This document shows positions 1 through 64,000 of a DNA stretch of 64,000 bases, piece after piece (position 1 is the stretch's first letter; each line of letters begins with the position of its first letter). The notes below the pieces were generated by a model that did not search any database, was not told the origin of the DNA, and saw nothing but the letters and a program-made list of their open reading frames with translations. The DNA lies in the NCBI GenBank assembly GCA_030068145.1, contig JAPJBO010000829.1, forward strand, positions 1 to 64,000, given 5' to 3'. The position numbers were made by a program, and so were the translations under genes. Source of the DNA: Diplonema papillatum. Lineage: Eukaryota > Euglenozoa > Diplonemea > Diplonemida > Diplonemidae.

Positions 1-61
1 CGCCCTTGTTTGCGCTCGTGGCTTTGCTTTTTTGCCAGAGTCAACCGATATTTCCGACGAA

Positions 62-205
62 GCAGGTGCTTGTACACAAAAGAGACAGGCGCTTCGTTTT
101 GTTTGTGCGTGCCGGCATACTGAGGTAAGATATTCTGATCAACCACCAAAACACGACACTGAAGAGCAACCCGCAAGATTGCAAGTACTAAAAAGAAGGT
201 GTTTT
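62..205 (+). repeat. Dispersed repeat family B, copy 1
   Basis: About 140 bp starting with an A-family tail (gcaggtgcttgtac), then ggcgcttcgttttgtttgtg and ending near caacccgcaagattgcaagt. Related copies lie at 6099-6262, 10059-10200 and 17783-17945, all in the same orientation, antisense to the host genes. Function unknown; it has no coding capacity. Confidence 0.7.
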
Positions 206-560
206 TATTCTTCGCTTTTTTATCACCAAAAGGGGGAGGGGGGGGGGGGGCAGTGCTGATACTAAGCCTGAGCCCAAAAACGAAGTTGCTAACCCTGGGG
301 GGGGGTGGGTCCCCCCCCCCTACCCCCCCCCTCCCCCCTCCTGGTGCAACCCACTGTGGACCTACTGTGGGACCCACCTTAGCTAAATTCTCTAAGGTGA
401 AATGGTGGAAAAAGTGGGTCAAAAATCTTTTTTTTCGAGTGCTTTTTTGGGAGGATGTGGGCCAAAAAAAATTTTTTTTTCTTGGTCGCTGCTGAGGAAA
501 CCACCTTAGAGCGGTCACCACCCTGCTGCACACAGGCCCTGCAGGAGGGGGGGGAGGGTG

Positions 561-1090
561 TTTTAGGGGGGGTACCCACCCACCCCTCGTTTGCCGTCCG
601 GCTGACAACGATGCCGAGTTTAGCGGCCTTAGCATCAGCACTGGGGGGGGGGGGATTGCAAGAACTGCTTGGAATGGTATGTGCTCAAACACCGCACTGG
701 TCCCGTCTGCGCCAAGTTTCGGTCCTTTAAGCCACGGACACATAAGGCGGACCATCATCAGCGTGGAACCTGAGTGTCTGCAGACAGGACTGCGGTGTGA
801 GTCTGGTTTGTCAGGCAGCTGATCGTAGCTCGTCACAGCCAGGACCACCCGTGCTACTAGAGCACAGGCGAATCCGTCACGGGGAGAAGGCCCCTACAAC
901 CGTGTCTGAGCAATCAGTTAAAAAACTCAGGGCACTCGCCCTGATTGTGACTGCGACTCGCTAGGCAGCACTGACTTGTCTTTTTAGGGGGGGGGGGAGG
1001 GGGTACCCACCCACCCCTCGTTGCCGTCCGGCTGACAACGATGCCGAGTTTAGGGGCCTTAGCATCAGCACTGGGGGGGGGGGGGGGTTG
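561..1090. repeat. Family C copy 1 flanked by ~85-bp direct repeats
   Basis: Two nearly identical direct repeats (about 561-656 and 982-1090; shared core ggctgacaacgatgccgagt) end in poly-G tracts and bracket a ~330-bp family C body (660-985). The body shares ggaacctgagtgtctgcaga with 5310-5620 and 6735-7095. The layout resembles a small element with terminal direct repeats or a local tandem duplication. No ORF of note. Confidence 0.65.
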
Positions 1091-2364
1091 CCGGGCCTGA
1101 TTTAGGTTACCGTAATTGGATTAACGTTGAACTGGAATAAAGCTGGACAGGATAATGACCCCCAGGTGTCCTCCGTCATTAACCCACCTGCGGCAGTGGC
1201 TTACACCAAAGCAGTAGATTCCACCAGCCATGCGAGAAGTGTTGGCAGTTGCAGCAGGGGATGAAGCTCCCCAAAAGGGGAGTGCGCGTCGGGGCCCATG
1301 AGGAAGCACCCTTGCAAGATGAGAATACCTGCCCTGGAAGAAGCACCCTTACTCGCGGGGGTGAGCACCCTTGCGGGGGAGCTCTTCCGTGTGCCTCCAT
1401 GCGGAAGGACACTGGGCCTTTTAAGAAGGCCGCGGAAGTCGGCTGAGCCGGGAGCTACCGGAAGGTGTGTGTGTGCTTAGGTATTACAACCTGGTTCGAT
1501 TGCGGGATAATAAAACCTCGGGGATAACAGACTGCGTGTTTTTTCTCGTTCAAGAAAACATGTGAAAACGGGTTAAAAGACTGGACACTCAAAGAGAAGG
1601 AACCCGGCGCGGGTGTACGGGGTTCGGGGTGTGTGCCATCGCTGGAACAGCGTGTCCGGTGCTGGCGACCCCAGAGTTAGCCGCTTTAGACAGGAAGCAG
1701 ATGCTGCAAATCACAGGCACGCACGTAAGTTCTTTCGCACGCGGGATCGTGAAAGCGGTGGACAACCGCGACTGACTTGTAGACGACTCAGCATCGAACT
1801 AAAACTGGCCACGAGTTTTTAGGCAACGAAAGGGAGGGCTGACGACTTCATCTGCCCTTTGCAAACTTGCAAACAGAAGTACGCGGAGGCGTTCAAAGAG
1901 TTCAGTACGGCGGCAGGACCAACAACAACAGCTCAGCATTCCGCCTGAGCTTGTACCAAACGTTGATCACACCAGCGTGCCATTCATACCGCATCGCCGA
2001 CGCAAGTGTGATGGGTCTTTCTTCGGAGGGGCTCCTACACTCAAAGTTCGACTTATACGCACCGCGATCGAGCTGAGTCTTGAGCAGGCGAACGACCCCC
2101 AGGCACGCCATTCTACTAAGTACACAAAGTTACAAACCCCCAAAAAAAAAGCCGGACCGGGTAAAACCTGAGACACCCAGGCCCATTTTGGGGGGGTGTC
2201 CCAGGTTTTTTTCAACATTCATCCAACTACGGTAGGTCAGGTTCTCCGACTCCCGCAATCGTTGCTGGCACAAACTCGAGAGGTTTGGCGTCAACTATTC
2301 CCTGCGGATATATCGAATAGTCGAAGAGATGTGAAAACGGGTTTTTGCCTAGAGGCTTTTCGTG
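1091..2364. other. Non-coding spacer
   Basis: No credible gene on either strand. It holds four spaced agcaccctt-type repeats (1300-1375), one copy of TGTGAAAACGGGTT at 1561-1574 and another at 2330-2343, and an inverted-orientation copy (2236-2313) of a repeat also seen at 23585-23665 and 58800-58860. Confidence 0.5.
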
Positions 2365-3906
2365 TTATTCGAGAAAACGTACCATATCGTCGTCATTCGA
2401 CTGGTCAAGCAGGGTGTTGCGGCGGCGGGAGAAGGGAGGAGAAGAGACGAAGCCTCCGAGGGCGGGGGACGTGGGCTCGACGTCCGGGGTGTCGTACTGG
2501 CGCACGGAGTCGAACCCGCTCGAGACGATGCTGCGGGCCGAGTGCCGGCAGCGCTGCATCATGGTCGCCGGGGAGAGCGGCTGCGACGAGCCGGTCGGCG
2601 ACATGTACGCCGCCGACGCCATCCGGCACGCGTTGAGGCGCTCGGCCTCCGACTGCGCCTTTTTGAGGGCCAGCCGCGGCATCCGGAACCCGCGCGCAAC
2701 CCCTTCGACCACCACCGCCTGGCACCCGGCCCTGCTGACGCCTTGTCCTATCGACGCCTTCCGCTCCGCGTCGTCGGGAGGCAAGCCTTGCACGCTGCAC
2801 GCGCGGATGTGGCGGCGGCCGAAGCTCGATTCGGACACTCGGGTCAGCACGCTGACGTCGTCCGAGACGCTCCGGCCCGCGTTTCTTTTGGCCACGAGGG
2901 TGACGGAGTGCTGCTTCGTCGAGACGCTGGTGCACTCGGAGTCGTCGTCTCTCTCGTCGCCGCTCGACAGCACCGCGACGCACTCGAACGGGCACAGCAG
3001 CCCGCTTTGCGCGGGGGATCCCGTCAGGCCGCCGCCTCCAGCGCTCCGCGCACTCGCGGTGGTCTTCGTGGACCCGACGTTGCGCAGGATTCGGTCGCGG
3101 TGGCTGGACTGCGACGCCGCCTTCGGGATGGGCCTCTTCGGCGGCTCAGAGGGTTCAGAGGAGTCGTCGTCCGGGAGGCTCTCCCGGGACCGCGTGCGCT
3201 CGGCGGCCTTCTTCCGCTTGATGCCGGACAGCCTCCGCTGCGGCTCGCTCGGCACGGTTTTGATCGACTTCCGGAGCATGGGCTTGGTCTTCACCAGCTC
3301 GTCGTCCTCGCCGGAACTCGACGAGTCCTCCTCTTCCTCTTCGCCGAGCGAGACGCAACTCTGCGCCACGGCGCTGCTCAGGCTGAGGTAGCTCTTGTCC
3401 TTCCCGCGGTTGCCTTCGGGGATGCTCGATCGCAACGAAGATCCACCTTCGCTCTCGAGGAGACCCACCGAGGAGCCGTTGTTAAGCGTGCTTGCGATTC
3501 CGTTCGTTCCCGCGCCGCGGCCCGCGTACCGGCGGCGGCTGGCGTCGTCGAGATTGGACGAGAGAGCCCGCTTGCCGCTGGACCCCCGGCCGGATGCCAG
3601 TTTCGACTCCCTGTCGACATCCAGCGACACCCGCCGCGCCACGCCGCCCCCGCAGGCTCCCGACACGACGGGGTGCAGCCACGCCGTGCCTGCACTCTTA
3701 TCCAGCTCTCCGCCCGGCTCCTTCGGCGCCGCCGGCGGCAACGCGGCGTCGCCGCCGTCGACCCGCTCTTGCGTCACCAGAAACGGCCCATCGCCCGGCG
3801 TCGACGGGCCGCCGCAGACCACTTCGAGCTCCTCGATCACCCGCGCGCCGTTGCCGGCTTCCCTCCGCCGTCGCGCCTCGTCCGAGGAGGACGTTGCGGC
3901 GCTCAT
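2365..3906 (-). CDS. Hypothetical Ser/Arg/Glu-rich protein (513 aa)
   Basis: I do not recognise this protein. The frame starts at the ATG at 3906, the first in-frame Met after an upstream in-frame TAG, and ends with TAA. The GC-rich sequence encodes low-complexity, probably disordered protein: an acidic stretch (GEEEEEDSSSSGEDDELVK), a basic nuclear-localisation-like patch (IKRKKAAERTRSR), many Ser-Pro, Arg-x-x-Ser and Ser-Asp-Glu sites that could be phosphorylated, and a C-terminus ending DDDMVRFLE. It has no signal peptide, membrane helix or enzyme motif. It lies about 3.7 kb downstream of the giant gene on the same strand. Both long opposite-strand frames over this DNA look like GC shadows. 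Further 5' exons cannot be excluded. Confidence 0.6.
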   Translation of the reverse strand: MSAATSSSDEARRRREAGNGARVIEELEVVCGGPSTPGDGPFLVTQERVDGGDAALPPAAPKEPGGELDKSAGTAWLHPVVSGACGGGVARRVSLDVDRESKLASGRGSSGKRALSSNLDDASRRRYAGRGAGTNGIASTLNNGSSVGLLESEGGSSLRSSIPEGNRGKDKSYLSLSSAVAQSCVSLGEEEEEDSSSSGEDDELVKTKPMLRKSIKTVPSEPQRRLSGIKRKKAAERTRSRESLPDDDSSEPSEPPKRPIPKAASQSSHRDRILRNVGSTKTTASARSAGGGGLTGSPAQSGLLCPFECVAVLSSGDERDDDSECTSVSTKQHSVTLVAKRNAGRSVSDDVSVLTRVSESSFGRRHIRACSVQGLPPDDAERKASIGQGVSRAGCQAVVVEGVARGFRMPRLALKKAQSEAERLNACRMASAAYMSPTGSSQPLSPATMMQRCRHSARSIVSSGFDSVRQYDTPDVEPTSPALGGFVSSPPFSRRRNTLLDQSNDDDMVRFLE

Positions 3907-3965
3907 GGAAAACCTCCCACGTCTCCGCCTCCGGGACACGCAAAACCAACACGAGCCGAGCTAGA

Positions 3966-3967
3966 CT
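3966..3967 (-). promoter_or_regulatory. Candidate 5' acceptor AG for the 513-aa gene
   Basis: On the minus strand a C-rich tract (cacgcctcccccag) ends in AG 60 nt before the chosen ATG, with no ATG between. It could be a spliced-leader or cis acceptor. This is inference only. Confidence 0.25.
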
Positions 3968-5309
3968 GGGGGAGGCGTGTGCTGGTGAATAGACACTGGC
4001 AAATGTATGTGTATGCTGAGGGAGGGAGTTGTGCGTTAGTGTGTGGATGAAGTATGTGTTTGGGTTTTTTTTACTTCTGTCCTTTTTAATGTTTTCGTTT
4101 TTCCTTCAAGGTTTGGGGTTCATGCAAGAGATGGGGGGATTTTTCAAATCGTACCGGTCATGGCAATTTCTTCCACGCGTCTGGCGAAAATTCACTGTCA
4201 TTAATTGACCCTTCGTGTGGGGCAGGTGGGCTTGTGACCCGCTTCGAGATCTCTGGGGCCGGCATGTGTGCCGTTTTAGGCGGGATACATGCCGACTTCC
4301 CGGCCACGGGGACCTCCAGCACACAACAACCCCCAGGCTGGTAACAGGCCGGGTCGCATAATAGCACCTGAGTATTATACGCAACTTGTTGAGTACTAAA
4401 AAGGATCCCGGGAAACAGTATCAAAGCACGTGCCGGACTTCTGTAGCAGTCACCATGCTTGCGCCTTCCTCCGTGTTTCCCCCTCCGGCGTGTGCGCGTG
4501 GTTATCTTCTCACCGGGGTCACTGCCGAAGCAGCCGCATCACGTCCTTCCCTCTAACTGGCATGGGTTTTCGTTCTTCGGTTCTATAAATTGCGTTGTTC
4601 CCTTCTTCGACCTGGCTGTGCAGTCTTCTCAGTGGACCAGTTTCCCGTCTCACTTCCAAGCCCGTTCGCGTCCAATGAACGAACACGTGAACGGACAGTA
4701 CGCAGGGTGCCTCTCGGCGTTGACGAGACGGAGCACCTGAGTTTCTCTGTCTAGTCTCTGGGTCGCGATGTCATACCAGCCCTGGTGGCATGCCTTGTTC
4801 GGGTTGCTGCTACCCATGCCGATCGAGTATGGCGCACTGCCCGGCCTCAACTGGCTCTTGAATTTGCGTCCCCTTCTTGAGAAACCCCCTGTTCATAGCG
4901 GCTTCAGGCCGCTCTCCTGTTTTGACACGCGGACGAGCACACGGCATCCGGTCAACGGAAACGGGGAGAACGGAAGAAGGAAACGCAGCTGAAGCACTTC
5001 ACTCCTTTTTCAGACGTTCTTCGCTCTGCGAAGAGGGGCGGTGGGGATGCCTGATGACACCGGGGAGAGTGTCAAAAGGTGCCATTCGGGGTTCGGGGTA
5101 GGGGGCTAATGAACGTCCGACGAGTGTGTTGTTGCCGAAGAGCGACGCTGGCGCCCGCTGCGAGTACGAATAGCGCGCGTCGTACACTTGGCTCGAGGTG
5201 CTCGTTGATTTTCTTGTGCTTTTCATTCGTTTTCTGGCTCTGCTTTCTTTAGAGTGAAAGTTCGCTTGAAACTCCGGGGTTTTAAAGTCTTTGTGGGCCC
5301 GAACCGGCT

Positions 5310-5620
5310 TGCAAGGACGTGCTTGGTATGGATATGTGCTCAGCACCGCACTAGTCCCGTCTACGCCGTGTTTCGGCCCAGGGGTATGCAAGAACGTGCT
5401 TGGAATGCTCGACCCCGCACTGGTCCCGTCGGCGCCGTGTTTCGGTCCTTTAGCGGGCCATCGTCAGCGCGGAACCTGAGAGTCTGCAGACAGGACAGCG
5501 GTGTGAGTCTGGTTTGTCAGGCGGCTGTTCGTAGCTCGTCACAGCCAGGACCACCCGTGCTACCAGAGCACAGGCGAATCCGTCACGGGGGGGAAGGCCC
5601 CTACAACGTGTTTCGGTTCG
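5310..5620 (+). repeat. Family C, copy 2
   Basis: Matches 660-985 and 6735-7095 (for example gtcacagccaggaccacccg). Its first ~75 bp (gcaaggacgtgcttggtatg to the gtgtttcgg block) is tandemly duplicated within this copy. Confidence 0.75.
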
Positions 5621-6098
5621 CCCCGGGGTTGGGCGGGGGTGGTCCGTTCGCCAACCCCTGTGCGGGGAATGGAATATCGAAGGACAAAAACACAAGAAAA
5701 AACCCCCCAAAAAGACCTTGTTCGACCGACGTTTCTGCTGCAGTGGCTGCGCTTGCGAGAGAAAACATTCTCGTCCCCACAACACTGAAGCCCGCCTCCC
5801 GCGGGGGGATTCAGACTTAAAGATTTGAGGATCTTTAGGGCGAAGGTCATAGTTTGCACAAAAGGGATGCTTCGAGTCGCTCTGTGCTGTTTCTGGTGGG
5901 TTACCTTGCCTACCATCAGAATGTATCAGAGCTGAGCAGGCTCAGCCAATCAACAGGCGACTACCTTTGAGTCGACCACTAGTTAGGAGCCAAGCATTAA
6001 CCTTGTTGTAGGAAACACTTGAGGAGGCCGCCCGTTCGAAAACCAAAAGGGAAAGCAGGCACTGCGGCACTGAACTCATCAGCGTGCCGAGAATTTCC

Positions 6099-6262
6099 TG
6101 GCGCTTCGTTTTGTTTGTGCGTGCCGGTTGGTCGCTTTCCCGCTTGTGTTTACCTGAGTCATATTTCAGGTTGGGAATTCCGATCAACCTCAAAACACGC
6201 TGCCTACGTCTTTTTAGCCTGCACAATCCATTGCAGGGCAACCCGCAAGATGCCAGTACTAA
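6099..6262 (+). repeat. Family B, copy 2
   Basis: Shares gcgcttcgttttgtttgtgc and caacccgcaaga blocks with 62-205 and 17783-17945. It is followed 12 bp later by the 27-nt T run. Confidence 0.7.
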
Positions 6263-6734
6263 ATATGCCTCTGTTTTTTTTTTTTTTTTTTTTTTTTTTT
6301 GTAGTTGCGTTGCGCTCTCCCTCTTCTAGCCTCTCTGCCGACTAAGCACCCGGGTGGCGCCTCCAAGTATTTTTCAGTGGTGCAAGCCCCTGGTGCAACG
6401 GCCAACTCTACGACCCCCGCAAACGAAGGCCTGGTGACGGCGAGCTTGAATGATACGTGAATGCACTTCGGAAGTGTAAATAAATTGGGCGATGAAAACG
6501 AAGGAGAAAAAAGGAGACGTTCGCATCACGCTAATGTGTACTTGCCAACTTGTGGCGGTACGAAAGAAGGAGGGGGGATGGGGGCATCGAGTAGGCCAAC
6601 GTTTTCGACACTTTTTCCAACGGAGCTTAGAAGTCTTCAATGTCACTAGAGCGTCACTCTTTCGACACAGGGGGTGCGACGCATTCTTAGGGGTCGGTGC
6701 GTCTTCGCTTCTTTGATGGAGGCTAGTGGGGGGG

Positions 6735-7095
6735 GGTTGCAAGAACGTGCTTTTTTTTTGGAATGGGTATGTGCCCAACACCGCAATGGGCATGTGCCCA
6801 ACACCGCACTGGTCCCGTCTGCGCCGTGTTTCGGTCCTTTAAGCCACGGACACATAAGGCGGACCATCATCAGCGTGGAACCTGAGTGTCTGCAGACAGG
6901 ACTGCGGTGTGAGTCTGGTTTGTCAGGCGGCTGTTCGTAGCTCGTCACAGCCAGGACCACCCGCGCTACTAGAGCACAGGCGAATCCGTCACGGGGAGAA
7001 GGCCCCTACAACCGTGTCTGAGCAATCAGATAAAAAAACTCAGGGCACTCGCCCTGATTGTGACTGCGACTCGCTAGGCAGCACTGACTTGTCTT
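6735..7095 (+). repeat. Family C, copy 3
   Basis: The longest copy, with a short internal duplication of ggtatgtgcccaacaccgca and the 3' block gcactcgccctgattgtgac that is also in copy 1. Confidence 0.75.
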
Positions 7096-7608
7096 CTTTT
7101 TACGGTGGCAATCTAGTGGGGAGGGGAGACATACTCCAACTACAAGCCGGTCTTTCTGTTGCTGGCGTTGGCGCCCGGCATTGAATCCAGATTTACATCT
7201 TCTCCTTCGAGTTTTGCGCCTGGCGGCCTCCCTAACTGTTTCCTACACGTTTCACATTGGGGCTGGTCGCCGGGCATATAGTTTTCGTCGGGCGCGCTGT
7301 ACTAAATACGCCAACGTGCAGCCCTTTGAAAACGTCGGTCGCAGTAGTCAGTAATCACAAACTTGGCTAGCCGTAGTTAAAGTGTGCCAATATGTCTACA
7401 TCCCTTTCACTGTCCGACTCCCAGCCTCAATGGTCAACCGGAGGCCCTACCACAATAAACGCTAAAACAAGGTTTCCTTGCTCGTGCGTAAAGACCTGCA
7501 CGACGCTTCAGTGGAGAGTCACCCATCGTTTGCTGGCAGCGAAGTGACTGAGAGGGACTATCGCGTCCCCCGCGTGGTAAACTCAGCAACCGGCGGCGCG
7601 GCGGGTGC

Positions 7609-7681
7609 TCAGTTGAAATCCGAATCGGGCGATTCAGCTCCAGCTTGCGAAGGGAAAGAGCACGCTTCGATGGAAAGGTAC
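7609..7681 (-). CDS. Giant gene exon 11: proposed last exon
   Basis: Acceptor cactcccgccacacag fits the other acceptors of this gene, phase 2 matches, and 23 codons lead to TGA (YLSIEACSFP...DSDFN). The intron is only 130 bp. The alternative at 5239-4999 (basic ARKRMKSTRKS start) has a poorer acceptor and would give 9,005 aa. Neither carries a membrane helix. Confidence 0.45.
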
Positions 7682-10600
7682 CTGTGTGGCGGGAGTGGGG
7701 ACATCATGTTGTGCACGGGGCTCGGTGATGGGCGTACGGTGAGCAGCGGGGAAAGGGGAGGTGCTTTGTGCATTGCAGTTTCGTTCTTTTAAACGAAAGC
7801 CAGGCGCATACGTAAGGGTGAAGCGGTGGGTGCCTCTCCCGACGCTCGAGATGTCAGGCGACCAGATGATGAACTCGAACGCCGCGGTGGCGTGCTCCCA
7901 CGGCACCAGCACCGTCAGCTCGTCGAACGTGTCGCCGTCGCCGTCCCCGACGACGTTGACGCCGGTCATGTACGGGATTCTCTTGGTGAAGACGACGCGC
8001 TCAGCGTCCTGGGCCTGTTCGTCCGGGCTTCTGTTGTCGAAGATCCCGCCCGACTTGCGCTGCTTCGCGATCCGGACCTCGAAGCCCGACCGGTCGTGGT
8101 GGCTGACGTCCGCAACAAGTATGCCCGCCTTCAGCCTCAAGTGCGAGCGGGCTCCAAACGTATATGTTGGAGTCTCGATGCGAGTTCCGAAGTGTCGGTA
8201 CGTAATCGCTGGCGACGTCAAGAACATGTAGTCGCCCATGTTAAAGCGCAGCTGTGCGGGTGTGTGGAATGATGTTCGTGGTTTACGGCCTGCGGTGCGC
8301 GCTACCCATTCGCAGCCGGCATACGCGTGCTCACTCTGCGAGGGATGCAACGCCAGCAGCACCCGACAAAGTTTAAAACCCGCGAGACCCGAGCGATCTG
8401 GAACGACAAAATATTCGAGGGATTGCCTTGAGCTCATTTCGACGGAGGGAACAATACAGCTACAAAGCGGGCCTTTTGTTGTTGAACGCTTACGCCCGAC
8501 ACTGAAGGTAGTTTTCCCATGCGCCAACTGGCGGCCTCCTCGAGTCTTTTCCTGCACGCAGCCTTTATTATTTTACGTGTTTGTTGTCGACAACTTGATT
8601 TTGTGTTGAGGTGTCATTCAGATGTAAATCTAAAGCCGCCCACGTCAAATTTTGTTAAGCATTGAGTTCTTTTAAGTACATGAACCACATGGATTAGCAT
8701 GCACTGCCTTGAAAGTCAGGTTATCGGATGACGTCGTCACCTGCCATTGCGTCGTCAAGGTCGAGCATTTGTGGAGCTAGCGGGGTTTGGCTTTCTTGTG
8801 ATTCCAGAGACTGAGTCGGCGAATACGAGGGCGGGCTTGTGTGCCCGTTTTTCACTTTCGAAGGCATTGGCGTGCCCGTGGTCCCCGGTCGTTTCTGAGA
8901 GCTGCTTGCCTTCGGAACCTTCTTCTTCCTTTGTTAAGCATTGAGTTCTTTTAAGTACGTACGTAAGTTTGTTAAGCAGCGGCTGCCAAAACTTGCCGTG
9001 ACACCTAAGATCAAAGTAGAGTGGAAAAGAAGAGGTGTGAAAACGGGTTGAGAAAAGCTCATCGGATACCAGCAGATCGTCTGTTGTGAATTCCGTCAGG
9101 TCTTCGAACGCGGTCACGGCGCACTGGTTGCTGGGTCTGACGGCCCAGGGGCGGCTGAAGTCGCAGGCAGCCCCTTCCCACCCGTAGGCACACACGTCGC
9201 AAGCCGCTCCTTCCCAGTGCCCGTGGCAAATGCAGCCAGATGGCGTGCACTTGCCGTGCCCGCTGCACGAGAGCGTCACGCCCGAGGCCACCACCACCCC
9301 TGGACACGACCTCGCCTGGTGCAGCGATCGAGTCGAAAATCCAAGGATCGCGACCGTGTCAATCTGAGCCCTCCCGACAGCGCTGGTGCCGTTTAACAGC
9401 AGCCGGATGACCTTCGCCTTCTGGAGCACGGTGTGCTGCCCGACGCTGTTCGGGTCGAGGGTGACCTGCGACGTAAGGCCCTTCACGTAGCCTTCCTTCG
9501 GTCTGTACACGCGGGATATCGGACCCACGTGCGACGACGGGCCATCTCGCCTCCACAACAACTGGAAGCTGTGCTTCGCATTCGGGTTGATTGACCGCGC
9601 ACTGAGGGCGCCCGACCGGAGATCGACATCAACCGTCTGCGTCGTGTTCTGCGCGTCAAGCTGTTGGTGTTGCAGGTCGATGGGAAGGAGAACAGCAGAC
9701 CTTCCTTTCGCAACTGGCAGCCTCAAGTATTTCCTACAAAGCAGGTGCTTATACTAAAATACTCGAGGGGCTGCCTTGTGCTTACTTCGAAGGGGGGGGA
9801 GAGGCTAGAGGGAGAAACAATACAACTACAAAGTGGGTCTTTTATGTTGAACGCTCACGCCCGCCACTGAACCCAGATTCACCCGAGTTTCGTGTGGGCT
9901 ACAGCACAATTACCTCCTTTGATCTTTTGCAGCTGGAAGTCACCTCAAGTATTTCCTACAAAGCAGGTGCGTATACAACAAAAGAGAGAGAGAGACGAGT
10001 TAGAGTGCAGGGACCATCTCTCCGGGGAGTTTCCGGTCTCCTCACTACAAAAGAAGACACGCGCTTCGTTTTGGTTGTGCGCCGGTTGACCGGTATCCCA
10101 CTCGTTTTCACCTTGTGTCATTTTCAGGTGGGAATACTGATCGCACCATAACACGCCGCCCACGTCTATGTTCCTGCACAATACACTGAAGTGACCGGTC
10201 CGTCCCTATCTCTTGAAACTGCATCGAAGTGCCTGCCGCTGTTTATCACAGTGAATCACGGTCCACCACGGTCTATCAGGTCCATCTCTAGTCCCTAGAG
10301 CTGCATCGAATTGCCCGGTGCTGTATTCTTCGGTCTATCACGGTCTATCAAGAAGAGGGAATGGACCGGCTCATGAAGGGCAATCCGTGGTCTCGCTTCG
10401 TGATCAAGGGATGAAGCCGGAAGTGACACAAAATGACCATAGGGAGAACTGGCTTGTGCCAGCCAAGCAGTCATAGCGACGTTGCTTTTTTGATGTCCGG
10501 CCCTGCATAACCTAGACGCCAGAATTGTCCAAGGGTCGGATTGTTCACCCACCAGCAGGGAACGTGAGCTGGGTTTTAGACCGTCGTGAGACAGGTTGAT

Positions 10601-13600
10601 TTTACCCTACTGATGGAGAGCCCATCGGGTCTAGTCTCTGGTGTCTCCCCCGGCTCAACTGCGGTTGATCGAGGGTGACATCACTTGCACGTATCGGTGG
10701 ATGTCTTGGCTCTGGGAACGATGAAGACCGCGGCCAGACGCGATAGTCAATGGGAATTGCAGAAGCATGAGACTCATCAGGTCATCGAACGCAATAGCGG
10801 GCTGGGTTCGCCCATGCCCATCAGCAGTTGAGTGTCGCTTGAAAATCTAATCTCTCAGACCGCGTTCAACTCTTGATTCGATGATGATTGGCATGCTGAT
10901 AATCGTCGATCGAGTTGAATCGGTTTGAATGAGAATGAGGCGGTGCAAAGATCACTTAACCCGATCGATGTTCTGTTTGAAATTCTGGGTCCGAGAACGA
11001 GCATCGCATATCTTCTGGAGTTGAATCGCAAGGTTTGATTGGGTTGTGTTACTGCTATATAAAACAAAGAGGGAGGTGCGAGACTCCTTTCTGTTCGGGG
11101 CGGTGTTCGTACCTGTTCCGGCTTGTGTACACGCGTTTGCTGAATGACTTCGCCGCTGGCGAGCCGTTCTAACACGGGAGACGACCCGCCTGGCACCGCG
11201 TCGGCACCCGAAGGGGCAGGCTGGGCCCACACTTCGAGCACGGAGCCCGGGTTGTAGTTCTCGTAGACCCACACCTGCGTGATGAACACAGGCTCCGCGT
11301 ACTCCAATTCGACGAATCTGTTGGTTTAGGGCGGTGTGCATTTCGCTGAGCGAACCCTCCCTTTTTCGCAGTGCGCGGTGGGCAGTGGCGAGCAAGTGGG
11401 CACAAGCCTGAGCCGCACCACCCCGCAAGTCTATCAAGCGCCAATCCTTCCCCCCGAAGTTACGAATCGATGCCGTTTGCCGGCGAATGGCTTTCTAACA
11501 CGCGTTTAAGAATCCGAAGAAAACGCAAAACGAGAAGAGTGGACAACGAGACATGCCGGCGCAGTCGGTACTCTTGCGAGACACGATGCAAACGAACGCT
11601 CCCCTTGCGCTCGCTGAAATTTCCTCTTCACAAGTACGGTGCTTGTACCAACAGGGACACAGCACTCGCCATGCGGGGACGATGCAGGTTTCTCTTTTGA
11701 CGACAGTGTAGAGGACTATCGTCACTGTAACGGGTAGTGGGGAATGAAGGTTCGAGTCCGGGGAGGGAGCCTGAAATGCTGTCGCGTTTTAGCGTTGTTG
11801 TGGTTTAGAGGTTCGGTGTTTTAGAGTGAAAGTTCGCTTGAGGCGCGCTGCGTCTCGGGGGGTCAACCACCCTCTCGGATCGTGTTTACTTTGGCTCTTC
11901 AAAACGCTGGCAGCAGCAACAACCGCTGTAAGGGGAGGACTGCCTTCTATCTTGGGCACGACCCCTCTTTCCTAATCAAGGGGAATCGACGACGCAACGC
12001 CCTTTTCCTCTACACCGAACCTGCTGGGGCTACGCTGCCAACTGCCTTTTGGACGTGATCGCCGGGTTGTTCTCGCGAGGAAAAGGAAGCAAGAAAAGCA
12101 TACTGGAAACCGGCGTCGCTGTCAAGCAGCGGCTCCCACGCATTGGCACGATTTGCTTGGTGCGGTCTGTGTTGGGTTGATTGGTGTTTTTGTGCTTCCG
12201 ACGATCCCGTATGGCGTGCAGATTGGTGTCTTTCGACCTTTGTGCTTGCGAGGTTCAGCTTCGTGCGTGGTGTGTGACAGTAGGATTTGTTCCGGAAATG
12301 TTCCCGTCAGTACAGATGTACTGTTAAAATACTCGAGGGACTGCCTTGTGCTCATTTCGAAGGAGGCTAGAGGGGGAGAACAATACAACTACAAAGTGGG
12401 TCTTTTTTGTTGAACGCATACGCCCGCCACAGAACCCAGATTTACCTGTGGTTCGTGTGGGCTACAGCACATTTACCTCCTTTGTCTATCGCAACTGGCA
12501 GTCTCCTCAAGCATTTTTCTATACAAAGAAAAAAAGAAGGCATACTTGAAGTATTCGCCGACCGCGTCGGGCGGACCGAGGAGGCTCAGCACATTGCCGG
12601 GGGCGGCCTGCGTGGAGTAGTCGTTGACGCGCACGGGGTACTGCACGGCGCGCAGCTCGGGATCGAAGAGCCGTGCATCCGTCGCCGCCGGGTCGGATTC
12701 CTCCCGCGGCTCCGGCGGGCTGAGCGGCGTGTCCAGCGCGCCGCACGCCGGGCCCGAGTAGCCGGCGGCGCACCGCTCGCACCCGCCGCCGGCCCAGAAC
12801 CCCGTCGAAAACCCGCTGAAGCACGCGCACGCCGCGCCGCGGCACACGCCATTACCGCCGCAGTCCTCCTTCGGATCGGACCCGGGCGGCACCACGGTGC
12901 AATAGGCAGCCGCGGGACTGCCCGAGAAGGCGCAGGCGGTGCACGCGGCGCAGTCGCCCTTCGGGTCCGTCCCCGGTTCTACCGGCCCGCACACCCCGAG
13001 GCCCACGCACGAGTGGCAAGGCGCGTCGCAGGCGCCACCGCAGCAAACGCCTTGCGCGCAGAACCCGGACGCGCACTGCGCCCCCGCCTCGCAGGCCGCC
13101 GCGAGCGACCGCAGCGGCTCGCACCGCGCCTCCGCGCAGAAGAAGCCGCCGGCGCAGCCGCCGGCGCCGCCGCACGTCGCCCGGCAGGTCGCCCCGCTCG
13201 CGATCTCTCTCTCGGGCACGCTGCCGCTCGTGCCGCAAAGATACGGCTTGCACTCCTGGTGCGAGCTGCACGCTCTCCCCGCTCTCCCGCCCGGTGCGGG
13301 CGGGGGTGTCCAAGGCTCGACGAGGGCTACTTCGGTCGACGCGGGGATGGGAACCCTGAGACAGGCGGCCGGTGCGTCCACGCATGCCTGCGGGATGTTC
13401 TGAGCACGCTGGCTTCCGGTGGTCACTGTCTGCGAGGGGATGCATTGGTGGGTGTCGCTGCACACGTAGAGGGGGGCGCAGTGCAGGTCGACTTCGCAGG
13501 CCGTCCTGCAAACGGCCGTTTCGAGCGGTTCGGCGGACCTGTGCGCACCGCAGACAAACGGTGCGCAAGCGAACGGGCCGCGTCCGAAGCAACCGACGAG

Positions 13601-16600
13601 CTCCTTCTCCCGCGCCGTGCGATTTTCGCCTGCGATGGGACACGTCGTTTCGTCGGCCGCCGGCGCGTACTCATCTTCCGATGACGAGAGGCACTCGGCG
13701 TCTCCGGCTTCGCATCCCGAAACCGCCGGAGCCGCGTGGGTCGCGAACGATGTGCAGATCCCGTCTTCGCACGCGTACCCGTCCGTGCAGTGCAAGTTCG
13801 AACTGCACCCCGTCCTGCAGAGATCGCCTTCCCTCGGCAGAGTATGCCGATCCCTCCCGCAGACGTACGGGTGGCAATTCCGCCCTTTGCCAAAGCAACT
13901 GTCGCTGCCCGAGCACCTATACTGCAGCACGGGAGGACACTCGCAGGCTTCGACCTCTGGAGGTAACAGCGGGACTTCGCTGCACGAAACGTCGACATAC
14001 ACAACGGCAGGACATCGGACTGAGAAGTACTCTCCGCCGGGACCTTTAGGCGTGCCGGGTGGGCAGTCGGTTGACGCCGGGCATTGCGTGCCTTGCACGC
14101 AGGCTTCGTGCCGGGGGATCTCTGAGGTGCACGAGCATGCCCCAAGGTAATCAAACCGGCTCATCCCCGGGGCGAAAGCCGCGGAGCCGAGCCGGGCGAC
14201 CGGCCTCCCGCGGCAGTCGATCTCGACGCCGTCGGTCGCGAGGAGGCTCGGGCACAGCTTGGAAGCAGTCCCCGGCGCGCACACCGGCTTCGGCGGGGGA
14301 TCGCACCCGCAGGGATGGTCGACGACCCGGTCCAACACAGGCGGGAAGGTGCGCCGGCAGTCGATGGTCAAGGGTGCGTCGTCCCACACGGGGCACGCGC
14401 CCTGGGAGCAGACGCCTTCCGTGCCTTTCCGGCAGACGAACCGCGGGAAAGGGCAGCCGCAGGGATCGTGGTCGCGCCGCGCGCACGGCTGCTGCGCGAG
14501 CTGTGGTGCAGGAAACCCGGCGCAGTCGATCTCGAGGCGGCCGCCGAGGATCGAAGGCCAGTCGGGGCACACGGGCGAGCCGTCGGCGGCCCGGAGGCAT
14601 TTGATGCGCTCGGTGCCGCCGGTGGCGCGCGGCGTCCCGTCCGCCTTCGTCGTGTTGACCACGGTGTCGGCACGGCACGTCGGCACGGGCGGCGACGTGC
14701 ACCCGCAGAAGTCCTCCTTCACCGCTTGCCGGTACGCGTGCACATCGTGGACCTGCCGCTTGCAGTCCACGGTCGGCTGGGACAGCACGATCTCGGGACA
14801 CGACGCGCACTGCCCCGTGGGCTTCCGATCCAGCGCGGCGGCGCACAGCCCCGCGGGACAGGATAAGAACCGGTGCCAGGCGCGGCGGGTGACGTTCTCG
14901 CCGGGGCCGGCGAGCGGGAACCGCGCGCGCAGCGCTTCTGCTTCGCTGAGAACGGCCCCGTGGGGCCCACACAGCACCTGCGCCGCTTCTTGGCACCACG
15001 AGCTGGGCGATGCCGCCCCGCTGGTGCCCTGCCGGCACACGACCCGGGTTGCCCACCTCCCGCACACGTCCACGTGCGGGCAGCTGGTGTACTGCGAAGG
15101 GAACCCTTTGCAGTCGTACTCCACCTGCGCCGGCTCCAGCCCCGCGGCCGGCCCGGAGCAGCAGCCGCCGGGCGGGTCGGACGGCGCGCAGACGGGCGCG
15201 GGTGCCAGGGGGCAGCCGCACGCGTCCTTTTCGACGCTCTGCGCCGGGGCGCAGTGCCCCCCGCCGCAGTCGACCAGCGGCGGGTCGACGGCTCCGTCGA
15301 AGTACTCGCCGGCCGCCCACCGCCCGCCGGCGGCGCACGTCTTCGGGCAGAAGAGGTCCGCGGTGCACTCGGTGATGACGTCCGACGCGTTCGACGCGCC
15401 GAAGGTGACGTTCACGAAGTACGTCTGCACCGGCGGCGGGTCGCATTGCGTGCAGGTGGGACCTGTGTACCCCGGTGCGCAGACGCACCGCCCGTACGTT
15501 GGGGATTCCACCTCCGTGTCGCAGAAGCCGGACGGTGTGCTGGCATGGCAGACGCCGCCGCGGCACCTCGCGGTGTTGCACGTTGCGTTCACGGTGCACT
15601 TCGGGATGGAGCAGCTCCCGCCGACGAACCCGTCTGCACACTCCCCGCACGCCTCGCCGGCCCAAGACCCCAGGCCCTGCGGGAGGACCACCGGCGGCGC
15701 ACCCGACGCAGGCACCGTGCTGAGCGCAACAGTCCCCAGCAGGTCACCCAGGAACTCCCTCGTCTCCTCGTACCCGGCCCATCCGCCCGGCAGGGCGCCG
15801 ACGGCCGCGGCGGCGACGTTCCAGCCGGCGGTGCGTTGGAGGCGGATGCCTGCCCAGTGGCTGCCGCCGGGTAGTGCGTCTTCGCCGGTGCCGCGCCCCG
15901 CGGCCAGCGGCAGCGCGAGCACCGCGGCGCCCGCGTCGAAGACGGCGGCCCGCTTCAGCAGCCCGGCGAGCGGCTTCGCGGCGCTGCCGGACGAGATGTC
16001 GGCGCCGAGGGTGACCCCCTCCGCCATGAACACCGCCGCCGGCAGCACGGGGAAGCAGCAGCCCGCGCGCGCTTCGGACTGCGCGAAAATCGAGTCGAAC
16101 GCGCCCGGCGTGTCTCCCACGTGCGACACAGTCCCGACGGTGATCTTCTGCGTCGTTGCAGACACGTGGACCCCGAGCCTGTGCCATGCTCCCGTGAACA
16201 GCGGTAGGGCGTTCGCTACGGCGACGACTTGGTTCCCGCCGCGGTCCTCGACGATCACCTTCACGGTGCCTTCCTGCAGCACCCCGTCGGGCTCACCTTC
16301 GTTCAGCAGCACTTGGACCCTCCCGCCGTCCGCGTGAGCGATCCGGAACAGGCTCATCGGCGACGCGAGGGAGCTCGACTGCAGCATCACGTGGAAGAAC
16401 AGGTCGCGAAGCTCCGGAACCCGCCGGTAGTGCACGATCAGCTGCGCTTCCAACAACGTCAGCGACGCGGAGGACGGGGCGCCGGATGCGGGCGAGAGGT
16501 CGATGAACACCGAGAGTTGGCTGATGGCAGCGGCAGACACACCGTGCAAGGGAAAAAAGCTGGTGTCGAGGTTCGGCTCGAGGGTGCCACCCGGTGTGAC

Positions 16601-19600
16601 GGCCGTGACGGCGGAGATGGACGCGGGGAAGGACGTGCCCGGCTGGCGGAGGCTGCGGGAGCCGTTCGAGAACTCGAGCTGGATTTTGACGTCCATCTGC
16701 TGGATGTCCGCCGCCGCGAGCAGCAGCTGCACCGACAGCACCTCCGCGCTGCCAGGCAGCTGGCGGCCGGTGTTGAAGGCCAGCTTGAGCGTGATGCCGT
16801 CGCCCAGCAGCGCCGAGCCCGTTGTGCTCGACTTCTTCACCGCGGCCCACGCGCCCGGCGTGTCCCGCCGCCAATCGGCCTCCCCCGCGCAGCAATCCGA
16901 CACTCTGTACGCGACCGTGCTGGGCGGGAATGCAAGGGAGCCGATCGCCATCAGCACGCGCCCCGCGTCGGACCACTCCGGGAACGAACCCGCGGCCGAG
17001 GCGCCGCCGGGCCGCGCCTTCGTCACGAAGATTCGCACCGACGCCGCGACGACGACCCCCTCCGCGGGCCAGGCTCCCTCCCCGAACCACAGCGGCCACG
17101 TGACCCCTGTGGAGTCCGCTGCTGCGAAGCACTCGGAGAAGACGCCCACAAACCCGCTGCCGCCGCCGGCCGCCGCGCGCGCGTAGACGCAGACCTGGTC
17201 CGCCCGTGCCGGGCCGCCGGCGCCGTGGTAGACGCTCGGGACGACCAACGGCAGCCCCGGCGCGGCCGTGGCGCGGCGGAGGGCGTCCCGCAGCGAGCTG
17301 TGGCGAAGCGCAACCCACGCGTCGCCTTTCAAAGTCGAGAACACGATGACCGACTCCAGCGCTGGCTCGTGCAGGTTGGGAACCGGGATCCAGAAAGAGC
17401 CGCCGGCATCCGTCGTGTCCACCTGCGTGATGTGCGACCACAGCGTCCCTGTGTTGTTGTGTTGCCCGAATAACTTCCTATTCAAAGTGCTCAGAAGGAG
17501 GCGGCAGAGGATGCCGAGACAGCACAACCTCACTCACAAAAGCGCGCGGAAAAGGTTGGACAACGAAAGGGAAGAGACCGCTGGCAGGCACAACACAATT
17601 GAGCGACGGCACAACCCTACGCGTCCAATCGTTGGCATGCCAAGCTTGAGTCGGAGTAAGGAGTTAGCTTCGTGCCACAACCCCGTCGCTCCTGCACTGT
17701 GGCGCACAGAGACACGTGATGTATTGCAGCTGAGCTCTTGTCGTTCAGCTAAAGGCAGCACACGGGACATGAGAAAACACGCACGAGACAGGCGTTTTGT
17801 TTCGTTTGTGCGTGCTGGTTCTCCTCTTGTTCCCACCCTGTTCCATTTTCAGGCTGCGAACTCTGATCCACCACCAAACACGCTGTGCATACATCTTTTA
17901 GCCGGCACGGTACACTGTAGCAGCAACCCGCAAGACTGTTAGTTACTACTGAAAGATCTGTTCGGCCGCCATTGGCCCAAGGAGTGTGCAGTTCAGAAGC
18001 AGGTGAAAACATCATCAAAAGAGAGGGTATGGATACGTACCTGTAGTAAGCAGTTCGCTCTCCTCCGTCGTCGACGCCGGGGCGAAAATGTCGGTTCCTG
18101 ACGCGAAAAGGCGGAGCGGCGTGAACGCCTCCGCTTTGCCGCGAAGCCTGTTCGCCTGCGTGACGGCGTCGGTCAGACCGCTCGCGCCGGCCCACGCGCC
18201 GCCGACCATGACCGCGCCAAGATGGGTTTGCGTCCGGTCGTCTACGAAGAACCGGCAGAACCTCGGCAGGCTGGCCTCGCCAAACTGCGAGCAGGTGCAG
18301 TGCCCCAACACGCACGAGAAGCTGGCGCAAGTCGGCTGCAGGAAGTACATGCCCTCGGTGGGGCGGCCGGCGGACAACGAAGGGTCCGAAAAGACCTCGA
18401 CGACGTGCTGGCAAGTGCGGTAGGATGACACCATGTCGCTGACTTCCGGGAACCTCGGTTCACCGGACGGCAACGCGTCGGAGAGCGGCACCCTTAAAAA
18501 GAACGACGAATCGAACCGCACGGCCGGCCCGATCCTCGCCTCCCCTTGCGACTGATCCGTCCCGAAGCAGACGCACGCCCCGTCCAGCCGGCAGACGCCG
18601 TGCCCGGAGCACTGCTTCCCGTTGCCGGCCGCCGGGCAGGCCCGCTGGAGGCAGTCCGCCCCCGAGTACCCTTCCGCGCAGCGCTCGCAGTTCGGCCCGG
18701 CCCAGTGCCCGTCTCGTTCGTTGGCGTGGCACGTGCAGACCGACGGCAGCTGCGCGCACACAGCGTCGCCGCAGTTTTCTTCGAACCATTCGGAGGCCCG
18801 CTGCTCGTGCACCTGCGTGGTAGAAGCGTCATGTGCGTGTGTGCGTGAAATATTGAAATGCGATGAAAAGTTCGCTATAAACGCCGAGTTTTGGAGCCAC
18901 GAAGGCCTCTGTTGCAGACCTAAAACCCTTGTTTCCCCGAGGTGTACGAAAGGTGCTTATCCAAAAAGAAGTGCGTAGTTTTGCTTTATTCTTTTACTTG
19001 TTTGTTGTCGACAACATGATAATTGTTGTGGTTGAGGTGTCATTCAGACGTAGATCTAAAGCCGCCCACGTCAAATTTTGTTAAGCATTGAGTTCTTTTA
19101 AGTACATGAACCACATGGATTAGCATGCACTGTGTCGCCGCTTAAGGTTACTTTATGACGTCGTCACCTGTCATTGCGTCGTCAAGGTCGAGTACTTGTG
19201 GCGCCAGGGGCGCTGGGCTTTCTTGCGGTTCTGGAGATTGCGTGGAGGGGCACAGGTGCGGACAATCTTGCACGTTTTTCACTCTCGAGGGCACTGGAGT
19301 GCTTGGGGACGTCGAACGTTTCTGGTAGCTGTTTGCTTTCAGGGCCATCCTCTTTCTTCGTTGCACCCCTGACTCGGGTGTGGTCGCCTTCGCCTTCTTC
19401 CGCTTGCGGCCGGCGATCGGGCTCTCCTTCGGGGTGCCGAGCACCCTCTTTTTCAACGCTGGTCGTTCGCCGGTCCCTGGCGTTGGTGGCGGCCTCTTGG
19501 CTGCCCGTCCGGTCGTCGCCGTCTTCTGCTTCGCTACGGCGGGCGGCGCCTGCGCCGCGCGCTTTCCCGCCGGCGTTTCACGTTGTTCGCCGTTTGTTAA

Positions 19601-22600
19601 GCATTGAGTTCTTTTAAGTACATGAACCACATGGATTAGCATGCACTTGTTAAACAGCGGCTGCCAAAACTTGCCGTGACACCTATTTGATGCAAGGTAA
19701 AGGAGAAGATAAGGTGAAACATACCGATCCGCCGCAGCACGCGTTGGAAGCCTCCCTCACACACGCGCTTGGCCACGAGGCGAGCAGAGGTGCTGTGTCT
19801 GGCGACAGCGCCTTGCACGTGCCGTGGTGGTTGCACAGTGACGCACGGCATAGCGGTTGCGACCGGCAACGCGGTGACCCGCCGGCGGTGCAGGGGGAGG
19901 CACAGGCCGTGCAAGGTAAGGTGCCATCCGGGCATCTTGGCTGGGACCCGTCGAGGCACGCTGTTTGGGAGGCCACGACAGGCACCGGTTGGCAGGTCTC
20001 GTCTGGGATACTGCTTGCGTCGTACCTCCGGGCGGTCGTGGCGTATCGAACCGCGAACTCCCGCTCCGCTTGGGGCTCGAGGGAGACGGCATCAAAGACA
20101 GCCAAGCACTGACCCTCCGTGGACTCGGCATCGTCCTCGTCTCTCTTCGTGCACCGCACGACAACCACAGCGTAGCTCGCGTTGTCCGGCGCGTCGTGCA
20201 CCACCCCGAAGGTCCCCCAGTGCGGGTACAGCGGCCTGCTACCCCCCGCCGCCACGGCAGCCAGAAGCAGTCGGTCGGCCGCGTCGTAGTACTCGACGCT
20301 CACCGAAGCCGTGTCCTCCGTCGGGCGCCCGTCACCTTTGGGCAGGAACGACACCTGCGCCGAGAGCCGGTACCGAGCGGATGGTTGCACGCGCCCCGCG
20401 GCGCCGGCCCGCGCGGTGTAGTACCGCACTTCGGCCAACGCGGAGGACGTTGAGTAAAAGTAAACCGCGCCTTCGGCGGGGGCCACCGGGATGCCTCGGT
20501 AGCTGAGGCCGCCCTGGGCGGAAGCGGCCATCCAGCTCCCCGTGAAGCTGGGCGGGCGGCCGACGTGCGGGTGCGCGTTGTCCCAGCCTTCCTGCAGGGT
20601 GGACGCCGTGTCAACGCCGAACGACGACAGCGGGATGGGCGCCGCCGCCGCGACGAGTGCGGGCGCCAGGCGCTCGCCGCCGCCGTTGGCGAGGAGCGAG
20701 CCGCCGGGGACGGGCACTTGTACCTCGAATGCAGCCAGCCCCACAGCCCCTCCCCCGCCGGCGGCGCTCCCCCGCGGGGCGAACGCCGCCTCGCTGCTCG
20801 AGCCGTGCGTTGTGATGTTCGCGCTGTGGTCGTTGCAGAGCCAGACCTGCTCGCTCAGCAGCCCGACGGGTTCGGACTGCGCCGGGAAGGCGTCCGACTC
20901 CTGCGGAAACCCGCCGGTGCAGCCCGCCAGGTTCCCCTCCTCGTCCAGCAGCCCCGCCGCGCTCTTCCAAGTGTCGCCCAGGTTCAACAGCGCGGGCGCC
21001 GTCGCGCATGCCAGGTGGTGCGGCCAGCCCGGCACGGACTTGATCCGGGCCGTCACTCCAGGGTTCAACCCCTCCACGTGACACCCGACGACGATATCAT
21101 CCGGCGCGTAGGAGTAGTACACATCGCGCAGCGTCGCTGAATATGACAGGCCAGCGAACCCGCAGCCATTCGAGGCGTGGAGTGACAAGTCGCATTCCGT
21201 GGGTACACCTACGTACGGTACTTCCAACGCGCCATTCCTCGGGGAGAAAGGAGTGTCTCTCGATAGCTGCACGAGATCGGACGGCGTGAGGGATCCTCCA
21301 GGGAAGACGTTGATGGTCCCTTTGTTCCCACTCAGCAGCGCACTCGACGTGAACCGCAACGCCAACGACGCGTCGGTTGGCTCTGCTTGCCCTAAGACGT
21401 CAGAGTCGACCCGTTCGTTGTACAAGCGAACGTCATACACCATGCCTCCGCTCGCCCTGCTCTCGAGCAGGGGTGCCGCCAACGGCGGTGTTGATAAGTC
21501 TACCCAATCCGGCGTGAACGAAGTCGAGCCGCTCATCGTGACTCCGTCGACCAGAATTCGAGCAAATCCGACCCCGGCGATACCTGTGGGCTTCTTCGAA
21601 GGCCCCGCAAACAGCACGGCGTAGTTGCTCCACCTGTGCAGCCACCGGGGGTCGAGTTCTGCTATGGCGACGGGGTTGCCCGGGGGGACCTCGAATTGCA
21701 TGAAAACGACGCGTTCGGTGACGTTCAGCCCCCACTTGAACTGCTTGTTTTGGAGCAGCACGGCCTCGGTGCCGCCCGGGCGCAGCGCGGGGAACCTCGC
21801 CCACATCTCGGCGGAGAACACGTTCCCTGTGGCGGTCGGGAGCGTCGTCCCCGCGGGCATCCGGGTCAGGCAGAAGTCGCTCTTGGGCGACAGCGCGCTG
21901 GCCGCGCAGCCGTCGACCCGCATCCCGGATGGAATCGACGACAGGGCGAGGCCCTGCGCTTTCAAAGGGCCACCGGCGGCTCTGTCGAGGCTCCCCCCGC
22001 TGCCCTCGTCGAGCAAGAGCGACACGACTGTGCCCTGTTCGATGGCGTGGACTCCGTGGTTGTATTGGTCGCGAATCTGCACGCTGTACCGCTGCGGGAA
22101 TTTATACCCCGCCTTGTGTTCCGAAGGGTGCGACGTGAACGCGCAGTGGTCCGGCGGCCCCGGCGTGAACAAGACGGGGGCGCTGGCGGCGGTGAGGCCC
22201 GTCGCGCACGACGACCCGCAGGCGGCCGCGTGCCGCGTGACGGCGAACGAAAACACGAGCTGCACGGGGTGGTTGACCCTGAGCTCGTGGAACACGGCCA
22301 CGCCACCCCGCGACATCGCCTCGACGGCCCCCGAAGGGGACTGCGCGCGCAGCGGGCTCGAAACCGCAGTCCCCGAGAACGGGACGACGCGGCTGGACGT
22401 CCCGTCCAACACAGCCCCCGCCCCGGACCCCCCGCCGCTCCCAGCCACGAACGGAGTCATAGCAGCGATGATGCCGTCGCCACACAGATTCCCGTGCGCG
22501 TCCTTATACTCAACTGCGATGCTGAACGGGGTCTCCACGGCAATCGTGCCGGGAAGCTCGGTCAGGACCCGCGCGGTCGTGGGGCAGCCGGGGACAACGA

Positions 22601-25600
22601 CGAACGGCGTGGCAAACAGGCTGATGCCGGACGCAAAAACCGGCGATCCCGACACCTGCGAGAAGACCACTCGCCGCACCACCGTCCCGGCTGCCGCCGG
22701 GGAGAGGATGGTGCAGAAGGTGTCGTCGTGGCCTTCGGAAGACGGGTTCGAGCGGCTGACGGGGTACTGGCACGCGAACTCCGCCCCGTTCTCGACCTTC
22801 GCGCTGACGAGCGCGCCATCCGCGTCGGCGGCGCTGCCGAGCGCGGCGTCCGAAGACGAGAGGAGGCGGACCCGGAAGGTCAGGGTGGCGTTGGCCCGTG
22901 CGCCGCACGGGTCGGCGGCGGGCTCTTCGACCGCTTTGATCTTCCCGCGAGATACGGCTACCACCGGCACGGCCGCGTGCACGGTCACGGCGGGCGCGCC
23001 GGCCCCGTGCGTGATCTCGGTGCAACGGACGGCCGCCTCGAAGCCGCCCGGGGCTGCCGCCGCAAACCCGTAGCGAAACCACACCGTCGACGGCTGCGCC
23101 CGGTCGTCGCCGGCCTCGCCGGCGCCCGTGTGCAGCCGCAGCACGGGCGGCGCGAACTCGGCCGCCGGCTCCGCAGCGTCGCTGGGGCCGCCGAGTTGAT
23201 CCGACGACAGCTCGCAGAGCTGCGGGTTGTTCGTGTGAGGTTTCAGAGTTTACTAAAGGAATGGCTATGATGAGCACGACCACCCCGAACCGAACCCGAG
23301 GAGAAGAATTCGGGGTGGAGCTGGTCTTATCTCCTGGGAAGACCAAACATCGAGAGAACCTTTTTTTTTGATTCATCGTTTTTCCAAATCCACACCCGGG
23401 TTTTCCCTGATCCAACCCCTCTATTTCGAATGGAGCCGAACCAGGAGATAAGCGGAGGAACCGAGCACAAGGCTCAAATCCTCGGAACCTCTAACTCTTA
23501 AAATCCGGTAAGAGGTAGCAAAATAGCCCGAACCAACAGGATCAAAGACTGTGTCACACCTTCCCCAATATTTTTCTTGAAAGTATTCCAATACTGCAGG
23601 GAATAGTTGACTAGACCTCTTGAGTTTGTGCTAACCACGATTTGGGGAGTCGGGTGAACCTACATAGCCAAAAGCAGGACCGACCCCCCCGTTCGTGAGA
23701 AAAAGCGAAGAATAAAAACACCTTCTTTTTTCCATCTATCTTTGTCAACAGCTGCAACTCAACTATTCCTCCCCCTGAGGGCCCTTGAGATGGACTTCTG
23801 CGTTTCCTTTTTTTGCGTTCCAAGCGTTCTCTTGGCCTCGCCACCCTTATCCGGGCAGTTTGCGTTCGTCCTTTGGTTTTGCGCGTGCGCACCACTACGC
23901 TGCCCATGATTATTAGTACCAACAATGCATAGCTAACACAGAAAGGGATAAGGCGATGTTTGTACGTCGGAAAAAAGACGTGGGAGCAGCGTGTTCTGCT
24001 GCTCCATGCCCGGGTCTTCCCGGATCAAGCTTTGCCATCGTAGCTCCAGTAGGGGTCTTCGGCGAGGCTCGCTGAGCTTTTTCAGATCAGGAGAAAAGCA
24101 CACACCATCGGGTAGCGGTCAGCAGAATCGACGGCGTTGCCCCAGCTGTCGACGGCCTGCAGCCGGATCCCTCCGGGGAATGGCTCGCCGACGGTGACGA
24201 CGATGGGCGTCGCGGACAGCACGTTGAGGGCCGCCGGCGCGTTGTGGAGGACGGTGACCGGCTTGCCGCGCAGCCGCAAGGAGACGGGGCACAGCGAGTG
24301 CGCAACGGCGGAGGCGGGCGTCAGCACGATCCCGGCGCCGGCCGCGAAAATGGTGACCTCGAACGTGAACGACGAAGCCGTCGCTCCGGTGAGGACCGCC
24401 GTGTGCGGAGCCGCCGCCGAAAGTGTCACGGAGTAACCGGAGAGGAACGACGTGTCGGTGATGGGGTTGGCGTACGGATCCGTGACCACGACGACTGCCG
24501 TGAACGGAACCCCGGCGACCACCGTTTCGGGAGTGTCGTCCACTGCCACGACGGAAGGCAGGCACGCCTGCACGTTGAGCCACACGCTTGCGGGATACGC
24601 CGGAGGCGACGGCCAGGACGGGGCGATGACCTCCAGCTGGTGGACCCCTGCGACTGTGTACGTCAAGCCCGGGAAGCTGGCTCTCCCGCCGAGCAGCATT
24701 TTCGCCCCCGGCGGCGGCGCGCGCGCGGACGGCGGCGACGACGAGGCACGCAGGCCGCCGGTCGCATTCCGGTCACGCACGGCGACCGCGCCGACCCACT
24801 GGTCTCCGTCCCACGAAGCGCCCGGGTGCGACCAGTCCGCGACGTTTCCGAACGCGTCGTGGGCGGTTACAAACAGCGAAAACCGCGATCGCAAATCGCA
24901 CGCCGGGCACAGCCCCACCATTCTCGGGTTCGCCTCGTTCGGCGGCGAGCTGTGCGTGGTCACCGCCTCGACGGAGAGCCGCGCGGGTCTGTTGGGGACG
25001 AAGGCGCGCTGCAAAATGCCGCTGCACAGAGCGTCGCCGGCGGGGCCGACCACCAGGAACTCGATGGGCACCGCCGGCGCCGACTGATTCACGGCCAACG
25101 CCGGGAACGAGAATACCCCGCCCGTCGAGTCGGTCACGAACGAAGCGGCGCCGCCGCCGACCGTGACGACGCCGGAGGCACCGGCTGAGAGCACAGCGTC
25201 CGCGCCGCAGGGCGCGGGCGCGCCGCACAGCCCGGGGACCCCAGCGCAGGTGTCCGCCGCGGCGGTTCGCCAGCCGACGCTGCCGTCTTCGTCAAGGGCC
25301 AGGACCACGCACGCCGCGCCGGTTTCGACGTCCGAGATGTCGGCCGGCGTCGGCACGGCGAGCCACGGGTTGCGCGACGCGTCCACCCGCCGCCCGCTTT
25401 CGTCGGTGACGACGGGGGTCCCCCTCTGCGACCGAACCTGCGCGGCCAGCTGCACGACGGGCGGCAGGCCCTTGCGGGCCAGGTGCTCGACGATGTCCCG
25501 CTCCTCAACCGAATTTCGGGACACCACCCACGCCGAACACGAACTCTCCTTCCCGACCACCCGGAGGCACCTCGCGTCGTACTCCGTATGCACCGGGTTC

Positions 25601-28600
25601 CCGTTCACGTCGACAACCGCAAACCCGAAAGCGAAAGGATCCCCGGCCTGCAGGACCGGACCGGGAGACTCAGTGGGCACGCACTTCGCGACGGAGCCGG
25701 GGACGACTTCAACGGTGACGGTGCAGTGCGCGGCGTTGGTCGCCCCGAGGTAAAACGTGCGCGTCCCGGTCCGCCCTATTTTCGCTTGGTAGACCAACCC
25801 GGCGAAGCGGACCTCTCCACTGGCCGTGGCCTTCGAGGCAGGGCTCGACCCCGAGCCGTCGAACAGCTCTCTCGGATCTGCGAAGTCGAGAATCGAGACG
25901 ACCATCGGATCCGATGCGGAGCTTTCGTTGCCCTGGTGGACAACCTTCACGATGATATCGAAGGGTTCGCCGGAACGCACTTTTTGGACGGTAGATGGAC
26001 ACTGCAAGGAGAACTGAGCGCTGGCGTTCATCGAACAAGTCGTCGGCTCGATGCCGGGTTGGTCTGCGCTGATTCGGATGGGGACGGCGAAGATGTCGTC
26101 GGTGCAGTTTGCGCCCCGCTCCCCGTCTCGCAGGCAGTACGCCAGATCCCCGTCCTCAGGAGGGGCCCAGTGCATGCCGCCCAGCGTGGCGGTGCCGTCT
26201 CCGGAGAAGAGCACCGCGTTGTGCAGCAGCCCGCCGGTGTCGCTGATGGCGCGCACGCCGACCGTGCCGCGAGCGCGGTACACCATCACGGCGTCGCCGC
26301 CTCCGCAGAAAAGGAACCGGGTGTCCCCGCTTGCACACCGGGCCAAGCACGCGCGCTGCGGCAGCTCCCGCCCCGCCAGCGCGTCCGCCTGCCTGCCGCA
26401 GGAGCAGCTACTGCCGGCGCGGAACGCCGCGAGCGGGCGGCCTGCGGCCGCGCAGCCGGCGAGGCACGACGCGAACGTGAAGTCCTCCCCCGGCACGTCG
26501 ACGACCCCGCCAGACGCCCGCCACGCCGCCGCCTCGTAGCAGCCCAATGCGGTCGCCGGCGCGGGCTCGACGGCGGCCAGGTTGCCCGACGCGTCCACGG
26601 AGGACACCGCAAACCTCGGCAGCTCCCCCGCCCCCGCTGCCACCATCAGCATGGGCAGGTCCGCGGTTTCGGCCCGGTCGCAGAGCTGCGGATGCGTCAC
26701 CCTCAGCTTCACCGCTGGTCCGGGCGCGACCTCGATCAGCTCGGTCTCCACCGGAGCCACCACGCAACCGCCGCCTCCCATGCCCACTTTCACCCGGGCG
26801 AGGCCCGCGGTGTCGACGGTGATTTCAACCACGCCTTGACCGTTGACCAGCCGAGGCAAGCGGGTGGTCCGGAAGTCGACCGCATTCCCCTCCTCGTCGG
26901 CGATCGACACGGCCAGCTCGTGGTCCAGGCACGCCTTCGGCGCGAGGACCCGCGTGCTCCGGCGGGACACCCTGTTCCCGCAGGCATCCTGCAGCTGCAC
27001 CCCGAACTGCGCGGGGGACGAGCTGCCGACGGCCGCCGGCACCGCGGCAGCGAACCCCAAGGCGGCCGGCTGCCCGGCTCGGAACTCGAGGGGCAGCAGG
27101 CACGACAGCGCGAGGGACCCGCCGTGCAGCGCGGCGTCCGCCGCGAGCACCGCACGCTCCGCTTTGTCGTACGCGACGGCGAACCGCGCGACGCCCAGCG
27201 CCGCCGGCCGCGAGAGGTCGCCGGAGAGGCGGCCGGATCCCTCGGCGAGGGACAGCGTCACCCAGACGTTCGACGCGCCCGCCACTCGGTTCCCCGTCGC
27301 GTCGACGACCTCAAACGCCAGCGGCAACAGGCCGTCCGGCGATCCTTCGCAGTTGACCCTGGCACGAAGTTCGGCGGTGTTCAAGGCCCGAAGGGCATGC
27401 GGTTCGCCAGCTGTTACCACAATGGAAGCCACACTCGGATCTCCGCAGGATGTTTGGTCGCTTCGTACGGCTGAAACGTGGATGGTCCCAACCGTTGGTG
27501 CGAGTAAGTTGGTGTAAACGACCTCGTGCGACGTGACAGGCCGGGACAAGTCGTCTGCGAGTTCGTACACAGCGAGCTCTGACAAAGAGTCATCGGAGGA
27601 AGGTCGCCCGCTTGGCATGGCGTCAACCCACTCCGGTTTTAAACACCCGCACAGGTCGTCGGCGCCACGCCGCAGAGGACCGACGAGGATGTGTCGATAG
27701 CGCAACTGCGCGCATCGAACCTCGCACGTCTTCACGTCGGCGAACGTGACCGTCACCGAAGCTGCCGCTTCGTCCCCGGAAGGGACGCCGCGCACCTTCG
27801 CGTACGACCATTCGCCGCGCAGCCCGGGTGCGAACGGGTCCGCGTATACCTGCAAATCTTCCGACACGCGGGCGGTCGACGCCGCGAGCTTCACGCTTCC
27901 GCCGACGCAGGGCACGATCCCGACGATCCCGCCGCTGGACCCGTGCTCGGCCGCGAACGCCACGCCGCCGGCGGCGTCGTAGTGAAAGCAGCCCTGGGCG
28001 CCCCGGTGCGTCCAGAGCATGCAGTCGGCGGCCTCCTCGCACGCGGAGGCGCACGCGGAGGCCCGCGGCTCCGCCGTCTCCCGCAGCAGCACGGCCGCGG
28101 GGGCGGGCACTGCCCGCTGGCCCCGCTGCCAGCCGCACAGCGCGGCGTTCCTGTTTTCGTCCTGCAGCTCGACCTTCAGCCCGAACGGCTCGCCGGCGGT
28201 CACGCGCAGGGGATGCTCGGAAGGCACCTGCCGGCACGCGGGCGCGGGAACAATGTTGATCGGGAACGAAGCGGATTCCGCGCACGCAAATGCATTGGCC
28301 GACGCGGTGTGCTGCACCTGCGGTTGTGTCAGGGGGCGTGGTTGTTTGAACAATTTAGCTCATCAAACGAGACTCCTCCTCTCGCAGTAGCAGTAGTAGC
28401 TTTTGCAGCAACAATCTGTGACGATAGACGGCACAATGTCGAGAGTAGCAGTGCTGCCCTCAATTGATGCACGGAGCAACTCCACCGCATTCCGCAACCA
28501 GATCCGACATAGAGACATAGACGCGGTTCCACGGTACAGGTAAGGTGTGGATATTGGGCTCGTCTTTTTAGCTGTCCTCACTACTTGGCAGCGTATCGGT

Positions 28601-31600
28601 AGTGTGTGGTGATCGGTGGCTGGTTGTTTTGTCTTCCCCACTCTAAAAAGATGGGACAGGGAAAATGCCGTACCTTGAGCCACACTGTGGCGGGCGCTGT
28701 TGCGAAGCTGAAGGCCCCGGCGGCGAACGTGGCGCCGAGTGTCGTCGATCCGTCGGGGAGCAGCACTTCGGCTACGTCGGCGGACGTGGGCGCCGGCAGC
28801 ACGGTGCCGGGGACCGCGCGCTCGACGACGAGCTCGACGGGGAAGGCGCTGAGGTCGCGGCGCTGGGCCGCCGAGAGGCCGGCCCCGTCGTGGGTGGTCA
28901 GCACGACGACGACGTCGCCCAGCTGGTGCTGCGGGTACCGGTGCGCGGCAGCCGCCCCGGGGAACTGCTCGCCGGCGAGCACCGCCCGCAGCTTCGGGAC
29001 CGCGACGTTCAGGCGGCAGCGGACGCAGGTCGCCGGAGGGAACGCCGTGCTCAGGGTCAAACCGGTGTCTCCGCACTTGACGGAAACCGATAGCACGGCT
29101 TCGATGTCGGTTACCGAGTCAAACGCGGCGAATCGGACTTCGTTGAAAAAAGCGCGCCCGTTTTGGATCGGCTGCACGAGATCGCCTTTGAGAGCGAACC
29201 CATGCGTGTCGACGAGCACGGCGCCCGAAACAGCGACGGCTTCGTCGTCGCCGACGACGACGTCCCCCTCGAGTTGCAAGTCGCGGAACCCCGGCGACAA
29301 CGCGAGACCGAACACGCTGTTCGACACTCCGTCGCCGTTGTACCCGCCCCAGTAGTACGCGGTGCCCTCCGCGAAGACGTGCGGCGTGGTGGGCAGGAGA
29401 GAGACACCAGGGGGCACTTCGCCGCTGCTGTCGGCGCCGACGGCCGGCAGCCGCCCCTCCGCCGCCCACGCGCCACGCAGTGCGTCGAACACGCGGACGT
29501 CCGCCCGCAGCGCGGCGGCAACGAACGGCGTTGCCGCCGTCGCCGCCCCGCCCGCCTTCTCGACGCCCGCGTACAGCACGATCCGGCCACCGAGCTCGTC
29601 GTGGGCGATGCCCCCTCCCCTCACATCCGCCGCGCCGGCGACTCGGATCCACCGCCTTGCAGCCCCCCCAGCCAGGCTGACCATGTAAACGAACGCGGGG
29701 TCGCTGCGTTCGCCGTCGTCATCCGCTTCGAGCCGCAGCCCCGGGAAAACGTACCAGTCAGACCCGACGAGGGCGCCGGGGGCGGCGTACATAGCCGGCG
29801 GGGGCGACCCGGCGTGCACTCTCTCCCAGTTGGGAACGGCCGCCGAGGCAGGCGGTGCGTCGCCGACGGAGCCGGACAGGTCGAGCGACCAAAGGGCGTC
29901 CGACGCCGCCGCGCCGTTGTGCCCGCCGAAAACGAACAGGACCGAGCCGTGCACCGCGGCGGTTGCGAACGCGAGCGGAGGGCCGGCGGTGCCGACGGCG
30001 ACCCGCTTCGCGACACGATCGGGGACGGCGCCCGATCCTGTGGAAAAATGGGGTCGGTTGCCTTGGTCCAGTCTGGTTTGCCTGACCGAACACAGCTTCG
30101 GTTGACCCCACCGACCCCCCCCAGTTCGGGAAAAGGGGTCATGCCCAACATAGGAAAGGGAGTCCTCCCCTCCTGGAAGCCTTAGCGCTCCAGGAGGACG
30201 GAAGGATCCCTACCTCTCCTGTTGGTAATATGATGGTCAACCACGCATGAAATGAAATCAAAGAGCAGCCATCCAGTGTGACCTGGTCCCGCACGGTTTT
30301 ATCCCCTGATCCACGGAGTCTTACGCTCCCTTTGAAAACAACTAGAAGCCTAGATGCTAGCATCAACCACTGTCCGAGAGGATCAGCGAGGAGTTTCGAG
30401 GGAGAAACACACTGTTTTATTTCTCTCTGTTCACCATTCGTCGGCGAGTGTTAACCCAAAGGACCTTCGAAAATGTAACGCGAGCGGGGAAGGTGGGGTT
30501 GCTAGCTTTGTATATTGTACGATGTGCTAGTTATTCGTCGAATACTTAACTGCTGAGGGACTTGCGATCGGTCCAGCACTGGGGTACGTTAGGGTTTCCG
30601 ACTCCGCAACGTGAGCACAAACTCAAGAGTCCAGTCAGCTATTGCTGCATTCTAAACATACTTTTGTTTGTGCGTACATGCGTAAACCCTTTCGGCAAAG
30701 CACGCCATCCGGCGTGTTTTGATGTAGACAAGCAAGCATGTTTAAGTTGTTATCTCAGTTTCACTGTGATAATCGGACATCAAACCTAGAGCAGGACAAC
30801 CCAGCCAGTAAACCAGGAGGAGGGGGGTGTGGGCCACTCGAGAACCAAAATACCCACCCTCCCTTCCCCCTGTGACATCGACCTTTTAGGCCGAGGTAAA
30901 TACCCCAACGCTCCTGCAAGTTTTCCCTCGCTCCCTCTCTCTTTCTCTTGCTCATTATTGTGATTCCCAAACGATCTGACATGAAGCGCGTTGTTCTCCG
31001 TTGTTTCCCCCTCTTTATCCCTGCTCGTAGCTGCCGATGAAAGATCCCCATAAAGAACACTGGGAAACGAGGCACACCGCTGTCGTAGACGACCGCACCC
31101 GTATCGACGACGTACACGTCGCTGAGGTATTCACCGGTGCGCGAGATCCCGCCGAAGATGACGAGGGCGCCTTCGACGGCCACGGCGGCATGCCCGAGCC
31201 GAGGCGGGATGCAGTTGTAGCATGCGTCGCCGACCGCGGCGGCGCAGCCCGCCGCGCACGCGGTGAACTGCTCCTGCAGCGCCCGGCGCCACGTCCGCGA
31301 CGGTATGTCGTACTGCCACAGGTCGTCGACGGCGCGCTGCGCCGCAGCGGCGAGGGTTTCCGCCGCGCCCGTCTGCAGCGGCGCGCCGCCGAACACGAAA
31401 AACTTCAACGGCCGCACCCGCCGGCTGGGCACCTCGAGCTCGACGCCGGCGGAAGTCCGCGCCGTGCACGCGCCACCCGCCGCCGCCACGACGGTGACCC
31501 GCTGGGAACGGTGCAGCACCTCGTCGAACAGCTCCGATACGTCGCCTGCCGCCGGTGCCGTGGCGTCGCGCGCGGTGGAGTGTCCGAACAGAAGCACGGG

Positions 31601-34600
31601 AGATTGCGGCGCGGGGCCAGGGGGACGTGAGCAGGTGCCCTGTGTCCCGGTGAAATCAGACCAGCGGCAGCCGGAGGCGAGGCAGGCCGGTTCTGCTGCT
31701 ATGGCGGCGCAGGTCTGCTCGCGCCACGCCAGCGCGGCGCCGGCGGCGGCGTCGTTCCGCGCGAGGCTGAGCGTCGCGCGGCACTCATCGCCCATCGACC
31801 GCACCGCGTTGCCCGCCGCATCCAGCACCTGCGCCGCGAACGAGTTACCGGCGGCGGCGTCCCCCAGCAAGCAGGTCGCCCTGCTCCGCAGCGCGGCAAC
31901 CCGCCGCGGCGCGCCTTCCGCGACGCACACCACGGGGCCCGCCGCCGCCGCCACGTTCCCTTCGCCGTCGCCGCCTTCCACGCTCAGGGCAACCTCGCCC
32001 GCCGCGTCACTCCACACGTTTTCGAACAAAATGACGCCTTTTTCGCCAAGAACCCGCGCCGACACGCTGCCGCGTAGAACATTCGTCTTCCCATCGACCC
32101 CCACGGTGTCGCCTCTCAGCCGGGCTTCGACGCTCGCGCCCGAGGCCCCGTGGGACACCGCGTTGCCGTGCAAGTCGACCGCGCGGATGGTCACCGAAAA
32201 CGGGTCGTCGGTTGATGATTGGGGGTCGCCGCAGGGCGGCGTGGCGACGAACTCGAAGCGGTGCAGCCGACCCGGGAGCACGGTGACCAGCGGGCACGGC
32301 TGGTGCGCGCCGGGGTGTGCAGACGGGGAGGCTGCGAGGCGGTAGCTCCCGGCGGCAGCGGGCGCCAGGCCGGCGAACACGGCCACGCGCCCGCGGAGCG
32401 GCGCCGAGGCGACGGCGAAGCCGTCGGCGTGCAGGAGCACGGGCCCCGGGTCCGGCCCGGCGTACTCGACGCGGGCGTCGAGCGATTCGCCGGCGCGCAG
32501 CGTGCGCTTCGAAACGGTGCAGGAGAGCCGGGCGGTGCCCGCCGGGGGGCCGATGGCCAGCGCGCACGGGCCGGTTGCGGGATCGACGGCCAGGTCGACC
32601 CAGGTTCCGCTCTGCGACTTGCCGGCGGCGGTGCACGACACGTCGAACTCGCCCTCTTCGCCGACGGCGGCGGCGGCGGCCCGCACCGTCAGCGGGCCGG
32701 CCGCTTCGGCCAGCTCGAACGCTGCGGTGACAACCGCCGCAACCTGCCCATCGCCGCGCCGCACCTCGCAGGAGACCCGCAGGTCCGTCGTGGTGGGATA
32801 CGCGGCAAAGTTGCCGTGGGCGTCGAACGCACGGATTCCGACTTCAAACAACCCGGCGGCCGCCGCCACCTGCCGCCTCTGCGGGCACGCCACCTCCACC
32901 CGCGCCGCCGTCGCCGGCCGCACGGCCACCGCTCTGCACGCATCGCGGGTCACCCCCGCGACGACCGCATTGCCCGGGTTCGGGAATGGCTGCAGCACCG
33001 TGGTGCCCGCCTGGGTGAGGGTGAGGTGCCCCCTGTAGGTCCCGGGGGTGGCCGTGGCGGAGACGCTGCGGAAGACGAGGGGGAGCGGCGCCGCGTCGTG
33101 GCGGGCGGCGCTGGCGTTCGCCGGGTGCTGCGTGTGGAGCAGCCGCCGGACAGATATCTGCCGCGACACGTCGCCGCAGACGGGGGAGGCGGACGGGCAC
33201 GTCTTCGTCTCGACCCGTCCGGCGGCCGAGTGCGACACGGTCGTCAGTGCCGCCACAACTGAAAATTCAACCCCTGCCGTCACCACCGTCGGCAGCTCCA
33301 CGCAGTCCAGGTTCACAGACCCAGACCGGACCGACGGAGCGGGCCCGGAACACTCGACGGCCGCGAACCCAGTCGCCTCCGCGAATATGATCGGGGAGTC
33401 GTCGGCTGTGTACACGACGTCAGTCAGCCACAGCTCGCCTGCGGCGCCCCACCCGACGGCAGCGACGGGGGTCCCGTCTTGGTGCAGGACTCGACCCCCG
33501 CTCTTCGCGGAGAGCCGCGCGACACACCCAGGGCATGCCGCAACGTTGCCGTGCCGGTCGACTGTGTGCACGTGAACAACGCCGAACGGCCGCCAGATGG
33601 ACGCGTGGGGGACGGCCGCTGTCACCTCGCACGCCAACCCGACGCTCGCCTGGTGTGGAACGAGGCACACCGGCGCCGCGGGCTGCGAGATGAACGCCGT
33701 GTCCCGCGTGCGGACGACAGCAGCCAGGGCGAAGCACCCGGCGGCGCTGCGCTGGAGGCCGCAAAAAGAGGCGCCCCCGCTGCTATTGGCCTCGCGCGGC
33801 GCGGAGCCGCCGAGCGGCGGGGCCCGCAGCGCCACGTCGGCGCCGCCGACGGGGTCCGAAAACGCGTCGGTCACCGCCACGTCGACGCAGAACGGCTCGC
33901 CCGCCTGCAGCGCCCCGCCGCCAGCCGGCAGCCGCGCGGCCACGACGGCGCGGGCCGCGGGGCCGGGGGCGACGAAAACGGCGGCGGACGCGGCGGGTGG
34001 TAGATTCGGCGCGCCGCGCACCGAGGCGGCGACACGGATGGCCTCTCCGGCGGCGGTGTACGCCAGCGGCGAGAACACGGCGCGTCCGCGGGATAACCTG
34101 GAGGTCAGCGTCCCGGAGAGGGCGCCGGAGCCTTCGAGCAGCGCCAGCGTCACCACGCTCCCGTCCGTCGAGGTGTCGCTCGCGGGGTTCCCGTGCCCAT
34201 CGACCACCTCCACGACGGCGGCCAGCGCCTCTCCCGCCCGCGGATTCCCGGGGCCACGCCCCGAAAGCCGCACGGCCAGCGCAGCCGGCGCCGCGGGCTC
34301 GACGGCGAACGGGCCGCACACCGCCGGCAGCAGGGCGCCGGGGGCGAGCGGCGGGCTGCCGGAGGCTTCAAGCGCGGCGGCCAACGCACCGTGTGGGAGG
34401 ATGGGCGCGGGGCTGGCGTGCTGACCGGGTTGCGCGAAGGCGGGGGCCGTGCCGGCGGTTGCGACGAAGACGACGGCTTCCCGAGCGTTGGTGAGCGACA
34501 GGCTCGGAAACACGGCGATCGAACGTCCCGAGAGCGGCGCCGCGTGGAGCTGGCGGTGTGCTGCCTCGTTTGTTTGGAGGTAGAGGCTTGTCTTCCACGA

Positions 34601-37600
34601 GTTCACCGCGTTGCCGTAACGGTCCTGCACTTCAACTGCGAGAGCGAAGGGCTCCCCTGCTACGAGCCGAGGTACGGCACCCGTAGAGTGGCACGACCCG
34701 TTCACGAAAACGAGCCGTTCGGCCGCCCCTGGGGATACAAGCACGCGGAGCTCGCCGGCGGCGACGGCAGCCGGCGCGCCGCCGACGGTCGCGCCGCGGG
34801 CCGTGAGCCGGAGGACGAGGCCGCCGGCGCGCGACGCGAGCAGGCGCGGCACGCGGTGCGCGCCGCCGCCGCCGGCGGCCGCCGCCGCGCGGGGCGCGAA
34901 CGCCGCAGGCTTCGCGGCGGTGCTGGCCCAGCCTTCGAGCGTCGCCGACAGGTCGTGCGCGGGGCAGCTGCCGTCAACGCAGGCGACGCCGTCCACCGTC
35001 AGCCGGGCTTCGACGGCGAATTCCTGACCGGCGATCACACTGGCGGGAATGGTGCGCAACGCCAGCCCGTACTTCGCGACTTCGACAGCCCCGCTGACCC
35101 CGGTAAGCGAGGTTCGAAGGGATCCCGCGGAGCATCCGGCGGGAGCATCGAGAGCGGACGTCGCAGACACGAAGAGAACCGTGGTGTCAGCACTGCCGGC
35201 AGCTGGCGATGGTGGGAGCCACGAGGTGATGGGGAAGGCGGCGGCGGCGCCGTCGAGGCGCGCCTGCGCCGTGCCGGCGAGGACGCCCGGCGCGCGGGCC
35301 GTGCACGCCGCGTCGGTGCACAGGTTGAGGGTCACGACGGCCCGCGACCGCTGCACTCGGTTGCCGAAGGCGTCGAAGGCGGTGACCACGACGTCGCCGG
35401 GCCAGGCGCCGCCCCTGGGCACCCGCTCAGGCGCGTCGACGGCGATCCGGTGCATCTCGGCGGGAGCGAAGCAGAGCACGTGGCTGGGCGGCGACGGGTC
35501 CAGTCCAAACGCGACCGCGCGCAGGCGCACGCACCCCGCCTTCGTGTACACGGCCACCACCGTCACAACCCCTGCACCGTCCTCCACGGCCTGCTGCGCT
35601 ACCGCTTCGCCTGCACCGGCGCCCTCGTACACTTCCAACGTCACGGTTCGTTCACTGCAGGCCGCCCCGTTTTCACACGGAGGAACGGTGTTGCCGTCGG
35701 AGTCGGTTACCTGCACGGTAAATTCAAGGGATTGACCGGTGACTGCCGTGGGGCACGGGGACGGAGAGGTCTCGCCGTCTGGGCTCGCGACGGTGAATTC
35801 GGGGGGCGATCCGGGCTCGCAGGGTTGCTTGGAGATGCGGAGCTTGGCGGCGCGGCCGGGAAGGACCGCGACGCCGCCGCAGGCGCCGGGGGAAAGCCCG
35901 CGGGGCAGCGGGCGGGTCGCGAAGACGGAGACGAAGCGCGACGCTTCCGGCTCCGGGGAGGCCCTCGCGCAGGAGCTGGCGGGCACCCGCTGGAAGCGGG
36001 GGGAGAACCGGGTTGCGGCCGCGCCGCACCAGCACGCGGCCGGCGGCGCGGCGGCCGCGAGCCGGCCGACGGCGAACGTGCCGGCGCCGGCGGCCGCGCA
36101 GCGCGCCCGGCACGCTCCGGCCGGGTCGGTCGCGAAAACAACGGGCAGCGCACCTTCGCCGCCGATCGCCGCGTCGTACCAACTGCGCAGCACGTCGGCC
36201 GGCCCGTCAAGGTAGCACCCAAGCGCGACCGACTCGTCGGTTGCGTCCGGCAGCGGGGACACCCGCACGCTGAGTTGCTGCACCGGCGCGTAGGGGCGGA
36301 TGCTGTGGAGGTATTCGCCGGTTGCATCGACGTGGCCGCGTCCGCGAATTTCAAACGGCACGTCGCCAGCAGGATGCACCGCGAGGCGGGAGTCGTGGCG
36401 GACCGGGTTGCCGTGCGCGTCGCGGACGGCGGACGTGAGGATGATCGCCTCGCCCGCCGGCACGACGCGGCGGTCGGGTGCGCAGTGGACGGCAGCGGGG
36501 GCGCCTGGCTGAACCTGGGCGGGGACGTATACGGTCGAGGGGGATTCGCACAGGGGGCAGGCTGGCTTGCTCAGCAAATGGGCGAAGCGTTCGGCGCACG
36601 ACGAGCACGCGTCGCAGGTGACCTTCAGCCGGGCTGCGCCGGACCGCAGCAGGACCGCCGTCACCGTGGCGTGCCCGCGGGTCGTTTCGAACGCGATCTC
36701 CGGCGATGTATCGAACGTAGAATCAGTCCACGCCCCGTCGTCCCCCAGGTACTGCACGGCCACCACGCACTCCGCGTCGATGTACGGAGCGGGGAAGCCG
36801 TCCGTCGACTCGAGCTGCGCCGAGAGGGTGAAGGCCTCGCCGGCGGTCGCTTCGACCCGCCCGCCGCCGTGCGGCGGCAGCACCGCAACGGCCGCGGGCG
36901 CCAGCGCAGCGACCCGCAGCACGCGCGTGCCGGCCGCGTAGCCGGACCCTTCGGCGGTGGCCTCGAGTAGCGGGCAGGTCCCGCGGTACCCGGTGCCCCA
37001 CCCCACGACGCCGCCGGCCGCTAGCGGGATGCCGAACGAAATGTCGCCCGCCGCGAGACCTGCAGCGACGGCCTCGGCTCTCCTCGCCGGGGAATCGGTC
37101 CAAACCGCGACGAGGTTCCTATCGCCCGTGCACAGCTCGCGGAGGACAACCGACGCGTTAGCAGAGACGCCGGACGGGAAGGCGGGGAGGTCTGTTTCCC
37201 GCAGAATCTTGAACTCACCCAGCGCCTCGGTCAGCGGCTGCCCGTGCAGTATGACGAATTCCCCGGCGTTGAAGTTGACCGCGAACGCGGTCCGGACGGA
37301 AACGGCGAGCGCCGCGCACGCAATCTTCACGCCGCACCCGCCGGCCACCACCCCTTCACCGCCCAGCAACTCCAGCTGCGCCCGCAGGCGGACCGCCTCA
37401 CCGCAGTGCGCCCCCGCCTGCTGCGAGGTGAAGGTCAGCCCGGAGGCAGCCATCGCGCCGGCGCGCACGTCCGGGCCGGCCGCGGGGCAGGCGAACAGCG
37501 AGGCGTTGCGGGTCCCGTCGGAGACCCAGCCGCGTAGGCCGAAGACCACGCCCTTGCCCCGCCAGTAGGCCGACTTCCCCAGCGCGGTGGCGCGGACCGC

Positions 37601-40600
37601 GTACGACTGCCCGCGGCGGGCGGCGAACCGCAGGGCGACCGCCCGGCCGCAGCCGGACGCCAGCCGCGCGCCTACCTCGAGGACACCGCGCCGCGTGACG
37701 AGCGCCGGGCGCGCAAACGGGCCGTACACCGCCAAGCACCAGTCGGGAGACGAGAGTCGGGGGTCTCCGGAGAGCGTGATGGTGGCGTCGCCGGAGGAAG
37801 GCGACGTCGCTCGGTGCCAGTTGTCCATGTCGGAGTGGAGGGCCCGGTCATTCGGCAAAAAAGCGGACCCCGGGTTCTCCGTCGAAAACAGGGAAGCAAA
37901 GTACACGGCGAATCCCTCGTGAAGGCACGGCAGGTCAGGATCAGCGACTTCCAAGTCGGAGAACTGCGCCGCAGTCCGCAGAGGAGTGAGGCCAGGGCCG
38001 ACTGGGTTGTCGCAGCAACACCCCGGCCCGCCGTCTTGGTGCTTCGTGGCACACGGGCACGCGAAGGACAACCGGGCTTCGAGGGATGAGAACGTGCAGC
38101 CGAGGGATTCGCAAACCGTGCGGTCGGTGGTTGCGCTGCAAGCCTGCCCCGCGTCGCCGGAGACGCGATGGGTCGCCGGCGAGACGGCCAGGGTCCCGCG
38201 GGCGACGCGGGTCTGCGGCGCGCGGTTCCCGAAGCGGTCGACGACCGAAAACACAGCGGCCCCCACCTGGCTGCCGGACCGGACGAACGCCGGGCAGTCT
38301 GCGCGGACGCCCGCGGCCCGCGCGGCGGCGACCCGGATGCGCATGCCGCCCGGGCCCAGCGGCGGGGAGTGCGCCGTGACCAGGATCTCGCCCGCCAGCT
38401 CGCCCGCTGGGATCGCGACGACGCACGCGCCGCCGCCGGCGGGGCAGCCCCCGCGGAAGAGCACGGCGCCGTCGTGCGGCCGAACGGCGGAGACGGAGAT
38501 CGCGGCCGCCCACGGCGCGCGGGCGAACGACGTATCAACGGCGGAGACGGACACGTTGAGAGTACCGCCGGCTTCGACGGAAGGCGCGACGCCGGTGAAG
38601 CACCCCGAGCCGGCCTGCGAACGTACGGACAACTGCTCTGCCGGGCCAGATTCGAAGCGTAAGTGTAGCTCGTCGCTGGTGAGGCCGCCGACGCGGGCGT
38701 GCAGCAGCGCCGCGCGCGTGTCGCGGGGGTCACCACCGGGGCAGAGGGCATCAGGTATCGCGCCGAGTGTGACGTCCGGGAACGAGGCGACCCCACCTCT
38801 CCCCGCCAGCCCGCCGGCGCCCACTACGAGCAGCGCGGGGACCTCGTCGCTGCCTCCCGCCCACCGCGCCGAGAGCGCCACGCTGGCGGCCCCTTCGAAC
38901 CGGCACCAGAACGGCCGCCGCTCCGCGGCGCAGCCCGGCTCCGCGCCGCACCCGCCGCGCAGCCAGACCGCGCCCGGCGCCGTCCGCAGGGCGGGCGGCG
39001 CCTCATCCGGAAGCCCGCCGCCGGACGCCGCGCAGAACGCGGCGGCGGCCCGGTGATCGAGCGCCGCGTGGTACGAGAAGCACCAGCCGTCCACCATTTT
39101 TTTGGTCGAGCTGCGCTCGACGGCGCCGCGGGGGTCGTCCCACGTGCACCCGGTCAACAGATCCACCGGCGTAGCAGCAGGGTGGCCGTCCTCGTCCACG
39201 ACGGCAACCGACACCGCGAAGGACACCCCGCTACGGACCACGCCATGGGCAGGCTTGCCTGTGAACCGCAAGCGGAGCCCCGGGGTTCTGCGGGAGGGCA
39301 GCGCGTGGACGGTCGTGGTGAGGTGGTTCGCCCCGTGTTGGGCGTAAACGAGGAGCTGGGCGAGCGGCGACGCCGCCCGGCGGAACTTCAGCGCGAAGCG
39401 CGCGACTCCGTCCACGGCGAGGACGGCGAAGTGCTTCGCGCACGCGGCTGGGGCGGCCGGTGGGGGCGGGGGGTAGTTGGACGTTTTCACGTGGACAGCC
39501 GGCACATCAGCCGCAACGGCGTGGGGGAAAGCGACAGGGACACGACCTTGACAGGAGGCCATCGCAGTATACCGGATAACCGCGTCTTTCTTGATCCTCA
39601 GCGGCGTACTGGGCGGCGGGAACACGGCGCAGGCCGCGCACTCTGGGCGCACCGAGCACCAAGACCTGCACTCGCTGGCGGTGCCGAACCGCTCTTCGTG
39701 CAGGACGCGTCCGGTTGCGCAAGTTTTTTCAGGTGCAACGTCGTACCATCCTTCCGGTCCTTCCACGTCGCCCCCTTCGCCAGCGAGAACGCAAGCTGCC
39801 ACTTGCATGTTTCCCTTGAGTAAAGCTTGATCCGAGCTGTATAGCTGTACAGCGACGTCGGTGACTTCGCCGGCTTCGACGGTCAGCGCGTCGGTGGAGG
39901 AGGCGCGCGCCCAGCGCAGCTCGGGGGGTTGGAGGACGTTGCCGCCGCAGGCGACGAAAGGGTCGGGGCACTGGAAGGATCCGATGACCGGCGCGCCGGA
40001 CGGGTTGATGTACGCGGCGGCCGCCGCGGTCGAGCTGTTGACGCCGAGGGTGGCGGGGCCCGCTAGCGAGCCGGCCGCCGCGGCCGTGCAGAGGTGCGCG
40101 CGGACGCCGACGTGGACGAGCGCCGCCCACGTCGTCGCCGCGTAGGGGTCGCGGACGCAGGAGAACGGCAGGCACTGCGCCGCGGCCGCGGCCGCCGGCG
40201 CCGCGCCCGCCAGCCGCACGGCGCCCACGACGCACACCGACGAGTCGGACGGCAGCGAATACGGGTCGCACGGCGGGCCGCCGTCGCAGGACTGCCCCTT
40301 CGCGTTCAGCGGGCGGCGGTCCACGTTCAGCCCCGCGGTCGCCACGCAGAAATCGCGGGCGGGCGCCGTCCGGTGCAGCGTGTGCACCATGCAGAAGTCC
40401 ATCAGCGGGTCCGCCCCGTACTTCATCGACGCGTGCGCGAGCGACGAAAACAACGACCGCGGCCCGCGGTACGCCGCGCTGTGAAGGTACTGCGGCGGAA
40501 GCAAAGACAGGGGATCTTGCACCACGTTGCACGTGCCGACGAACGACGAATCCCCGGAGCACTGCGCCGCACACAGCGACACGTTCCTCGCGCAACCAAA

Positions 40601-42621
40601 CTGCTCCTCCTCGTAGCAGGCAAACCGCGAGGCTGCGAGGTCCTTGCGCCACTCCATGCACGACTCCGTTACGAACGCGCACCCAGCGTTCTTCCCGTAC
40701 GGAAGCGGCTCACCCCTTGAGTAATCGATCGAGTAATACCCGGAGTCCTGCAGGGCGGCGAGGGTCAGCGCGCTCATCGCCGCCCCGCGTTCGACGAGGC
40801 TGTTCATGAGCTCTCCGCTGGTGATTCTCTTCTCCCAATGGACGCGGATCGGCGTGCTTTTCCCGCGGCCGAACGTCCAGTCCTCGAGCTCAAGCCCCGG
40901 CAGCGCCGCCGAGCCGAACAGGTCGCAGGCGAAGTGCTCCTTCGCGGCGCGGACGACGTTCCGCGTGGTCTGCACGGCCAGCGTGTCGGGCACCGTGTTG
41001 TTGACCGCCGGGAAGAAGAACTCGGACGACGCCTGCGTCGGCCGCTGGGAGCGCCCGCGGAGGCTGGCGAGCGGGAGCGGCGACGGGGCGGCGCCGGCAT
41101 GCCACTGCACGTAGAATGAATCGGTCGAATTGGGCCTGGCTTGGGCCAGGGAGGGGGTCCAGCCCAAGGCGTGGACCATCTCGTGGGACGCGACTTGGAA
41201 GGTGTACCCAGAAGCACCAGTGGCGGGTTCCGCCTCGTCGATGCCCGAAGGCGCCAGGTTGATATGCCCGACGAGGGGCCGGTGCGTCACCGGCGCGAAC
41301 AGACACGGATAGCCGAAAGCGATCGTGCCGGCAGACGCCACCGGCGAGGCGGTTACGAACAGAACGAAGTCGGCAACGACGCCTGTCGGTGTGCGTTTCG
41401 CTTAAGCTCGACCAAGGATGGGGTTCATACATATGAGACGATGCCAAACCCCCCCCCTCCATGCTAGCATCAAACATGCATGCGAGGCAGTGTTCTGCCT
41501 AAACATTAAACTAAGGTTTTCTCCCCTTTTGCACTAATAAAATACTTTTCGACGTCACCCCCTTACTGGCCCCGAAACCCTATCTGGGCCCGCTTGTGGG
41601 CCTTCTGAGGCTCCTTTACCTTCACTTAACCCGCCAAAAACAGTTGAGGGCCCGTTTTGGGCCGCACAGACAGTGTTTCGGGGCCGGCATATAGTATGGG
41701 ATGACGTCAAAAAAATGTTTATTAGTGCAAAGGGGAGGGGGGGGGTTTTGGCATCGTATAATATATCATATGTACGGGTGTGCAAAAGGAAAGAATGCTG
41801 AAAATTCCGGTTCCGGACAAAAATACTCGTTTGTTGAGTACTCCAGATTCACCGTGTGTTTCGTGGGCTACAGCACGTTTACCTCCTTTGAGATTTTGGA
41901 ATACTCATCGGCATGCTCATGAGTACTACACTTTTGAGATTTCGCACTGGCAGTCTCCTCAAGTATTTCCTACGAGGCGGGTGCTTATAAAAAGAAAGGG
42001 TCTGAGTGGTCCCCCCAACAATCTTCTCTTTTCTCAGTCTAGTCGACCATTCCCTTCAAGATTGGCATGCTTTCAAGAAAGCTTCTCTTTTGAACTGTTT
42101 TTGCTTTGCTGTATTGGAAAGAAGAGGACACCTTCTGCGAGCCCCTCAAACGAGTACGGCGGCTTGCACGGCACCACGTCGATAGCAACAGAGTCTTCTG
42201 CGCTCGTCGCTTTGAGTGCCGAAAGCGCGTTCGAAACACGCCGGACCGCAGCAGCCACCGCGCGCTGTATGTGCGATTGTTTGGCAGTGGTGAGCAGGTC
42301 AGATGAGGTGCAGACGTGGGATGGCTCGTCGCTGCCCAGAAGGCTGACCTCCTGACCCTTCTGCCGGCAGGTGAAGGTTCGGTTCTCGAACTCGTAAACG
42401 ACGGTCACGTTGAGCCTCTTGAAGGTCTTCTGCGACGGCGCTACCACGTCCGTCGCTGTGCCAAGCTGCCGGTTGACAACTTCCGTCGGTGACCACCAGA
42501 CACTCTCGTCAACGCCGTGGATACTCTGGTGCATCGGTGCGTCCCGTGATGCTCGCCAACCGTACATTGGAGAAGCGGCACCGGCCGAAGCGAAGAGGAG
42601 ACCCAGCCATATCGCCAGCAT
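7609..42621 (-). CDS. Giant secreted leishmanolysin-like (M8) multidomain protein, 11 exons, ~8,949 aa
   Basis: Joined as 42621-42132, 41382-31078, 30037-28674, 28317-24106, 23219-19725, 18812-18041, 17448-12546, 11317-11113, 9660-9070, 8251-7812 and 7681-7609. Every junction has GT..AG ends and matching phase; the total is 26,850 nt with no internal stop. Order: signal peptide, M8 zinc protease, a long array of Ig/invasin-like repeats with lectin-, WSC- and PAN-like inserts, Kelch propeller, more Ig-like repeats, LamG-like domain, jelly-roll carbohydrate-binding-like domain, EGF modules, second LamG-like domain, Cys-rich repeats, C-terminal module. M8 proteases are zinc endopeptidases of the cell surface or secretome; the added modules suggest binding to glycans or cell surfaces. 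No membrane helix or GPI signal was found. Weakest points: the last exon, and the GTATCC donor of exon 9. The family's usual length is about 600 aa, so this is some 15-fold larger. Transcript data could split it. Confidence 0.75.
7812..8251 (-). CDS. Giant gene exon 10: unrecognised C-terminal domain
   Basis: Residues 8780-8925. Acceptor cacacccgcacag, phase 0. The sequence (FNMGDYMFLTSPAITYRHFG, LRLKAGILVADVSHHD, VNVVGDGDGDTFDELTV) looks like a compact beta domain with a possible calcium-binding DGDGDTFD loop. I do not recognise the family. Donor AC|GTATGC, phase 2. Confidence 0.75.
8406..8575 (+). repeat. Family A copy in giant-gene intron 9
   Basis: Diverged copy of the ~215-bp A repeat (acaatacagctacaaagcgg, ttgaacgcttacgcccg). 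It directly abuts the cassette element at 8577. Confidence 0.7.
8577..9000 (-). mobile_element. 55-bp-repeat cassette, copy 1 (decayed)
   Basis: Shares its outer flanks with copy 2 (left ttgaggtgtcattcagatgt; right cagcggctgccaaaacttgc). The left 55-bp direct repeat is at 8651-8705; the right one (8930-8958) keeps 29 bp. The minus-strand interior encodes the C-terminal half of the same small protein as copy 2 (PSKVKNG..., then PLAPQMLDLDDAMAGDDVI). It has lost the start and the first ~80 codons. It fills most of intron 9. Confidence 0.7.
9070..9660 (-). CDS. Giant gene exon 9: beta-module end and EGF pair
   Basis: Residues 8583-8779. It continues the module (VIRLLLNGTSAVGRAQID), then has an EGF-like pair (CSGHGKCTPSGCICHGHWEG, CDVCAYGWEGAACD). 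The donor I chose is CTG|GTATCC, phase 0; the open frame runs on into repeat DNA, so this end is less certain than the others. Confidence 0.75.
9706..9980 (+). repeat. Family A copy plus an extra A tail, intron 8
   Basis: A full A unit (9755-9980, from aaaatactcgaggggctgcc to gcaggtgcgtatac) is preceded by the isolated 3' tail of another unit (9706-9754). The same tandem habit is seen at 43186-43578. Confidence 0.75.
9981..11111. other. Rest of intron 8
   Basis: Holds a short GA run (9984-9998), a family B copy (about 10059-10200), a ~90-bp imperfect tandem pair built on gcatcgaa and cggtctatca (10200-10365), and otherwise plain AT-richer DNA. No gene seen. Confidence 0.5.
11113..11317 (-). 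CDS. Giant gene exon 8: C-terminal beta-module
   Basis: Residues 8514-8582. The join reads VGEYFK|FVELEYAEPVFI and continues QVWVYENYNPGSVLEVWA, a signature also found in eukaryotic discoidin-like or secreted adhesion proteins. The motif is split by the intron and restored exactly by phase-2 joining, which strongly supports the model. Donor CAG|GTACGA. Confidence 0.8.
11819..12323. other. Part of intron 7 with the 42-bp motif
   Basis: A copy of ttttagagtgaaagttcgct at 11819-11841. The rest has no recognisable gene. At 12290-12318 ggaaatgttcccgtcagtac resembles 60624-60650. Confidence 0.4.
12324..12535 (+). repeat. Family A copy in intron 7
   Basis: Near-complete A unit (from aaaatactcgagggactgcc to gcatttttctatacaaag). 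It ends only about 10 bp from the exon 7 donor. Confidence 0.75.
12546..17448 (-). CDS. Giant gene exon 7: LamG-like domain, novel Cys-rich repeats, EGF modules
   Basis: Residues 6880-8513. The first part is a jelly-roll or LamG-like region (WHRLGVHVSATTQKITVG). After an EGF-like segment (CVCAPGYTGPTCTQC) come at least five copies of a Cys repeat: a DC start (IDCAGFP, IDCRRTFP, VDCKRQV, IDCRGRP) followed about 20-25 residues later by CGC..P.P.C (CGCPFPRFVC, CGCDPPPKPVC). Further Cys modules (CRTGCSSNLHC, CRTACEVDLHC) and a last EGF (GNGVCRGAACACFSGFS) follow. Phase 1 in, phase 2 out (AA|GTATGC). Confidence 0.85.
17783..17945 (+). repeat. Family B copy in intron 6
   Basis: Shares gttttgtttcgtttgtgcgt and the caacccgcaagact end with 62-205. 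It lies in the middle of a 592-bp intron. Confidence 0.65.
18041..18812 (-). CDS. Giant gene exon 6: EGF/laminin-EGF-like modules
   Basis: Residues 6623-6879. Laminin-EGF-like pattern (CTCHANERDGHWAGPNC, then CAEGYSGADC) and a second EGF (GKQCSGHGVCRLDGACVC). A novel beta-rich segment with CTCSQFGEA follows. Acceptor taccacgcag, phase 0; donor CAG|GTACGT, phase 1. Confidence 0.85.
18985..19690 (-). mobile_element. 55-bp-repeat cassette, copy 2 (intact)
   Basis: Two identical 55-bp direct repeats at 19077-19131 and 19593-19647 (start tttgttaagcattgagttct) flank a 461-bp core. Outside them are flanks shared with copy 1, including the palindrome tgttgtcgacaac. A small ORF runs from the right repeat across the core. 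The element takes up most of the 912-bp intron 5 and lies in host-gene orientation. Confidence 0.75.
19148..19642 (-). CDS. Cassette ORF, 164-aa basic protein
   Basis: The ATG lies inside the right 55-bp repeat and the stop just before the left one. The protein has a repeat-derived start (MLIHVVHVLKRTQCLTN), a Lys/Arg/Pro-rich middle with nuclear-localisation-like runs (AGRKRKKAKATT, VQRRKRMALKA) and an acidic end (VLDLDDAMTGDDVIK). Copy 1 keeps the same frame over its last ~60 residues, with substitutions but the same motifs (VKN, PTQS, PLAPQ, LDLDDAM, GDDVI). That is the best sign it is translated. I do not recognise a family. It may be an element-encoded protein or an alternative exon of the host gene. 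Confidence 0.45.
   Translation of the reverse strand: MLIHVVHVLKRTQCLTNGEQRETPAGKRAAQAPPAVAKQKTATTGRAAKRPPPTPGTGERPALKKRVLGTPKESPIAGRKRKKAKATTPESGVQRRKRMALKANSYQKRSTSPSTPVPSRVKNVQDCPHLCPSTQSPEPQESPAPLAPQVLDLDDAMTGDDVIK
19725..23219 (-). CDS. Giant gene exon 5: Ig-like repeats, LamG-like and jelly-roll domains
   Basis: Residues 5458-6622. Two or three more Ig-like repeats (YKDAHGNLCGDG, RDQYNHGV) precede a LamG/concanavalin-like domain at about 5,890-6,080 (VFSAEMWARFP, WSNYAVLFAG, MVYDVRLYNERVDSD). Then comes a carbohydrate-binding-like jelly roll (WDNAHPHVG, YRLSAQVSFLP, ASVSVEYYDAADRL, AVFDAVSLEP), and a Cys-rich tail that begins an EGF region (CNHHGTCKAL). Donor TCG|GTATGT, phase 0. Confidence 0.85.
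23220..24105. other. Giant-gene intron 4
   Basis: 886 bp, donor GTGTGT, acceptor acaacccgcag. It contains a ~180-bp repeat (23585-23770) that recurs at 58800-58960, and inverted pieces at 2236-2313 and 196-225. No gene inside. Confidence 0.7.
24106..28317 (-). CDS. Giant gene exon 4: Ig/invasin-like repeats with PAN- and WSC-like inserts
   Basis: Residues 4054-5457. It has about eight Asp-x-x-Gly-Asn-type repeats (DATGNRV, DACGNRV, DASGNLA, DVNGNPV, DAFGNVA, DSWGNAV). A PAN-like segment (CASACEEAADCMLWTHRG), a second Cys cluster (CEVRCAQLRYRHIL...LCGC) and a WSC-like domain (LGCYEAA...SCSCGRQ) are inserted. Acceptor caaccgcag and donor ATG|GTGTGT are both phase 0. Confidence 0.85.
28674..30037 (-). 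CDS. Giant gene exon 3: Kelch propeller, continued
   Basis: Residues 3599-4053. Kelch-type blades (SVLFVFGGHNGAAASDALW, WYVFPGL, RIVLYAG, AYYWGGYNGDGVSNSVFGL) continue those at the end of exon 2, then an Ig-like segment with three Cys (TCVRCRLNVAV). Acceptor ttttccacag in phase 1 matches the exon 2 donor. Donor AAG|GTACGG, phase 0. Confidence 0.85.
30038..31077. other. Giant-gene intron 2
   Basis: 1,040 bp, donor GTGTGC, acceptor ccatttttccacag. A partial copy of the 23585-23665 repeat lies at 30585-30640 (gagcacaaactcaagag). No other element recognised. Confidence 0.7.
31078..41382 (-). CDS. Giant gene exon 2: M8 catalytic domain and Ig/invasin-like array
   Basis: 10,305 nt in one open frame, residues 164-3598. 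The protease site is intact: HEMVHALGW (His230, Glu231, His234), the third zinc His at about 345 in VHWEKRITSGELM, and the family-typical NAGCAFVTESC downstream. Then come about 13-15 repeats marked by Asp-x-x-Gly-Asn turns (DRYGNAV, DAFGNRV, DAHGNPV, DGHGNPA, DLHGNAV). Between them lie a PAN-like Cys segment (RSWCSVRPECAAC), a C-type-lectin-like segment (DGWCFSYHAALDHRAAAAFC), a WSC-like domain (GCYLDGP...CWCG) and PSI-like Cys clusters (EPACLASGCRWSD). The first Kelch motifs (FFVFGGAP, ALVIFGGISR) close the exon. Donor G|GTGTGC, phase 1. Confidence 0.85.
41818..41995 (+). repeat. Family A copy in intron 1
   Basis: A shortened A unit: the head (aaaatactcg) joins directly to the gtgtttcgtgggctacagca block and the caagtatttcctacgaggcg tail. 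Confidence 0.7.
42132..42621 (-). CDS. Giant gene exon 1: signal peptide and M8 propeptide
   Basis: Residues 1-163 plus one base. The ATG at 42621 is the first ATG after a candidate acceptor at 42757 and opens a signal peptide (MLAIWLGLLFASAGAASP). The segment ends SFEGLAEG, and joins to VVADFVLFVTA in exon 2; together these match the conserved M8 stretch ahead of the catalytic helix. Donor G|GTGTCC, phase 1. Confidence 0.8.
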
Positions 42622-42756
42622 CTGCCTCGCTCCTTCTTCGCGCCCCGTCGCCCCCCTTTCAGAGAACGGGGGCAATGATGCGCGCGCGTTCGATGATGCC
42701 AGGCGAGGTGAGCGGCTTCCTGCGCAGCACGCGCCAGCCTCGTTTTGCCTTCGCCA

Positions 42757-42758
42757 CT
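42757..42758 (-). promoter_or_regulatory. Candidate 5' acceptor of the giant gene
   Basis: The minus strand reads catcaaaggacacag, then 135 nt without an ATG until the start codon at 42621. This matches the ACACAG-type acceptors of this locus and could be a spliced-leader addition site. Confidence 0.4.
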
Positions 42759-42817
42759 GTGTCCTTTGATGTCCCCTCCTCTCCCCCTGTTTATGTCCTT
42801 ATGAGGATCGGTGTTGC

Positions 42818-42925
42818 GTGGTTTCATGGTGCACGCCGCCTGCCGGCTCGTTGTTCCCTCTCGCTAGCGTGTTTTCGTGGTGCAATCCGCCTTCTGGTTC
42901 GCTGTTCTCCTTCTCACTAGTTCTT
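42818..42925. repeat. Two-copy ~55-bp tandem repeat
   Basis: Two imperfect copies carrying cgtggtttcatggtgcacgc and cgtggtgcaatccgcc, each ending in a ccctctcgctag or ccttctcactag block. It sits just upstream of the giant gene. Confidence 0.55.
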
Positions 42926-43185
42926 CGCGCACACTTCGCACAAGGGTGTCCTGGTCGACCTCCTGGTCATGACGATTTTTCAACGCGGAGCGGGTTCAAG
43001 TTCTTGCACAATCGGACTCCAGAAGCAGTTTTAGCCTTGACAGAAGACTGTCCTGTATTTTTTCTAGACTGTTCGAGGTTCGAATGCAAAGAATCTTTGG
43101 CTATAGTCTGTCCTAGACCGGGCGCAGAGTTACCAAACAACATGGTTTGTGGAGATGTATGGGACCCTCACCTCCGCGGTCAGCA

Positions 43186-43578
43186 AAAATACTCGAGGGA
43201 CTGCCTTGTGCTCATTTCGACGAATGGGTCTTTGTTGTTGAACGCTTTACGTCCGCCACTCAACCCAAAGTTACCTGTGTTTCGTGTGGGCTACAGTCCA
43301 TTGAGATTTCGCAACTAGCAGTCTCCTCAAGTATTTCCTACAAAGCAGGTGCTTACACAAAATACTCGAGGGACTGCCTTGTGCTTACTTCGAAGGAGGC
43401 TAGAGGGGGAGAAAACAATACAACTACAAAGTGGGTCTTTTTTGTTGAACGCTTACGCCCGCCACTAAACCCAGGGTTACCTGTGTTTCGTGTGGGCTAC
43501 AGCACATTTACCTCCTTTGATCTATCGCAACTGGCAGTCTCCTCAAGCATTTCCTACAAAGCAGGTGCTTATACAAAA
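43186..43578 (+). repeat. Two family A units in tandem
   Basis: Unit 43186-43360 (shortened) runs directly into unit 43361-43578 (full). They share aaaatactcgagggactgcc, gtgtttcgtgtgggctacag and tttcctacaaagcaggtgct. Both have the same orientation as every other A copy in the window. Confidence 0.85.
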
Positions 43579-43695
43579 GAAAAAGCGCCGGCAACTGATT
43601 CTGCTGAAGAAAAAGCAAGCTTGCTCGGAACTAACGTGTCCGCTTCCCGGAAGAGAAGCGCGGTCAGCAAGAAGAAGGAAAGAAGAGGAAGTTCG

Positions 43696-43740
43696 CTACC
43701 AGAGGCAAGACAGCAAAGCTTGGTCAGCGTCCGTGCAGCG
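43696..43740 (-). CDS. Cyclase-like gene, tentative last exon
   Basis: Acceptor gttggagacacag in phase 0, 14 codons (RCTDADQALLSCLW) and TAG. An extra internal exon near 43930-43877 (LVFGGGFARSLLTFLAR, donor GTAAGT) is also phase-compatible. Confidence 0.3.
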   Translation of the reverse strand, partial: RCTDADQALLSCLW

Positions 43741-46700
43741 CTGTGTCTCCAACCCGCCCTGGGATTTTTGATGGGCTTGTGGTTAGCCCTTAAGGTGCCA
43801 CAACCGGATGCGAAATCGACCGGCAAGCCCGCGGAATAATTGCTCCGTTTCTGCAGTTTCCTCGGTATACTTACGCGTGCCAGGAAAGTGAGAAGCGACC
43901 TGGCAAACCCGCCCCCAAAGACCAGCTTGGGCGCCATTTTTAGCTAGTCCTCGCACGGCGTGGATCCCCGGTTCGGTTTCGTGTCTCGGCAGGGACCTCT
44001 TGCAATCGAGCGCGGGTGCAACTACATGCTTCGAGGCTGCAGCTCTAGCCACGTCCTGGTTATAGCACGGGGTAGGCCGGCTTGATTGATGCGTGGCGCT
44101 GTAGCGGACCGAGTTGCTTCAGCCGTCTGTCGCGTTGTCGACGTCGCGATGAGTGCGGTCATTCTTCAGGCGGCTGACGTCTTCGCTAGAACGGGGAGAG
44201 AACCTCGGTAGCAAAGGACTTGCGGGTTCTCACCTTGAAATTGGCGTGGCGCTGTAGCGGACCGAGTTGCTTCAGCCATCTGTCGCGTGTCGACGTCGCA
44301 ATGAGTGCAGGTCATTCATCAGGCGGTTGACGTCTTCGCTAGAACGGGGAGAGAACCTCGGTTGCAAAGGACTTGCGGGTTCTCACCTTGAAATTGGCGT
44401 GGCGCGCGTACGATTTGATCATGGTGAAAAGTCGGCAAAGCAACCCTGGGAATGACCGCGTGAGCAGCCCGAACTGCTCCAGCGACGCGTGTTTCTCCTC
44501 TTCGTACTCCGTGTCGACCGTAGTTTTGATGAGCTCGCTGAGGGCGCCGCGCGGATTGCGCCATTTCGACTTGTTTGCCCTGTCTTCGTCGTCGGACAAC
44601 GCGTGGAGCAGCTTGATCCACGTCGTGATGAACTCGTCCTCCGTTATCCGCACCGCGTTCAGGTCATTTTGCAGGTGGTTCACGTACTCCTGCGTCTTCG
44701 CGACGAACACGCGAAGCATCCTGTGCAGCGTCACAATCAACCGCCGCAGGCGCAACACTTCGCCCTCATTACCGAGAACTTCGTCAGTGGACTGCCGGGG
44801 TACTGCTGAAGCCGGCCCTTGCACGGCAGAAGCTGGTTTCGACTCGCGAGGCCGTTGGCTCCGTCGTGTCGGCTGTGTGTGCGGGGTTTGATTTGCAAGA
44901 ACACGCTTGGTATGCTCGCGTGCGCGCCTCCAGGAGCCGGTCCACCCCCGGCCGACAGACTGCTGATAGACTATGATAGTTTGGGTTAGTTGAGGTTAGA
45001 ATGCAAGATATCTGCAGCGATGGCCCGCATTAGCCACTGGGTGACTACCTCTTCGATCGTACCGTGTCGTGCTTCTGGTGTTTGTACTCATTCGAATCGA
45101 ATCATCGTCTTCGCGCGGTCGCTTTGCGACCCTTCCCTTCCTTGTTGTCGCTTCTGCGATCCTTGCCCTCGCCTTGGGTTAGAATGCACGTGTTTCGTGT
45201 GGGCTACAGCACATTTACCTCCTTTGATCTATCGCAACTGGCAGTCTCCTCAAGCATTTCCTACAAAGCAGGTGCTTATACGAGAAGAAATGACTATGAA
45301 GGAAAGTTCCTCGTTCTCAGCCCGAAAAGCGGGTAGTTAAATGATAAAAGGACTGTACACATCCGTACGTACTTCTTCCGGTGCGCCGCAGGCACGCAGG
45401 CCACGGTCCGCACCTTCCGGAAGATTACCTTCAGGTGCGCCATGATTGCCGCCGGTTGTGCTCATCTTACCCGAGGCGTCACGTTGCGTATAAGTCGAAC
45501 TTTGAGTGCGTGAGCCCCTCCGAAGATCCATCACACTAGTTCCAGGCTACTTAGCCCGGGTCTCTCTCTTGGTCGCCTGGTCTTGCGTCTTGCTGGTCCG
45601 TCCGGGCTGGTCGCTTCGCCCTTCCCCTTCGCCTTGCATCACCTCGTCTTCACTCCCTGCCGCACGGGCTTCTTCGGTTTGTGCCACCTCCGCTTTCCTG
45701 CTCGTCTGCGCGTCGAGTGCTCTGTACTCGTTGCCTTATCCGCGGTTGCCGCTTCTCGTACCCGAGGCGTCACGTTGCGGCTACCGCAAGACCGATTCGT
45801 TATGGGACCCAAACAAGCATTCTCGGAAGTCATAATATTATGATTACGAAAAAAAAAAAAAGGGTCCCTTGTTCTCAGCCCGAAAAGCTAAATGATACAA
45901 AAAGACTGTACACACCCGTACGGACTTCTTCCGGTGCGCCGCGGGCACGCGGGCCACGGTCCGCACCTTCCGGAAGATCTCCTCGAGGTGCGCCATGATC
46001 GCCGCCGGGTCGTGCGCGGGCGCCTTGCCCGTGGCCTCCAGCGCCGCCGAGCGCCCTTCGTCGATTTCCCGCACCTTCCGGAAAAGCTCGTTGGTGAGCA
46101 CCCGCAGCTGCTGCGAGCTCGCCCGGCGGGACTGCCGCGCCTCCGGGATCGGACTCGACAGCTCCCGCGCGACCGTCTCGCCGTCGCTCTCCTCTCTGCT
46201 GATCAACAGGGTGGGAACGATGGATGCGGCGTCGACGCAGAGGTCGCGTTGCTGTTTGAATCGTTCGGGTTCCTCGGGAAACGTGCGGGCGTCGAGGGAT
46301 GAAGGGACGACGAGGCAAACGTCGGTGAGCTGGGTTCCCGAGACGTGTCGCTTGCTGACGTTGCAGAGCGATACGTTGTCTTTCAGGTATTTCGGCAGCT
46401 GCAGGAACACATTGTGTTCAACTGCGACCTGCCCCGCGTTGGCGTGCCGGGCCAGCGCCTGGGCTTGGTGGGCCGCGAGGCCGAAGTACCCGGATTCGCG
46501 CGACCCTTGCAGCACGCCAGGCGCGATGCCGATCCGCACCCGCAGCCCGCGCCACACCGTCTTCCCGCACACCCTCTCGGCCGACGCTTCGTCGCACCGC
46601 AGCAGGGCCTCCGGCCAAGAAACCTCGAGCAGCCGATGCTGCATGTCGAGGCTCCACGCGAAAGCATGCACCAGCTCCGGGAACACTGCTGTGCATACGT

Positions 46701-49700
46701 TGCCGCACTGGATCTCGTGCCCGTGATGCCGCGCAGCACCTGCATGGAGTGGATACCAAGATCATAAACTGGACACGTGTCCTTAAAGTCGGATCCTGGC
46801 TGCAGTGTCTGGTAGAGGGCATTAATAGCACAGGATACAAACTTTCGGCCCACCCCTAATTGTTGTCTTCAGTCTCTAGAATTCAGAATCTTCACTTTGA
46901 GAAACCCCAGCGCTGCGTCACTGTCCATTCAGGGCCTTACCGTACCGTCTCCCGGGCTTGGTCTATTCTGTTTGGGCACAACAAGGCTGAAGGAGCGTAC
47001 CTGCGCGGAATAACTTCGTCATGAGGGACACCGCCTCGTACATGGCAGTCTGGTCCTTTTCCCACAGCGCCCCAGCGTCCGGAACCGTCGCGACGACGAT
47101 GCAGCACGGGTTGTCCGGCAGCTCGTTCTGCTCGGCGGCGGGTACGGTAAGCAGCTCGTCCGCATCGATCTGCGTCTTCAGTTCGGCCATGGCGCGGATC
47201 TGCCTCTTGCAAAACTCCTCCGTCCTCGGTAAGCAGGTCGCGAGGGTTAGTTGCAGGGAGTCTTGCGACAACCTGCGGCGAGGCAGCTCGCCTTCGGTCG
47301 CTTTCGGGTAAGCAACGAACACCGCGAGCAGAGCGTCGCTGCCCACGCGCACGCCGGAACCGTGCTCTTCCAGCGTCACGCCGAGTTGGGCCGCTTTGCC
47401 TCGGCACGCCTCCGCGGCCGTAGCTGTGAGCACTGTGCTGCCGTGGGTGGGCCCCTTCGTGATCAGATTGGCCAGCACGTCCACGTCAGGACCCGTATAC
47501 ACAGTGCACCCGGTTGTCGTGTTTTTCGCCGATGCCGGCCTTCCGACGTGGATCGCAACGACGACCGAGACGTTCAAAGCTTCGAGCTCCTGCCTTCCGT
47601 CGCTGTGTGTTGGTGATACAAGTGAACGTGTGGAGGCTTCCGGCGGTATGGAGCGATATGCGACCGCGGTGTGTGGTATTTTGAAGCTTTCCAATGGGTT
47701 CGGTGTCGCTCTGCCAGCGACTTCTGACCGTTTTCCCCGAAGTCATATTCGCTGTGCGGTCGACGATTCACGTCGTGCGTGCTTTCCTTTCCCCCTTCCT
47801 CTCCCCTTTTCCCCGTGTGCGCACGGATTTAGAGCGGAAATTCGCTTGAAACTCGGGTGACTGGGGGATCGTCGGGCTACGGCGCCGAGAAGGCGGCGTG
47901 GAGCTCGATGGTGCTGCTCTGCCAGCGACTTTGACCGTTTTCCCCGAAGTCATATTCGCTGTGCGGTCGTTCTGGATGTCTCGCGACTTTGCTCGCATTG
48001 CTTCGCGTGCTTTCCCCCCCTTTTTCCCCGTGTGCACGGATTGGGGGTTTTTAGAGGGGAGTACCGCTTGATTCACAATGAAACGAACTCCTCTTTTTGT
48101 GGCCGCATACCTTGCACAGAATGCTACCGAGCGGAACATGCCGTTGTCGCCAGGCGACTGGTGGTCGTCGGGGTCCAGCTGCGGCGCCGAGAAGGCGGCG
48201 TGGAGCTCGACGGCGAAGACGAGCGCAGCGTCGGTGCGGTGGAACGCGACGAGGAACACGTCGGCAACCCGCTCGGAGACGTAGCCCTTCTGCGCAGCGG
48301 CGGTCGCGGTGACTGCGGCGTCCGCGGCGGCGAGGGCCTCGGTCGCGGCGCTCGTGCGCAGGATCGGGTCGACCTCCCAGTACCCGCGCAGCCCCGTCAC
48401 CTGCACCCGCACCAGTGCCACCAAGCCCACCGGGACGCGGCTCGTCTGCGGGTTCGGAGTCGCAGACACGGACTTCAGCCGGTCAATCGCAGAGAGCAGC
48501 GCTTGATGCTTGCTCACGGTGATCGCCAGCCAGCTCCGTGTCGGGGCATCGCCTTCAGCTGCTGGAGGACGAAGCTCTCGAGTGGACAGCGACAAAGGCC
48601 GGTACGAGTATACGTTTACTTCTTCCTTGCAAGGGATGACCGCGTACTTACTACGTTCCCCAGGGTCAATTTCATCGTGGCAGGTCGACGACACCAAGGT
48701 GTCTCCGCTGCTGGCGATGCCGGCCAACGATTTGCACAAGGCTATCGCAGGGCTGTCGTGCCCTCCGTTCTCGTCATCGATGAGAGGCCCCACGTGCACC
48801 CCGGCCGCGCACCGAAGGCCCCTCCACACCGGTCGTCTCGAGCGCTCCGCGTCGCCGTCGTCGGCGGCAACACTCACTTCGTCGCACATCGGCAGCCTGC
48901 GGGTAGCTGCAGGCCAAGACGCTGCCAGCAGATCCTCTTGCAGCCGCATCGCCCACTCTGTGCACCGGGCCGGCTCCTCGAACGCCGCTGTGAAAGAGTC
49001 GCCTTCGCAGTTGACTTCGACACCTTCCATTTCGCACGTCAAGTCGCGGCAAACCTGCACGAAAGTCAAGCACGCGTCGTGCATGATCTGCGGGTGGTCC
49101 CGCCACAGCACGGCGCGGTCCGAAGGTATCGCGTGCGCGAAGGCCCACGCGCCGCTGCGCGCCGCTTCGACCTGTTTCACGGCTGCCGGGATGCTCGTCT
49201 CCCGCACGACTCCAGCCCCGTCGGTTGTCTTTGTGAGGGTGTCAACCTTTTCGGCGTACGCGAACGACAGCGACCGCATTTGCACCTGGTGCACGCTGGC
49301 ACGCCGCTTCCACTGCGACTCCTTCTCCGACACTTTGAGACGTAGCTGCGCCACTTCCGCAGAGAGAACGCGCGTTTGGGATCGCAACTGTTTTTTTAGA
49401 GTTATAGTTCGCTTGAGAATCCGGGATTTTAGAGTCTCCGGGTGACCTTCGTCGAATGGGTTCTTCTAAAGCTAATACGTACTGGGTGGGTTTGGGGGGG
49501 GGCATGCATGGCTTCTTTCGTGTACACTTTATTTGCTCGCTTTTTGTGGCGTTGTTGGCGGTTCGGAAGGTCGGTATTTAAAAGTGTGGACTCAGGCAAA
49601 CTCAGCCCGGGCGGGCTGCACTGTTGTACTTAACTACTGTACTGGTACTGTACTACTGCACCTGGTCACTTCAGTGGTTGGTCACTGAGGTTCTGGCAGC

Positions 49701-52657
49701 AAGCTTGCAGATGTGGATGGTGTATCAGACAACAAATTGGGACTCCACACACTGAAATAAAATGCTCCTAACCAGACAAAATATGAGTGTGCAAACGAAA
49801 CTTGAACACCTGAAATTGGACGCTAAAGCTGATCCAGTAGGCGATTTCCTATACGTAACGCTGAACCGCAAAAATCGCGGTTCGTTGAGTATAGGTAATA
49901 CCTATACCTAAAGCTGTAAGCTTTACAAGTTGTCTTGCACCTGTGTGTGTCGTGCTCAACAGCTTTGTGATGTGGTTCTTGAGGTGGTGCCCAAGCACCA
50001 GATCTCCAGTCCCTTCCAGGTGGCTGGGTTTTAGAAGAAGTCTCCTCATCACATGACACCTTTGTGCTGCCTGTGTAAGGCGTAGAGGAGGGCGATGTAG
50101 TAAGGAATAAACCTCAAAAAAGGTTCGTTTCGAGGTGGAGACTTCCAAAAGACTTCCAAACAATAGGCATCTTGATTGCCTGCAGCAGCACCCTTCACGT
50201 ATCGAGCGACGCTCTGGCGTGTTGGCTGGAGGAGGTCCTGGATGTGGACTTCCGAGAGGTGGTCGAGCTCGGCGCCCGTGGCGCTGAGTGCCAACTGGTG
50301 CACCGTTGGGTGAAGACGAGACCGTCAAAAAAAAAGGTTTTGCTACAGGAAGTCTACTAAATCCGCGGTTAAATAACCTGGCCTCAGTGGTGCAAGCACC
50401 ACGCGCTCTTCAAACCCAAGAAACATTTTCCCCCCGGTACATGACACTGTTTTTCCCACTGTACATCGAAAATCGGGTAAATTTCAGGGGGGGGTGTGGG
50501 GTCTGCAGAGGAAGAGGATGGCGATGAAGACAACAGTAGGTGAGCGGGAAGGACAGTGTCGCGACGCGAGTTCGGCGGTATCCGGGGTGCGACGCTGCAG
50601 CTTCGCGGCGACGGGGTGGAGTGCGGGTATATCGCACTCATGCGAGCGATGGATGGCAGTTTTGCGATGCACGCTAACCGGAGCTGGACGTTTCTCAGGT
50701 GTCGAGCTTCTGCCTCCAACACGGTATCAGATTGCCACTGGAGAGACACCTCTTATCTTGATGGGTCGGTCCGCGTGTTTCTTCTTTCCACTGAGGAGGT
50801 CGGTGAAGTGCAGTGTCCTGTAAATATTGAGCCACCTTTTCCTGGACATGGTTTCAGAAAAGAAGGCGCACTGTCCACGGACCTGTACGAGTAGAGATCC
50901 TGTTTTACGCACAACCCCATCGCGGATGTGACAGGACACCAGCGAAGAAATTCGCAATATCGGGTGCTTCGTACGAGATACTCCCTTTCCCTGCAGCATA
51001 CACACGCATGCCCAATGATCTGGGTGACCACCAAGTCGGTGAACGTACAACTGAAGATGCCAGTGGGAGGAATCCTTGTCAAAGGTCGTAGGACGGATTC
51101 GGTCTGGCCTTGGCGTTGAACGGGAATTAGGGGTTGGGCTCGACGGTGCTGTTGCTGCTCCACGACAAGGACCGCTGGGTTTTCGGGGGGCTTCTGTGCC
51201 GGTCCTTTTGGTGGTCGGCCGGGGCGCTTCGGTGCAGGCTTTGCGGAGGACTTCAGCGCCTATTCTTAGGTGGCTCGCCAAGAAATGTTCATAAAGTGGC
51301 CGAGATCACCGCTCTGAACCCGCGGGTTGGCCAGGAACACGACGTTGGCTGGGTGGGGTCGGTCTTCGTCCCGCTCGACTGAGCCGGTTGTACATTGATT
51401 GGGCTGGTCTATGCTCCGATACTTAGCTTTGATGAGTCGATCATCATCTACAAAGACCGTGTCCGCTTGAAGCAATACATGCCCATGAAACGGCACCGTA
51501 TTTTTCTCTGGCTGCAGACTGGTTACACTTTGGTATCGTCAGCGTAAGGTAAGATTGCCCAGATACTCACCCTGGCCCCGGGAACGTTGGTGAGCGTGAA
51601 CTTTCTGCAGTTGCGGTTCTGTGTGCATACTCAGAAAGGCACGTGGACAGCTACTACACAAGCATCCCCCTCATGCTAAGATTATGCACCTTGGGGTTCC
51701 GTGCGGCCGATACTGTCCGCAAAAATTGGAACGAGATCCCACTTTTCAGCAAGTCCCAGAAGAAGCGCGGCCGCCCATCCCAGGTATAACGTTGTCGCCG
51801 AAAATGGGGGAAAAGTTATGGACCGGCTTGACAACAACACGGTGGCACTAGCAAATCCCTGTGGGGCGCACAGTGAGTGGTTCAGGGGTAGTCGAAGGCT
51901 TTAACAACACACGAAATGCAACAGAATTACGACTGTGGGTTCCCAGAACGCGGATGCACACCTCCGCAAGGGACGCACTGAGCTCGGCGATGCCGGAGCG
52001 AACTTCGGAGAACACGTCTCCGAGCGAGTCGGCCAACGGCGTGGACCTCACTTTTCCCTCGATCGCGTCGACTTTTTGGACGAGGCCCGACACGTCCTGC
52101 GGCACGACGACGTCCTGCTGGAGCGACAGCGCCGCGGGCGCAGCGCTGGGCGGCCGGTAGATGTGGGCGGACGAGACGGCGACGAGGCGGGGAGGCGGCG
52201 GCTTGGCGGCGGGGGCCGCGTCGAAGGGGGAAGGGTCTAAGGCGGTGGCGAGCGCGGCCGTCGCGGATGAGTTCGGCGCGAGGGATGCTTCGAAGGAGTC
52301 GAGGAGGTGCGTGACGCGGCGGTTGATCTCGAGGAGCTTCGACGACGCCTGCCCGGCGGGGGAAGCGGCGGTGGCGTGTCTTTCGCCGGGTTCTAAGGCG
52401 GGGAGGCGCGCGTTTACCCGGGGACTCGCTCTGTGCACTTTGACATCCGGGTTCGCAGGTTCGACCCAGTCGCCGGCGACGTCCACTTTTGCTGGGTGCT
52501 CGTCGCCCTCCGCTCCGCGGGCGGGCAACCCGCCCCGCCACCGCACGCTCGGCGCCGGCACCGCGGGCAGCGGCCGGAGCCCCGGCACGGGCCGAGCGAA
52601 CCCCCGCCGCTCCACCCGAATGCGCTCGGCGGCGAAACTCGTCGCCACTGGCACCAT
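43696..52657 (-). CDS. Coiled-coil protein with three cyclase-homology domains, ~1,307 aa
   Basis: Joined as 52657-51962, 49387-48111, 47602-47001, 46739-45922, 44872-44387 and, tentatively, 43740-43696; phases agree at each junction. The N-terminal ~190 residues are Pro/Ala-rich and probably disordered. A coiled coil (about 190-260) spans the first junction. Domain 1 (about 310-482) keeps WRGLRCAAGVHVG and one metal-site Asp (NCEGDSF, ~362) but lacks the first. Domains 2 (about 550-755) and 3 (about 822-960, WRGLRVRIGIAPG) lack the GD motif (SERVADVF, QCGNVC). Class III cyclases make cAMP or cGMP as dimers; this one may be catalytically weak or a regulatory pseudo-cyclase. No membrane helix seen. 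The start could lie further upstream. Confidence 0.7.
44091..44406. repeat. 153-bp tandem repeat over a 5' splice site
   Basis: Units start at 44091, 44244 and 44397 (gcgtggcgc); two are complete and differ at about ten places. Each full unit carries the exon 5 end and its GTGAGA donor (plus strand ttctcaccttgaaattggcg), so a decoy donor sits 153 nt into the intron. Confidence 0.85.
44387..44872 (-). CDS. Cyclase-like gene exon 5
   Basis: Helical C-terminal region (LRRLIVTLHRMLRVFVAKTQ, FITTWIKLLHALSDDED) of unknown family. Acceptor cccgcacacacag and donor AAG|GTGAGA, phase 0. The donor lies in a 153-bp tandem repeat that copies it into the intron. Confidence 0.75.
44896..44917 (+). repeat. 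Family C fragment
   Basis: gcaagaacacgcttggtatg, the head of family C, just upstream of exon 5 of the cyclase-like gene. Confidence 0.5.
45188..45285 (+). repeat. Family A, 3' half
   Basis: Starts at gtgtttcgtgtgggctacag and ends gcaggtgcttatac; the 5' half is missing. It sits in intron 4 of the cyclase-like gene. Confidence 0.7.
45305..45465 (-). pseudogene. Duplicated end of cyclase-like exon 4
   Basis: About 150 bp matching 45866-46020 (ttctcagcccgaaaagc, gtccgcaccttccggaagat). It encodes a variant of the exon end (IFRKVRTVACVPAAHRKKY) with its own GTACGG-like donor, but has no acceptor of its own that I can see. Probably a dead partial duplicate. Confidence 0.65.
45922..46739 (-). CDS. 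Cyclase-like gene exon 4
   Basis: The rest of domain 3 (ARHHGHEIQCGNVCTAVFPE, VWRGLRVRIGIAPG, NAGQVAVEHNVFLQL), then a helical linker (LTNELFRKVREIDEGRSAAL). The last ~45 codons are duplicated at 45305-45465. Donor TCC|GTACGG, phase 0; GTGTGT six bases on is an in-phase alternative. Confidence 0.8.
47001..47602 (-). CDS. Cyclase-like gene exon 3
   Basis: Second half of domain 2 (LNVSVVVAIHVGRP, GPDVDVLANLITKG, GSTVLTATAAEAC) and the start of domain 3 (CCIVVATVPDAGALW). Acceptor atcaccaacacacag, phase 2; donor CAG|GTACGC, phase 1. Confidence 0.8.
48111..49387 (-). CDS. Cyclase-like gene exon 2
   Basis: Begins LRSQTRVLSAEVAQLRLKV, continuing the coiled coil. It holds cyclase-homology domain 1 and the first half of domain 2 (LVALVRVQVTGLRG...VADVFLVAFHR). 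The acceptor (ctctaaaaaaacag) lies in the 42-bp dispersed motif. Donor AAG|GTATGC, phase 2. Confidence 0.8.
49889..49907. repeat. Short inverted repeat
   Basis: GTATAGGT and ACCTATAC form perfect 8-bp arms around AAT, inside the same intron as the piggyBac pieces. No known function. Confidence 0.5.
50727..50864 (-). pseudogene. piggyBac transposase N-terminal fragment
   Basis: FSETMSRKRWLNIYRTLHFT followed by DLLSGKKKHADRPIKIRG matches the family's MSRxRF...LHFxD...KIRP region. It is part of a longer open frame whose upstream part shows no family resemblance. Confidence 0.6.
51422..51905 (+). pseudogene. piggyBac transposase core fragment
   Basis: LSFDESIIIYKDRVRLKQYM at 51422 matches the first catalytic Asp block. 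After a gap, HVDSYYTSIPLMLRLC and ADTVRKNWNEIP (51643-51786) match the DNxFTS...GTVRKNR block, and LDNNTVALANPCG follows in a shifted frame. GTAAGG at ~51540, tttctgcag at ~51610 and CAG|GTATAA at ~51783 could be real intron ends of a spliced transposase, or chance. Confidence 0.65.
51962..52657 (-). CDS. Cyclase-like gene exon 1
   Basis: 232 codons from the ATG at 52657 (MVPVATSFAAERIRVERRG). Low-complexity Pro/Ala/Ser sequence, then amphipathic heptads (GLVQKVDAIEGKV, IAELSASLAE). Donor GAG|GTGTGC, phase 0. Decayed copies of its first ~40 codons lie at 52930-53110 and near 57780-57850. Confidence 0.65.
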
Positions 52658-52796
52658 CCGCAGGGGGCCTCTCGGGGTCCTCTCGGGGTTCTCTTAGGCA
52701 GACAACTTCTCTTTCTCACCCGCTCCCCCGTCAGCAGCCTCTCTGGATCGCACCGGACCCTTTCGTCCTGCACTTCGGCATCCCCTCTTTTTTAGA

Positions 52797-53244
52797 GTGT
52801 TAGTTCGGCTGCTCTACAGTGTATTTGTATTTGTGTGAGGCTAAAAAAGAGCAGGCAACGTGTTTCGTGAGTTCGATCCGAATTCCTAACCTGAAAATGG
52901 AACGGTGTAGCGACAAGTGGGAAAACTGCACTCTGACATCCGGGTTCGACTCAGTCGCCGGCGACGTCCGCTTTGGCTGGGTGCTCGTCGCCCTCCGCTC
53001 CGCGGGCGGGCAACCCGCCCCGCCACCGCACGCTCGGCGCTGGCACCGCGGGCACCCGCCACCCGAATGCGCTCGGCGGCGAAACTCGTTGCCCGTGGCA
53101 CCATCCGGGGGAGCCTCTTGTGGTCCTCTTAGGCAGACAACTTCTCTATCTCGCCCGCTCTCCCGTCAGCAGCCTCTCCGGATCGCAACGGAGCCACTCG
53201 TCCTGCACTTCGGCATAAGTCCTCCCCGCCAGTGGTATGTGTAA
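52797..53244 (-). pseudogene. Decayed copy of cyclase-like exon 1 region
   Basis: Repeats the 5' region of the gene: MVPRATSFAAERIRVAG against MVPVATSFAAERIRVER in exon 1. The frame then diverges. It begins with agtgttagttcggctgctct, shared with 57572. Confidence 0.7.
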
Positions 53245-53475
53245 ATTTGTTGCACTAGTGTGTGGGCCTTTGAAGCGTGGATGATGCCTCTCGCGCTGCT
53301 CCCCTTGAGGTTCTGGCTCATGCCAAAGCGCCGCCGCCCGGGTTAAGGGGTTGCGGCATCAGGCGTGGGCCAGGGCCAGGGAGACTGTTCGGAGGGATCA
53401 CGACCCACCGTTCGCGGGCTTCGTTACTTCACTGCCCCCGGCTCTCCCCGGCCTTCGTCATCCCGGGGGAGGGTT

Positions 53476-56199
53476 TCACGGCCATCCCCCCCCGCGTGGG
53501 GAATGGACTGGTGCTGTGCCGCGGGTCCTTCCGTGCGTCCTCGCGACGTCGCCGCTGTCGATGTCGCTGCCGCTGTTGCTGCCGCTGCAGCCGCTGTCGG
53601 GCGGTTGGTTGACGATCCCGGTCTGCACCCCGCCCGTTGCGCGTCGGCTTTCTTCTTCTCGGCGTTCGCTAGGACGTCCCAAAGGTGGCGGCTGCCGCCG
53701 CCGCGTGCGCGGCGGTGCGTCGCCCGGTCGTGTCTTGCCCGTGCCTTCCACTTCTCGCCGCTGTGTTGCCACCCCCGTGGGTAATGGGCCTGGGGTCGGA
53801 AGCTGCCGGTCAGGACACCCGCCTTCTCCCAGTGGCCGCCCTGGTCGCCCCGTCCTTTGTTCGCCATCTTTTTGGGCACGTGCCGTACGGCGGCGACTTC
53901 GAACGCCCGCATCACCGCTTCGAAGGCCTCCCGGTTGTTGATCTGCGGCCGTTTGTTGAAGGCCCTGGAGGATGGGTCCCCCGAGGCTGGTGAGGTGGTT
54001 GACGCGCATCTCGAGGGCCGGGTGGACGGCTTTCACGCGCGCAATCTTGCCCAACCTGCTCAGCGCGGTCCTCATCGCCCACCCTTTCGCGGTCGCCGAG
54101 TCGCTGTAGGCCTGTGCCGCCTGTCGCTGTGCGGTGTCCATGGCGCGGTTCGACAGTTCGTCCGCATCCTTGTTGAGCTCGCGAGGAATGTGCACCGGCT
54201 CGATCGTCGTCCGTCGGTCGTGCAGCTTCGCCAACAGGTTCTGCGCCTGGTCGTAGTATCGCCGGAGTGTTTCGTTGCACCTCTTCGTGCCCTTTATCTG
54301 ACCAATGACCAGTTCGCTGTCGCCCTTGACGACGATGGTGCGGGGTGTCGGCGGCACGGGGTCCCGCAGCAACCTCGCCAACACGCTGACGAACCCGACG
54401 TATTCCGCCACGTTGTTCGTCGCTCTCCCGGCGATGGGCTTCTCAACTTCCCACTGCTTGACGCCTTTGTCGTAGAAGACCGCCCCGGCTCCCGCGACCG
54501 CGCCGTTGGTCCCGTTCCCCCGACTGCCGCCGTCGAAGAACGCCGCCGTCTCCTCTCCCGGCAGCGTGTCCGCCACGGTCCAGCGCTCCTTCGGCTGCCG
54601 CTGCGCGATGTTCTCCTGCCTCCGCTGTGTGCCGGCCGGCGTGAGGGTCAGGCCGCTGTGCAGCTCAAAATCGACAGCGAGCTCGAAATACGAGATGGAG
54701 GCCTCCTTGCCGGTTTCGGACCACCGCTTCGTCGAGCACCATTCTGCCAGCGCCAGGAGCATCTCGTGGGTGTCCTTCCATGCGTTGCGGTCCGGCCGCG
54801 CACCGTCGACGTTGATGGTCTGGCTGGCCGTCGGCCGTTGCGGCTCCCACCCCCACGGATATGTCGACACCTTGAGCTCCTTGCGCCGGCAGTCCTGCTC
54901 GAGGATCCCGTCGGCCCGCTGCCTCCCGAGCAGGATCTCGACGCACATCAGCTGCATCCCGGCCGCCAGCTCCCTGCATTCGTCGAAGTCGAGTCCCATC
55001 GCGTCCTTGGGCATGACGCCGCATAGAGCCATGCACGGCTTCATCTCGGGCCGCCGAGCGAGCACATTCGGATACGCGCCGCGCACGTCGCTCCACTTGA
55101 CGCAGTCCCACCACATGTGTTGTTCGTCCTCCGGGACACCCGCGTCGCAGAATCTGCAGGTTGCTTGCTCCCATCGCTTGCCGGTGTGTACCGCGTTGGC
55201 AATGACAGCTCTGACCAGGCCCTGCTGGTAGCCGGTGATGGCGCCCTTCTCCAGCAGGTCTCGCGTGGCACCCCCGTCGATGCCGTCCTCGATGCCGAGG
55301 AGGGATGCCCTCGTCTTGACCACGTCCTTGTAGCGCATCGTCCGCCCGGCCTCCCGCAGCTCGTGCTGGAAGTTGTGCCGAGCGGTCTGCGCCCGCTGCC
55401 TCTCCTCTTTCGTCAGCGGCTCGACGTTCTGCACCACCGTCCATTCGCGCCGCCGGCCCGTTCCTTCCTGCAGGGTGTCGAACCTGGGCCACGTCCATCC
55501 GATGTCTGCGATCGCTCGCTCGAGCAGGAACACTGGCCCCTCCTTGCTTCGCCCCGGTGCCTCTGGAGCGCCGGGGGGGCGGTCCCGCCTTGCTTGCCGC
55601 GCTGCTCGGATGGCAACAACCAGCGGTGCCAAGTGCGACTGCTTCACCATCTGCTGCGAAAACGTGTTTACCCGCCGATGAATCGCGGCGACACGCGGGT
55701 CCAATCTGTGCCCCCGACACAGCGTGTTCAGCACGACGGCATCGCACCTCCTGTTGCCGCCGGTCCACAGCCCCGCCAGGGTCGCAACTCGCAGGCTTTC
55801 CATGTACGTCCCCGCCGGTTGCCACACCGAGACGCCGTACAACGCCTTCGCTGTGGCCGACGCAGCCGCGTCCTTCCTTCTGATCCATCGGGATCGGCAG
55901 GTTTCTCGCCCTTCGGGTTTGAATTCGCCTGCTGGGGGCTTCCCGACCACAAACATCGCCCCCAGAACGTCGAAGCTTGTCTTCCGCAGTACGTTGTTGC
56001 CCTGCACTGTGAGCGTTCCCGGAGCGTCCGCGTTCGTGGCGTAAAAGAACGACTTCCCGGCGTTGACACCCCCATCGGTCGCGTTGGCGAAGTTCGTCGT
56101 GACTTCGGCCACGGCCTTGAGCCCCCTGAGGGACTCCGACATCGCATCAATGTCGTCCAGGTACGCCATCGCCTGGGGCGGTGTTGTTAACGCCCCCAC
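53476..56199 (-). pseudogene. LINE RT C-terminus, zinc knuckle and RNase H
   Basis: 907 codons open from the catalytic YLDDI motif (MAYLDDIDAMSESLRGLK). The RT thumb and connection follow, then a CCHC knuckle (CRFCDAGVPEDEQHMWWDC). RNase H has all its acidic residues: FFDGGSRGNGTNG, NNVAEYVG, VVKGDSELVIGQI and PRELNKDADELSNRAM. The first RT motifs lie upstream in other frames, so this piece is not translated as a complete RT without frame changes. Confidence 0.85.
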
Positions 56200-57246
56200 A
56201 GACCGCGATGAGCGCGTTTAGGAACAGCACGCTGAGGGGGCACCCTTGTAAGATGCCATTCGTCGCAACGAAAGGCTCCCCGACTGCCCGCGCCGTCTTG
56301 AAGTGGCGCTGCATGCTTCCGTACACCGCCTTCATCGCCCTCAGTACCCCGTCATCACCTCCATCAAACGGAACATGATCTCGTGCGGCAGCCGGTCGAA
56401 GCACTTCATGAAGTCGACCGAAAGACCAAACAAGGGTTTGCCACATTCTGCGGCGTGCTCGATGCGGAGACCGATGGCGTACATGACATCGTCGGCCGCA
56501 TCGTCGGGAGGCCCCACGCTTCGGGATGAGGCTCCAAACACCGATGCGTACATGACATCGTCGGCCCCACGCTCGGGATGGCTCCCCGCATACCCTCGGG
56601 ACCCACGCAGCATCCACTCCATCAGCATCCGGAGCCGCGTCGCCGCCCACAGCTCGTGACGGAGATGGGCCGTAGGTCCATTGGTCCGGAGCCGCCCTCG
56701 CCCTTTAGGATGAGCGAGACCCAGGGTCCTCATGAGCGACTCCGGCCACTTGCCCGTCTTCTCGACCACTGCAAAAAGTTCCGCGAACCGCTCGTCGGGG
56801 AGAGCCGCCAGTTCGCGTACCCGCCAGCCCTCCGCGCCCGGCGCGGTGTTCTTGTTCATCGTTGAAAGCGTCTTCCGCAGGTCGGCCGCCGTTTTCGCGT
56901 TCAGCTCCACCGCGTCCGCCCGCGGGATGTGAGCCCGAATGTTTTCAAACGCCTCCCGCTTGGGCGCCGGTGTCTCCTTCCTGCCGTGCCGCTCGTACAC
57001 TCCGCCCCAGGCGGATGGCCCTCTCAGGAGCTCGTCCATCTCCTTCGCGTCCCAGGTCACGGAACCGTCTGCTCTCGCGAGGTACTCCACCTGTCTCCGG
57101 TCCGCCTGCTTTACCCACGCGAAGATTCTCCCGGGTGCAACCTTGGCGGCCAGCTGCATGCTTCGGCGCCACTCGTTTATCCGCGTCTCTTTCACGTCGT
57201 GCGTCAACTTCTTCTGCGACCCCCGCAGATCCGCGAGCATCTTCAT
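56147..57246 (-). pseudogene. LINE RT N-terminal and finger motifs, frameshifted
   Basis: Frame one (57246-56341) has NKNTAPGAEGWRVRELAAL, LGLAHPKG and the first catalytic Asp (GLSVDFMKCFDRLPHEI). Frame two (to 56147) has GEPFVATNGILQGCPLSVLF. Shifts near 56345 and 56190 separate them from each other and from YLDDI. A 69-bp in-frame tandem duplication (DDVMYA twice, 56470-56570) interrupts the region before the Asp motif. Confidence 0.8.
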
Positions 57247-57307
57247 CGTCGTCTCGCCGACTGGCGGCTCGGTCGACCCCAGACCTCTTCCCAGGCGTCG
57301 TCAGCCA

Positions 57308-57565
57308 TCAGCTTCTTCCCGCCCGCCCTCGCCTTGTCCCATCGCTGCTTCCGTACCAACCCGTCACGTCCGCAGAGTCGCGCTCAAACGCCTCGATCTG
57401 CCGGATCAGCTTCGACGTCGCTTGCTGGTGCGCGTTCGCCGCTCCCCCGTCGAGCGGGTTCGCCGGTGCCGTCGTGGTCAGCGCCCTCCCCACGAACTTC
57501 CCGGACGGGCCCGGTAGAATTTGTTGCATTAGTGTGATTGTCAGGCCTTCGACTACCCTGAGCAA
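57308..57565 (-). CDS. Possible LINE ORF1 remnant
   Basis: An 85-codon frame (MLRVVEGLTITLMQQI) at the element's 5' end, rich in Ala/Gly/Arg. No nucleic-acid-binding motif. It could be a truncated ORF1 or a chance frame. Confidence 0.25.
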   Translation of the reverse strand: MLRVVEGLTITLMQQILPGPSGKFVGRALTTTAPANPLDGGAANAHQQATSKLIRQIEAFERDSADVTGWYGSSDGTRRGRAGRS

Positions 57566-57571
57566 CGCACT

Positions 57572-57860
57572 ATGCCAGTGTTAGTTCGGCCGCCCTACAG
57601 TGTATTTGTATGCTGCAGCAGTAGGTTCGATCCGAATTCCTAACCCGCATGCATGGCGTCTTCTCCCTCTTCTGACGTCCTGCTGAAAAGTAAAAAGGAG
57701 TCATTCGCAAATTGGCACGGTGCCGGCGCTGCGCAGGCAGCGGCCGGAGCCACGGGCCGCGCGTGCCCCCGCCGCTCCACCCGAATAGCTCAGCGGCGAA
57801 GCTGGTCGGCTCCTGGCACCATCCGGGGGCGCTCCATTCCACCCCGATCGCACCGGACCC
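57572..57860 (-). pseudogene. Third, most decayed copy of cyclase-like exon 1 region
   Basis: Shares agtgttagttcgg, ctacagtgtatttgtat and atccgaattcctaacc with 52797-52900. The minus strand reads MVPGADQLRR then a stop, against MVPVATSFAAE in exon 1. Confidence 0.6.
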
Positions 57861-60800
57861 GGCATGCACTTCGCCATAGGTCCCTGATGCCCAGTCGTTT
57901 CGCGTCATTTCGTTTCAGAGGAGAAGTTCGCTTGAGAATCCGGGGTATTTCGCGGATTGACGAACGGAAACAGTCTAGAAACGTGGAACCCCTAACCTAG
58001 GCTAGGGCACTTTGCATGTTCCTGGTCCTTCAAAATTAACCACCGAAGCCTGCACTGCCAAATGAGTGTCGCTAACCACGAGGGACACCAATTATAGTGT
58101 CCGAATTGGTTCTGAAACAATGATACGTGACGCGGTTTTTACACCGTGGGTTCGGGCACGTGCGTGTGCAGGCTGTACGCGTGCATTGACCCGTAACACA
58201 GCTATAGATCCGGCCTCGGAGGCTTGAGCGGGGAAAAGAGGTGAACGTAAAGGGCTGTGAGTCAGAATATCCTCACCTGCTGAAAAAGCCGAACGCTTTT
58301 GTGTGGTGCCCGTTCTGACTGAGGGAGCTACCGCGTAGCGAATGGCGAAAACAGAACTTCTCCTCAGCCAGCAGGGCACGGCTTGTGTGTACGGCCTACT
58401 GGGGCCATGCCATGATTCTCCCGACGCTTCGACCAACTTTTCCTAAATGGCACGGGGTTGTTCTCGTGAGGAACAAGGCGTGACTGGCGTTGGAGGACGT
58501 GTGGTTCGGAGTATCGTGAGCAAAGCCTTTCATCGCTCTTGAGAACGTGCCTGCCGGGTCTAAGGCGCGGGGGAAAGGGCGTGCTGTTAAAACGGCGGAG
58601 ACAGCGATTAAACGAAACAAATGAAACCTCCCCGTTCTTTTTGGTTATTCTTTTTGACCGACCGCGCCACCCTGAACCCAAGCCGGGATCCGTGGTGTCG
58701 CGGTGGCAATTTTGATCGTGGTTGGAGGGTTCTAACTGCTGAGGCAGCCGGAGACAGCAGGCGGGCCTCGCTTTGTTTTTTTGTAGTTCGAGTATGCTGA
58801 TACTGCGAGGAATAGTCGGTAGCCACTTGAACTTGTGGAGTCGGGGGACCTAACGGTACCTAAAGCAGGATTTTCGTGAGAAGGCGATGACAAAAACGCG
58901 TTTTTCTTCCTGTTTTGTCAAGATCTGCAACGCAACTATTCTTACTGCTGGAGACCAGCCCCCGGCAACCTTGCCAACTGCCCAAAGTCAGTCCGAAGAC
59001 TTGCCCTGCACAGATGAGGAGGCTGACCAGGCCCTCTGACCAGGCAGCTGGCACCCCACCCGAGGCTGCAGCAGCAACCTTCGCAAATACTTGTAGAACG
59101 TGGGCCCAAGACTACACTCCACGAAGGAATGTACTTGGTGTCGGTCACAAACAGTCCCGGACATGGCTAGCCATAACCCATAACGAAAGCGTGCACCAAA
59201 TATACAACCCGTAACCATATTGCCATTTCTTGCTCTAAGAGAACCCATTCATGAACGGTCACACGGAGACCCTAAACTCCCGGAATTTCAAGCGAACTTT
59301 AACTCTAAACAAGGCGCGCGCTAACCACGAGTGTCCATGGGTGTTCCTACAGCAACAGCCACACATCAGCCGCGAGTTGACCCGAGAGCTCGCTCCTCGC
59401 ACACTTGGATATGCGGCCAGTAGATAGTAGTAGTATGTGTCGTCTGCCGAAGCAGCCGGAGACAGCAGGCGCAGGGGTCAGGTCTTGCTATACTTTTCTC
59501 TTCTTCATGGAGCCGCGCCCCAGGCAATCCCGACTGTCCAATCACGGTCGCGAAAGGTTTGTGCCCTGTAGTGATGAGGAGGTTGACCAGGCCCCAAGCC
59601 GCCTAATGCACAAAACACGGCTACAACACGAGGATGCAGCCCTGCTTAGGTGTGCACTCAACATCACAAGGCTTAGTTCTCGCCACTTGACCTGACACTG
59701 CTGCTACCCAGATGGCCGCAGTAACCTTCGCAAGGAAGGCACACGCGGCTTAAGGCACGCGGCCAATAATACTCTCCTTCTTGCCCGTCTCGCTGCTCCG
59801 TACTCGCTGCTCTCGTCCTTGCTGCTGCGCGATGCCAGAGCGACGGGGAAAAATTACGGTGTATTTCTCGGGAACGACGGGGCGCGATGCCAGAGCGACG
59901 GGGCAACCTTTGTACAAGTGTTGGTTCTCGTCGGAATAGTATTAATCTTCTAAGATCTTCGATCTTGTACGACAAAAAAAACACAAAAAAGAGAAGAATC
60001 CACGAGGAAGAGATAGCAACTCAGCGGAGCGCCAGCGTCAGCGCCCTGCGGTTTGAAGGGAGAGGGGTGGGGCGGGATGCGGAAGGTGGTATGGGCAGCG
60101 CGACCGGCCATCGAACAGCCCCACGAGGGGGCTGGAGGGCCGTGGTCAGAAAAAAACATTCGGAGCTCTGGGGGAAAAGGACACAACGCAGACAACGGAT
60201 TAAAACAATTCCCTCGCCCTCCCCCCGCTCTTGTTCCTCTCCCATCTTCTTTCGGGCGCAAAACAACGAAGAGCCCACCAGTCGGCAACGGCGGCTGACA
60301 CAACAATGGTGCTAGCAGAGCCCTTGGCGGATGATCGGCAATTCCTAACCCGAATGAGAGAAGGAGAAGAGAAGGGGGAGATGGAGAAGAAGAAGAAATG
60401 TGAAAACGGGAAAAAAACAGAACATATCCGGAGGTACGACCTTGCACTGATAAACGAGATATCGGGTGATCGGCATCAGCGGATCAACGATGGTGGGAAA
60501 ACGCGCCAAAGAGCTGTCTTCTCGTGTAACGGGGTTCAATCTCTCTCCAGCGGAGAGGGGTTCCTGCAGCACTTTGGTTGGCTTCGTTTAACTTTCTGTG
60601 TGTGTGCATGCCGTTGCTTAGGAAAATGTTCCCTTCAGTACAACCGTACTAAGAAGAAGAAATGAACGTTTTTCATCAGGCGTCAATGTGCATATGATCC
60701 GCAAGAAAAGTTTATGTTCTCCAACGTGCGTTCCTTCACCAGGCAAGGAGCCGCTGGGGGCGGAAATCTCTTGCGTGAATGGGTTCGTTCTGATGGCAAC

Positions 60801-62022
60801 CTACTTCTTCTCTCAATGGAAGACGCTTGTGCACCTTTTCGTGACGCAAAACCAGCCAGGGTTGTCTGCTCACGCTCACAGGTTTCAAGCCCATTCCGTA
60901 AATTGCTGCGCCAGATCGTAGGTAGGGCAGGGAAGCTCAGAGGTCATTCCGGCGTGTTTATAGCTAGAAGACTGGACGTTCGACCAAGACTCGGACGGGT
61001 AATAACACCGCAAATACAGCAGCGCGATACTCAGTCCAGCCAGCCATTCTTTTTCATACGATGCACTTCTTTGTGGAATTTCACATGTTATGTTCATAAC
61101 ATGTGACATACAATGTGATCACATGGTTATCGACTGCTGTCTCACACGCTGTGTCACAGGTTGTGAACTCCCGCAACAAGCGGGTCGTGTGAGTGTGACC
61201 GCCCAAATGCGAGAATGCTTCAAGATCTGCTTCATGGACGCCAGTTAGCTGTGTTAGTAGGAAAAGAAGGAAAACCCGCTGTTGTCGTTGTGGAGCCGCC
61301 GGAAACGTTTGCGCTGAAAGAGGGAAGGGGGGTTGCAAGAACGTGCTTGGAATGGTGATGTGCTGAACACAACACCGCACTGGTCCTATCTGCATCGTGT
61401 TTCGAAGGGACGGGTGGGGGAAGCGAATAAGCGGATAGAAGAGAGAGTGAAGGCACACGACTATGCATACGTTACTCGCACGTGTACCACACTTGTTACG
61501 AATCGAATGGGTACGTACACTTGACCAGGACCACCCGGAATCATATTTGAGACCAAACCATGACCCCTTCCATTTGCAACGCCTGAGGGCTGTGGCGAGT
61601 CTCTTTCAATTTTCGTGGTGCAGTAGCTCTCCTCTCAGTACTCAACACCGAGCAGAGCCGGTGACAGAATGCACTACGGGGGTGAGGCTGTCCCGTCTCA
61701 TGACTAGCTCGTGGCTGGTCATGCTATGGCGAGCTAGATTTCCTCTAGCCGCTGTGCGCTGTGCACTTCGGTAAATGCGCTGTCACTCTCTACCAAGCTG
61801 GCGCCCCACCTGCAACAACCTTTTTTGTGTTACTATTTCTCTCCCCCGACGACAGCTTGTCAGACTAGGCTGTCCAGGGTCTGTTGGCAGGTCCACTACC
61901 GTTCAGGAAGGCCTCCAGGAGGTTGCTTGGTCTCGTGGTATCGTTTTCTGTTTAGTCGTTATTATTTTAGGCTTTATTACTACGTACTGTGAAACTTTGA
62001 GGGCAGCAGCGTCTCGAGGTCG
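57861..62022. other. Repeat-rich region without a convincing gene
   Basis: Contains 42-bp motif copies (57914-57950, 59266-59310), the repeat shared with intron 4 of the giant gene (58800-58960), two related blocks with gccggagacagcaggcg (58748 and 59456), a family C head (61329-61405) and a 24-bp perfect hairpin (61082-61105). Open frames here are short, repeat-derived or low-complexity. Confidence 0.5.
61082..61105. repeat. Perfect 24-bp hairpin
   Basis: CACATGTTATG and CATAACATGTG, 11-bp perfect arms around TT. A further palindrome (tgtgatcaca) lies about 8 bp on. Confidence 0.8.
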
Positions 62023-62799
62023 TCAGCTTTGCACAGCCGTTTCCTCCGGAGGTTTGATGGCGCCGAGGATCTGCAGCACGACTTCGCAGTGGCCGTTCGC
62101 CGCCGCGTAGTGGACGGGGGTGCGCCGGGACTTGTCGGGCTTGCTGAGGTGCATGGTGCCGGATTCGATGAAGTGGCAGACGACCTCCTTGTGCCCGTTC
62201 TGCGCCGCGGCGTGCAGGGGCGTGGAGCCGTATCGGTCGACGTGGTTTAGACACGCGCCTTTGGCAAGAAGCCAGCGTATAATGTGTAGATGACCTTCTG
62301 CCGCTGCATGGTACAGCGGAGTCCGACTAGAACCGTCCAACACGTCCACGGATTGGCAGGGAAGCAGGTCGAACAGCGTGTAGAGAGCAGCGTCGCAACC
62401 GTTCCTAGCTGCGCTGTGAAAGCACATGAGACCCGCCTTGCTCGTCTGGAACGGATCTTCGCTGAGCAGGCACAGAGCCGCGACGGCTTCGGGGGATCCG
62501 TGGCTTGCCGCGTGGTGGAGGGCGGTTCTTCCTTCTTTGTCGGCGGCCATGGGCTGCGCGCCGGCGTCGATCAGCAATTCGATGCACTCCGTTTTCCCTG
62601 CCATGGCCGCCGCGTGCAGGGGCCGCACTCGGTCGGGCCCGTCGCTCATCTCGAGGCACGCGCCGAGGCTGAGGAGGCAGCGCGCCGTGCCCTCCCGGCC
62701 CTCGTAGCACGCGAAGTGCAGCGGCGACCAGCCCTTCTGCAAGCACTCGTCGGACGCCATCTTCTTCCGCCCCCGACTCCCTCCGCCCTTCCCGCGCAT
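62023..62799 (-). CDS. Ankyrin-repeat protein, 258 aa
   Basis: About seven ankyrin repeats fill nearly the whole protein: WSPLHFACYEGREGTARCLL, RPLHAAAMAGKTECIELLID, RTALHHAASHGSPEAV, MCFHSAARNGCDAAL (degenerate), RTPLYHAAAEGHLHIIRWLL, STPLHAAAQNGHKEVVCHFI and RTPVHYAAANGHCEVVLQIL. These fold as a helical solenoid that binds partner proteins; there is no enzyme or membrane domain. The start is the first ATG after a candidate acceptor at 62826; the basic leader (RGKGGGSRGRKK) before MASDE may instead be 5' UTR, with Met at 62760. It is a single exon on the same strand as the other genes. The partner is unknown. Confidence 0.85.
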   Translation of the reverse strand: MRGKGGGSRGRKKMASDECLQKGWSPLHFACYEGREGTARCLLSLGACLEMSDGPDRVRPLHAAAMAGKTECIELLIDAGAQPMAADKEGRTALHHAASHGSPEAVAALCLLSEDPFQTSKAGLMCFHSAARNGCDAALYTLFDLLPCQSVDVLDGSSRTPLYHAAAEGHLHIIRWLLAKGACLNHVDRYGSTPLHAAAQNGHKEVVCHFIESGTMHLSKPDKSRRTPVHYAAANGHCEVVLQILGAIKPPEETAVQS

Positions 62800-62825
62800 G
62801 CAACGCGGCCCGCACACCCCCCCTT

Positions 62826-62827
62826 CT
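62826..62827 (-). promoter_or_regulatory. Candidate 5' acceptor of the ankyrin gene
   Basis: The minus strand reads caccttttgccacacag, 26 nt before the first ATG. It fits the ACACAG acceptors of the other genes and suggests spliced-leader addition or a cis intron. Confidence 0.45.
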
Positions 62828-62979
62828 GTGTGGCAAAAGGTGAGCCCGAGCTGGTCACAAGCTGGGAGAACCGAAAAGAGACGCATTGGTTGCCTGGCAA
62901 CACAAGACTACAGCGGACAAGAATGCTGAAGAATGGTTCAAGATAAAAGAAAAAAAAAGAGTGGTGTCGCCTGAGGGGG

Positions 62980-63105
62980 TAATCTCAGGGCCGCCCACGT
63001 GATGAAGCCGTTAAGCATTGGGAACTTTTAAGTACACGGATCACACGGATCTGCATGCACCAGCCGTTACGCAGCGGCTGCCGGCTTATCCCGTGACACA
63101 CATTT
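62980..63105. repeat. Cassette element without core (copy 3)
   Basis: A single diverged 55-bp unit (gttaagcattgggaactttt) between left (gccgcccacg) and right (acgcagcggctgccggctta, ccgtgacac) flanks like those of copies 1 and 2, with no core and no ORF. Confidence 0.6.
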
Positions 63106-63243
63106 TATAGGTAGTTGGTTTCTATGAATAATCTACTTTGTAGGAAGAGTAGCATCGGCAATAGCGCGGAAATCTCTCGTGCTGCAGGTTGGCCGCCGTT
63201 ATCCAGGCGAGAGATGCGCTGCCCGCACGAAGCAAAGAGCAGA

Positions 63244-63355
63244 ATGGCTGGCCGTGTCAAAGAGAGACATATTGATTCGCCGTGTCAACGAGAGCACAAT
63301 GGTTCGCCGAGACAAAGAGAGTCACAATGGCTGGCTGTACCAAAGGGGGCAATAA
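63244..63355. repeat. 28-bp tandem repeat, four copies
   Basis: Imperfect units such as tggttcgccgagacaaagag, at a constant 28-bp period. Confidence 0.7.
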
Positions 63356-63607
63356 GTCGAACCCCACTGTCTACCGGCGGTGCGCTGCAAAGCCAAAGAA
63401 AGGGTCAAAATTAACGGGAAATGCGTTGCGTATACAAATGGCTACAAGGTACAGCGCGGGACTAGGAGAAACGAGCCAGTATCTCCCTCGTTTGCAGGTA
63501 CGGTGGAAATATAATAGTCAGACGGACCGCCGGAGATCCGCGGATGAAATCGCAGATGGATAGCGGTTGGTGTGTCAAAGACATGCGCAGTTTTGTTGTT
63601 GAAACGT

Positions 63608-63988
63608 CGAAGCGGCAAATAAGGCAGCAAGAGAGAGGTGGGCCGGATTGGTCACGATCTCAGAAGCCCTGCGACGTTGGGCACGGGGGCTGTGTGCGGC
63701 TCTGCGCCTTCCTGAGGCTGTAGCCTTTCATGGGTATGCAAGGGCTGGGGGCCCTACACCGAGACCTTCAAACCCTTAGGGAGTCCCCCACAACTCAAGC
63801 TCGGTCGTGGGAGCCCGGGATTCTACAGACACTCCTCGGCGGCTGAAGCCGAAAATAGTCGAAAGCCCTGGATAGTGGACTGAGGACAGTTGAAACCCCT
63901 GGAAAAGGAACTTTTTCGGGTCGAGACAGTCTCAAAAAAACGCGAAGCGGCAAATAAGGCAGCAAGAGAGAGGTGGGCCGGATTGGTC
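63608..63988. repeat. 46-bp perfect direct repeat pair
   Basis: 63608-63653 and 63943-63988 are identical (start cgaagcggcaaataaggcag), 335 bp apart. The second ends near the window edge, so a longer tandem or terminal-repeat structure may continue outside. Confidence 0.8.
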
Positions 63989-64000
63989 CCCTTCGGTGCC

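Follow-up and report, generated by a model that had tools for sequence, protein, structure and literature searches.

Can a single gene of 35 kb, read from raw sequence, encode a protein of nearly nine thousand residues headed by a leishmanolysin-type (M8) protease, or do separate genes lie next to each other at this locus? The question was raised by a first-pass annotation of the window (the whole stretch of 64,000 nucleotides that was analysed), which described a leishmanolysin-headed adhesion protein of ~8,950 aa. The open, spliceable frame contains some 24 Ig-like repeats in addition to an M8 domain, a WSC domain and a Kelch propeller. The gene is real, unusually long and M8-headed, and we think it probable that this one nuclear gene encodes a secreted, modular giant of ~8,949 aa which acts as a tethered cutter.

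The gene model runs on the minus strand from 42621 to 7609. A codon model combined with simple splice weights served to score the junctions between the long minus-strand frames, the start and the stop being kept as they had been set in the first-pass annotation, and the 3′ end was read directly. All the elements proposed earlier were recovered by this scoring, namely the ten GT/AG introns, the start at 42621, the stop at 7611-7609, the 205-nt exon and the 73-nt last exon. The 11 exons add up to 26,850 nt and their only stop codon is the terminal one, in agreement with the ~8,950 aa free of internal stops previously claimed for 35 kb; the predicted protein has 8,949 aa, ~919 kDa, a pI of 5.66 and 340 Cys. 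The parts of the model are the following, all on the minus strand.

Exon 1, 42132..42621, minus strand: start Met, leader MLAIWLGLLFASAGAA and N-terminal part of the M8 region
Intron 1 (749 nt), 41383..42131, minus strand: best-scored junction, crossed without gaps by the alignment with the M8 protein P0006
Exon 2 (10,305 nt), 31078..41382, minus strand: M8 catalytic part, first Ig-like block and first half of the Kelch propeller
Intron 2 (1,040 nt), 30038..31077, minus strand: supported by the Kelch score across the join
Exon 3, 28674..30037, minus strand: second half of the Kelch propeller
Exon 4, 24106..28317, minus strand: Ig-like repeats, PAN-like stretch and WSC domain
Exon 5, 19725..23219, minus strand: final Ig-like repeats, the stretch earlier called LamG and a Cys-rich end
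Exon 6, 18041..18812, minus strand: EGF-like, under the Pfam cut-off
Exon 7 (4,903 nt), 12546..17448, minus strand: a part without Pfam match, EGF-like, and a long Cys-rich region
Exon 8 (205 nt), 11113..11317, minus strand: continues a possible galactose-binding-like fold, no database match
Intron 8, 9661..11112, minus strand: dispersed repeats and, on the opposite strand, 5.8S-like and LSU rRNA-like pieces
Exon 9, 9070..9660, minus strand: remainder of the possible galactose-binding-like fold, EGF-like
Exon 10, 7812..8251, minus strand: acceptor 8251 picked by eye, 8128 scored best
Exon 11 with the stop codon (provisional), 7609..7681, minus strand: read directly, frame checked

The leader MLAIWLGLLFASAGAA begins at the first in-frame Met of the exon 1 frame and is hydrophobic and signal-peptide-like as judged by eye. 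A Kyte-Doolittle scan of the 8,949-aa chain gave four inner hydrophobic windows above 1.7 (residues 546, 1508, 5374 and 5651) and none above that value near the C-terminus. At the other end of the model some choices were less clear. The exon 8 donor GTACGAAC (11112) has the best splice consensus and ranks only fourth by total score; it was chosen for its consensus. Neither the exon 10 acceptor (8251 or 8128) nor the last intron is certain, and consequently the last ~170 aa are provisional.

The coding character of the locus was evaluated by comparing its longest frames with 200 dinucleotide shuffles. The first of the four long frames compared has 3,546 aa against a shuffled maximum of 910 aa, and the other three have 1,686 against 673, 1,425 against 647 and 1,188 against 584 aa. 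The GC content by codon position was 0.686/0.581/0.851, and by segment it was 0.47-0.57 in introns and 0.53-0.73 in exons (with exon 11 taken one base too long). Exons 2, 3, 4, 5 and 7 formed the training set of the codon model, which makes its signal circular in those exons; the signal was weak in exons 1, 8 and 9 and at the beginning of exon 10. A free Viterbi gene finder joined everything from 52657 to 2365 into one gene of 10,399 aa with extra introns, a result that speaks against the modelled gene ends and was not used for them; it also made antisense shadow genes, and its own splice model was partly trained on such calls. Considering that we are dealing with a single window of one genome, and that repeats and rRNA pieces in the introns could mark a poor assembly, the possibility that the gene is decayed, or an artefact of annotation or of assembly, has to be weighed. 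Against it stand the four very long frames, each of which exceeds all of its 200 shuffles, the strong codon bias and the good domain scores, and we regard an artefact or a decayed gene as very improbable.

A key aspect is what holds the exons together. GT/AG ends of matching phase had been offered as evidence for the joins, an argument that did not survive the controls: all 81 control pairs of non-adjacent frames allowed at least one such join, with a median of 75, and the nine real junctions that were counted have 46-115 in-phase pairs each. Since the control frame pairs permit them as well, joins of this kind are uninformative. The locus indicates that a 35-kb gene with ten introns may be readable from raw sequence, and that phase-matched splice sites alone are no proof of it.

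Domains that run across a junction are more telling. At intron 1 the join restores EGVVADFVLFVTA, as had been claimed; the alignment with P0006 passes the junction without gaps, and the M8 Pfam score rises from 121.6 bits without exon 1 to 142 bits in the joined frame. At intron 2 the Kelch family PF24681 reaches 76.7 bits in a single alignment that spans the junction, whereas the separate pieces give 31.0 and 32.1 bits (cut-off 50). That exons 1-3 belong to a single gene is well supported by these comparisons. For introns 3-10 no domain was found to span any of them in the scored Pfam and repeat-model tests. With the repeat model, the join brought no gain at intron 3 (joined -3.3 bits, left piece 0.4, right piece 3.7) nor at intron 4 (16.2 bits when joined, 18.0 for the left piece and -0.1 for the right one).

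These results bear on a different reading of the locus, in which at least two neighbour genes follow each other on the same strand, the first with M8, Ig-like and Kelch parts (exons 1-3 or 1-5) and one or more further genes for extracellular proteins, made of exons 4-11 or 6-11, with first exons that went unrecognised. The lack of a domain across introns 3-10 and the ease of joining frames in phase, whichever two are taken, speak in its favour. We looked then at the possible starts. Among the ten long frames, exon 1 is the only one with a leader near a starting Met; in the frames of exons 2-10 the first in-frame Met is found at residue 75, 140, 114, 264, 175, 195, 108, none and 46, respectively, so that none of them has a clear leader-bearing start, contrary to what separate genes would lead one to expect. 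A scan of the introns gave four leader-like ATG frames, two in intron 5 and one each in introns 6 and 9, the rate outside the gene being 6 of 177. Those of introns 5 and 9 open with one shared peptide encoded by a repeat; the one at 17638 in intron 6 is unexplained by repeats, is a possible alternative start and counts on the side of separate genes. On the other hand, exons 2, 4 and 5 share one type of Ig-like repeat, and if one gene ended and another began between exons 3 and 5, both would have to carry this module.

In a self-comparison of the window, none of the 26,850 exon nt fell in dispersed repeats, compared with 2,074 of the 8,163 intron nt and 4,193 of the 28,988 nt beyond the gene. 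The absence of other clear starts and the confinement of repeats to introns within the gene make introns 3-10 the most economical arrangement, and exons 4-11 likely continue the same gene. Thus the single gene formerly claimed stands well for exons 1-3, where domains cross introns 1 and 2, and as the most economical rather than a proven reading for exons 4-11; two or more neighbouring genes are, in our opinion, unlikely.

By homology to leishmanolysin, the head of the predicted product was identified as an M8 protease. The joined region scores 142 bits with the Pfam family PF01457 (cut-off 21), and the search of PDB sequences returned one chain, leishmanolysin 1LML, with an E of 1.1e-17. The HExxH helix, the third His, the Met-turn and a NAGCAF block all align with this protein (GP63). 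The 1LML chain has 478 aa, while the present head represents ~7% of a product of 8,949 aa. The aligned motifs are located as follows.

Zinc-helix motif HEMVHALGW (aa 230-238), 41159..41185, minus strand: aligned to HEMAHALGF of 1LML
Third-histidine motif VHWEKR and Met-turn ELMNS (aa 344-358), 40799..40843, minus strand: aligned to SHIKMR...ELMAP of 1LML

We take HEMVHALGW to be the zinc helix, VHWEKR to provide the third zinc ligand and ELMNS to be the Met-turn. The intact appearance of the protease site reported in the first-pass annotation is borne out by the alignment of the three elements with 1LML, and, judging from sequence comparison, the leishmanolysin-type head is real and its active site looks intact. 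Leishmanolysin propeptides carry an HxCxHD cysteine switch. In exon 1 it is HQSIHG that presumably sits at this place, and the latency of the head may work otherwise than by a cysteine switch. AlphaFold, given the M8 part together with a single relative, produced a model with a pLDDT of 36.2, which was unusable.

M8 proteases have been studied mainly as short surface enzymes. The first-pass remark that no M8 protease of this size or module combination is known was examined in part, by searching for relatives among length-bounded candidates. The protein comparison confirmed 0 of 2,090, 1 of 2,284 and 0 of 1,823; in the last set, in which the query was the first 4,000 residues and the lengths went up to ~7,000 aa, P0006 was missed although it was in range, and the sensitivity of all these searches was therefore low. 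The confirmed candidate, P0006, is an M8 protein of 3,216 aa (ENA, one member) whose M8 region matches with an E of 3e-32 and is colinear with the present head over residues 27-382 and 473-647 at ~30% identity. It is likewise long and multi-domain, but outside M8 it is unrelated to the present protein by BLAST at E 0.001. It has a C2 match just under the cut-off. With nine hydrophobic segments beside the leader, P0006 is probably a protease-headed membrane protein; it is a second long M8-headed protein, of a different kind.

P0006 keeps HEMLHVLGW and VHFEKR, but GDVSNS replaces the GELMNS of the present protein and the Met of the Met-turn is missing. Such heads can drift, in view of this loss, and one could suppose that the protein is as modelled with an M8 head that is inactive and has a structural role or one in binding. 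The present protein, however, has all the aligned active-site motifs, and we consider an inactive head quite improbable. Among the stretches taken from prokaryote genomes, 3 of 172 were confirmed, as distant bacterial M8-like matches (L001 and L003, from Tateyamaria and Roseovarius, and L002, from a Synechococcaceae MAG; 29-33% identity over 45-64 residues), and none of 8 stretches from viral contigs was. In the open-access PMC literature, no giant M8 protein and no combination of M8 with WSC or Kelch was found among the matches listed, apart from a ciliate family. This leishmanolysin-like family of Philasterides, LSF1-16, resembles the present protein in its signal peptide, M8 domain and Cys-rich regions but, as described there, is far shorter, 382-1,111 aa, and mostly has a C-terminal transmembrane domain (PMC13384842).

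Behind the head comes a long series of Ig-like repeats, with ~24 matches in exons 2, 4 and 5, half of which are located as follows.

Ig-like repeats, 12 of the 24 matches (aa 867-3400), 31673..39274, minus strand: found with the repeat model, leave-one-out

The repeat model, trained on its own matches, gave 24 matches, and each of 20 shuffles gave one at most. In the leave-one-out test, from which 6 of the 24 were left aside, 18 of 18 repeats scored 9.3-50.5 bits, the maximum in 200 shuffles being 7.7. A profile of 16 repeats, compared with the sequences of solved structures, matched FdeC (4e9l) at 1.4e-9; taken singly and allowing an E up to 1, only 2 of the 16 repeats matched Big_1 (PF02369), with a best E of 0.0089. 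The predicted structure of the repeat (pLDDT 93.4) has an Ig-like beta-sandwich fold. Its top structural matches were the C-terminal domains of GH2 proteins, closely followed by intimin; the matches to Runt, STAT and GH2 folds were not accepted as identity and were read as the common Ig-like sandwich. Among solved structures, those nearest to the present repeats by sequence are Ig-like domains of bacterial adhesins (FdeC 4e9l, intimin 6tqd/6tpl and the Ig group 1 protein 5ldy). The FUS1 of Chlamydomonas (PDB 9qs0, 'FUS1p'), which we take to be a gamete adhesin with Ig-like domains, matched the repeat profile weakly (E 0.091), and we know of no protease in it. The nearest sequence matches of this stalk suggest an adhesion protein, the name given to it in the first-pass annotation.

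The remaining modules were compared with Pfam. The joined Kelch propeller is clear, with 76.7 bits for PF24681 as given above and 59 bits for PF13418 (cut-off 21.6), and one WSC domain exceeds its threshold.

WSC domain (residues 605-687 of P0004), 26299..26547, minus strand: PF01822, 30.8 bits, cut-off 27.8

A second WSC candidate stretch fails this cut-off with 11.4 bits, and a PAN_1-like stretch in exon 4 (aa 4139-4172) is below its own, with 19.8 bits against 21.4. The EGF-like matches of exons 6, 7 and 9 were all under the Pfam cut-offs (best 19.7 bits against 22.1), and the stretch of exon 5 described as LamG had no Pfam family at E up to 5. Accordingly, the description of a leishmanolysin-headed, multi-module giant holds for M8, Kelch, WSC and the Ig-like repeats, while the EGF part is weak and the LamG part unconfirmed. 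Something similar occurs with EYFKFVELEYAEPVF in the region of exons 7-9: the motif is restored in frame, as claimed, but neither Pfam nor PDB sequences give it a name. This region may resemble the galactose-binding-like or discoidin-like N-terminal fold of FBXL4; the search of PDB sequences for this fold gave one match, due to chance (E 1.1).

With these elements a mode of action can be proposed. The leader would direct the protein into the secretory route, where the M8 head, once released from its N-terminal part, would become an active metalloprotease. With a length that is probably of the order of a hundred nanometres, the Ig-like stalk would keep the head off the cell wall or matrix, and the WSC, Kelch, PAN-like and Cys-rich modules would bind glycans or matrix proteins. 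Anchored in this way, the cutter would locally trim surface proteins of the matrix, of prey, of a partner cell or of bacteria. More tentatively, and with somewhat less than even confidence, we suggest a secreted single chain of ~0.92 MDa that combines an active metzincin with about two dozen Ig-like domains of bacterial-adhesin type and with Kelch, WSC and Cys-rich binders; as part of the same tentative suggestion, this protease-armed giant adhesin would be assembled from modules shared with bacteria. To our knowledge no protease-armed giant adhesin of this design is known in eukaryotes. If true, an M8 head on an adhesin-like chain of ~9,000 aa would show how a eukaryote can direct proteolysis to a set target at a set distance, and would help to test where the Ig-like adhesin modules common to eukaryotes and bacteria originated.

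The introns and flanks contain other sequences of interest. In intron 8, at 10444-10837 of the plus strand and antisense to the host gene, there are eukaryote-type rRNA pieces: an LSU rRNA piece of 154 nt (model positions 2825-2984, 115 bits) lies upstream of a 5.8S-like sequence of full length (98.8 bits) at a distance of 88 nt, in the reverse of the usual order. Together with the introns, these pieces mark the DNA as eukaryotic. They would be explained by an rDNA copy that has decayed and lost an internal segment; scrambled rRNA genes are an alternative. One family of dispersed repeats is common to introns 1, 7, 8 and 9 and to the upstream flank (43186-45290), and a second one is present in introns 5 and 9 (8563-8935 and 18984-19362, 79% alike); both could be mobile elements settling in introns. 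Upstream of the gene, a tandem repeat with a period of 153 occupies 44091-44405 (2.1 copies, 95% matches), and downstream there are three related intergenic repeats (676-985, 5381-5611 and 6789-7098, 83-96% alike). On the minus strand, the window also holds a retroelement-like frame at 53476-56217 (RVT_3, 42.4 bits; RNase_H, 25.5 bits, just under its cut-off) and an ankyrin-repeat frame at 62023-62907 (Ank_2, 144 bits).
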